A stretch of 64,000 nt of DNA, from NCBI GenBank assembly GCA_943736015.1, contig OX031062.1, positions 28,245,462-28,309,461 on the forward strand, written 5' to 3'. This document shows, one piece after another, positions 1 through 64,000 of the stretch. The stretch's first letter is position 1. Every line of letters begins with the position of its first letter. The DNA is from Tridacna crocea (lineage: Eukaryota > Mollusca > Bivalvia > Cardiida > Cardiidae). A model generated the notes under the pieces. That model was not told where the DNA came from and searched no databases. It saw only the letters and a list, made by a program, of their open reading frames with translations. The translations under genes and the position numbers were made by a program.

Positions 1-442
1 TAATGACTGGCAGTTTTTGAACCATCATGTACGGTGAGGGGGTGGCCATAGGTCCCTTAGAAAACTGCAGTTTGACAGGATGTTGAGGGCCTGAAGGGTA
101 CACAGGCATACTTCGACCTAATGCATGGCGTTTTCGTCTCCTCTTCCCTTCAAAATAAATGTTACCATGCAGATATAAATTCATATCATTTCCTGAGTGT
201 ATAAAGATGCTGCTATTTGTCTTAGCAAAACTTTTCAAAAATCAAAATGTTGGAAGCAAAATTCCTCACACAATATTTCACACAATCCACTCAAAGGCAT
301 TTTGTTACATGCACAGTAAATCTGTCTATACAATGATATGAGAATTTAATAACAATCATCTGCCTTTTGAAAAAAAAAATAAGGTAGACAAACATTGTAA
401 TAATTTATTTTTATATAATATCACTCTAAAAATGTAGTGTCA

Positions 443-570
443 TTAACCCTTTACGACACCATGCCATGTTTCAATGAACATGAGGGAAGGGATTTTTGAA
501 AACTTTGTGGGTAACGGAGAAGATGTAAATAATTAGCATTTTCTCCATTTCCCTCAATGTTTTCTGTCTC
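443..570 (-). mobile_element. Type A element, decayed
   Basis: Starts TTAACCCTTTACGACACCA and retains the half-palindrome up to TTAGCATTTTCTCC; the far arm is lost. Confidence 0.6.
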
Positions 571-1037
571 TTTAAAGATGATAGTGTATAAAAATTTCTT
601 GCATTGTTGTTATCTGTATGGCTAAACCCAGTGGTATAGCCAAGCGAAAGTTGGAGCAGAAATTTAGTTACTTTCTAAATGTGGAATAAGACATACTTAG
701 AATGCATATTAGAACTGTTGGTGAATAATGGCCATTGACACATGCCCTAAAAATGGCATCAAGCCCAGCTCATTCTATTGTAAAATCACTAACTACTGTA
801 TACGGAAAATACTGTAAAATGGCAGTATGGATATGTAGCCTAGGCACCACTTTGTTATCCATTCTAGCAAACAGAAATTTCAAATGGATTTAAAATACAA
901 TACTGTCTTGTTTGAGATAAACAAAATGGTTGTAGAGTTTCTTTAATAAACAGGAGGTCTACTTTACTTTCTAAAATAAATAGCATGTTTTTAAAAAAAA
1001 AACCTGGCCACGGGGGTAAACCTACACACATACTTTT

Positions 1038-1105
1038 ATCTCTTTACCACACAATCCTGACTTTTTTGGACAAGCCTAAAATATAGTCCTTTGGTAATGA
1101 GTTAA
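1038..1105 (-). mobile_element. Type A element, deletion derivative of 68 bp
   Basis: Both outer ends are present (CTCTTTACCACACAATCC and TTTGGTAATGAGTTAA) but the whole interior including the palindrome is missing. Confidence 0.75.
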
Positions 1106-1346
1106 ATCATTTGAATGCCAGTCCCCAGATGCGCAACATAAAGGCAAATTACCATGGCACTTGGCTCTCTATATGAATATGCAATGACATCTACGCAAGC
1201 TTCCTTAAGCTGATTAACACATTTGTCTAATTGAATGATAAAAAAGCATTTCTTAATGACCATAAATAAAGCTCACAATACAATTTTAGTATGTGGCACT
1301 GTTATCACCAAAACCTGCACTTTAATTTTTTCCTTAGCACTAATCT

Positions 1347-1630
1347 GCATACTTAAAGTACATGTAATAGGAAAAACTTTTATGAATTCAAATTCTAGTT
1401 TACTTTCAAATTCTGACTGAAAAAAATCTGACTCACATGCATGTAGTAATAATGTAAGTTTAGGTAGATTTATACATACTTAAATACTGCATACTTAAAT
1501 ACATGTAATAGGAAGAACTTTTATGAATTCAAATTCTATTTTACTTTCAAATTCTGATTTTAAAAAAATTACCGGTAACTCACATACATGTAGTAATAAT
1601 TTAAGTTTCTGTAGATTCATATATGAGAAC
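1347..1630. repeat. Tandem duplication, two 142-bp units
   Basis: Units begin at 1347 and 1489 with GCATACTTAAA and share ATGTAATAGGAA, TTATGAATTCAAATTCTA and CATGTAGTAATAAT. The open frame here is a by-product of the repeat. Confidence 0.85.
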
Positions 1631-1706
1631 AAGTTTCTGGGGACTAAAATATGATGTGAAAATTATCAAAAAGTCTAGGTATTATTCCAGATTAATGATA
1701 AACCAT

Positions 1707-1951
1707 TTAACCCATTACGAAATGACACTATTTTAGGCTTGTCCAAATCGAAAGCATTTGCAGACGACAAAATAATAGTGACTGAAAATTTGAAATTTAT
1801 TTTGTGAAGGGTAGAAAACATTTTCCAACAATGTTTTCTACCCTTCCCAAGACAAATTTCAATTTTTGAGCCATACCAATACTTATTGTTGTCATCTGCA
1901 AATGCTTTCTATATGGACTGGTCTACAGTGTTTAGTTTGGTATAGAGTTAA
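1707..1951. mobile_element. Type A element with two left arms
   Basis: Both sides carry the AAAGCATTTGCAGA-type left arm in inverted orientation, around a short AACATTTTCCAACAATGTT centre. The usual right arm is absent, so this is a recombinant or a rebuilt symmetrical form. Confidence 0.8.
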
Positions 1952-2672
1952 TCAATCTCTACTCAGAGATTCCATGTCTTTAGCTATGTACTGTGTAAAT
2001 ACATAAAGATTTTAGTACATGAACTGATGAAAAGACGTGTTTTCAAATGAGGAGTCAAGGAAGAACCATAACTACATCAAAGATAAAGAAATTCAGAACT
2101 ACCACAAAAGTTTACCAACCCTTAACCATATAATAGTCTAAAAAAACTTAGAAATGGCAATGTAATTTTTGTCTCCTGTTCAAAAGAAATTTTCTCCTTT
2201 TTCTACAGTGCTTTCGGTCTTTCAAAAACAGTTCCCATTTTTTGAGATCATCTGGTTCTTATCTACCGGTACCAATGATTTTTATATTATTGACCAGTTT
2301 TGAAAGTCACTGTCTGGAACAAAGTTAACCTTCAGAGTAGCAAGAAAGATAAAAACAGTAAAATTTTGTTATTTCAGGGCCAATAGCAGATGGTAGGAAA
2401 ACCCAGATCCAAAATATTTTCAAACAATTCTAGAATAAATATATATCAAAACTGTTCTTTCTCACAGCATAGCAGCCTTATTGAAGTGAAAAAAAGAAAT
2501 AACAAAAAAAAACCCCTCCAACCAAAGGCTCCAAAAAGAAAAACATAAAAAATGTTAATAGATTAAAAAGAGTATCTCTAAAAAACACAATGAATAATAC
2601 TGTATCTAAAATATCTAAAACAAAAACCAAACACTCTAAAAATAATGACATACATAAAATATCTACCCAACT

Positions 2673-2902
2673 TTAACTCATTACCAAACGACAAAATTTT
2701 AGGTTTTTGTTCAATCAAAAGCATTTGCAGACAACAAAATATAACAGACTGAAAATTTGAAATTTGTTTTGAGAAGGGTAGAAAATATTGTGGGAAAAGG
2801 AGAAAATGCTGGTTACCAGCATTTTCTCCTTTTCTCAATATGTTTTCTAAAGGCTTCTTTCTCAGGGGCATCAAAAATAGGGATTGTAGGGTAATGGGTT
2901 AA
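2673..2902 (+). mobile_element. Type A element, full length
   Basis: TTAA-bounded. Left arm AAAGCATTTGCAGA, palindrome centred on GCTGGTTACCAGC, right arm ending GGTAATGGGTTAA. This is the standard 225-235 bp form used here to describe the family. Confidence 0.92.
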
Positions 2903-2959
2903 AAGAAATACAATTTTTAAACTATCAATCTAGAAACAGTCCAACAAAAAAAGTCCTTA

Positions 2960-3166
2960 TTCAGGTCAAAAGGGTGATGCATTTCTGTGATGCATAATAC
3001 CAAGCAAGTCATCACATAATTATGTATCCATAAAATCGATTTTGTCTACAAACCAAATGAATCATGAGGTAAAATGGTCCTCTGACACGAAAAAAGAATT
3101 TGACCCATATCAGCCTGCATGGAGTGCGCATGCTTACATTGGTCAACACTTTTTTTTGCAGATGTA
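2960..3166. repeat. Type D repeat, fragment
   Basis: Shares CAAGTCATCACATAATTATG, a GTCCTCTGACACGAAAA-like stretch and the TCAGCCTGCATGGAGTGCGC half-palindrome with the type D copies at 25.8 and 26.9 kb. Confidence 0.6.
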
Positions 3167-3356
3167 TTAACTCTTTACCAGACAACATAATTTTAGACTG
3201 GTCCAAAATGAAAGCATTAGCAGATGACAACATAAATATGACTGAAAAATAAATATTTGGTTTGGGAAGGGTAGAAAAGACAGTGGTATGTATTAGGAGA
3301 AAATGCTGATTACTAGCATTTTCTCCTTTTCCCACAAAGTTTTCCACCCTATCAAA
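3167..3356 (+). mobile_element. Type A element, right arm truncated
   Basis: Starts TTAACTCTTTACCAGACAAC and carries left arm and palindrome (centre TGATTACTAGCA); ends after TTTTCCACCC at a poly-A run. Confidence 0.85.
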
Positions 3357-3449
3357 AAAAAAATTATGTCAAGCATTCTCCATATCCCTTGATGCCTTCA
3401 TTAGCAATCTTCCACACTCTCATGAAAGCACAGGACCATTTGGTGAAGT

Positions 3450-3684
3450 TTGACCCATTACCACACAATCCCTACTTTTGACGCCCCCGAGAAAGAAGCC
3501 TTTTGAAAATACTGTGGGCAAGGGAGAAAATGCTGGTAACCAGCATTTTCTCCTTTTCCCACAATGTTTTCTACCCAACTGAAAAAAAAAAAAAAAATCA
3601 ATTTTTGAGTTACCTTTATTTTGTCTTCTGCAAGTGCTTTCAATTTGGACCAGTCTAAAATTTTGTTGTTTGGTAAAGAGTTAA
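3450..3684 (-). mobile_element. Type A element, full length
   Basis: Left TTAA has decayed to TTGA; right end is TTTGGTAAAGAGTTAA. Palindrome centre is TGGTAACCA and a poly-A run interrupts the left-arm side. Confidence 0.9.
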
Positions 3685-3922
3685 AGATCAGAATGCCTAA
3701 CTCAACAGTTTCCTTTTGGAGACTGTATAGATATATAGATGTACCTTTGACTACACTGTGTGATAGCTTATGTGATACTCACAAAAACAACCCGTCACAG
3801 CAAAATATCGGGTTTGGCACTTTATAGGTTATAAATCCTCAAAGTCTTGCTAAACAATCTGACACCATACCGTTCATGTACATCATGTATATGTATCAAA
3901 ATGTTTCTGCGACAAGTAATCA

Positions 3923-4048
3923 TTAATCCCTTACCACACAATACCAACTTTTGATGCTCCTGGAAAAGAACCCTTTTGAAAAGATTGTCGTCTGCAAATG
4001 CTTTTAATTTGGACAAGGCTAAAATTTTGTCGTCTGGCAAAGAGTTAA
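3923..4048 (-). mobile_element. Type A element, palindrome deleted
   Basis: Ends are intact, but CTTTTGAAAAGATTG joins straight to TCGTCTGCAAATGC, removing the hairpin and part of one arm. Confidence 0.85.
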
Positions 4049-4340
4049 ATGGATAAAAGAGATATCATAAATCTCAAAGAAGTTGTGTGCAGTTGTAATG
4101 TCAGTTAAAGCCATTCAGCAATTTGAAAAAGTTGCAATGAAGCAAATAGATTTAAAGTTATATTTAGCACTTTTGTTAACTTCTTTTGGCACTTATCTTA
4201 CACTTCTGTCCTACAATAAGGACAATCAACATGAAGTTTGGTTAAATAATAAATATGATGCGAAAATAGTGTGCTTCGGAGATACATCTCTTTTTGCGAG
4301 CTTTTGTCCTACTGAAAATTGGTCTGTAAGACGTAATAAG

Positions 4341-4557
4341 TTAACCCTTTGCCACACAATCCGATGTTTTCATGACATTAAGGGGGAAGATTTTACGAAA
4401 CATAATGGGAAAAGGTAACCAGTATTTTCTTCTTTTTCCACAGTTATTTCTACTCTTTCAAAGACATAAATTGTCTTTTGTGGTTATATCTAACTTGTCA
4501 TCAACAAAAGTACTCTAATGGGTGAAGTCTAAAATTGTTCTGTTTGGTAAACGGTTA
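4341..4557 (-). mobile_element. Type A element, diverged, in 3' flank of TTLL3
   Basis: Starts TTAACCCTTTGCCACACAAT and ends TTTGGTAAACGGTTA. Its end is only about 40 bp beyond the TTLL3 stop codon, so it probably lies within the 3' UTR. Confidence 0.8.
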
Positions 4558-4594
4558 TTGGGCCTATAGCATGCTATAAATTGCGGTAATTCTT

Positions 4595-5778
4595 CTATGT
4601 GAAGTTTTCAATCGGGTTTGTTAAAGAACTTGGACGGTAAAGCTCTTCAGTTGAGCGTGTCAGATTGAAATAGCGAAACTTTGGAGATTTCTCTTCATCT
4701 TGATTAAATGTAACATTGATACTAGCATACGGGACTTTTGGAAATTTAATGGTGACTTCTGGTTTTCGAGCTCTACTTGTTGGTTTTTCTAGGTTGGCAT
4801 TACGCTGTCTTGGCACACCAAGTTGTCGACGTCGGGGCCTTCTTGGCTGTTTGGGAAAAGCATCTAAATTATAATATTCGTTTAATATTTCTTGAGTTTG
4901 TGTGCTGCTACTTACATGTGGATTATTAACATTACCTTTTGCCTGGGCTTTGAGGGTTCTCAGGTCTGTGGTTTCCACATTGTTGACAGTCAATGCAGGC
5001 CTGTCTTTCCCTTCCATATTTGGAATAGAATAATTTGATGATACTGAGGTTCTTGAAACAATTTTCTTGGAAGAGAGATTGGCAACATAGCTTGTTGTAG
5101 GAACAGCACTGGAACCAAACACAGAAGTTTTTGGAGTTATTGTAAATGGAGATGCTGGTGAAGATGGATGCTTGTCTGACTTCCCATATTCTGTTTCCTC
5201 ATCTTCCATGCGTCCTCTCTCAGAGTGTGCACCTGTTCCTCGTTCTGACAGTCTCTGACTATACACACTAGCATTATCACTAGCAGATTTATCTGCTGCC
5301 ACATTTGTATTACTATTGCTCTGACTACTATTATGACTATGATGGCCAACATTCGGAGATTTCTGAACATGAATTTTCTTAGTCCTTCCTGTATTATGTA
5401 CATTAGGGTCATGATTTTCTTTACTACCCGACTTTTTCACAGGAGCAGAGTTACTGTGTTTTTTACTGTCATTATCATCATCTTTACCATCACTATGTGT
5501 ATGTGGTCTTCGTATATTTCCGCTAGTTTTAGAACTTGTTTCTATTGAATTACCTGTCAGTTTATCATTAAATATCACTTGTTTCTCCTTCCGGGGAGAG
5601 AAGAGCTGTTCTGAGTCATTATTTTTTCTTGTGTTCATCCAACTTGGTCGTTTAATTGGGGATCCCTCAGCACACAAGCTAATTCCAATATAAGGAGGTA
5701 CAGTTACTACTGGCTGTTTATATGCTAGCTCAAAACGACCAATATCACAGTTCCTGTCCCATTTCCTATCAACCACAA
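4595..5778 (-). CDS. TTLL3: TTLL3-like exon 20, terminal coding exon and stop
   Basis: The acceptor TTTCAG lies just above 5778 and the phase matches exon 19. The first residues ([20 protein letters not shown], then [13 protein letters not shown]) are the conserved block that follows the catalytic domain in TTLL3/8. The following 340 residues are low-complexity, rich in Ser, Asn, Lys and Arg, with a short basic run PRRPRRR, and are probably disordered. The open frame continues past the splice site to 5824, but that extension is intron. The stop is at 4595-4597. No clear AATAAA was pinned down in the 3' flank, which soon runs into repeats. Confidence 0.9.
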
Positions 5779-8700
5779 CTGAAATTGTCAAATGAAAATG
5801 ATTATGGAACAAAAGAAAAACCACGCAGTTTATCTGATGATAGAGTTTTTCTTTAGAACAAAGAATAGCATACTCACTCCATATATTTGGGGGCTAACAG
5901 GACAATTTGCAATAAAATATGGTAACCCAACTTGAATTAACTCTTTACCACATAATCCCAACTTTTAACGACCCTGAGAAAAAAAGCCTTTGAAAACATT
6001 GTTGGAAAAGGAGAAAATGCTGGTAACCAGCATTTTCTCGTTTTCCCACAATGTTTTCTGTTCTTCCCAACATACATTTTTAGTCTTGAGTTGCATTTAT
6101 TTTGTCATATCATGCAAATGCTTTCAATTTGGACTAGCATAAAATTTTGTCACTTGGTAAAGGGTTAAGCCATGCTCTTTGAAAAGGGGGCTTAATGAAT
6201 CAGCAAAAAGTATGATCAAAACTTTTTGCTATCAGTCATTCTACCCCCCAGGTCAAGTCCTCTGTTATACTAGAGGGTGTTTATTGATTGGTAATTAATT
6301 TTATTCTTCCTTTGAATAAATCGTCTCCGAGATATGTTAGGCCCCCTTTTCCAAAGCATAGTTCATATCTAAGACCATAAAAATTAAATGAATAATTCCA
6401 GCTTCACAAAATTCTTCAATACTTAATATATATAATCATAGCTAGTGTTAACTCTTTACCAAACAACATTATTTTATGCTAGTCCAAATTGGAAGCATTT
6501 GCAGATGACAAAATTAATGTGACTCAAAAGATGAAATATGTCTATGATAGGGTAGAAAACAATGTGGGAAAAGGAGAAAATGCTGGTTACCAGCATTTTC
6601 TCCCTTTTCCACAATATTTACAAGCAGCTTATTTCTCAGTGTCATAAAAAGTCGGGATTGTTTGGTAAGGGGTTAACTCATCTCTATGATACATGCTCCC
6701 TGGCAGGTCGTCACATGATTGTGGGTTCATAAAGTCCATTTGGTTTAACTCATTACCAAAAGACAATATTTTAGGTTTGTCCAAATTGAAAGCATTTGTT
6801 TTGTGGGGATATAATAAAGAAGTTAAGCATATCTTTTTTTATTTTCAAATATTTAGCCCTTACCAGACCAAAATAGTTTTAACTACACAAGAGAAGAAAT
6901 CTTTTGAAAACTTTGTGGGAGAAGAGACAATGCTCTTAATCCATTACCACACAATACCGATTTTTGATGACCCTGAGAAAGAAGCTTTAAGAAAACATTT
7001 TGGTAAAAGCAGAAAATGCTGGTGACCAGCATATTCTCCTTTTCCTACACTGTTTCCTACTCTTCATGAAACAAATTTCAAATTTTCAGTCACTTTTATT
7101 TTGTCATCTGCAAATGCTTTCGATTTGGGCAAGCCTAAAATATGGTCATTTGGTAGTGAGTTAATCAGCATTTTCTCCTTTTTCCAAAATGTTTTTCACC
7201 CCATCAAAGAACTACTGTTTATTTATGCTACTTTCAAATTTGTCACTGGTGGATATTTCATCTTGGTAGAGTCTAAAAACCCCTTGTTTGGGATGGGAAT
7301 AAAAAAACCCTCTGCTTCAAATCATAAGGACATATTTTCTACACAGAGAGGGCAGAGTTACATACAAACCTTTAAGAGTATCCTCTAGAACACTGGAACA
7401 GAGCCTGGATGTCACTTCAGTACTACTTTCCATACTGGGACTAGAGTTGATTTCTATCAGCCATGGCTTATAGTCTGTTGTTAACATAAAATCAGCACCA
7501 TACAGCTCAAAGGATGCCTGGAAACAGGTACAAGAAATCTTGTTTTTTTCTTGTCTGTTTGAATACAGAATCTTCTAATAACATGTACCTACCCTATTTC
7601 CTTGTTTAACTCTTTACCAAACGACAAAATTTTAGGCTTGAAATTAGAATTGAAATTCGTTTTGTGAAGGGTAGAAAACATTTTGGGAAAAGGAGAAAAT
7701 GCTGGTTACCAGCATTTTCTGCTCTTCCCTCAATGTTTTCTAAAGGTTTCTTTCCTATGGTTGTCAAAAGTAGGGACTGAGTGGTAATGGGTTAACTCTT
7801 TACCAAATGACAACATTTTATGCTTGTCCAACTTGAAAAAGCATTTGCAGACAACAAAATAAACATGATTCAAAAACTGAAACTTGACTCTTCATGAAGA
7901 CTAGAAAACATTGTGGGAATATGACAAAATGCTGGTTTCAAGTATTTTCTCCTTTTCCCACAATATTTTTAGATGGCTTATTCCGATCCTCTGGTTGTAA
8001 AAACCAAGGGTTGTTTGGTACAGGGTTATCAAGTCTAACTTCATCTCTCTAGAACCTTTATATGAGCCTTGTCCTGTCAAAAGACAGTTTAATGCACCTG
8101 AAAAATGTATTGACCAAGGTCAGCTTGTGTGATCCATGCAGGCCAACTTGGGCCAAAAATCTTTGCTACTGGGTAATTTTTGGCATGCCATAGGACTATT
8201 GTACTTCATGACTCAGTCGGTTGTAAGACAGACTCTACTGACTCACTAGTCTGAACTACCTAGTTAAATCATTCATTGTATATCAGGGGACATTTTCTAG
8301 TTTTAATGACAAGCCATCTTTTTGTCTGAAATAGACTCACTGCAAATCAGAAGAGCAGTCTCTCAACCCATTACCACACAATCCCTACTTTTGACGCCCC
8401 TGAGAAAGAAGCCTTTTGAAAACACTGCGGGAAAAGGAGAAAATGCTGGTAACCAGCATTTTCTCCTTTTCCCACAGTGTTTTCTACCCTTCCCAGAACA
8501 ATTTCGATTTTTCAGTCACCTTTTTTCTGTCGTCCGCAAATGCTTTCAATTTGGATGGAGTCTAAAATTTTCTCGTGTGGTAAAGAGTTAACTCTTTACC
8601 GAACATCAAATTCACAGACTGGTTCAAATTTAAAGTTTGTCTAAGTTAACCCATTACCACACAATCCCTACTTTTGACGCCCTGAAGATAGAAGCCTTTA

Positions 8701-11700
8701 CAAAACATTGTGGGAAAAGGAAAAAATGCTGGTTTTTCCAACAATGTTTTCTATCCTTAACAAAACAAATTTCAAATTTTCAGTCACTTTTATTTTGTCT
8801 GCAAATGCTTTCGATTTGGACAATGTTAAAATTTTGTCGTTTGGTAATGAGTTAAAAAAAATTGCAGATGATTGAATGTTTTTTATTTCTTATTGAGAGG
8901 GTAGAAATATTCTTAAAAACATAGAAAATGCTGGCTACACGCATTTTCTCCCTTTCTACAATGTTACTAAAAGCCTTTTCCCTCTTTATTTTCAAACCAC
9001 ACAGTTTGGAAAATGCCTGCGATAAAAGCTTAATAATGTGCTACCAATTGCAACCATAATATTCAAGCACTTTGGGTATGTTCACATCTAGTCATACATA
9101 CATACCTTTCTGTATTCAACAAGATCCTGAGTTGCTAATAATGCACAGATAATAGCTTTTTTCATTCCTGGATATATGAGTTCATCCCACAAATTTGGCA
9201 ACTTCTGGCTCCTGTAAATACATGTATAGGAAATGATATCCTCTTATCTCACAATCCTGACTTTTAATGACCCCAAAAAGAAAGCCTTTTGAAAACATAG
9301 TAGGAAAAGGAGAAAATGCTGGTAACCAGCATTTTCTCATTTTCCCACTATGTTTTCTACCCTTCCTAAACCGAATTTCAGTTTTATAGTCACACTTGTT
9401 GTCTGCAAATGCTTTCAATATGGACTGGTCTTTAATTTTGATGTTTGGTAAAGAGTTAACTCTTCACTACACTGTTTCAAGCTTCATACACTTGATAAAG
9501 AATGCTTTTGAAAACATTCTGGGAAAAGGGGAAAAGCTGCAAACTCCTTTATCATCAATGTTTTCTACCTTATTCTAAGCCACATTTAATTTGTCATCTC
9601 TTTTCAATTTACATGTAGTTGGTTGGTTGCATTCGGTTTCTTTCCAAAGCCACAGACTGCTTTTCTCACATGCTTCAGCAGAGGTGAGAGGTGAAAATAC
9701 ACCGGAAAGAAAGTTTACCTCAACCAGGTATCAAACTCACAACCACCAGGTCACGAGTCTGACACTCTTACTATGAGCCACCCAAACGGGGCTTTCAATT
9801 TAGACCTGTCAAAATTTTTGTTGTATGGTAAAGGGCTAAAAAGTTGATTATTCAAATACAAGAATGCTTTAAGATATAACTTAATATAAACAGTGTGTAT
9901 TGATTTCAACGGCTGGTGCTGGAAAAGAGTAAAACGTAAGTAGAAAAAACAGAAAATAAATGGATATAGTCAAGAACACAGCTTGTAAAGTGAAGAATTA
10001 TTCATTATTGCCATGTTTAAAAGCACTTTTACTCCAAATATGTTAAAATAATCCATTTAACTCTTTTATCACAAAAAAAAATTTAAGACAGGTCCAAATT
10101 CAAAGCATTTGCAGACGACAAAATAGATGTGACTGAAAATTTGAAATTTGTTTTGTGAACGGTAGGAAACATTGTGGGAAAAGGAGAAAATGCTGGTAAC
10201 CAGCATTTTCTCCTTTTCTCACAATGTTTTCTACAGGTTTCTTTCTCTAGGGTGTCAAAAGTAGGGATTGTGTGGTAATGGGTTAAACCTTCCCTAGTAC
10301 CCCGAAAAACTTTTGAGGGCTTTAGAAAAACATTCTTGCAGTGTTTTGTATCAGTTCAAAGACAAAGTCCACTGTTTCAGTAACATTAAATCTGTTGTCT
10401 GCCTTTGGTGTGGAAAAGTCTGAAATTGTGTGTTTGACTAAGAATTCAGACATACTAACTTGATATAATCTTTAAATTCGTCATGAGTCCACATGTTTTC
10501 ATCAGGCAGTTCCTTTGCTCTTGGCCCATTTTTATAATGTTTCTGTATAGCATTGTTGGACAAGTGAATTGATTCATCATAGTCATCCAGAGTGTACTGT
10601 TGGGAGCAGAACCTGTCAAAAGATATTTTCCTAACTCTTTAACGAACAACAAAAAATTAGATTGGCCGAACTGAAAGCATTTGCAGACAACAAATCAATT
10701 TTGCACTGATTCCAAAATTTTTCTTTGGAATGTAAGAAAACATTATGGGAAAAGGAGAAAATTCTGGTTACTAGCATTTTCTCTTTTTCCCACAATAGTT
10801 CAAAGTGTTTCTTCCTCAAGGTCATTAAAACTTTGAATTGTGTGGTCAAGGATTAAATGGCCGACATTTGCCGCTACCCTTTAACTCTTTACCAAACAAC
10901 GAATTTAAAAACTGGTCCAAATTCAAAAGCATTTGCAGATGATTAACTGAAGGAACATTCCAGCCAAGTTTGGTCCAAATTGACCCAGCAGTTAAGGAGG
11001 AGTTGATGTTTAAAGAATTATTGATGACGCACGACAGACATCGGGTGATCCTAAAAGCTCCCCTTGAGCATGTTGTGCTCAGGTGAGCTAAAAAGGAGCA
11101 TTTACCTCAATGGCCTTTCCCCAGGATACTCCCATGTGACAATCATCACTAGCATGAGTCACACCAGAGTTGCCTATTTATAAATCTTATATGTTTGCCA
11201 GTGAGGACAACTAAAACTCGCACCAACTGGGACTTTAATGCTAACTTAAATGTCCTTTTCAATCAGTTGTCCTTTCAAGAGCAACAATCATGGCTAAACC
11301 CTTTTACAAGTTGAAATACTTTAACTCATTACCAAACGACAAAATTTTAGGTTTGTCCAAATTGAAAGCAATTGCAGACGACAAAATAAAAGTGACTGAA
11401 AATTTGTAATTTGTTTTGAAGGTTAGAAAACATTGTGGTAAAAGGAGAAAATGCTGGTTACCAGCATTTTCTCCTTTTCCCACAATGTTTTCTAAAAGCT
11501 TCTTTCTCAGGGTCATCAAAAGTAGGGATTGAGTGGTAATGGGTTAAACCATTACTGCACAATCCTGTGCTTTAACAACCCAGGGAAAGAAGGCTACAAA
11601 AGTCATTGTGGGAAATGAAGGAAAAACTGGTAACCAGTATTTTGTTCTTTTCCCACAATGTGTATTTCCAAAAGCAAATCTTAACATCTGAGCCACTCCT

Positions 11701-14700
11701 GACTTGCTGTCGGCAATTGCTGTGAATTTGAAAAAGTCTAAAAATGGTTAGATTGTTTTGAAAAAGGTAGAATATATAATTTTTAACCCTTTACCCTGAT
11801 TTTCTGTGTTTTTAGGACCCTAAATATGAAGACTTGGAAACATCATAAATAGATAATACCATAAAGCTACAAACATTTTTCTCTTTTCCAAAATTATCTT
11901 TCTCTATTTCAGAGTAAAAACAAATCGTATTAGACAGATTTAATTTGTTGTTTGCAAATGTTTTAACCATTTACTCCATAGATACTCATTTTGACGTATC
12001 AACAATAGACAGCTCTTGAAAACATTCGTAACGAGCAATTTCTCCTTTTCCCACAATGTTTTCCACTCAATTAGATATTTGTGTCTTCATTAGTCCATAT
12101 TTTTGACATCACATCTTTATTTGCTGCTGAAATGCAAGATCCTCAAATTGGCATATTATGTAAAGGGTTAAATATAACCAAATTTGAAATATTTATGTTT
12201 GGTAAGGAGTTAAACAGCCTACGAGTATTTTTTTCCACTAGTTTCATATGCCTTTAGCCTATCAGTTGTTTGGTATAGAGTCATTAAATCAAGAAGTTTT
12301 ATTGAAATACCTTAAATAGCTGTCCTGGTAGAAGTATATAGTCAGTGGATTCCAATCTGTTACTAAAAACCACTGCCGTATATCAAACTTGCAATTGTAG
12401 ATCAACAGGGGGCGCTCTGAAATTAATAGTATATAAAAACCATTCAAAGCTAAATACATGATTCTTTTTTGTCACACAGTCAAGCAGTCTCTAATAAATG
12501 CAAAGCAGCACATTGGAAAGATTAAATAACCACTTAAATATGAAATTATCTATCTGATCTCAATTTTTAACACAGGATTGCAACTCATGACCCTCCCAAG
12601 CAGACAAGTTTTTCCAAACACAATAATAAGCAGCTGCACATTTTCCAGAAATATTTTCCGTATCAATGAAAAGTATGACTTTCTTTCATTTCAAGGATTG
12701 TATTCTAAATGCTCTTTGTAAAAACTTTTGGTGGTTTTGGTAGGTCTATACAATACTTGGTTAACCCATTACCACACAATCCTGACTTTTAATGACCCAG
12801 AGAAAGAAGCCTTTTGAAAACACTGTGGGAAAAGAAGAAAATGCTGGTAACCAGCATTTTCTCCTTTTCCCACAATGTTTTCTACCCTTCCCAAACCAAA
12901 CTTTAATTTTTCAGTCACCTTTACTTTGACGTTTGCAAATGCTTTCAATTAGGACCAGTCTAATATTTTCTTGTATGGTAAAGAGTTAAACAAATAATTG
13001 AAGGACATACTATTTTCTCTGCCCAATTCATTTTTCAATAGTTTTAAGTTCTTCTGTAATTTCATGGTGACCAGATCTACAGGCCCCTGAGGGTCTGAAT
13101 AATTATTCAAAGACAGCATAATGGGTGGACATAATAAATAGTGAAAAGAAATTTCTCAAAACCAATGGTTTGGCATCAAGCCAAATTTGATAGGGTACTA
13201 GAACTTACTCTATCATACAATCTTTACATATTTCAAAGAACTGATATCAATAATGCAAACTTTGATGTGTAAACATGACAAAGTCATCAAATTGCTACTT
13301 TTCCTACACACATAGCTGGATTTTCTTTATTTTCCCTTGAGAAACACAAGTAATCTGTGCAAATTTCAAAATGAAAAAATAGGGACTTTATCCTGTAACA
13401 AGAAACATAACTTTTCAATGGCTACTTTTTCCTTACCAGAAGTTGCCTTTTTTTCATAATAAATAGACTTCAAGCTATAAATAAAAAGAAACTGTAGATA
13501 TTTGTTAAAAACCTGACCACAAATGCTGACTTTAGTGTGGAAACAAGAAATGCAAATTTTGAATTTCTAAGAGGCTTTTTTTTCCCTTGCTGGATTTCTT
13601 TTAAAATCAGTCAGGCTTACGCCATTGATAAGTTGAAAAAAATATGACCACAAATACAGAATTCATCACACTTGCAAGAAAAGGACTAATGGACAGATCG
13701 ATGTACTGACAAACAGACAGACAACAGAAACCATGCCATGACCTGAACTCTGCTGGCCTTTAGCCTGAAACTCTGCCATGTGGTAAAAAGTTAATATGTA
13801 AACCATTTACCACACAATTCCTACTTTTGACGCCCCTGAGAAAGAATACCTTTAGAAAACATTGTGGGAAAAGGAGAAAATGCTGGTTACCAGCATTTTC
13901 TCCTTTTCCCACAATGTTTTCTGCACTTCACAAAACAAATTTCAAATTTTCAGTCACTTTTATTTTGTCGTCTGCAAACGCTTTCGATTAGGACAAACCT
14001 AAAATTGTGTCATTTGCTAATGAGTTAAACATGCAAGATTGATAGCTTACCCATGTATTTTTGGACAACATATTTGTTATCTTTCCTGACTACTTGACTG
14101 TTGACTAGTTTTAACATGTCCTCCAACCTATCATAGCACTGAATTCCTGAAAAGAGAACAACCAAGGTTCTGGTTAGCTCTTTAACAAACGACAACATTT
14201 TAGACTTATCTAAATTGAAAGCATTTGCAGACGGCAAAATAAAGATGACTCAAAAATTAAAACTTGACTTTACAAAAGTGGAAAACATTGTGGGAAAAGG
14301 AGAAAATGCTGGCTACCAGCATTTTCGCCTTTTTCAACAATGTTTTCAAAATGCTTATTTTCCAGGGTCGTGAAAACCAGGAATTGTTTGGGAAAGGGTT
14401 AATAGATGCAACTCCTGTGACCAAATAGCAGCAGAAAACTCCAGCAGCATCCATGTAGAACATGTTCAAGATACTAAAAGGAGAAAGACAGCTTTTACAA
14501 ACATTTTATACGATACTTCTTGGAAATATCAGGGGTACTGTCTGAAATTGTTTGATAATGTAACAAATACTAGTCATACTATAGTGAGACTTTGAGCATT
14601 TGTTGAAAAATGTTAGACATAGCAATAAAGCAAATCAGGTATTGAAAAACCTTGTTGTTCTAGCACATTCTTTTTCCATTCAGTATATGATTATTATTAA

Positions 14701-17700
14701 GAATTCATTATGATGCAATCCCATGTTTGAACTCCTTACTAAATGACAAAATTTTAGACTTATCCAAATTGAAAGCATATGCAGATGACAAAATAAACAT
14801 GACTCAAAAACTGAAACTTGATTTTAAAAGAGTAGAAAACATTAAGGGAAAAAGAGAAAATGCTGGTTACCAGCATTTTCTCCTTTTCCCCCAGTTTTCA
14901 AAAGCCTTTTTTCTCAGAGTCGTGAAAACCAGAGATTGTTTGGTAAAAGATTAATGACCTGAAGGACAGAGATTTTTTAAAACAATGTTGGAAAAGGAGA
15001 AAAGGATGGTACATAGCATTTTCTCCTTTTCCATCAATTTTTACTACCCTTTCAAAGATAAGTTAGCTACATGTAATTAATAATCTGCAAATGCTTTCCA
15101 TTTCATTGAGTCTAACATTTTGTTGTTTTTGAAAAAGTTCAAGCCAATTTCTCTTACTGCCATGTTTCATAAATAATTTGCTGTATGAGAAATAAAAGTC
15201 ATTTGCAGGTGACAATTAGGTAATGTTGTTTATTCATATAAACAACACTTGATGATTAAAACCTATCCCTTGGATAACCTGGTAATATGTCACATACTGA
15301 GTAAGCTCACTGAACTGTGTTTTACGCTACTTTCAACATTATTTTAGCAAAGGCACAACAACTGCTTACTTATTCATACATGTGTGCAGTACCAGTACTG
15401 AGCCAGAACACTGAGGTGTCTTGCCCAAGGACACTACTTGACAAAGAAGTACAGATGTTTGGGAAAAAACCGAAACATCAGATTCAAGTGGCACTGATAT
15501 TTTGCATCAGTCACAGAGTTTATACTTTAAAAAATATTAGTGAAATCCTATACAAGTGGAATAATTCCCATATTACGTAATGATTACCTAGTTGTTTCAA
15601 TGAAATATTTTGTGGAAATTTCAACAGTATTTCAGTCATATTCCTGTAACTGCTTAACTTTTTATCTCTTTATCACACAATAAAAATGTAGACATCCAAA
15701 CTGAAAGCATTTACAGAATTTCACAAGTGGCACAAACCATGGAATTTGTGTTAGACAGAAAAAGGAAAAGGAGAAAATACTGGTTACCAGCATTTTCTCC
15801 TTTTCCAACGATGTTTATAAAAGGCTTCATGATCAGGGTTGTTTAAACCTGGGATTGTATGGTAAGACCTGTATAACCCTTTACTCCATAGATACTCATT
15901 TCTTCGCATTGCTTGTAGGAACTTTGGAAAACATTGTGGCAAAAGGTGAAATTGCTCATGACAAGCAATTTCATCTTTAGTCACAATGTTTTCAATGCTT
16001 CCAAAAGGTGTCATATACACATAAGAAACAGCTTCATCCTTGCTGTTATTTAGGGTCAATTAGAGATACCATAGAAATGCCTTATGGGGTAAAGGGTTAA
16101 TCAACTCCTCATTTTTTTAATAAGATTTACAAAAAGCTTCGATAACACACCTCTGCCTCTAGATTTAGCTCCTGGTTTTACTATCCAAACATTTTTGACA
16201 CCATCTAGTTCAAACTGAGGCATTACAGCTTTCATTCTGTTCAGTAAGTTTTCTACCTGCCCTAGAATTGTCACAGGCACTTGAAGAATGATAGCACCCT
16301 CGCTACAAACAGAAAACAATTGTTGTTGTTCTTGCATCATTAGCTTTGCTTTTTAACAATACCTTTTGATAAAATCTTTGTTTAGCTAGCTCTGAACCTT
16401 TGAAAATATCTCTTCTAAAAGAAGCCAATGTTTGCTGTGAGCATTTCTTCCTATTGTTAAAATGTTCTCATATGCAATCAATTATCAAACCTTAATTCAT
16501 ACCGATTATACTAGATCTTAACCTTTAGAACACTTTTCATGAATATTACTGCCATTGTAGCCAGTTTCAATTTGGATCAGATTGTAAAGATTATGCAGTC
16601 TGATCTATGATCTACACTGTCCGCTTTCCTGTGTTATGAATAGAGCAGCCTTGAATTTGCATTTGTTTGGGTTTTATTTCTATACTGGAAAAGTTTGTTT
16701 GGTTTATTCAGTGTTCTAATGGTTTGTTCTCTAGTCTTTTCTGTCAAACCTATCAACTCTAAAACACTGGAAAAAAGAACTAGGACTTAAGGATTTTATT
16801 GGAAGCATGATCTCTTTTTCATATAATGATTTTCAGAGTCAAGTATTGCATTTAAGGCTCATCAGATATGGTGTTGTTTAATCAAGCCTTCAAGGGTTAA
16901 TATAATAGAGTTTATTTCATCAGCTTGTGGTTAATATGGGGGTAACATTTGCCGAAAAAGGGAAAGGTATACAGAAATAAATTTTCACAGACCTTTCCCA
17001 AATATTTCCCCATATTAACCACAAGCTGATGACATAAATTATATATTATATTTCCTCTGATTATTTTGTCAATGAATGCAACTTTTAAAACTAGTGATAT
17101 CGAGTCAGTTTACCATATTTTCGGCAGGAGGAAAATATTCACTGTGATGGGGAAATAATTTCCCCCAGCTTAAATGATGTCATTCCTTTACCCATAACAT
17201 TTCTAAAATTAGACACATGAAATATAATATAAATGAGTTACAATAAACCATGAAAACTGTACTCACTGGACTATCTGATAATACCAGTTAATGAGTTCAT
17301 CCCACTGGGCAGCTGTTAATGGGTCTGACTGAAAAAGTTTAATACAAGAATATCCTGTGATTGACTGATCAGCTTATAATTAAATTTTTTCTATATTTTC
17401 CCCGATATTTTACCCATAATCCTCTGGAAAATCCATGTTAAATAGATTTACAGGAGTTATGCTCTGTGAAAAGGGGTGTAAAAATAGTATCGACCAAGGT
17501 CAGCCAGTTGACACAAGTAGAAACTTTTAGCTATTTGTCAATTTTCTGCATGTTGAAGGACCGTTTTGATCTTTGATTCAGTTGCTTACTAGATAAAATG
17601 GCTGGAAAAGGGGCATTCGGATATTTGCGTAAAGTGTCACACTTTACGACTACATTAGTTTTGTGCTACGGTAGACTTTCGCAAAACAGAAAATTACATA

Positions 17701-20700
17701 AAAACGGAAACGCAAAACAGAAAATTACATAAAAACAGAAAGTGCTATCTTGGATCAGCCTGTGCGGATTGCGCAGGCTGATCCAAGACGGCACTTTATG
17801 CAAATGTCCGAAAGCCCCTTTTCGCGTGTTGTAGGCCAAATGGATTTCAAAGATCTGTAATCAGAATTATGATGACTTGCTTGGTAAAAAGCATTGAATC
17901 CTCTTTTGCCGGAGCGTCACATTCACTTTTCCAAAAAGAAATTGTACAAGAAAGCCTCGAAAACTTGGTCTTAAGTTACTCAAAGTAAATAAATTCATTA
18001 CTGTTTGTTGGAAGAGGGAATACAAGATACTTGCTAACTTTAGTTTGTTTTGACTGCATTAACCCTTTACCCCATAAGGCATTTCTATGGTATCTCTAAT
18101 TGACCCTAAATAACAGCAAGGATGAAACAATTTCTTATGTGTATATGACACCTTTTGATAACATAGAAAACACTGTGACAAAAGGTGAAATTGCTCGTCA
18201 CGAGCAATTTCACCTTTTGCCATTTTTTTTACCAATGACTCCTACAAGCAATGCATAGAAATGAGTATCTGTGGAGTAAAGGGTTAATTCTTAACTTAAA
18301 CTCTTTTGTGCTATTACATTTTCCATAACCTTATACAAAAAAAATTGCATCAACTTCCTTCTGTAGTCACTGTAGATCAACATCAACCTGCATGGCTAAC
18401 AGAGCCTGTATTCACCAACAGGTCATAACCCTTATCCTGCTGTGTAACTTAAAGGACACCTTAACCCATTACCGAACGATAAATTTTTAGGTTTGTCTAT
18501 GTTTAAAGCATTTGCAGATGACAAAATAAAAGTGACTGAAAAGTTGAAACTTGTTTTGTGAAGGGTAGAAAACATTGTGGGAAAACGAGAAAATGCTGGT
18601 TTTCCAAAGGCTTCTTTCTTAGGGTCATCAAAAGTAGGGATTGTGTGGTAAAGGGTTAAAGTAGATAGTAGAAACTCAAGGGTTGCTATTTCGAAGTAAA
18701 ATTTTTACTTTGCATATATTGTGCAGTCTGATCTTAATCAACACTGTCTGCAAAAAGTCAGTGAGTTGCGATCAGCAGCCAAAGTCTTAATACTTTTGTA
18801 ACTACAAATCTTAACTCTTTACCACACAAATTCTGATTTTTAACGACCCTGAAAAAGAAGCCTTTTGAAGACATTACGTGAAAAGGAGAAAGTGCTGGGA
18901 AGCCAGCATTATCTCCTTTTCCCACAATGTTTTCTATCCTTTCCAAACTAAATTTCAATTTTTCAGTCACATTTATTTTGTCGTCTTCAAATGCTTTGAA
19001 TTTGGATTAGACTAAAATTTTGCCGTTTGGTGAAAGAGTTAAGCGTAGCACTCATAATGTACCTCTGCTGGTTGATCAATGTCTTCATGGTTTAAAAATG
19101 TCAGATATTTTTCACACTGCACCATGGATCTCTCCAAACATTTCATGGGTACAATTATTCTCTGCTTTTTCTTCTTTCTTCGGCTTGAATCTAGAGCTTT
19201 TGGCACTGAAATTAGACAATGAGACATTCCAATCACAGATTTGTTGTAAATTTAACCACTTAACCGTTTACCACATAAGGAAATTTAGACTTGTCCAAGT
19301 TGAAAGCATTTGCACATGACATTATTAGTCTTGCTGAATAAAAAGAATTTGTATCTGACAGGGTAGAAAATATTGTAGGAAAAGAAGAAAATGCTGGTTA
19401 CCAGCATTTTCTCCTTTTCCAACAAGGCTTTCAAAAGGCCATTCCCTACATGTCATTACAAGTTGGGATTGCATGGTAAAGACGTACATGTACCACACAA
19501 TACTTATTCTTAACATTTCTCAGAGAAAGAGTTTTTTTGGGGGGGAAAAGGAAAAATTCCATCACTTGAGCTGCATTGAATTTTTCAAATTGGATGACAC
19601 TATACATTTTGTCCTTTGGTAAAGAGTTGAGGCTGCATTAAAAACATCATTAAGTAAATTTATTATTTACTAGGATATTGCTTTTGTAGACTATTCCAAA
19701 TTCAAAGCATTTACACATGGTACGTGAATGCATCTCATATGACACGACTTGTCTTCAATATGTGACAGAAAAGATTGTGGAAAAAGGGGAAAATGTTGTT
19801 ACTACCATTTTCTCCTTTTCCCATAATGTTTTCAAAAGCATAATCTTTCACAGGAACATTGAATATTGGGATTGTGTGATGCAGGGTTTTGATCAAGAGC
19901 TTTACATATCCACGAGCCTTAACTATATGGGCCATAAATAAAAGCAGATACAGTGGACCATTCTTATCACAGACAATCCAAGATATAAAAGACAACACAT
20001 GTTTCGATACTTTATCTTTCCATGGTTTGAACTAGTTTGACAAAAGATCAATTCCACTGTACAGACAGACACCTTGAGTGACAATAGTGGCAAATCATCT
20101 TGAAGGTTATATATGCCACATCAACATCCCCTTTTTACATCCCCTTCTACATTGATCTTAAAATTCTTATAAAAGTTGTCACTGAGAAATAAACCAATTG
20201 TCATGTAAAAGTCATTTACTTTATTAAAGGCCCAGGGGCTGCCAAAAGCAAACAGTGCATGTGTTAAATTGTGTCTGAACTTAAATTGTACCACTTAAAA
20301 GTATGGATGGTTATAAAGATGGCAATCTGCTACTGTATGGTAAATCCAACAACAACTATTAAATATTCTTGAAACATAAATAATTATTCCAGACTGATAA
20401 ATTAGCATGAATAAAAAGTTGTTTGTGCATCAAAATTAAACCCCACAACAAATGTTTTACCAAGCCCAATCTAAACATTACAAAAACCTTTGCAGCAACT
20501 ATCTTTAATACATGTATAAAAATCAACATTCCACTGTGTGAAAGATCAAGGCCTTAATTTAAACAATAACATGCTCTTTTAAAACCAATGTATCACATTT
20601 GAAAGATTTGGTTACTTTTAATGACATGATAATTTATTATCTTTATTTTTTTTAAGAAGATTAAAATTTCTAAAATGCAACTCTCTCCCAAACAATCCCT

Positions 20701-23700
20701 GGTTTTCACAACCCTGGAGAAGACGCCTTTTGAAAACATTGTGGAAAAAGGAGAAAATGCTGGCAACCAGCATTTTCTCCTTTTCCTACAATGTTTTCAA
20801 CCTTCCAAGAACAAAATTCAATTTTTGAGTGACATTACTTATGTCTTCTGCAAATCCTTTCAATCTGGAGCTGCGTAAAATTTTGATTTTTGGTAAAAGA
20901 TTAAACCTTTACCACACAATACAAATTTTTAATCACCCTGAGGGACAAAGCTTTTGAAAATACTGAAGTAAAAGGAGAAAGTGTTGGTAATCAGCATTTT
21001 CTTGTTTTAAAACAATATGTGCTATTCTGTTGAAGACACGGATCATTATTCAAACTACAACTTGTTTGCCTTCTGCAAATGCTTTCGATTCAGTCTAGTC
21101 CAAAACTCTGTCATCCAGTATAGAGTTACAAATTTAATCTATGTACTAAAATGTGAAGTGCATATTATGTGTCAGCTTATTTAGTCATGATTATCTTAAC
21201 AACAATTTGCTCAGGATACACAGCTAAATCAGTTCTTGTTTCTCAAATAAGCAGCCAAAACTATCTTCAACTGAAGCCAATGTTTCCATACTATACCTGT
21301 TTTGGCCATTACTCTCATACTTCTGTTAGATCCATTCAATACATCTAGGCATGCTTGAATAATTACTGATGTTTCAATGTATATGAGCCATGCTCTGATG
21401 AAAGGGGGCCTAGTGAATGTCCGTGATCCAGTATACCAAGTAAGTAATTATACGATTAACCTTTTACCCCATAAGGCATTTCTATATCTCTAATTGACCC
21501 TAAATAACAGCAAGGATGAAGAAGTTTCTTATGTGTATATGACACCTTTTGATAGTGTAGAAAACATTGTGGCAAAAGGTGAAATTGCTCTTGACAAGCA
21601 ATTTCACCTTTTGCCACAATGTTTTCCAAAGGCTACTACAAGCAATGCGTAATAATGAGTATCAATGGAGTAAAGGGTTAAGGATTCATAGAATCCACGT
21701 AGTCTAGTGAATGACTGAATCTGGAGAAAGACTGATCCCTTCACATACAGAAAATTGATTGATGGAGTAAAGCAGAACTCCATGTAGACAGAGTGATTTT
21801 GATTTCATAATTGAAAATATAAGTTATTCTCCACTAAACCCTATGTTGTGGGTACTCATTAGAATTGTCTCACCAAGACAATTCTAATGAGTACCCACAA
21901 CATAGGGTTTAGAAGAAAAATAACAGATTGAGAATGTGGTCACTCCCTCTTATCTGGAGCCCTGGTGTAAAGTATCAATCTAGGTCAGCCTGCATAGACT
22001 GCGCAGGCTGACGAGCGGCAAAACTATTTCTTAGATACATTTAGCCCCCTTTTTGCAGAGCAAGGCTCATATGTATTACTTACTGGTACTCCAGAGATTC
22101 AAAAAATGAAAATACCAAAACATGGAAATACAAAGACAATGCAATGTTTCGTGTGCAAAATCACGGCGGGGAATCACGTGACACAACAACAACAACAATG
22201 ACCGTTATTTGAAAAAATTCCCCGACTTCAGGTAAGAAAATCTTCAATAATTCCGTTAATACATGACCGATTGGAATTTGGTTTGAAGCAGAGAAGGCGG
22301 AAGGACTCCAGGGATTTGCTTGATGTGTTAGATTTTTTAAACAACACCTGATAAAAATGTTATTGACGAGCAAACAAATTTTTTACCCTGGATAATTTGT
22401 TTGCTCACCAAAAATTTTTTTATCAGGTGTTGTATAAAAAATCTAACACATCAAGCAAATCCCCGGAGTCCTTCCGCCTTCTCTGCTTCAAACCAAATTC
22501 CAATCGGTCACGTATTAACGGAATTATTGAAGATTTTCTTACCTGAAGTTGGGGAATTTTTTCAAATAACGGTCATTGTTGTTGTTGTTGTGCCACGTGA
22601 TTCCCCGCCGTGAAATTACCAAATTCCTGATGGTAAATTAGAACTATAAAACTACTCTACTGAAACAAGTGCAAATTAAACATGCAAATAATGTAAATAC
22701 AACAAGGGGGAGTGGGAAGCAGGGCGGGCTAAATAATGTAAATGAAAAATTCAATGGTAGGAATGGTATATAATAAGCATGAATTCCATGTCCAATGCTG
22801 GGAGCACCTTCTGGGAATTTTATTATGTAATTTAACTCTTTGCCAAACAATAAAATTCTAACATATCCAAATTAATAGCATTTACAGACAACAATTATAA
22901 GATAAGAAAAAAAGAAAAAGAGAAAAATCTCTGAAAAGGTAGAAAAAATTGTTGAAAAGGAGACAGTGCTAGTTATCAACAATTGAGAAATATTTGACGA
23001 CAAGAAGTCCATTCCTACAACACAAGGATTATGAAACAAAATACATTGTATAGACAATCCTAGAGCCAATGAACTGATGGTCAGGTTACCATTATGATAC
23101 ATGGACAAATTGCTGACTTCTCAGACATTCCTCCAGCATAAAACTTGTTTTTCTCTTGTAGCAGATCATTCAACCACAAGAGAACTGTCATAAAAAAAAA
23201 ATTGTCTGGTAACTCAGTTGAAAGAATTACTTTCCTCTAATGAAGTCAAGGGATTTTTGTGCAAAGCATTTGTAAAAACAATACATGGGAAGGCACAAAA
23301 CTAAAATAAATGTATATAACCCATGCATTCTGATAGTATGTGGACCATATGACCAAATGAAAATAAATATTTTTATAACCCTTTACCTCATATAAGTAGT
23401 TCTCTACATTTACTATCATAAAACCATCACAAATCAGTCCATAATAGTTATGCATGATCCTCTTTTTCCACACGGTTCCTTCTTCCACCTGGAGTTCTGC
23501 TGGTGAAGCTTTATTAAGGTGGCTTCCAAAGATTTTTAAGTTATCACAGAATCAAAGATTAAAGGGGGAAACAACAAACAGAAGGACAGACAGACAAATA
23601 GTACTATTTCATTTTGATAAAGAGTTAACTCTTTACTACACGAGAAAATTTTAGACCGGTCCAAATTGAAAGCATTTGCAGATGACAAAATAAAAGCGAC

Positions 23701-26700
23701 TGAAAAATTGAAATTTGTTCTGGGAAGAGTAGAAAACATTGTGGGAAAAGGAGAAAATGCTGGTTACCAGCATTTTCTCCTTTTCCCACAATGTTTTCAG
23801 AAGGCTTCCTTCTCAGGGTTGTTAAAAGTCGGGATTGTGTGGTAAAGAGTTAAGGCAGCTAATATGAGATAAAGGGTTATGGCCACCATACATGCACTAC
23901 TGTTGTTGGTGTTGTTGTTGTTGATCACCATTGCATTACTTACCACCATTTTCATCAAGACCTTCCATCGTTTCATCTTCCTCCATCTCATCTTTATCAA
24001 ATAATTATGGAGCTATTAGAACTTTAACCTATAGGATATCCTTGGCTTACTTGTTTTGACTAAATTTCAGGCAAGCTCTGTGGAAAGGTAATTAACCCTT
24101 TACCACACAATCTCAACTTTTAACTTCCTGAGAAAGAAAACTCTTGAAAACATTGTGGGAAAAGAAGAAAATGTTGGTAACCAGCATTTTGTTCTTTTTA
24201 CCACAATGTATTTTACGGAAAATGTGGCCTCCAGAGCATACACAAGGTGAAAAGTTGACAACTGACGATACTAAAAATAACATACTGTTCTGGTTAGAAT
24301 TTTTTTTTTTCTGAAGTTGTTAAATCTTAAATAAATGTAACATGTGCAACACACATGAAAATACCAGTATATACTATTTTTGGATTTTTTTTTTTATTAA
24401 ACTTGAATTGAAACTTATATCAACTTAATATTATATAAAATCCACAGCAGAAAATATTTATCAGCCATTAACTAAAGATAAGTCACAAATCATTTCAGGA
24501 ATCCATAGAAAGGTCTTGATTCTTATTTAAAGTAGTTTGAATGCACTTTTAAAGCCAACATAGAAATTGTGAAAGACTTAAAACAATACTGTAAGAAAAA
24601 AAGGCTTTTTTTCTTATCTTACACATGTTTTAGATAAGCATTCTGTGACACTTTAGATGGCATTATTTCACATACATCTTTAACCCATTACCAAATGACA
24701 AAATTTTGGACTTGTCCAAATTGAAAGCATTTGCAGACAACAAAATAAAAGTGACTGAAAAGTTGAAATTTGTTTTGTGAAGGGTAGAAAACATTGTGGG
24801 AAAAGGAGAAAATGCTGGTTACCAGCATTTTCTCCTTTTGCCACAATGTTTTCAAAAGGCTTCTTTCTCAGGGGCGTCAAAAGTAGGGATTGTGTGGTAA
24901 TGGGTTAAGAGGGGTGTATTTGGTTCTGCCTATAAAAATTACCATATGTGTATGTATGGTTTTGCATGTTCTGATCTACAATTTGAAATATTCCATTATG
25001 TAATGGCAAAAACAAATATTCATTGGCTTTTGAGATAAAATTCCATTGAGCAAGTCTAGAAATATATTGCCAGCTTAACAATGAATTATGCTCAGGCAAA
25101 AGGGAGCTTCATGCATCACCAAGATACATTATACCAGGCAAAAATCACTTGATCACTGATCCATAATACCCACTCTGTCTAACAATCAACTGAATCAAGA
25201 GGTAGACTAGTCCTTTGACATACATAAAATTATATGTAACAAAAGGTTTTGGCCAAGGTCAGCCTGCAAAAGCTGACATGGGTCAAAATTTTTGCAGATG
25301 CATCCAGCCCCCTTTTAAATAAGCATGGCTCACATATTTTGCAGACAGATTAGATAAAAACCTATCTCAAATGGCAACTCCTATCAGATCCTATAATTAT
25401 TGTCTAGAATCATTATACTAAGTTTATGTAATAACCATCACTAGTAACTAACTACACAAGCATTTAGAGTGGAGGAAACCTAACCAAAAAAATTACCAAA
25501 GGCTTTTTAACCAACTTTTCTAACCTAAATTCTGATTCTAAATGTGAAGACTAGCTCTCAAATTCCTTTACCACACAATCCCTACTTTTGATGCCCCTGA
25601 GAAAGAAGCCTTTAGAAAACATTGTGGGAAAAGGAGAAAATGCTGGTAACCAGCATTTTCTCCTTTTCCCACAATGTTTTCTATCCTTCACAAAACAAAT
25701 TTCAAATTTTCAGTCAGTTTTATTTTGTCGTCGGCAAATGCTTTCAATTTGGACAAGCCAAAAATATTGTCATTTGGTAATGAGTTAAAAAACAATCATT
25801 TGACTCTTGCCCTGGCAAAAGGCCGCTTAATGCATCCACATGATCCACTGTACGAAGCAGTCATTATATAATTATGAATCCATACAATGCATTTAGTCTT
25901 ATGAATGACTAAATTTTGAGAAAGACCGGTCCTAGGATATACAGAAAATTGGCCAAAAGCGAGAAGTTTCAGCCAAAGTCAGCCTGCGCGGACTGCGCAG
26001 GCTGACCTGGGTTGATACTTTTCGCAGATGCATTTAGACCCTTTTTACAGAGCATGACTTATTCATTTTCAAAATGCTATGGAAAAATAGGGAATTGAAA
26101 AAACTGTTTATATGGGAAAATTTTCCCCTTTTTTCCAAAGATGTTTTCTGCGCTATAAAAGGCAAGTCTCATTATTTGAACCCGATTAATTTTCTTGTCT
26201 GCAAATATTTTCATGAGAGCAAAGTTAAAAATTTTGTCATGTGGATAAGGCATGTGATCGAGATGTTCTACAGAATGTTCTATACTAGCCAATCAAACAC
26301 CTAGTCTTGGTATTTTTAACTTGAACAATCTAGTATGAGTTGTGAATGTGGCTCCAACTAACAAAATGAAATGAAAAAGAATGGTTCATGAGGAATGGAC
26401 CAAGGATAAATTAGAGCTCAGATTAAGCCTTTCAGAACCAGAAGCAGAACCAGAAAGCCTTTGCAGATGGCATAGATTCAGGTAGGGCTGCACAAAACAT
26501 GCAGTCTGATCTTGGATCTACACACTCTACGCATAAAGCCAAAAAAAAAAAGATAAAATTCTCTCTAAGTTTCAATTGATGATATTTTCAGCTGTCAAAG
26601 AAGGTCAAGTTTATATGAGGCAGGCTTGGACAAAAGTGGGCTTAACCATTTACGCAAACAATACCAGGTTTTCATGTCTCTGAGAAAGAAGCCTTTTGAA

Positions 26701-29700
26701 AACATTGTGGGAAAAGGAGAAAAAGCTGGTAACCAGCATTTTCTCTTTTCCCCCACAATGATTTTTACCCTTCTCTAAACAAATTTCACTTTTTAGTCAC
26801 TTTATTGTTGTTGTCTGCAAAATTAATGCTTTCAATTTGGACCAGTCTAAAATTTGGTCACATTGTAAAAGAGTTAATTTATCTCTATTGCACAAAATAC
26901 CAGGCAAGTCATCACATAAATAGGGATCCATAAAAACTATTTTGTCTAACAATTGACAGAATCTGGATGAAGAATGGTTTTGTTACACGAAAAAAATTAT
27001 AAATATCAAAAAGTTTCAACTCATGTCAGCCTGTGCTGACTGTGCAGGCTGACATAGATAGATACTTTCTGTACATGCAGTAAGCCCCTTTTCATAAAGT
27101 GTGGCTCAGTTTTTTTGTTGGTACTGAAAGATTTAACAATACTAGACAATGTAAATGGAAGTACAACTATTTAGTTTTGACAATATCAAATATCTTACCG
27201 CTATTCAAAGACTCTAGATATTCCATTACTGTTGCAAAGGAATGAGGTGTTTTATATCAACTGATTTTTTTTTTTTGCACTGTTTTATGCTTTACTTTAA
27301 CGCCTCTAAACAAGAAGAGTTCTGAACTATTGTGAATAAAAAAAGGAGAAACTGCTGGTAAACAGCATAGCCTCCTTTTTCCAAACTATTTCCTGCCATG
27401 CCATAATCCAATTTCACATTTTGAGTCATATTCATTCATAGTTAGCATTATGTTTTCACTTTGAACAAGTCTGAAATATTGTCATTTGAAACAGAGTTAA
27501 ATCATTAATAAACAACAAAATTACAGACTGGTCCAAACTGAAAGCATTTGCAGACTACAAAATAAATCTGACTGAAAAATAGTTAAAAACATTGTACGCG
27601 AAGGGATGAATGCTGGTTGCCGGCATTTTCTCCTTTTTCCACAATATTTTTAAAAGACTTCTCTCTCAGGGTCATCAAAAGTCGGGACTGTGTGGTAAAG
27701 AAGTAATCCATCAATATAAAGGCTTCTATTGGCCAAACCATTGACCCTTTGCCACACAGCTAAGATGTAGACTCACCCGTATTGAAGGAATTTACAGACA
27801 ACAGTTCCAATGGTTTTTTTTTTCCCCAAATGATAAAATGTATCCTTGAACAGCAAGAAATAACAGATCCAGCGTTTTCTTCTTTTTCTTTGATGTTTTC
27901 AAAAGCTTTCTTGTCCTCTGGTAAAGAGTTTTCGGACAGTTAAATGGTTTCAGACCCCAATCTATTTTCACCTAGATGCACAACCTCAGCTTGAATAGAC
28001 CAGGGTCCCAATTTGTCCATGTTCACCAACCATTTTTGAGAACATTCTTGGTCTTATTCTTCTGAATTTTGTCAATGTGAAAGTAACAGAACTTCTGATT
28101 GGCTAAACCATTCAATGGTTTAGCCAATCAGAAGTTCTATTACTTTCACAGTTAGAAAATCTTGAAGTATAAGACAAAAAATGTTCTAAAGAATGGTTGG
28201 TGAATACAGACCCAGGATAGAAATAAACAAGGTAAATGCATAATCATAATACTCTAGCATTGGATACATTATAAAAACCCTAGTGGGTAGCCTAAAAAGG
28301 GGGCCATCACACGTTCCAATCTTTATTAATGGCAAATAGATATCGAGAAGCTTACTAGCTTAGGTATTTTTCAATTGAACATTTTACCAAACTTCTGAGA
28401 ATTTTAATGACCTTCAGAAGGAAGCTACTTGAAAAAAATTGCAGTACATGTGAGAACGGAAGAAAATGCTGGTAACTTTTTTCCCACAATGTCTCCTTGC
28501 CAATTTCATAAACAATTTACATCATTGAATAACATTAGATTTGTTGTCTGCACAAAGTTTCCATCTGGATCAGTAAAAATAATGTCAAGCTTTCAACTTG
28601 CATCAGTCAAAACTACTGTCACCTTGTGAGGACTTATCTCTTTACCATACAACAAATATTTGAACTGGACCAAATTCAAAGCATCTGCAGACAACAAATT
28701 AAATAAAGGTAATATGATGATTTCTGACTTTGATAGGGTAGAAAATATTGTGGGAAAAGGAGAAAATGCTGGTTACCAGTATTTTCTCCTTTTCCCACAA
28801 TGTTTTCTAAAGCTTTTTTTCTTACAGTCGTTGTAAATTAGCATTGGGTAAAGATTTAAAAGAAAGCAAGCTACCTGATTCTAAAACAGCCTTCTCTTTC
28901 CTTTTCTGTTCATCTTCTATCTTCTTCTGTACCATATGAGCACAAGGGTTGTCTGTACTCATGTTTGGCCTAGATCTTGTACACTCCGGATTGGTGCATA
29001 TAAAGGGTACTTCGGGTTCTTTTTCTCTCTCTTTTTCCCTGTTTTCCTCATTACACTCTCCACCCTCCATGTACATATCATTCACGAGTCTTAAAATGTT
29101 GACACAAGTTGTAATTCTGTAGTCATCTGTCAATTAAACATTATTATACAAAATAAACTAGTGAGCCATGCTCTGTGAAAAAGGGGCTTAAAGCATCTGA
29201 AGAAAGTATTGAATCAGGTCAGCTTGTGCCGGCTGACCTGGGCAAAAGCTCCTGTTATTGGTGACTTTTCTATAAGTACAAGGACCAGTTTTCCTCTGGA
29301 TATGGTCAGTTATTAGACAAAATGGACTTTATGGACCCACCTTTGATCATATAATAATGACTTGATAGGTATTATGCATCATGATGATGCACTAAGCACC
29401 CTTTTTCCAGAGCATGGCTCATGTCTCTTGTAAGTCTTCTTATCAATAAACAGAAGCCTTAGGACCAAATTCATGAATCATTCTTACACATTTCTTACTT
29501 GTAAATTAATTGGTATATATGTTTGCCTTATTTAATCAAACTGCTACATTCCAAATTTAGATTTAGATGTAGAATATTTTATAGAAAGGATGGAAAATAC
29601 AGCTTTCAACGAACAGATCAAATGAATACGAGAAAAATCTTATACAACAAGCTGGGCCAAGATGTCAAAGTGCTTTGCTATCATTGACCCTTAAAAAAAT

Positions 29701-32700
29701 TATTAACTCTTTACCAAACGACAAAATTTTAGACTGGTTCAAATTGAAAACATTTGCAGATGACAAAATAAAGATGACTGAAAAATTGAAATTTGTCCTG
29801 GGAAGGGTAAAAAACACTGTGGGAAAAGGAGAAAATGCTGGCTACCAGCATTTTCTCCTTTTCCTACAGTGTTTTCAAAAGGCTTCTTTCTCAGGGGCAT
29901 CAAAAGTAGGGGTTGTGTGGTAATGGGTTAAATCAATAGCAAGACATGCTTGACACATTAACTCTTTACAAAACATCATAATTTTAGACTTGTCAAAGTT
30001 GGAAGCATTTACAGACGACAATTTTGAAAGAGGCTCAACAAAGTGGTCTCTTACTAGAGAACAAAGTTGTATGCTGGAGGAATGTCTGAGAAGTCAGCAA
30101 GTTTTCTATCTGTCATAATGGTAACCTGACCATCAGTTCATTGGCTGATGGTCTATGTTTTCTAAAGGCTTCTTTCTTAGGGTAGTCAAAAGTAGAGATT
30201 GTGTGGAAATGGGTTAATAGACATTTGACTAAAACTGGAAACCGACCTATAAATGCTGCTTTTTCCTCCTCGTGACTCAGTCTGTAACATCTAGGATAAA
30301 ATTCATCAGGATTAGCCTCATCAAACCATGGTACTTGTCTCATATTAACACACAAGCCAACCTGTGGAAAAATATCATATTAACATATGGATAAGGCAGA
30401 CCAATATTGAATGTACTTTTTGTATCAAAACATTACTTTGTACTTTAAGGACTCTAAGGAAAAAGATTTTGGTATAACCTTGTATTAAAAGGAGAAAATG
30501 TGGGCTACAAGCATTTTCTCTTTCTCCCCCAATGTTTTCTACAAAAAGAAAAGTCCTATTCTTTGGGTCACATCAACATCAAATCTCAAAAAATGTCGTG
30601 GACAGCAAATTAAATGTGGATAAATTGAAAAAAGAAAATACTCTACAAGAGTAGAAAACATTGTGGGAAAAGGAGAATATGCTGGTTACCAGTATTTTCT
30701 CCTTTTCCCACAATGTTTTCAAAAGGCTTCTTCCTGAGGAGTGTTAAAACTTGGAATTGTATGGTGAAGGGTTAAAGTAGCATGCATCTAAGGACCATCT
30801 GGATTAAGTAAAAACTTCCCGCAGATTACAGTTTTTGTTTTGCACTGGACTTTTTGGGCATAAAACTGTGTGGCTAGTACATGTATATGAAAGACTCCTT
30901 TGTTACAACACGATTTGAATGCCTTGGATTTAGACAATCAACTATTACCATAAACTCAATATCAACAATTCACAAAATAGAGATCAATATTTTTCATCTA
31001 ATTTTCCCTTTTTAACTCTATGTATGTAAACCATTTAATTCTGTGGCACAAACATCTTTCATCCAATGGATGCATTTTGAACAACAATAATAAAGTACAA
31101 GTACAATCTACTAACTTTCCATTCTATGCTGTATAGTTTTAGACATGAAGGCATGAGGAAAATCAAAGTTTCCTCTGAGTAAAATACCTGTATAATATGA
31201 ACAAACATTGTAAAATTTCAGTTACATCTATCTTTAAGGTGTTTTTGCAGTGGGGGCCAAATTGGCCACATGATCTAGATATAACTAATTTTAGTAACCT
31301 TTTTGATCTTTCCAAGGAAGGTAACAAATAAATTATGAGAGAAGAGACCTCTAGATTTTTTGGCAGAACTTAAAAGTGAAAATGAGCAACAACAGCTTGT
31401 CTTCAGCACTCCATGCTCAGTTGAACTAAAATAGTGATATGCATGCAACAATATGTTACTTACCTTTGTGGTGAAGGATCCAGCCTTACAGTAATGGTTG
31501 ACCATTTGTTCTCTTGTTAAAAATCTATAGTCTATTACATCTCGCTTTAGCACCCAGATAAAAGTTGGATTGATGTTACGCACCATACGGGACTGGAAAA
31601 ACAGTTGAACAGTAAACAAATGTTAAAATAAATGATTCATATATCATACTGGATCATTTTACTATAATTCAACCATATGTGAACTTAATTTAAAAAAGTT
31701 ATTTGTGAAAAAGATTCCTCAACTGTTCACAAGGAATGGCAAACCTAACCTAATATCAGGTTAGGTTTGTCATTCAATGTGAAAAGTACAGTGATCTCAA
31801 CCAAGCATCATTTGTTCTGTTAAATACATGCATACCTGATATCAGGTTAGGTTTGTGAACAGTACAGTGATCTCAACCAAACATCATTTGTTGTGTTAAA
31901 TACATGCATACCTTATATCAGGTTAGGTTTGTCATTCCATGTAAACAATACAGTGATCTCAACCAAGCATCATTTATTGTTAAATGCATGCATACCTGAT
32001 ATCAGGTTAGGTTTGTCATTCCATGTAAACAGTAGTGATCTCAACCAAGCATCATTTGTTCTGTTAAATACATGCATACCTGATATCAGGTTAGGTTTGT
32101 CATTCCATGTAAACAGTACAGTGATCTCAACCAAGCAACATTTGTTGTGTTAAATACATGCATACCTGATATCAGGTTAGGTTTGTCATTCCATGTAAAC
32201 AGTACAGTGATCTCAACCAAGCATCATTTGTTGTTAAATGCATGCATACCTGATATCAGGTTAGGTTTGTCATTCCATGTGAACAGTACAGTGATCTCAA
32301 CCAAGCATCATTTTTTACTTTAGATACACACATTCAAATTCCAAATTAAGTCATTACACCTTACCTCTTTACCAGATGACAAAAGTTCATAACTGTCCAA
32401 ATCGACAGCATTTGCATATGACAAATTATTGGGGGCTCAAATAATGAATTTGTTTTAGATATGGTAGAAAACATAATGGGGAAAAAGAGAAATTGCTGTG
32501 CATCAATAATTCCTCATTTTCTATGTTTTCAAAAGCCCTTTCTTTGTCAGGGCGTTACAACAAAGGATTGTGTGGCATAGAGTTGAAACAAATTTGCAGC
32601 ATAAAGAAACATCAGAACACTGATTATCACTGGACTGATAAAATTTTTAACTCATTACCAAAAGGCTATATTTAAGGCTTTCCAAATCAGCAGTATTTGC

Positions 32701-35700
32701 AGACGACAAAATGAACGTGACAGAAAATTTGAAAATTGTTTAGTGAAGAATAGAAAACATTGTGGGAAAATGCAGCATTTTCTCCTTTTCCCACAATGTT
32801 TTCTATCTATAGGCTTCTTTCTCAGGGTCATCAAAAGTAGGGATTGTGTGGTTATGGGTTAAACTAGGTAATCAGAAATCTTTTCGTTGTCTGCGCATGT
32901 CATGTTCTTTGAAGATTCGACTGTCTTACATGACGCATCACTAGCCCCGAAAGTGGGCTGACTGTAATATTATGCTCTATAAAGTAGCAATGTTGAAAAC
33001 AGCTTTTATCAATGCGTTTGAGGAGAAATGAGACTTGCTTTCGCTCTAGATTTCTCTAAACTGCTGATCATAGCTGAGTGAATTGCACGAGGTGGCATTT
33101 TATTGAGTAAATGTTTATTTTAGTTTGAAATTCAAAGTAATGGTTGTGGTGTAGGAAAGTGGTTCGGTTCTGTACCCAGGATGCCCAAATTAGATAGATC
33201 AGTACTTATAGAATGCCATCTAGCGGGAGATAATGGAAATCTTTCCTTACATGACAAACTTTACAGAGTGTACATACTGCAGTTTTTGATAGCATTTATA
33301 AGCCAGTACATGTATAATGTTTACCATAATTCCATATATTCCATCGTCTTCTTCCCAAGGCGGTACTTTAGGCTGGTCATCTGAAATGAGAACACAGAGT
33401 TATGATAGAGAGATTTTCATTTAACACCAAAATAAGACAAATCATTACTATTACTCCACCACCATTTTAGATACCATCCTGAATATCGTCGAAAATTACA
33501 AATAATCGGTGGCAGGAAATATCAACAAAACAAGGAAGGTGCTCAAAGGAAGTTTAAGACACTTACTTAGGCATGAACTAAAAAGACAGATGAAACTTTA
33601 GATCTGTACAAATTGAGAGCATTTGCTCACAACATTTAAAGTGTGCTAAAATTATGAAATTTCTATTTAAGGGGGTAGAAAAAATTGTTTGAAAAACACA
33701 ATAATTACATCATAAACAATCATACAATTTCAATGTAACCTAAGTAACACTATGATAAACAATCATATAATTTTAGTATAACCTGTCTAACACTTACTAT
33801 CACTATCTGTATCATCATCATCGTCATCATCATCATCGTCGTCATCATCATCGTCGTCATCATCATCTCCATCTCGTCTCCTCCTTTTCCTTGTAGATTT
33901 TTGAGGACCCGGTATCCGGTAAAACTTTTCAACCCAGCCACGTTTACGTAGACTGTGTCGAATGGCTGAGTAGCCCCCTTGTATTGTGAATACCTTCTTT
34001 AGCTGCAAAGGAAAGTAACCTTCTATTATTGTGCATGCAAGTATGATACTCACTAACTGAACCATGCTCATGCTTCATTACCCTTTCCTATAAAAATCCT
34101 GAGTTTTATTGATCCCGTAAGAAAAAGGATTCAGAAAACACTGGGGAAAAAGAAGAAAATGCTGGTTACCTGCATTTTCTACTTTTCCCACAATGTTTTT
34201 CTACCCTACCAATGTCTGAAGTCATCCTTTGAGTCACAATTATTCTACTTTTAGAAACACATGAGTGTACATGACCTATTCTATAACCAGACTTGACCAA
34301 ATTTCCATATATCAGAAATAACATCGAGACAGTCTAACCTAGTTTCATGAGTGTCAGACTGAAAATGTGTTCTCAAGAGTGAATACAACTCTTTTCTAAG
34401 ATCTGGTCCAGTGATCTTTTTGATTCAATGTGACCCAATTTCAAACTTGTCTCAGATATCATCACGACAAACACTCTGACCAAGTTTATGCATATCAGGC
34501 TGAATATCTGACCTAGTGTGGGCAATTTCAAGCTTGTCCAAGATATCGTCAAGTCAATCAATCCAACCTATTTTCATAAATATCATGTTGAAAATGTGGT
34601 CTCTAGAGTGCACACAAGGCAATCTTGTCTAAGATTATGATCCATACAATTATAATTCTGACAAGATTCAGGAGTATCAGACAACAAGAGGGCCATGATG
34701 GCCCTGTATCGCTCCACTGGCTTTTTAACCCTTTACCACACAAACTGAAGTGTTCATGACCATGAAAAAGAGGGCCTTCAAACAAAATGAACACTGTCAG
34801 GCAATACAAGTAGATTAATTCATTGGCATGAAAGGTAAAATCCTTGGAATAAAAGCTGAATGATAGAAATCTTACTCTGAATTTATTATTCACCTCATGT
34901 GAGCATAACTATTAGCATCAAAATGAATCACACTCCTTGAAAACAGAATATTTTCTATCAAAAAACTTGTCTAGCACCAATCATGTATCAAAGAAGTTTG
35001 ATAATCAGGGGAGGTAAATAGTACCAAACTTTATCTTTCATAAAAAGAGTTAATTCCCTTGATTAATGTTTAAATTGAAGTGACTATATTTTGAAGCCCA
35101 TGTTAAACTTGTGATCCCTGAATGGAGGCAATTCTGACCCCAGACCTACAATATGAAACTAGAATGTGTGTTTATAAACAAGAAGATTTTTTAATCTTGC
35201 CCAATAAAAAGCCCTGTAAAACAAGTGTGCTCAATAAAAGGCCCTCTAAAATATGTGACCCATGAGACAGGTTTATCAAGTTTTCACTATAAAAGCCAAT
35301 GTTAAACTTGTGACCCCTAGGATGGGATCAAACTTGATCCCCAAAGTTAAAATTTGGGCCCTCTTTGTAGAGGCCCATAAGATAAAGCTACACGCAAAAT
35401 TTGGTAGCCCTAGGCCTAATAGCTATGTACAAGTAGATTATTAAAGTTTCCCTATATAAGCCCATGTAAAACTTGTGACCCCCTGGGACGGGGCTAAATT
35501 TGACCCCTGGGCTATAATTTGGGCACCTTTGGTAGAGACCCCCTAGATAAAGCTACATGCAAAATTTTATAGCCCTAGCCCTTACAGCTAGGTACAAGTA
35601 GATTATTAAATTTTCCCTATATAAGACCATGTAAAATTTGTTACCCCCCAGGGCGGGGCCAAATTCGACCCCCGGGCTATAATTTGGACACCCTTGGTAG

Positions 35701-38700
35701 AGGTCCACTAGATAAAGCTACATGCCAAATTTGGTAGTCCTAGGCCCTATGGCTAGGTGGAAGAAGAATTTTAAAGTTCTCCCTATATAAGCCCATGTAA
35801 AACTTGTTACCCCCGGGGCGGGGCCAATTTTGACCCAAGGGCTATAATTTGGACACTGTTGGTAGAGGTCCACTAGATAAAACTACATGCCAAATTTGGT
35901 AGCCCTAAGCCCTATGCCTAGGTAGAAGAGGAATTTTAAAGTTCTCCCTAAATAAGCCTATGTAAAACTTGTGACCCCCGGGGCGGGGCCAATTTTGACC
36001 CCAGGGCTATAATTTGAAGAAACTTGGTAGAGGTCCACTAGATAAAGCTACATGCAAAATTTGGTAGCCCTAGGCCTTATGGTTTCAGACAAGAAGATTT
36101 TCAAAGATTTTTAAAATTTTTCAGTTTTGTTGCCATGGCAACCAGAGTTTTTGAAGGAATTAAATTCTTTCAAGAAATTCTGAAGAGGACCATGACAGGA
36201 TCATTTCTGTGAAGTTTCATCAAAATTGGATGGGTAGTTTCAGAGAAGAAGATGTTTAAAGAAAAAGTTAACGGACGGACGCACGACGGACAACGGGCCA
36301 TGACATAAGCCCGCTGGCCTTTGGCCAGTGGAGCTAAAAAATGTGGCCTCTAGACTGCACACAAAACTTAATTAAGATCCAGCTGAGTGACCTACTTTTT
36401 GACTAGACAAATTTCAAAATTGTCAGAGATTTTACCAAAAAAATCGTTCTAACTTTGTGGGTATCAGGCTGCAATTGTGGCCTCCAGAGTTCTAACAAAA
36501 TTTTTTCAAGATTTGGCTGAGTGACTTACTTTCTGACCTGACATGAGCCTTTTGCGAAATTGTCCAAGATATCATCAAGACAAACATTTTGAATAAGTGT
36601 CAAGCTTATCAGGTTCTGGACAAAAGTGTTGGGCTGAAAATGTGGCCTGTACAGTGGACACAAGCTTTTTCTAAGATTTGGCCAAGTGACCTACTTTTTT
36701 ACCCAACATGACTCAATTTCAAATTTGTCTGAGATTTTATCAAGAAAAATGTTCTGACCAAGTTTCATGAGTATCCAACTGAAAATATGGCCTCTAGAAT
36801 ACACATTAAGTAAATGTTGACAACCCTACAATACCAGATGCATTGACACCACGGACAAAGCACAATCATAAAGGCTCGCCTATGGCACTTTGTGTTCAAG
36901 TGAGCTAAAGATAAACTCGCCATTTGCAAAGCAACCAACTTTTTATTTGAATGTCAAACTTCCACTTTTTTACTGGATGTATCCTTCCACTTTCTTCACA
37001 TTTACATAGAAATTAATTTTTGTAGTATTATAATTGAATTTGCTGCAAAAAAAATATCTACTACTGGAGCTCTTTTAAATGCACTATGCTTTAGACCAAC
37101 TTCTCTCACAATTTTCTCTATGCTATTCTACTTGACATATTCATAGTACATGTACTTACTTTAATAGCTTTTTCTGCTAATTCTTTGGCTTTTTGTAATC
37201 TGTCTGTGTTACTATTCATGTTGGTAATTTTTCTGGAAAGTTTAGGCCTGCCCAGGGCTGGCATAGTTTTACTGCGGGATAATGTGGCATTGTCAGCATC
37301 ATCTGAAAATATCACATTGAAAAATTAAATGAACAAATTGAATCAAGATCTACAGAAATGGAAACATAATTCATTTTGGTTTCAACAGTATGTTGGTGTT
37401 TTTCCTAGATGAATGAACAAACTCTTTAACCCATTACCACACAATGCCTACTTTTGATGCCCCTGAGAAAGAAGCCTTTAGAAAACATTGTGGGAAAAGA
37501 AGAAAATGCTGGTAACTAGCATTTTCTCCTTTTCCCACAATGTTTTCTACCCTTCACAAAACAAATTTCAAATTTTCAGTCACTTTTATTTCATATTTTT
37601 ATTTTGCAAGTGCTTTCGGTTTGGACAGCCTAAAATATTGTAGTTTGGTAATGAGTTAACAACATCTACAAGTTTCATTTAGATTTCCTAATTAATGTCT
37701 CAGCTTATGCTTCTTTTAGGATGTTTACAGAATTTCAAGATGTCTAACAACTAGTCCGACTTTATAGATGTGTGCTACACTACACTGCTATATGGCTTGT
37801 AACACGCAAAAAGAAGCATTTGGGCATTTCAGTGTTGTCTCAAATCAGCCTGTGCAGTCAACGGAGGCTAATCCAAGACGGCACTACCACTGCATTAGAT
37901 TTTGTGCTACAGCCGACTTACACAAAATAGAAAATTACATAAAAACAGACTGTGCTGTCTCTGATTTATAGCCTCCGTGGACTGCAAATATATTTAGGTA
38001 ATTCTGTGCCATCTACACACTCTGCAGAACCAACTCAAAATCTGCTCAACACTTTGAGAGTAAAGTTTGATTATTTCAAGTCAAAATGAGCAAAATGGAA
38101 TAGAAAGCTTTACAAGTCTAATGTTTGTTTCAATACCTTTATTATGTTTGTTATTTGAATCCTTTGCCCCAGTATTTGGAAGCTTTTTTTCACTGGTTGA
38201 AGTTTGGTTAACTAAATCCAGATTAATCTGTTTCGGGGCTGTATATCTATTCCATGATGGGATCATGATTACATATCCATTCTTTGATTGATTAATGTTC
38301 CGAGGAGATGGCATATATCCTTTCTCAATTGTTTTAGTTTGAGCAACCATCCTTGTTTAAAATTGTTTACACTTAAATGCTTTTTGCAAAAAATACTTTT
38401 ATCATGTTTTTTTTTTTTAATTTATTTAACTCTTTACCACACAAGACAATTTTAGACTGGTCCAAATTGAAGGCATTTGCAGACAACAAAATAATTGTGA
38501 TTAAAGCATTAAAATGTGATTTGGGAAGGATAGAAAACATAGTGGAAAAGGAGAAAATGCTGGTAACCAGCATTTTCTCCTTTTCCAACAATGTTTTCAT
38601 AAGCTTTCTTTCTCTGGGTCATCAAAAGTTGGGACTGTGTGGTAAAGGCTAAATTCATTAGAAAAGTGCTGTACTATTCATATATTCATATTATGCTCCT

Positions 38701-41700
38701 GCAACAATTGTATTCACATCCCAGCCAAAAATAATCTCAGTTCTAAAGGATATCACTGATTTACACATCTTCAGTAAATGCTGACATAGGCTAATATGTT
38801 TTAATAAAAAAGAGAAAAGTATTCAAGAATCTTGTATTTTTCAACCAAAAGTGTACTGAATTAATAGAATGAATATTTTAAATCATAAAAGTATTGCCTG
38901 TAGTATGGCTATTCCAAGGTTGTTTTGGCAAGATTGTGTAACAATGTAGGGGACCCGTGCTTATTCTAAACAGTCTGATCTTGATCTACTATGTCTGCAA
39001 AAGCAGGGTAAATTGGGTCCAGCTTTACAAATTAAGATTTATTATGAAGTATATCACTGGTCAACACAAATTCATGGCCAGATAATCTCCAAATTTACTG
39101 GACTGCAACATATTCAAATATAGAATGTTTCAGCGTTTAACCCTTTACCAGACAATAATAAAATCAAAAGCATTTGCAGACAACAATTTCAATGTGGCTC
39201 AAATGATGCAACTGCTAGTTGATAGGGTAGAAAACATTGTGGGAAAAGGACAAAATGCTAGTTACCAGCATTTTATCCTTTTCCCACAATGTTTTCAAAA
39301 GGTTTCTTTCCAAAGGTCATGAAGGTCGTCATTGTGTGCTAAAGTGTTAACAAATGATCTGATGTTTAATGACCATGAGAACGAAGACTTCAGAAAAAGC
39401 ACATTTTGTCATTTTATGCAAGTTTGCCATGTTCAACAGCTTTTGATATGGACAAAGCGTTACCATCAGGTTCTGTCTTAAAATAGAAACTAGTATTTGA
39501 CAGAGCTTATAAAGCACTAACCAGTCAGGCAAGGTCTTAAAATAGAAACTACAGTAGTATTTGACAGAGCTTATTAAGCAGTAACCATACAAATTTTTAC
39601 ATCTCCAACTTAAGTTGTCTTTAATAAGTTCCTTGTGTTTTAATAATGTTCAGCATTTGAAGCAAAATTCACAAAACTAGTTCAACACAACAGTCGATAA
39701 TCTTATCTATTGATTCTGAATTGAATCTACATGTAACAGAATCAAATAACATACAGTAATAAATTTTATTGGCGTTTTCAAAATCTCTAGTATTTGAACA
39801 GTTAAAATAAAATCTCTCTATATTCCTACAGAACAAGTTAGCTACACATTAGAATGAACTATAATGGTTTTTATTTATTGATAAGCTACCCTTCACCTAA
39901 CATAGATTCGAACAAATCTATGTGCAGAACTGACTTCACAAATTTAAAAACAAATTTCCCTAGTTGACATGGTTTGACTTCAGATAAGTAAGTTGCTCAC
40001 AGAGTTAGTATTCTTGCACTTTGGCCATTCAAGCAGATTTGTTTACTGGTATCTAAGCTCGGACTTCACATACAGTGAAGTATGATCTTGTTCTTTATAT
40101 GTGGAGTCAACAAAAGCAGTTACTGGTGTCAATTGCTAGTTATCACTTAAAGCTGCTTTTAAACTTACAGATCACAGGTAAACTAACCCTTAGAGCCTCA
40201 AACACATAAGCCATTTCATGCTCGGATCCAGATATCTTCCTCAGGGGGGGGGGGGGGGGGGGGGGGGGGTCCCACCAACAACACACTCGTCTTATTATAT
40301 GATACTTTGATTTCCGGATTTCAGTGGATGTAAGCCGTTTACAAGAAAAGTTAACATTTCCAGTTCTAACCTTGAGGAGGTCTCCGCATTTTGAATCTTT
40401 TTTTTTTCAAATTTATGACTGTATTTTACATAAATGCTGTGCAATATCAAACCAGTACCATTTCACGAATTTGATGACCACATTTTTGCCAAAATTCCAG
40501 GGGGGGTCCGGACCCCCGGTCCCCCCCTCTGGATCCGCCCATGCATTTTCTATCAAGAAATAAAACTCAGTGAAGTGCAATTTCAAGGCTTTTTTTGTAA
40601 GGGATGTCTCATCAATGCAAACAATGCAGATATAACATCAGACTGCATGTTTTGTGCAGCTTGATCTTCATCTACACCAGAAGAAAAGGCAACTATAAGT
40701 TGTGAAAGGCACCAGGTTAAAAAATTCTAATTTTAAACTTCATAAATCAAATAACTTTACACAGCAAATTTAATCCTTTTGTTTTCCAATCCTTTTCTAT
40801 ACATGCATAACTGTAATCACTCCAATAATAACATGCAGAGTTAAAATCATGGATTTCAAACAGACTTAAAACCCTTTACCCCCATAAGGCTTTGCTAAGG
40901 AATTTCAAATAGACCTTAAATAATATCAAGGATGAAGCTGTTTCTTATGTGTATATTGACACCTTTTGATAGCATAGAAAACATTGTAACAAAAGGTGAA
41001 ATTGCTCATAACGAGCAATTTCACCTTTTGCCACAATGTTTTCATAAGGCTCCTAAAAGCAATGTGTAGAAATGAGTATCTATGGAGTAAAGGGTTAACA
41101 GAGCATTGTCTGATCATGGATTTTTAATGTATGCTTTGGTGACAGCATGATGTTCTCCATTTCTCGCAATCTTTTCAAAAGCTTTTATTCTCATAAATTT
41201 CATAAAGATAAGGAGCTGGTTGATTCAAGGTAAAATGGAAATAAATTGTGTTTCAATGTGTTATATTGAGCACATTTTCTCTGTCCATCATAGAGCTGTA
41301 TACACTTGACAAGACAATACATTTTTCAGTTTTATCAAAGGCCCAGTAAAGGCTAAAATATCAAAACAAATTGATGTCATAATACATTTAACCCTGCCCC
41401 AAATGACAAACTTTTGGACTAGACCAAACTGAAAGCATTTGCAGACGACAATTCAACTCTTGCTGAAAAGATGATTTCTGTCTATAATAAGGTAGAAAAC
41501 ATTGTGGGAAAAGGAGAAAAGGCTGGTTACCAGCATTTTCTCCTTTTCCCACAATGTTTTCAAAAGGCTACTATTCCAGACCCGTAAAAACCAGGGATTG
41601 TTTGCCTGCTTTTCATTCCAAACCAATTCGTTCCATGGCTTGTTTGTCCTATAATTGTGTGCTTCTCCATGTGATTGCTCATGAATATTTATAGATCGAA

Positions 41701-44700
41701 GTAACTGACTGTAATGTTGGAAATTAAATGTAAAAGGCTAAAGATATTTCAGAATTATAGTTTTAAGGTACATGAGCACTTTCCCTTCAAACGAAAAGGT
41801 ATTCATTTGCTTAGTGGGTTGACTTTTAAGCCAATATTTGAACAATATGTCTCTTTTTCTTTCAAACAATTAATTCCACACAATGGGTTTCCTTGACAAA
41901 TACCACTTCAGCGTTCTCAACGCTTTGATTCTTCTTTGTTGTGGTAAGCCCAAGCATACTCCCATTGCTAAAATAAATGTTTATGTATGGTTTATCACAT
42001 ACTAAAGCCTTAAAACTCAGTCAGGGTATGACAAAATAGGTTTTGATTTGGTTGGTTGTGTTGGGGTTTAATGCCACTTTAACAGCTCAGGTCATATCAT
42101 GGCGGTCGGTGAAGCACATGTGTTTCCTGGCTTTCTCACACCAGTACTAACACTCCTTTCTTTCTAAAGCCACTGACTACTTTTCTCACATGCTTCAGCA
42201 GTGGTGAGAGGCGAAAATATGCTGGAAAGAAAGTTCGCCTGAACCGGGTATTGAACTCACAACCACCAGGTCATGAGTCCGACACGCTCACCACTGAGCC
42301 ACCCGAACGGGCAAATAGGTTTTGATACATAGCCATTAGGAAAGTGTGATTAAAACTTTTATAATGATGCTGAGTAAATAATCAGAATAACTCCTGAATA
42401 AGTATTAAAATATGCTTTCACATGAACTACTAACAGCTTTTTCTCTTTCATTACCATTACCGGTATGTTTTCAAATACCTACTTCTTTAAAGTCCATAAC
42501 CAACAGGGTTGTTAGGTAAAAGGTTGAGCTTCTTAGAATTATGTTAACCCTTTAATCATTAAGTACAACTTTCATTCCTTTTGCTTCACCACTTACCACA
42601 TAATCGTAAGTTTTAACCCTTTACCCCATAAGGCATTTCTATGGTATCTCTAATTGACCCTAAATATCAGCAAGGATGAAGCTGTTTCTTATGTGTATAA
42701 TTATGACACTTTTTGATAGCACAGAAAACACTGTAACAAAAGGTGAAATTGCTCGTCATGAGCAATTTCACTGGTTGTCACAATGTTTACCAAAGGCTCC
42801 TACAAGCAATGCATAGAAATGAGTATCTATGGAGTAAAGGGTTAAATTAACATTCATATTATAAATAAACCAAAGAAAGAGGCATTTTGAAAACATTGTT
42901 CCAAAAGGTGAAAGAGTCTGAAATATGTCATTTTGAAAAGGGGTAAGGCCATTTCAAAGAAATTCTATTTCAAAATTCTCAGGAGTGACAATGATGATGA
43001 TAATGATGATGATGATGATGATGAGGATTATTGGACATCAAGTTATATAAACGTAAAGTAACATGATTTGTATAGCATCAAAGAAACTTCAAACAGTTTA
43101 TAAAATGTTAACATTCAAAGGTTAAATTTCCAAAATCAGGGGTAACAACCTACGTCATAGCATACGTTATCGGAGACATTTTAAATCCGCCATTTTTATT
43201 TTAAAAGGTAAGTTTTTCAGCTTGTACATTATTGTTTTTGAAGACCTGTCCAAACAAAGCAGTGCATATGGTATCTGACAACTTTTTTCGTTAGTATACG
43301 TTGATATTTTATTCATTAGTTTCGTTGATTTTACGATTACCTCCGCACAATTTTTGAAGCTGGTGACACATGTGATTTAAAAATAGATTTCGTATGCAAT
43401 GCTGTTAAGAATAATTGTGTTGAAGTGTTTAGAGCTACAACACTGTTCCATGGCATTTTGAGTTCACGAATAGGACAAATATATTTACCGTCACCAAATG
43501 AAGTAGGTATTCTAAGTAAATTTTAGATACATTATCTTTTTAAAGTGATTAATCTGCACTTTGCGCACAGAATGGTGGCTATTCCAACACCTCTGATATC
43601 AGATGTAGGTTGTCACCCTTGAAAATTTCTGTCAAAAAACTCGGGGATTGTGCACATCAAATATCAGACGTGTTTGGCATCAACAATGCCACAAACATAA
43701 CATCAAATTGAACTTGATGTTAGGGTTATATTTTACTCATTACCAAACCACAAAATTTTTGGCCTGTCCAAATTAAAAGCATTTGCAGAAGACAAAATAA
43801 AAGTGACCAAAAATTTGAAATTTGGTTTGTGGCGGGTAGAAAACATTGTGGAAAAAGGAGTTCTCAGGGTCGTCAAAAGTAGGGATTGTGTGGTAATGGG
43901 TTAAGCCATGCTAAGTAAAAAGGGGGTTTAACTCTACCACAGGACAAAATTTTAGACTGTTCCAAATTGAAAGCATTTGCAACCGACAAATTAAGTGTTG
44001 CTTAACTGCTTATTTCTGAACGTGATAGGGTAGAAAACATTGTGAGAAAAGTAGAAAATGCAGGTAAGCAGCATTTTCTACTTTTCCACAATGTTTCAAA
44101 AATACTTCTTTCTCAGGGTCGTCAAAAGTCAGCATTGTATGGTAAAGGGTTAATACACCTGCAAAATGTATCAAACCATATCAGCTTGCTAAGTACCCAT
44201 GTGTATGGACCAGTTTACCTCATGGTTCAGTTGGTTCAGAGACAAAAATAGATTTTATGTATCCATAATTATGTGATAAAAGCTGGGTATGATGCACCTC
44301 AGAGATGCATTACCCTTTACCACAGAATGCAGACTTTTGACGTCCCTTGAAAAGAAACCTTTTGAAAATATTTTGGGAAAAGAAGAAATTGCTGGTAACC
44401 AGCAATTTCTCCTTTACCCCACAATGTTTTCTACTCTATCAAAGAAAGATATTGCACCATTTTAGCCACAATGAAATTGTTGTCTACAAATGCTTTCAAT
44501 TTGGATAGGTTTAAAATTTTGCCATGTGGTAACGAGTTAACCCTTTATCAAACAATCCCTGGTTTATATGACCTGAGATTAAAGCCTTTTGAAAACATTG
44601 TGGGAAAAGGAGAAAATGCTGGTTACCAGAATGTTTTCTACCCTACTACAGTGTTCCCGATCACGCAAAATCGTGCGTGAAACACGTATAAATGAAATAA

Positions 44701-47700
44701 AACACGCACAAATTACAAACCTGTACGTGAAATCACGCACAAAAAATACAGAAGGAGATCAAAAATAAAAATGAAAAAAAAAAAAGTGTTTGCATAGAAC
44801 GGCTCACGTAAAAGCGATTTTCTGACAAAGTAAATCTAACATCAGAAAAATTTTGGATTTCCAGCTTTCTATTTTTAGAACATTTACATGGTCGGCGTAC
44901 TCGGTCTTTATCATCGCGACCTATAATTTGCAGACTGGGACTCGTTTGTTTCCAAAAAGAATCCTTAATTCAGCTCTCCTTTGTTTGACGCAGTCTATGA
45001 AAAAGCGTTTTGTTGACGTCAAGGTCTTTCGTCTGTGAACCTACATTGGGATTAGCTCAGAAATGTACTTTCGGGTTTCGGAATTCAGGTTCCCGTAAGC
45101 AAGCAAGGCACACGAGTTGTAGAAATATTCATTATCGAGAAAACAGAATTCATATCAGTGTTCAAACTCACGAAAATTATTGTGTCAATCACTACAGAAT
45201 TGAAACTCACGTAACAAAGTTTTGTTACACGCGAGACCTCACGAAAAAATGTAACCATAAACGAAAACCATTATCTGCTGATCTTGTGTAAAATGACTGG
45301 TTTTGAAGTGACTTGCTATCCTTATTGACAACCATTAGCCAGATCATGCAGAAACACCTATCCATAACTAAATGGACATGAAAAATAGATCGGTCCAAAA
45401 ACCGCGGAAACCCATGACACAACAAAATGCTCCTGTTTACATTGTCTGATCAGAGTCACTTTATACTTTCTTTTCAGCTTTTAATGGATTTAACCTATAA
45501 AATTCCACAAATATCTTGATGTAAAATATTTTTTTTTTGCTGCAAATCATCAATATGGATTACTTTACCTTTAGTTGAGAACCATTATTGTCATACCTTC
45601 AAATATGAAATCAAAACTGAAACAAAAAAGGCTAATGGGATGTGAAAAAATGAGCATACAGACTACTACAGTCTAGTTAAAACTTTGCAATTCTTTACTG
45701 TCAGTTATGCATACATTTCAAAATGTACATTGACAGAGTAGACCTATAATATGATTGTTCTGCATCTGAACAAGAATGGACATTAAGTAAATATCTAGAG
45801 TTGTGGGCATACAAGTTTTTTCTGATTTTTGTACCCCCATTTTTTTTCTTATACCCCCATTTTTCAGTTGTAGGGGGTACAAAAAACCCCCAAATAAAAT
45901 TTTCAGTGGGAACACTGCTACTAGAAACAATTTTCAACTTTTTGAGTTACATTTTTTTGTTTTCTGCAAGAGCTTTTAGGACCAGCCTAAAATATTGTTG
46001 TTTGCTTTTTCATAGCATCACAGACTGATACTCCCTGTCTTGATTTAATAAGCATGGATGTTAGTATATGAGCCCAATCACCAGAAATTTACAAAGTACA
46101 AAAAGGGAGGTAATTTAGTAGTAAAAGTCAGTTACCTTCTTGCCCTTCAGGGACAGGCTGCATACTATCTGGAATTTTTTGACGGAACATACTAACAATA
46201 TTCTGCAACAATTTTCACCAAACATTTCATTTTCAATTAACTTTTTCACCTCTTTACAAAAGATTCTGTGGATTTTTTTTTTCTAACTAGAAAGGGAGAA
46301 AGGCTTCTTAACCCTTTAACCAAACAGTCCCTGGTTTTCAATTCCAGCTTTTGAAAACACTGTGGGAAAAGGAGAAAATGTTAGTAATCAGCATTTTCTT
46401 CTTTTCCCACACTGTTTTCTACCTTATTATGGAGCCTAAATTCATTTGTACAAATTTTGCTTTTATTTTTCGCAGATACTTTTGAATTTGAAAATCTAAA
46501 ATTTGTCATTTGGGAAAGAATTGAGGCATTGTAGGCATTGAAGAAGCTGCTGATTTCAAGCATTTCCCCCCTTTCCTGCAATGTTTTGTACTGTTTAAAA
46601 GTTACAGATCCATCCATTTAGTCTACATTTACTTTGCCAGCTAAAAACTTTATGCTTACAACATAGCTGTGTCTATAGATATTGTTGTATTTCTGGTAAA
46701 GATTTACTAGACCCAAGAACAGCAATCTGATTTGTTGAAAGGAATTGTGCTGGCCAATCATGTGGCAAGTCTTGGGATTTTTAAGCTAAGTGAGATTTAA
46801 CCCTTCAACCAATGATAAAATTTTAGACTTCACTTGTCCAAATTAAAATTTTTGCAGACAACAAGTATAGTTAGTCTCAAATGCTGTGACCTGTCTTTGA
46901 TAGCTTAGAAAACATTGTTAAAAGAAGAAAAAATGCTGGTTACCCGTATTTTCTCCTTTTCCCAGAATGTTTTCAAAAGTCTTCTTCTTTAGGGATACTG
47001 GGTTCAAAATGGTTGTTGAACATACATACTCTGCATTATTTTCACAAACATTTTTGTCACACTGTCGTAATAATTACACGTTTTTTCATTTATTTTTTTG
47101 TATGGGGTGGTAAACTGACTATAGGAGAAATTGCAAGCAAACATTTCTTTTTTGCCATTTTTTAATAAAACATGTTACAAAGAAAGATAGCTTAGATGCA
47201 GTGCTTTTCTTACAGAATCTAACATTACAGAGATAAAGCTTTAGAATATCAAGAAAGGAAAACAAAAAATAAGGAAACAGGTTTTGTTTTGTTTTGAAAG
47301 TACTAGTATTATAGAAGAGAGACAATTAGTTTTCTTTTGCTTCTTTACAGAAGGCTTCTTCCTTAGGGTTGTTAACAGTCGGGATTGTGTGGTAAAGAGT
47401 TCAATCAGGCTAGTTGCTAACTGTCAACCTGGGAAAGAAAGCTTTTGAAAACATTGAGGGAAAAGGGGAAATGCTGGGATAAAGTAAATGCATTCAATGA
47501 TGACACACATAGCAAGAGAAGACAAAGTTTTTGCATAGAAGAACTGATATAGACGATCAAACTGGGCTATGACAATACCTTTGTTTTTTCTTTAAGCTAA
47601 GCTAAAAAACCAAGTTGAAATTATGTGGAAAAGAAATGCACAAACAGCTATGTGCAAAAGAAAATGCACAACAAGCGGTGTGCAAAAGAAAGGCACAAAA

Positions 47701-50700
47701 AGCTCTGTGCAATAGAGGTACATTGTATTAATATAAATGGCTATTTTATCAGTAAAATTGTTACTTACTACGCATGTCATCAACATCGCTTCCTACACTG
47801 TCCCCTACAGACTTGTTACCCTTCATGTGATGGGCTCGAATCCTTGTCTTGTGACGCTTCAGCACCATCTCTGGATTGCCGTTAGAATAAGGTCCTAAAG
47901 AAATTATTGTATATAAATTGCACTGATAATCCAAAGCCAAGCCTGGTCACATGTCATTTGCATTTTATCCTCATTTTCCTGATCTTCTAAATAGCAAATT
48001 TCTACACCAAGAAGCTAGGCCAGGGTTTTTAACTCACAACCCATATAAACCCACAGGTGTAAAGAATCATCAATGTATGCTTTTGTAGTTTTTTTCCTGG
48101 TCAAAATGGAGAATATCTACTCTTTATTAGAAATGTCTTGACTTGTACACAAATGTAGACCTTAGCTAGGCCTACAATCAAGTTTGGCAGTCATCTACAA
48201 TGACTGCAACAGCTTTTGCCAACCTAGATATAAATTCTTATTTAAACACTTAACCACATAGCTTTTAACAATACAGACAGAAATGGCTTTTGACAAGAAT
48301 GTGAGAAAAGGAAATAATGCTGGTGCCAGCATTTTTTCCTTTTCCTACAATGTTATCTATCTTCTCACAGAATAAAATCTCATTAAATTTTGTCACTCAG
48401 AAAAGTGTTAAAAAGAAAAAAAAAGCCAAATAACAAACAAATTATATACCAATGCAGCATACACAGCTTAGGAGGCACACTGAATGAATTTGAATTCTAA
48501 TTTCTAAAATTTCTTTAAGCAGTTGCATTTCTAACACTTATACTATAAAACAAGTCTGTGGACTTTTCTGAAAGTCACAGACTAAATTTTGAAATATTTA
48601 TTGATCCTCAAAAATATTTCCTTACAAGTAAAAACAACACAACTGATATTGGAATGTCCACAGTTACTACTACTAAAGCCTCAATTTACAAGTAGGTAAC
48701 AAAATGTGTGCAATATTCTCAAATTTGTTTAAGGTAACCACTAAAGGTATTACATGTACCTGTGTACATTTAAGAATTTGCATGCAACAAAAATATATAA
48801 TTTAAATGATGTTTTTTTTTTTTAATTGGGCACGAAACAGTGATAAAAGGAAGAAAAAGACAATTAGGCATTTTTTTGTTTTTCCACAATTTTAATGTTC
48901 TCAAAAACTCCTTTCTTCAGGATCATAAAACATCTGATCATTTGGTAAAGAGTTTAACCCTTAACCCTTACAGTGTTTTCACAACTAGTTGCCTTTACCA
49001 CCAATGTAGATCAAGATCAGGCTGCACAAAAATGCAGCCTGATCTTTGTTTTACACTCTCCACTTTAATCAAACACTATATACAAAAGCAACCATGAAAT
49101 TGTAATTATTTGGGTTGTATTTTCTCGTATAAAAATGAATGACTGGATTTTTTTTCCTGTTTTAAAGGTTAAATCTATTTGTACTAAAGAAAAACACATG
49201 TGCAGTCACAAAGTAAATGTGACTCAACCAACTATGGGACATGTCTGTGCAAGGGTAGAAAACACTGTGTGAAAAGGGGAAAAGCTTGTAAGCAGCAGTT
49301 TTCTCCTTTTCCATTTTTTTTTCAAAAACTATGTCAACCAGAGTTGTTAAAAGTCTTGTTCATATTGTAAAGAGTTTGGGTGTATAAAAATATAATCTTT
49401 ATATATAATTCCTCTCTAATCCATTATAACAGATCAAGCTATCCATTTTCAATTGAAAGAAACTCTTATACTACCAGACTAGAAAATAATTGGTTTTCAC
49501 CCTTTATAAAATCATCCTGAATACTAACAGAAGACTTTTAAATAGATTATGGGAAATGCAGAAAATGCTGATAACCAGCATTTTTTTCCTTTTTCAACAA
49601 TTTTTTGTAACCTTTTACAAAAAAATCCCACCATATGAGAAGTTTGTGACTTCTACTTTGGGAAAGTCTAAATTTTTGTTATCTGGACATAGAAATAACT
49701 CTATCACAGTTAAAACCATTACTAGGCAATCCCTACTTTTGATGAGATAGAGGTCTTTAGAAAACATTGTGGGAAAAGGAGAAAATGCTGGTAACCAGCA
49801 TTTTCTCCTTTTTCCCACAATGTCTTCTACCCTTCACAAAACAATTTTCAAATTTTCAGTTACTTTTATTTTGTCGTCTGCAAATGCTTTCGATTTGAAC
49901 AAACCTAAAATATTGTCATTTGGTAACAAGTTAAATAGATAAATTCCACCATTGTGACTGCTAAAACAATAGTTTTCCTCTTTGTTTAGAAAGCACAGAC
50001 AGACCATAAAGATCCAAAACCAGATTGCATAACTTGTGCAGCCTGATCCTATATCTCTATTGAATACCACTGAGCCACATGCATGCATTTGTGCCACATC
50101 CTATGGCTGTAAAAGGCATAACTCTCTACTACATGACAAATTTTTGGACATGTCAAAAAATTGAAAGCATTAATTTTGCAGACATGTGAGATGCAAAATA
50201 AATGCCAATAAAATGATGGAATTTTTGTTTGAAAATAACGAGAAAACATTGTGGAAAAAGGAGAAAATGCTGGTTACCAGCATTTTCTCCTTTTTCCACA
50301 CTGTTTTCAAAAGGCCTCTTGCTATATAAGGTTGTTAAACTTTGGGATCGTAGGGTAAAGGGTTAAGCTCCTTACCAGACAACCAAATTTTAGATGCGTA
50401 CAAATTGAAATCAATTTCAGACTACATATTAATTTGGCTCAAATCAAGACATTAATTTTGTCTTTGATAGGGTTAAACACATTGTGGAGAAAGGAGAAAA
50501 ATAATGCTGGTTACCAGCATCTTCTCCTCTATCTACAATATCTTTAACCTTTTTCCACACAATGATGACTTTTAACACCCATGGAGAGAAAACATTGTGG
50601 GAAAACGATAAAATGCTGATAACCAGCTTTTCCCCTACTGCTTTCTACACTGATGGAAACACATTTGATTTGAGAAGGGTAGACAACAATGTGGGAAAAG

Positions 50701-53700
50701 GAGAAAATGCTGTTTACCAGCTTTTCCCCTGCTGCTTTCTACACTGGTGGAAACAGATTTCAATTCTTAAGTTATGTTTATTTTGTAGTCTGCAAGTGCT
50801 TTCAATTTGGACCAGTCTAAAATTTTGTCATTTGGTAAAGGTTTAAAATAGGTGTTTTTTTTCCAAATATCATTCAAACATAGGATTGTTATGTAAATGG
50901 TTCATAAGTTAATGAACAAATGCATGTTATATGCCTCTGTAGATGATAGCATCAGCAACATGGAGCGGAATGGGAAATTGCTGGTAGCCAGCAAAGAATG
51001 GAAACTTAAGCATTTTCTCAATTTCAGAAAATGTTTGAGGGAAATGGGCAACTTTTGGTAACAGGCAAAAATTGGTAACTAAGGCGTAATCTCAATTTCA
51101 GAAAATGTTCTTTTTTAAATATCAAAGACAAATCACATTATTTGAACCATGTCAAGTATCAGATTACCGGTACTCCATAGTCAACTTTCTGTAACACAAA
51201 TAGTTTATATCCAAACACAAATTCTCTTGTTTCTGTTATTTCATCCAGTATAAATCCCTGTTTGAATGACCTTATGAAACATATATCAATGAATACAAAC
51301 TATTAAACCTGAAATCAACAATAATAACAAGGACACTGCCCATAATCCTTGTCCTTACAGACTTTCCTAGATATAGATTATGAAGTTTGGGACCTAAACC
51401 TTAAAAAAATACTGTTTTAACAAACCCTGATGAAGACCTTTTTTGGAAATATTGCAGGTGACCAGCATTTTCTCCCTCCTTTTGCAATGGTGTTTTCTTT
51501 TCAGTAAACACTTATGTTCACTTATAGCACTTAAAATCTTGTTCCCTGCAGATGTTTTTGATTTGGACAACTTTAAAATGTCATAATTTGGGAAAGGGGT
51601 CAACTTTGGTTAACCCTTTACTACAAAATCCTGATTTTTAACAACCCTGAGAAAGAACCATTTGAAAACATTGTGGGAAAAGGAGAAAATGCTGGTAACC
51701 AGCATTTTCCCCTTTTCTCATAATGTTTTCTAACCTTCCCAAAACAAATTTCAATATTTCAGTCACTTTTATTTTGTCCTCTGCCAATACTTTCAACTTC
51801 TACTAGTCTAAAATCTTGTCGTTTGGTAGAGAATTAATACCTCATGCCTATGACTTTTATTCACTTTGCAACGGACTACTTCCTTACAATCTTTTTTGTA
51901 ACAAGTATATTTCTTCTATGCAATATTTCACTGTAATCATCTTTAAAAAGTTTTAATTTTCATTTTTTTTCCCGCCAACTTTCAGGAAAGTTTTCAAAGT
52001 TGTCGGTGGCAAATCAATTCTGGGAAGTAAACAGCAAAAAACTGTCATTCAAACTCCTTTATATTATCCCTTTACCACCCAATCTCCAGTTTTAACTCTC
52101 CAAAGAAAGATGGTTTATGAAAAATATGGGAACTAGAGATGATGCTGGTAATCAGCATTGTCTCCTTTCCCAACAATTTTTCCTGCCTATTCAAGGAAAT
52201 ATATCAACATATGAAAAACATTCAAATTGTTGTCTGTTAAGTCCTTCATTATCTAAAATTATGCAAAGTGCTTCTTTTCCATCAATATTTCTAGCATTTC
52301 TCAATTACAAAGCAGTTAAACTTGGTGGTATAGGAGGAAAACTGGTAAACTTTGTTAACCATATAATGGGGTTTGTAATTGAATTCAGGTTTTATTGACA
52401 TTAAACCATTAGAGAACTGGCGACTGAATGGTATACTATTAATCCATACTTATTTTATTGACATTTTTTCCACTACACAGAATTTCTTTCTTATAAACAT
52501 ATCGGGTAGTCAAGCATAATTGCTTTCATTTTCCATATTAATCAACATCCACTGCGTGCAATGAACTTCCACCTCAACTGTATGCAACACCTTCATCTAA
52601 CTTTTAACAATGTTGGTTCACTCTGTTAACCCATTACCACACAATCCTACTTTTGATTACTCTGAGAAAGAAGCCTTTAGAAAACATTGTGGGAAAAGTA
52701 GAAAATGCTGGTAACCAGTATTTTCTCCTTTTCCCAAAATGTTTTCTACCCTTCACAAAACAAATTCCAGATTTTCAGTCACTCTTATTTCGTTATCTGC
52801 AAATGCTTTTGATTTGGGCAAACCTAAAATTTTGTCATTTGGTGAAGAGTTAAAGGTATGCAATTGGACATATTTTGCAGGTAATATGCCGCTGTCTGTG
52901 CATGTCATATTCTTTGACAATTCAACCTGTCTGCTTTGGCCCATCATTCCCCCCAGTGTTGGGGGGATTGTAGTAATACTTGCTATAAAGTACCAGTGGA
53001 GCAAAGGGCATTTTTATCAATATGTTTGAACAGAAATTGACCCGTTTTAGCTCCAGATTTCTAAACTGCTGAATCATACCTGAGGTAGCGTTTTATTGAG
53101 TAAAGGTTTATTTTAGTTTGAAATCCAAAGTAACGGTTGTTGTGCAGAAAAGAACTTAGTTCTGTACCCAGAATGCCCATATTAGATAGATGTGTATTTG
53201 TTGAATGCCATGTAGCAGGAGAACAGGAAAAAAAAAAAGCTTGGAAAAGAAACTTTCAGTCTCATGTTTTTTGTTGGGCTTATTTAACCCAGACAATCTC
53301 ATGTTTAAACGACCCTTGAAATTTAAGGTTTTTGAAAACATTGTGGGAAAGTTGGAAACTGCTAGTATACGGCAATTTTTTCAATGTATTCTAGCCTTTG
53401 AAAGACATATTCAATGTTTTGAGTAGAATTTAATTTGTCATCTTCAAAAGCTTTCAATACAGACTATGCCTCAATTTTGTCCCCTGGCAAAGAATAAGCA
53501 CTGGATTATTTGGTATCAAAGGGAGGTGATAAAGTCAATAAAATATTCTGTTCTGATATTTCTGATAACAGTAGCATTATTTTACAACTTATGCCATAGT
53601 CATTTACATGTATATGTAAAATGCAATATAAGGAGGAGAGAAATCCACTTGTCAGGTCTCGGCTGATTTCGTACCTACATCTAACCTCAGTCTGAAATAC

Positions 53701-54929: not shown

Positions 54930-55050
54930 GGCCAAGGTCGACATCCACGGGAAACACATTCTATTTTTACATGAACAACTCGCTGATTTACTGACTGGAA
55001 ATACACAGACGAAGCTTCAAACATAGCGTCCGAAGAAGATATCATGAAAA
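54927..55050 (-). CDS. Putative exon 1: 5' UTR plus start codon only
   Basis: The minus strand reads GGCCATG followed at once by a GTAAAT donor, so exon 1 would contribute only the initiator Met, which continues in phase into exon 2. The upper border is approximate and depends on an unmapped transcription start. The CCATGG is palindromic, so the plus strand also has a good ATG here. Confidence 0.5.
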
Positions 55051-55054
55051 ATAA

Positions 55055-55155
55055 TTGCATGTTTGTTACGTAATGGAATTTAAGCGTCATTAGTCACGTG
55101 CCAGTCACTTAACATTCCCACAATGCATTTTTTTATTTTTGGCGCGGAATCTAAA
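55055..55155 (-). promoter_or_regulatory. Putative TTLL3-like core promoter
   Basis: Within 100 bp upstream of exon 1 lie TTACGTAA (55066-55073, C/EBP- or CRE-type), CACGTG (55095-55100, E-box), ATTCCCACAATGCA (55114-55127, very close to the ZNF143/THAP11 site) and TTTTTGGCGCGGAA (55136-55149, E2F-type). Clustering of animal housekeeping-promoter motifs at the 5' end of the gene supports a promoter. There is no TATA box. Confidence 0.5.
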
Positions 55156-55164
55156 AACAGCTTA

Positions 55165-56640
55165 AGAGGCTACGTAGCCTTTTAAGGGAATACCATCAAA
55201 AAAAATTTTGGGGGTAATTTTATGATTCTAAATTATTAATGATTTGTATTATTTTTTCATATAAATTTCAGTGATATATATAATTTTTTGATTTGGTGTG
55301 ATGTGAAATTCTAAGTACCCACCTTTAACAGAAAGAGCGACACCATATCAGATTTAGATCATTTGTCCTGAATCCAAAACATGAATATAAGAAGACTTTA
55401 ACAAATCTCATAAAAATTATAATGTAATAACAACTTCAAAATGTAATTCAGAAAATCTAATATTATTGAATTTAACTTGTCTGTTTGATAGAAATATTCT
55501 CAAATAGTACTCTGAAGGTTACACATTGAGAACATCTGATAGGGCACTGCTGGGCATGGTTTTGGCAATTCAAGAATTACTTTGCTTTCAGAGCCTCAAA
55601 ATGGTTACCAAGGAATCATCCATGCCAATAAAACAATTGGTTTTTGAAGTACTGTTCCAAATGTTTTGGGTTTTGTGGTCATTGAAACAAAGCGATTTTT
55701 GTAGAAATACATGTACAATAATCTGACAAGGACTGTACCAAGAACATAATTATTATTATTAGGGTTGGTAAAATTGTCGGCCACAAACGTCAGCCAGTGA
55801 AATTTAGCTTTGTGTGCAATTGGAAAACACTATACCAATCTAATAGATATTTTTTTGTACTCTGTTGAATTGCACTTTTTTTGAAATACTTAAAAAAAAA
55901 TTTACCACTATCGTAAGTTAATTCCAATCTCTTCCACCATAAAGACACTTAAAAAACCTCCTGAGAAATAATTGTTCATACTGTATTGAACATAGCATCC
56001 TTAAGGAGTGTGGTACCAGTATTAGTTTCAACCCACTGAACTTGATGTGGTTTGCATATTGAATTCCATCAATACATCTTAGTACACTGCGATGAAATTT
56101 TCCTTTCTCAACTTAATGAAAAAGGGCCAAAGAAAAACTAAGATGAGTAAATTTTGGTTGTACAGAAAGATAATAGAACATTTTGGTAAATGAAGTAATA
56201 AACATTATGGTAAATGAGGTAGCTGAATGTTCTCTGGATGCAGTTTTCTTTCGTCCTTTAAGTCCAAGAAGTGTGCTGGTATAGCTTGATATGGAAGAAA
56301 GGAAAAGCTACCTATATAGTAAATCATTACCTCTGGCTTTTGGCACGAGTAGAATAACCCTTTGCCTAACAAACATAAAGTAATAATGTTGAAGATGGGA
56401 AGTATGCTTGTAAATAAAGAGAGATAGAGAAGCAAAATACCTAACATATAGAAAGAAAAAAAAAAAAGCTTTTATAGACAGAGTAAATCAAGATCATACG
56501 ATAGAGAAAGAGATCACAGTTCTATCTTAGATCTACATCATCTGATGGTTTTAGAAGCCGGCTTGGTATATACAGTTAACACCATGCTGGACCATGACTG
56601 AAATATTTGAAGTTCATATAACAATCATTTATTACATTTT
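55165..56640. other. Upstream flank, no gene recognised
   Basis: AT-rich. Contains the palindrome GGCTACGTAGCC at its left edge and a type A scrap (AACCCTTTGCCTAACAAA) near 56355. Open frames are short and lack recognisable features. Confidence 0.5.
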
Positions 56641-56645
56641 CCACA

Positions 56646-56874
56646 TTAGCCCATTACCACACAAAACCGACTTTTAAAGACTCTGGGAAAGAAGCCTTTT
56701 GAAAACATTGTCGGAAAAAGAGAAAATGCTGGTAACCAGCATTTTCTCATTTTTCCACAATGTTTTCTATCCTATCAAAGAAAATTTACACCATCTGAGC
56801 TACACTAATATTGTTGTCTGCAAATGCTTTCAATTTGGACAAAGCTCAAACTTTGTTGTCTGGTACAGGGTTAA
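56646..56874 (-). mobile_element. Type A element, full length
   Basis: TTAGCCCATTACCACACAAA to TCTGGTACAGGGTTAA; centre TGGTAACCA. Confidence 0.89.
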
Positions 56875-57554
56875 GTTCTGGTGTTCAAAACACAAAAAGA
56901 AATGGTATTTGTAAATTTCCCACATTTGTATGACTAGCCATCACATTACCTGAAACAGTATTTGGATTATGTTTTGGAAGTTTTAAGAAATAATTTTGAG
57001 AATACAACCATGCCTCTTTTGAATACAACCAGATGCATCTATTAAAATATTAAGTGATGCTTTGAAAATGTATTTTGCATGTCTTGGTCAGATCACCTTT
57101 GTAGAAGAAATATCAGGTCATAATTGCCTGAGCAATTAAAAAATTTTAACTGAAAAGTCAAATAAAAAAAGTCAAGTAAATACATGTATATACAAATTTT
57201 CTACAAAGAAGGTGGTAAGCTTTCAAACCATATTAGAGATCAAATCGATATTCTATCCTTTACATTATTTGCATGAACACACATTGATTTTTTTGTGAGA
57301 AAGACAAAAGAAAATCAATGTACCACTTCAATTATGTATGAGGAAAAGAAGTCAACTACCATGTAAAATACTTTTCACATGTCAAGTGTAATTATGTCAG
57401 TTATAATAAATAAAAAAAAATATTGTAAGTTTATATCGTACTAAATGCATTTAAAAAAAATTTACATCAGGTATAGGTATCTCTTTCCATCAATAGGAAA
57501 TTGGACATTAATTGAATGGGAGTCAAGGAGATCTGGTATACTTTGTCGTAAATA

Positions 57555-57745
57555 ACTCTCCACCAAACAAGAAAATTTTAGCCTCATCCAAATTGAAAGC
57601 ATTGGCAGACGACAAGTGTGACAAATTAAATGTGATTCAAAAGTTGGGATTTGCCTCCGTGCTGGAATACAAGACAATGCTAGTTGCCAGCATTTCCTCT
57701 TTTTTCTATAACCATTCCAAAGGTTTTCTTCCCAGGACTGATTAA
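57555..57745 (+). mobile_element. Type A element, reduced
   Basis: CACCAAACAAGAAAATTTTA, GAAAGCATTGGCAGACGACA, AATGCTAGTTGCCAGCATTT. Confidence 0.72.
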
Positions 57746-58026
57746 ACTCAATATTACTGTCAGTTGTTAACAGTAGTAAGTTATAGTATTCCTTTGGATT
57801 ATAATGATTCTACTTGAAAAAAGCATTCTTGAAAGAATATAGAGAAGAACACAAGTTTTTTAACCCTTTGGCAGCAAACTGTACTCTATTGGGTACAGTG
57901 TAGATGAAGATTACACAGCACAAAAAAGCAAATTTAAAAGTTACTTAAATACAGATTGATGGAGAAATTGCAGTAATTGGGTTATTACCATTTTGCTTGA
58001 AATATTTGTATGAATTATTGGCAAAG

Positions 58027-58105
58027 TTACCTTTTACCATACAATCCTGTGTTTTAACAACTTTGAGAGATGTTTTCCGAAAACATAGTGGGAAAAGCTC
58101 AGCAA
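58027..58105 (-). mobile_element. Type A element, left-end fragment
   Basis: TTACCTTTTACCATACAATC to GAAAACATAGTGGGAAAAGC. Confidence 0.7.
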
Positions 58106-58347
58106 CATACAGGGACTGAAATCTGGGGGTTCTGGGAGTTTGAAATTAAGTTTGACCAATTTCTTTCTGAGTACTGATGGGAGGATTCGTTCCTCTAGCT
58201 TCCACAACAATACTGATCATTGATAATTGACTATGGTTATGAAGTACAGCAGCCAGTGGCTAGTAAAGAATACTGTTTGAAGTATATGTAAAAGAATTTT
58301 CATGAAAGTATGGATAGATATAACTGGCAACCACAATTACAACTTGC

Positions 58348-58575
58348 TTAACTCTTTACCAAACAATATAATTTTAGGCTGGTCCAAATTTGAACTATAG
58401 TCAGATGACAAAATAAATGTAACTTAAAAATTGAAATTGTTCTCGGATCGGTAGAAACCATTGTGGAAAAAGGAGAAAATGCTGCATACCAGCATTTTCT
58501 TCTTTTCCCACAATGTTTTCAAAAGGCTTCTTTCTCAGGGTCTTGAAAACCCTGTATTGTTTGGGAAAGGGTTAA
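58348..58575 (+). mobile_element. Type A element, full length
   Basis: TTAACTCTTTACCAAACAAT to TTTGGGAAAGGGTTAA; centre GCTGCATACCAGC. Confidence 0.89.
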
Positions 58576-58819
58576 TGTAGAAAGCTGTGTTGTTCAACAA
58601 ATAAAATAGAACAAATTAACAAAGAATAAATTAATGTTCTTTTCTGCACATTTTTTTCTGTATTTCTATCTGACAACTGTAGCAGCAAAGAAATAGGACT
58701 TTACAGTAAGTTAAGGCCTAATGAAGCACCAAATAAACTCAACAGGCTCTTTTTTTAGAGAAATACAACCTGAATGATTGCAATTTCAATGTTGCCATAG
58801 TCTCATGGAAGCAAACAAT

Positions 58820-58884
58820 GTAGATCAAAGATCAGAGTGCATATTCAGTGCAGCCTGATCTTGATCTATACTGGCCACAAAGGC
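58820..58884. repeat. Type C palindrome
   Basis: GTAGATCAAAGATCAGAGTG and CAGCCTGATCTTGATCTATA. Confidence 0.7.
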
Positions 58885-59051
58885 AACAGATGTCATAAAA
58901 ACTATTTTAAGCGTTAAACTTGATTGAATATTCAAATGCCTTGTTAAGTATACAGCTATATTTTTATTCACCTTGGTATTCCTTGAAAGGGCTTAAGTAA
59001 TTGATTTTCTGAGGCTTTTATTATAGGGCAATAGTAAGCTATTGTTTATAG

Positions 59052-59278
59052 TTAACTCTTTGCCCAACGCAGAAACCTTTTGGCATGTCCAAATCAAAGC
59101 ATTTGCATACTATGATTCAGATATATCTAAAGAATAGCCTATGTTCTCAAATGGGTAGAAAACATTATGGGAAAAGGAGAAAATGCTGGTTTCCAGCATT
59201 TTCTCCTTTTCTAATAATGTTTTCAAAGGTTGTCTTCCCCATAGTTGTTAAAACTTCAGGATTGTTGATAAAGGTTCA
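59052..59278 (+). mobile_element. Type A element, right end decayed
   Basis: TTAACTCTTTGCCCAACGCA start; centre GCTGGTTTCCAGC; end TTGATAAAGGTTCAA. Confidence 0.82.
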
Positions 59279-59399
59279 AGAATACCCCAAGCAACTCTAT
59301 GCCCTCATCTATATCAATCCTCTCCTCACTTTGCCATGAAGCTCATCTAACCCAGTGACAATGTCTTCTTTCCTTTGATTTCTATTAGTGTTTTTTTTT

Positions 59400-59615
59400 T
59401 TAACATTATAATACAATGTTTTTACCAAGATGATGAGGAATTTCATAAAGTATAGAAAAGGGGAGAAAATACTTGTTACCAACATTTTTTCTTCATGTGT
59501 GTTACAATTTTTACCACTATTTTAAGGACAGGAATCATCTTTTGCATTTCAATTAATTCGTTGTCTGCAACACTGCTTTCAGCTTCGTCAAAACTAAAAT
59601 TTTGTTGTTTGCTGG
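59400..59615 (-). mobile_element. Type A element, decayed
   Basis: TTTTTAACATTATAATACAA, AAAATACTTGTTACCAACAT, TTGTCTGCAACACTGCTTTC. Confidence 0.55.
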
Positions 59616-60143
59616 AAGTATTATAGAAGTAGAAATATAGAGATTTTAGTAACAGAAGGGCAGACAGTGGAGCAAACCAGACTGAACAATTGGACTGAAA
59701 TTGAAAAGTGCATCATTATGGTCCAGGTAGGAATTGGGATGGTCAAAGGGAGATAAATCTGAAAAAAATCAACTTTTTATGACAGTAATCTCCCTTAACT
59801 GCAATCTACTGCCATGTACATGAACTGCTATCCTGCTTTACTACTGGTCTTCCATACAAAGTCAGTGTTGTTATGTTATAAATAACAATGAAATACACTT
59901 TTCTGGCTATACTTATATACACTGTTCAATGTTTACAGAAATTTCTGGTGAAAAAAGGTTTAAAACTGCCACTGGTTGGTTTGTCTACTTACTGAAAAAA
60001 CTTATTTCAGTTTTATAGTATTTTGATAGTAAGTAAATTGGGTTAAAAAGAAAGGAGGTATTGTTACAGGGCTGCACCAGGCATTAAACAGCTCTCATGC
60101 AGGGTCCAAAGAATCCATATATGTCCTCTCATATTTATGAGTC

Positions 60144-60322
60144 TTACGAACGATGTCCGTAACAAAGAAACAAATGAATAAATGCATGGCAGAAATATGG
60201 ATCGGAGCGGGATTCGAACTCCGAACTCCCGGACGCAAAGCCAATACCCTAACCACTGAGCCAAAGAGATATCTCCCTGACGCAGTAGCCAGGTATTGTA
60301 TTTAAATCGGGAGTATGCCATA
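60144..60322 (-). mobile_element. tRNA-derived SINE 2, copy 1
   Basis: On the minus strand the A box TTTGGCTCAGTGGTTAGGG and the B-box GAGTTCGAATCCC are both present at tRNA spacing, but the cloverleaf does not close, so it is a SINE head and not a functional tRNA. The tail contains a palindromic TTACGGACATCGTTCGTAAG. Confidence 0.82.
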
Positions 60323-60442
60323 ACACACCCCCTCTTAAAGTCATCATTTTATTGATGACTCAAAGCCTTATTAGGCAGGAAGTCCGATTTTTGGACAACA
60401 AATGGGATTAATGGCTCAATGGCCAATCCCGGACGAGCCCCC

Positions 60443-60625
60443 ATCTTACGAACAAAGTCCGTAACAAAGAAACAAATGAATAAATGCATGGCAGAAATAT
60501 GGATCGGAGCGGGATTCGAACTCCGAACTCCCGGACACAAAGCCAATACCCTAACCACTGAGCCAAAGAGATATCTCCCTGACGCAGTAGCCAGGTATTG
60601 TATTTAAATCGGGAGTATGCCATGC
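60443..60625 (-). mobile_element. tRNA-derived SINE 2, copy 2
   Basis: Nearly identical to copy 1 in the same orientation about 300 bp away; only a few substitutions were seen, so the duplication is recent. Confidence 0.85.
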
Positions 60626-60639
60626 AGGAAGGAGTGGTC

Positions 60640-61310
60640 TCCCATAACATGAGTAAGAAATGGATGAGAAAGAGTGAAATATATATAGTCATGCTCATCC
60701 AACAGGATGAGTGGTGAAAAGGAGATAGTAAGCAAATAGGTTTTTAAGACAAATTTTTAACTTTCAGGAGACCAAATGGCCGCACCATTAATGAACAAAT
60801 GAACAAGGTTATTCAGGAAACCAAATTTTGAAATACAGGATATAAAACATGCTGGTCCCAGCTCCAAATAAAGCAGTTTCAGGTTAGCCTTATGATATAA
60901 CCAGGGACCTTTCATTGCAAACAAAAGCTTTTAATATGTTTTGGGAACACCTCAATTGATATGATCCACCTTGCTAATTATTAAAAAAAGGGTATTAAAG
61001 TTAACACAAATAATCTCCCAAAACCAGTTCAAAAAACTGTTTTATTCTGGCTTTATTAATTTCTATAACTTTACCGGATAACTGGTACCTGTTTTTAAAA
61101 CTTGGTATTTAAGGTTCCTTGTAACGTTTCTGTCTGGTCTGAATAAAAAAGACCAATATTGGAACTTTTTTTCTCATCAGATTACTTACGATCAAAGCAG
61201 GGCAAGTGTTTATTCTAAGTCATCCTGTCCTATAGGACGAATGCCTTTTCTGGAAATGTTTGGACTTCAGTTTGATATGGAGCTTCACTTCATAGACCTC
61301 AAGCAAAATT
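60640..61310. other. Intergenic stretch, nothing recognised
   Basis: AT-rich without open frames of note or clear repeats. Confidence 0.5.
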
Positions 61311-61325
61311 TGTTGTTTTGGAAAG

Positions 61326-61432
61326 GGTTAAACTGAGGCCAGCCTGCACAGACTGTGCAGGCTGGCCTGAATCTGTGCACTATAGCTCATTTATCAAATG
61401 CCCTTTTTTATAGCCCATGGTTCATTTATTTT
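61326..61432. repeat. Type D repeat, fragment
   Basis: GGCCAGCCTGCACAGACTGT then GCAGGCTGGCC, right end TTTTTTATAGCCCATGGTTC. Confidence 0.6.
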
Positions 61433-61789
61433 CAATTAAAGCATTTATTTTCTAATGAGATATTGACAGGAAAAACAATTGCATGTAATTATCAATTACC
61501 TGATTAATTCTGACAATAGTATATAGGTCACATACACTTAGTTTGTAAAGCATATTGATATTTTTCTTAAATACATGTATAATACAGGTGTATACTTGTC
61601 ACTCTAAACAATGTGTATACTTCAGTCAAGTACCTCATTTAGACTAATTAAAAAACAATTCCACTTTTAGCACCTCCTCTAAACAAAACATTGAGGTAAA
61701 CAAAAAAAATAATTATAGCCATAACATCCTTTAAGCTTTACAATTTTTAATCTGGTTCAGATTTCTATTCTTCAAAAGACTAAGGCAAG

Positions 61790-62312
61790 GCCGTCGGAAG
61801 CGGTCCGACCAAATTTTCAGCCGAAAATGAAAAATGGCCAGACCAATTTTCGGAAAAAAAAAAAATGCGCAATATAAACCTCAAAAAATGCGCCAGAATG
61901 CACCAGAGATCGTCTTATTTTCAAAACTTTTCCGCGGGAGCATGCCCCCGGACACCCCTAGCATGGCTTAACCCATTACCAAACAACAATAGTTTAGACT
62001 GGTCCAATTTGTAAGCATTTGCAAACGACAAAATAAAAGTGACTGAAAATCTGCAATTTGTTTTGTGAAGGGTAGAAAACATTGTGGGAAAAGAAGAAAA
62101 TGCTGGTTACTAGCATTTTCTCCTTTTCCCACAATGTTTTCTAAAGGCTTCTTTCTCAGGGGTATCAGAAGTAGCGATTGTGTGGTAATGGGTTAAATGC
62201 ATAATATTTTTTTCCGGGGGAGCATGTCCCCGGACCCCCCCAAGCATGGCTTGACGACTTCGTCGTTCGCCATACTGGCCGGACCAAATGAAATTTCCTT
62301 CCGACGAGCCTG
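61790..62312. mobile_element. GC-rich element with inverted ends, split by a type A element
   Basis: Ends AGGCCGTCGGAAG and CTTCCGACGAGCCT; next to them GGTCCGACCAAATTTT and GGCCGGACCAAATGAAAT. GAGCATGCCCCCGGACAC on the left side is repeated as GAGCATGTCCCCGGACCC on the right. Confidence 0.65.
61968..62196 (+). mobile_element. Type A element nested in the GC-rich element
   Basis: TTAACCCATTACCAAACAAC to GTGTGGTAATGGGTTAA; centre TGGTTACTA. Confidence 0.9.
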
Positions 62313-62394
62313 TAAGGTCAACAACTAATGCAGCCTGAAAATAAAACGTTAGGTAAACTTGGCTTAATACCTCAATGTCCTAATACAGTATGTT

Positions 62395-62623
62395 TTAACT
62401 CATTACCAAACGACAATATTATAGACTTGTCCAAATTGAAAGCATTTGCAGACAACAAAATAAATGTGACTGAAAATTTGAAACTTGTTTTGTGAAGGTT
62501 TGAAAACATTGGGGAAAAAGAAGAAAACGCTGGTTACCAGCATTTTCTCCTTTTCCCACAATGTTTTCCAAAGGCTTCTTTCCCATAAGCATTAAAAGTC
62601 GTCATTGTGTGGTACGAGGTTAA
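62395..62623 (+). mobile_element. Type A element, full length
   Basis: TTAACTCATTACCAAACGAC to GTGTGGTACGAGGTTAA. Confidence 0.91.
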
Positions 62624-62848
62624 CTCTTAACCACTCGCCAAAATTTTAGATTTGTCCAAATCAAAAGCTTTTGCAGACAACAAATTTAATGTTACTCACA
62701 AATTGATGTTAAATTTGGGTGAGGTAGAAAACATTGTGGGAAAAGGAGAAAATGCTGTTTACCAGCATTTTCTCCTTTTCCTACAATGTTTTCAAAAGGC
62801 TTCTTCCTTATGGTCGTGAAAACCAGGCATTGTTTGGTAAAGGGTTAA
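62620..62848 (+). mobile_element. Type A element, full length, joined to previous copy
   Basis: TTAACTCTTAACCACTCGCC to TTTGGTAAAGGGTTAA, sharing TTAA with the copy before; centre GCTGTTTACCAGC. Confidence 0.9.
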
Positions 62849-63164
62849 ATGGTAAATTCTTATAGATTGATTGATGTTACTGTGTTTAATGCCATTTTCA
62901 ACATTATTTCATTTATATCACAGCAGCAAGCGCAACTGTTCATGCATTCCTGTAGTGTCTTTTACCACTCCTACACATAATGTTCTAACCAAGCTGCAAG
63001 TTACTTCCCCATAAAATCATCATGGAAACTATGATCAGACAGCAGTGTGTGAGGAATAAGTCCTGTCACAATGACTATAATCATCAACCCTCAGAAAAAC
63101 AATGGCCAAGCCATGCACTCAAACCAGTAGCCCCTGGACTCAAGTAAACTCCTACAGACAACTC

Positions 63165-63270
63165 TTTGTGTTTTGTCTCAGAAAAAAATCCAAATATTAT
63201 GGCAAAAGGAGAAATTGTTCAATATACACATTTTCTCCCTTTTCCACAATGTATTACTGAACATTCATGT
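63165..63270. mobile_element. Type A/B-like element, decayed
   Basis: GGCAAAAGGAGAAATTGTTC and TTTTCTCCCTTTTCCACAAT retain the stem pattern. Confidence 0.5.
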
Positions 63271-63499
63271 ATCAAACATGTCTTAATGTACTTTGATTTT
63301 ACATATCTTACAAGGCTGTTTTAAATTCTTGAACCTTTCGGCCCATACCCTTTAACCAAGCAAGCAATGCCTTGTTTAAAAAACCCAGTAGGAGATGAAG
63401 CCCTATAAAAACATTGTGGAAAAAAATATGCTTATAAATGACTGGTGCATAGCTTATATGGAAGCTAACCATGGTAAGATGAATCATCCTTGGTAGTGT

Positions 63500-64000
63500 T
63501 GTTATGCTCCCTGAAGGGCGAGCATATAGTCGCCTCTTCGTCCGTCTGTCCATCCGCCTGTCCGTCTGAAGCGATTTCTCCACAACCCTTGGACCAAATT
63601 GGATGAAACTTCATATATGAACTCCTTAGGGTGAGGCGCCGATATGTTTTTCCCGGATTTTCAATTTGACCCCGTGTCATGGAAAAAAGGGGCTTAATGC
63701 AAAATTGCAATTTTTACCAATATCTCATTCAGTTTTTGTCAGAATATCATGAAACTTCATGGTTGTATTGTTTATGGAAAGTTTTAGCATGTGCCCTTGC
63801 TATTTTCAATCTGGGCATTTTTTAAGTTGACGTTCTGTCATGGAAAAAGGGGGCTTCTTGCAAAATTCCAATTTTTACTAATATTTCATTCAGTTTTGGT
63901 CAAAATTTCATAAAACTTCATGGTTATATTGTTTTTTCAAAGTTTCACCATGTACTCTTGTTTCTTTATCTATGTGTTTTTCAATTTGACCCTCTGTCAT
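63500..64000. repeat. Tandem array of about 160-bp units, cut by window end
   Basis: Starts GGCGAGCATATAGTCGCCTC and GTCCGTCTGTCCATCCGC, then units with TTTTCAATTTGACC, GTCATGGAAAAAAGGGGC and AAACTTCATGGTT recurring near 63660, 63825 and 63980. The layout resembles the Helitron-like arrays at 34-37 kb. Confidence 0.75.

Follow-up and report, generated by a model that had tools for sequence, protein, structure and literature searches.

MITE copies in the 64-kb window

The window, by which we mean the whole 64-kb stretch of Tridacna crocea DNA analysed, carries between positions 443 and 63432 a zone of 117 non-overlapping MITE fragments, 112 belonging to family A and five to family B. The fragments, detected by nhmmer using models built from window copies, amount to 20,598 bp or 32.2% of the window, and 53 of them are near full-length. 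Rebuilt models gave 118 fragments and 32.3%, and no match was obtained by nhmmer in five dinucleotide-preserving shuffles of the window. An earlier note on this DNA had estimated about 90 copies occupying roughly a quarter of the window; the abundance is evident, but both figures were undercounts. Its observation of both orientations agrees with the near-equal strand split (57 plus and 60 minus). The 14-mer TTAACCCATTACCA was found 79 times in the window with two or fewer mismatches, against 1.08 expected. The window copies probably lie in introns.

The reference copy of family A is full-length, from TTAA to TTAA, at 24680–24908 on the plus strand. It consists of the left TTAA and terminal inverted repeat (TIR) at 24680–24693 (plus), the central palindrome at 24787–24853 (plus; DNA folding predicts 31 pairs, a single mismatch and a loop of 3 nt), the right subterminal motif AGGGGCGTCAAAAG at 24870–24883 (plus), and the right TIR with TTAA at 24895–24908 (minus). 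Further full-length copies of family A are located at 2673–2902, 23625–23853, 29703–29931, 54457–54685 and 61968–62196 on the plus strand, and at 3450–3684, 8363–8591, 12761–12989 and 37426–37659 on the minus strand. The family B copy at 18059–18287 (plus) differs from family A in its arms and has a related palindrome; the other four, identified by nhmmer, are at 15874–16100 (minus), 21456–21681, 40870–41098 and 42613–42845 (all plus). Deleted forms were also present: a 126-bp derivative at 3923–4048 (minus) retains both ends and has lost the palindrome, and a near-full copy at 18461–18659 (plus) lacks one palindrome arm (model columns 139–168).

Eight pairs of copies in the window stand end to end with a common TTAA. 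These include A-A pairs at 7606–8028 (plus; TTAA at 7792–7795), 11321–11748 (11544–11547), 20679–21128 (minus; 20901–20904), 27295–27702 (27497–27500) and 62395–62848 (plus; 62620–62623). Random choice of TTAA predicts 23.9 two-sided junctions, or by our own arithmetic about 8 after correction for lost and truncated ends, and therefore no preference for self-insertion is needed.

Structure and families of the element

The MITE is 229 bp in length, and its core plan is TTAA, short terminal repeats, two arms and a central palindrome. Among 57 copies TTAA is intact at the start in 44 and at the end in 39. The terminal repeats, CCC(A/T)TTACCA and CTC(A/T)TTACCA, bear out the inverted-repeat ends that the earlier note had described as TTAA plus CCC/CTC(A/T)TTACC. 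They agree with the piggyBac type (CC(C/T)T, 12–19 bp); the CTC left end and the CCCA variants deviate from strict CC(C/T)T, yet are the two ends of the helper piggyBac described below. The ends are asymmetric, with CTCATTACC at the left and CCCATTACC at the right, and the end sequence of family B is CCCTTTACCCCATAAGG. Short size, homogeneous length and high copy number are as in MITEs, coding capacity being judged by length. Assignment as a foldback or snap-back element was rejected; the terminal repeats are short and the palindrome is internal (columns 108–174 of 229). No match was found in a phage collection or in viral contigs.

Families A, B and C have the terminal repeats and the central palindrome in common, but not the arms. 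Among the three families the arms are 35–63% identical, against 84–92% for the central 33-bp stem. Between the A and B consensuses identity is 0.39–0.46 in the arms, 0.84 in the palindrome and 0.86 in the TIRs, so that the palindrome core is far better conserved than the arms and level with the TIRs. Family C is represented by four copies at four loci near transposases and by 10,217 exact cores genome-wide; no family C cluster was observed among 80 copies (55 from the window and 25 from a random sample). A supposed family D of three copies was dropped, as it was a single nested copy seen three times, within the helper copies L021, L049 and L050.

Abundance in the genome

A sample of twenty 3-kb stretches was drawn from the 18 largest contigs; MITE matches were detected in 19 of the stretches, and the mean cover was 21.6% (bootstrap 15–29%). 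An exact count over the whole genome gave 199,253 occurrences of the 29-nt hairpin core and none of the backward control. The two estimates agree at about 1.3–1.4 million fragments, or about 22% of the 1.05-Gb genome, and near-full copies are estimated at about half a million. The MITE and its fragments thus make up roughly one fifth of the T. crocea genome. The window holds 18 exact cores against 12.2 expected, and is richer than average, about 1.5-fold, without being exceptional. Its 3-kb bins differ from the sample (Mann-Whitney p = 0.015), and six of the 20 sampled loci have a cover above the window mean. The density had been taken as local in the earlier note; this was not borne out, and a local hotspot was rejected, the sampled genome being similarly dense.

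A resident piggyBac with matching ends

By profile search 118 matches to PF13843 were found in the same genome. A 7.2-kb piggyBac is present at five loci, three of which were compared and proved 99.6–99.9% identical over 6.4–7.2 kb. The transposase exon of this helper is intact: at five loci a 492-aa frame without stops matches PF13843 with E = 2.1e-86 to 3.1e-86. The product is similar to piggyBat (9c0f, E = 5.7e-40) and piggyBac (6x67, E = 4.3e-36); its DE, DN and GVD-DQ motifs align with 6x67, similar motifs align with 9c0f, and its cysteine-rich C-terminal end aligns with 9c0f. We take the three aligned aspartate motifs to be the catalytic aspartates of a DDE_Tnp_1_7 transposase. TTAA flanks the left end at four of five loci, the left flank of locus C9 being GATT, and the right end at all four loci where that end was located; at locus C10 it was absent from the expected place.

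At the right end, MITE and helper agree at 32 of the last 40 nt. Outside the TIR, 19 of 27 nt match, a value reached by none of 20,000 shuffles, and the motif AGGGGCGTCAAAAG stands at the same distance from the right end in MITE and helper. Scored as TIR and subterminal parts, the right ends agree at 9/10 and 19/26. For seven other resident piggyBac elements the best agreement with any end of the MITE was 8/10 and 14/26, and they were set aside as helpers, the comparison covering eight piggyBac elements with clear ends out of a set that has several more (such as L009/L012, L020 and L026). L019 and L023, both among the non-matching elements, are relatives of one another. The ends of families B and C found no match among the eight, and there may be piggyBac helpers other than the 7.2-kb element. 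The helper right end also carries four copies of GGCGTC(A/G)AAA, spaced 35 bp apart. Beyond the TIRs and the right subterminal stretch, helper and MITE arms have no likeness, and the palindrome occurs within the helper solely as nested MITE copies. Family A copies with helper-like ends (CTCATTA left or CCCATTA right) form five groups, 36 copies in all, lying 4.7–9.1% from their group consensus, against 16–22% for the remaining six groups with a total of 59 copies, a measure biased low for small groups.

The search proposed in the earlier note, for a piggyBac transposase element with matching ends, has thus led to the 7.2-kb element, which matches at both left and right. This resident element is probably full-length and could move the MITE. 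The earlier assignment as a non-autonomous piggyBac-like element gains from the TTAA ends, the TTAA-sharing junctions and, for family A, a resident piggyBac matching both ends.

Pairing of the central palindrome

DNA folding of segment 24785–24855 of the reference copy gave −35.8 kcal/mol (z = −15.4), and the palindrome noticed earlier is real. It had also been called unusual for piggyBac; short subterminal palindromes are known there, but the long central stem still seems unusual, and no report of such a stem in a piggyBac MITE was present among the literature matches listed.

Stem pairs are intact in the consensus at 33 of 33 positions in families A and C and 32 of 33 in family B. Where stem pairs differ between families, both partners have usually changed (4 of 5 for A-B, 3 of 3 for A-C and 3 of 4 for B-C; hypergeometric P 0.0001–0.0007). 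Apart from one A-C mismatch in B, the differences exchange one Watson-Crick pair for another, and none of the three consensuses contains a G-U step. The 122 near-full copies behind this comparison include nested duplicates within helper copies, and conservation and pairing statistics were therefore redone on the 80 copies mentioned above. In the tight A1 group (n = 45), stem conservation is 0.944 against about 0.86 in the arms. The two palindrome arms of one A1 copy agree at 0.8967, against 0.8954 for arms dealt among copies, and four compensated cells were observed against 2.5 expected; without a within-copy excess, resident copies are evidently not being corrected. Over all 65 family A copies the agreement is 0.8810 against 0.8731 when dealt (22 of 2000), a slight excess that leaves room for some correction. 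Eight of 13 deletions of at least 10 nt fall in the palindrome (p = 0.026), indicating that the stem is fragile yet retained.

Exact cores were also counted genome-wide for the pair 133/149 on the A background: 199,253 were unchanged, 793 carried a one-sided change (one of two one-sided variants) and 36 a two-sided change. The two-sided swap is rare beside the unchanged core, a point against the account given below as far as these three counts go.

Proposed origin and role of the palindrome

Taking the account as a whole, we hold with good confidence that the elements are non-autonomous piggyBac TTAA MITEs of at least three families, A, B and C, that they would be served by the helper lineage, and that the palindrome would act in cis. 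In this mechanism, the transposase of the helper lineage would excise the MITE and reinsert it at TTAA sites. Every insertion would duplicate its TTAA, so that targets would never be exhausted and end-to-end copies would build up at saturation. Less surely, the palindrome may aid the amplification of a copy, by extruding as a DNA hairpin or cruciform or by offering the transposase a dyad-symmetric dock, and selection among source copies may keep it paired while the arms drift. The palindrome could then be a cis-acting module selected during amplification. More specifically, and only tentatively, the stem may be a transferable amplification module of dyad-symmetric or hairpin-forming DNA, in which pairing itself is selected and which would make an exceptionally prolific MITE out of ordinary piggyBac ends.

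The same piggyBac MITE might instead carry its palindrome as a passive relic: a founder would have acquired it through template switching or an inverted duplication, and it would since have been inherited or re-made without function. Internal inverted duplications are an easy route to MITEs, and a pairing excess is absent within A1; nevertheless, the mostly compensated differences between families, the higher conservation of the stem than of the arms and its retention despite concentrated deletions make a relic rather unlikely. We give a similarly low rating to the view that the palindrome arms are kept alike by the copying mechanism, through hairpin-templated repair at rare steps, and not by selection. 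Quasi-palindrome correction is known from other systems, and the small paired-cell excess across the 65 family A copies would fit, but A1 is without such excess and correction is unseen on that time scale. Selection of the stem as a transcribed RNA hairpin is more doubtful still. RNA folding of the complete element gave a stable structure (−92.5 kcal/mol, z −10.6), and the window copies are probably intronic; against this, the element moves as DNA, its inter-family changes avoid G-U steps, save for the A-C mismatch in B, and no Rfam match at gathering score was detected in the window.

The remaining alternatives concern the source of the copies. Local tandem amplification or a preference for self-insertion would agree with the eight end-to-end pairs, but with that number expected at random and the density genome-wide, it is very improbable. 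Least probable of all appears mobilisation by a different superfamily, for example Kolobok, whose elements also target TTAA, the asymmetric left and right ends and the subterminal repeat matching the resident piggyBac.

How a cut-and-paste enzyme gives rise to huge numbers of MITEs is a long-standing question. In this single genome the natural variants number in the hundreds of thousands, a helper with matching ends is probably still alive, and the stem is apparently kept paired by selection; consequently the role of internal MITE sequence becomes directly testable. If the stem is indeed an amplification module, it was retained across unrelated arms while one element group filled about a fifth of a genome. 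That group may be the densest of any MITE known so far.

Comparison with known systems

Human Alu is an RNA-copied SINE, short and non-autonomous, with near a million copies that make up about 10% of the 3-Gb human genome. The Tridacna MITE is likewise short and non-autonomous, but is a cut-and-paste element filling about a fifth of a genome of about 1 Gb. On these figures, the density of one DNA-transposon group may equal that of Alu or even surpass it.

The closest elements in print are the CMITE families of Acropora corals, small TTAA-flanked piggyBac-like MITEs of several families (PMC2872659). CMITEs also occur in tandem, and the TIRs of one family are identical to those of a resident piggyBac (PMC2872659). 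They measure about 100 bp, and their number in A. millepora was estimated at 1,600 (PMC2872659); the corresponding values here are 229 bp and about half a million near-full copies. Compared by description only, the internal region of CMITEs (75 bp) varies less between families than their TIRs do (PMC2872659), whereas in the Tridacna MITE TIRs and core are conserved to an equal degree. The text of that paper uses neither the word palindrome nor hairpin, whereas the Tridacna core is a palindrome with a 33-bp stem and compensated changes.

piggyBac and piggyBat (PDB 6x67 and 9c0f) belong to the same transposase family as the helper and have a similar cysteine-rich C-terminal region (PMC11707139). 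The TTAA target and CCC-type ends are likewise common to them and the Tridacna elements (PMC2872659). Their end recognition involves subterminal repeats and palindromes, including an imperfect palindrome at bp 107–120 in piggyBat (PMC11707139). These palindromes are short (14–19 bp) and subterminal (PMC11707139), in contrast to the central one of about 67 bp in the Tridacna MITE. A further difference lies in the Tridacna helper, one end of which has four subterminal repeats of 35 bp. BogoMITE of Blepharisma is Pogo-derived, with TAA/TTA target duplications and 8,000 copies, and differs in these respects from the Tridacna MITE; there too, a single MITE family is the most abundant repeat of the genome and autonomous partners are few (PMC9942856).

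Abundance and target choice of the MITE

Profile searches with models made from the window copies detected 117 non-overlapping fragments of the MITE, the 229-bp TTAA-flanked piggyBac-like element, of which 53 were near full-length. These fragments occupied 32.2% of the window, and no match was obtained in five dinucleotide shuffles of it. The abundance was recognized in the earlier note, but its figures of about 90 copies and about a quarter of the window were too low; its range, 443-63270, held except for one weak final fragment ending at 63432. Since an exon matching Pfam TTL, the tubulin-tyrosine ligase domain, with E = 8.4e-20 is located within the window at 7320-7574 on the minus strand, the MITE copies herein are probably intronic. 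The next exon may be a 432-aa open frame on the same strand (4598-5893), for which Pfam gave no match. The window also carries two tandem arrays (84-bp units at 31748-32328 and 165-bp units at 35282-36080) and two neighbouring copies of another repeat with near-identical open frames (60098-60301 and 60352-60603), which, as judged by eye, also adjoins one copy of the helper piggyBac described below, on contig C9. No tRNA gene was detected in the window by ARAGORN.

The genome of 1.05 Gb is assembled into 31 contigs, 18 of which contain 99.96% of bases; the window corresponds to C7:28245462-28309461. In twenty 3-kb stretches taken at hand-picked round-number coordinates from the 18 largest contigs, the MITE occupied 21.6% (bootstrap 15-29%); 19 of the 20 stretches matched, with 80 fragments, 28 of them near full-length by a cut slightly looser than that for the 53 of the window, and the reversed stretches gave no match. 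The share was 11.7% in twenty 8-kb stretches around transposases, which include the piggyBac bodies. The exact 29-nt stem core was counted directly 99,906 times on the forward and 99,347 times on the reverse strand, and its backward control was absent genome-wide. The core count, scaled by the ratio of fragments to exact cores in the window, gave an estimate of 1.31 million fragments making up 21.8% of the genome, and the sample gave 1.40 million and 21.6%. The density had been claimed as locally extreme, but the MITE is genome-wide. The window is only somewhat richer: its 3-kb bins exceeded the sample (p = 0.015), 18 exact cores were observed versus 12.2 expected, and its mean was exceeded by 6 of the 20 loci.

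Eight end-to-end MITE pairs in the window have one TTAA in common. Simulation of 117 insertions, random among 450 starting TTAA sites, gave 23.9 junctions, or about eight after multiplication, by our own arithmetic, by the fraction of recognisable ends with intact TTAA. As about eight were expected and eight seen, random choice of TTAA is enough. One TTAA would become two at every insertion, so that targets would not be depleted, and saturation of TTAA targets is likely.

Element families

The family A consensus consists, from left to right, of TTAA, C(T/C)C(A/T)TTACCA, a 90-nt left arm, the palindrome (columns 108-174 of the model, where 33 pairs surround a single central base) and a right arm of 37 nt, which is followed by the end in inverted orientation. 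Its copies diverge from the consensus by 16.4% on average (112 copies, partly redundant), and those of family B by 3 to 10% (10 copies). By this divergence, the family B copies of the window, at 15874-16100, 18059-18287, 21456-21681, 40870-41098 and 42613-42845, are judged to be young. Identity between families B and A was 0.39-0.46 in the arms, 0.86 in the ends and 0.84 in the palindrome. Family C, known from four loci mutually 86-93% alike, is 0.63 identical to A in the arms and 0.92 in the palindrome, and the genome contains 10,217 exact copies of its core.

A resident piggyBac with matching ends

The piggyBac transposase domain gave 118 matches in the genome. A 492-aa stop-free frame with nearly equal scores was found at five loci, on contigs C3, C5, C9, C10 and C15, and comparison of the copies delimited this helper as a 7,217-bp element on C3 (59403556-59410772). 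The C3, C9 and C15 copies are 99.6-99.9% identical across 6.4-7.2 kb. The transposase exon matched piggyBat (9c0f) at 5.7e-40 and piggyBac (6x67) at 4.3e-36; a second open frame upstream (MSDSDSDNSVFEF...) may be the first exon. Several older MITE copies, two of them end to end, are nested inside the helper (L055/L049/L053, C3:59403556-59410772), and therefore a moving helper spreads its own parasites. Partial transposase matches are clustered at C13:4.48-4.61 Mb, C8:50.4 Mb and C8:56.7 Mb, each cluster covering at most about 130 kb.

The C15 helper copy starts TTAACTCATTACCA. At four of the five loci a TTAA adjoins the left end, C9 having GATT instead; the right end, reading inward CCCATTACCG, is flanked by TTAA at all four loci where it was located, and on C10 it was not found at the expected place. 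The helper has CTC at the left and CCC at the right end, and the commonest family A ends, TTAACTCATTACCA on the left (19/112) and TTAACCCATTACCA on the right (23/112), have the same asymmetry. For the full-length reference copy at 24680-24908 (+), 32 of the right 40 nt are identical to the helper, and AGGGGCGTCAAAAG is common to both at equal distance from the right end. Outside the TIR, 19 of 27 nt match the helper right end, which was equalled by none of 20,000 shuffles. This helper end carries GGCGTC(A/G)AAA four times with 35-bp spacing, two of them lying within the exact 14-mer. The piggyBac transposase with matching ends, for which the earlier note had proposed a search, is thus resident in the genome, both its ends being like those of family A.

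Helper and MITE ends agreed at 9/10 positions of the TIR and 19/26 subterminal positions. Seven other resident piggyBac elements (six end types) were rejected as helper because they reached no more than 8/10 and 14/26 against any MITE end; the comparison covers elements with determined ends, and several further resident elements fall outside it. Among those compared, none had family B ends. The five family A groups with helper-like CTCATTA left or CCCATTA right ends (36 copies) diverged by 4.7-9.1% from the group consensus and the remaining six (59 copies) by 16-22%, where groups of fewer than three copies were left out and small groups are biased low.

Directly internal to the right end of a different piggyBac, in locus L011 (ends CCCATTTATGCCT), lies CGTCCCC-TTTT-GGGGACG (L011:5619-5636), an inverted repeat of 7 bp that is reminiscent of subterminal palindromes bound by piggyBac transposases. 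A further one, at L015:2729-5716 (ends CCCTTTATATAC), separates two MITE parts (model 1-84 and 98-229) and looks as if inserted into a MITE.

Conservation and possible role of the palindrome

Conservation within the MITE is highest in the core (about 0.91 versus 0.79 in the arms). In A1, a tight group of 45 family A copies, that of the core was 0.944 versus about 0.86 in the arms, or 0.87 without CpG columns. Between consensus sequences, stem differences were changed on both sides in 4/5 (A-B), 3/3 (A-C) and 3/4 (B-C) cases (hypergeometric P 0.0001-0.0007, the three comparisons not being independent). Within A1, agreement between the two arms of a copy was no higher than between arms shuffled among the copies; therefore, resident copies decay freely, and it must be where new source copies succeed that pairing is imposed. 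Over all 65 A copies the agreement was slightly in excess (0.8810 versus 0.8731 for shuffled arms), which subfamilies or a little correction would be expected to produce. In the A background, column 133 was changed alone 793 times and together with 149 in 36 cases; about three paired changes are expected if the other one-sided variant is as frequent as 793, an assumed figure from which we draw no conclusion.

The MITE is abundant and ends in TTAA, and a helper with matching ends is resident; the piggyBac lineage of this helper would likely mobilise the MITE in trans. Tentatively, the stem could act in cis as a paired module favouring amplification. Dimers of the piggyBac and piggyBat transposases use their C-terminal domains to bind short palindromes (PMC11707139), and a dyad-symmetric transposase dock would therefore be a sensible form for this module. 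The module might otherwise be an extruded hairpin, which is favoured, without deciding against the dock, by the Watson-Crick pairing over the full length and by the fragility of the stem. The folding energy calculated for the stem as a single DNA strand is -35.8 kcal/mol (z -15.4). Of 13 deletions of at least 10 nt, eight affected the palindrome (p = 0.026), and all eight had one boundary at columns 139-148 near the centre, as would suggest an extruding hairpin, gap placement in the palindrome being uncertain. No identical deletion was shared by two copies and no stemless family was found among 80 near-full copies, the search model including the stem; from three further derivatives in two pieces the stem is partly or wholly missing.

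Comparison with known MITEs

Bivalve MITEs were kept unclassified in a transposon survey (PMC10294476). Among the matches listed in the open-licence literature, there was neither a palindromic piggyBac MITE nor one of comparable abundance. The nearest precedent is the coral CMITEs (PMC2872659), which are also TTAA MITEs, occur in tandem copies and have a core that is conserved from one family to another; their report poses the role of the core as a question. New here are the scale, the palindromic core with compensated changes and the matching helper at several loci.
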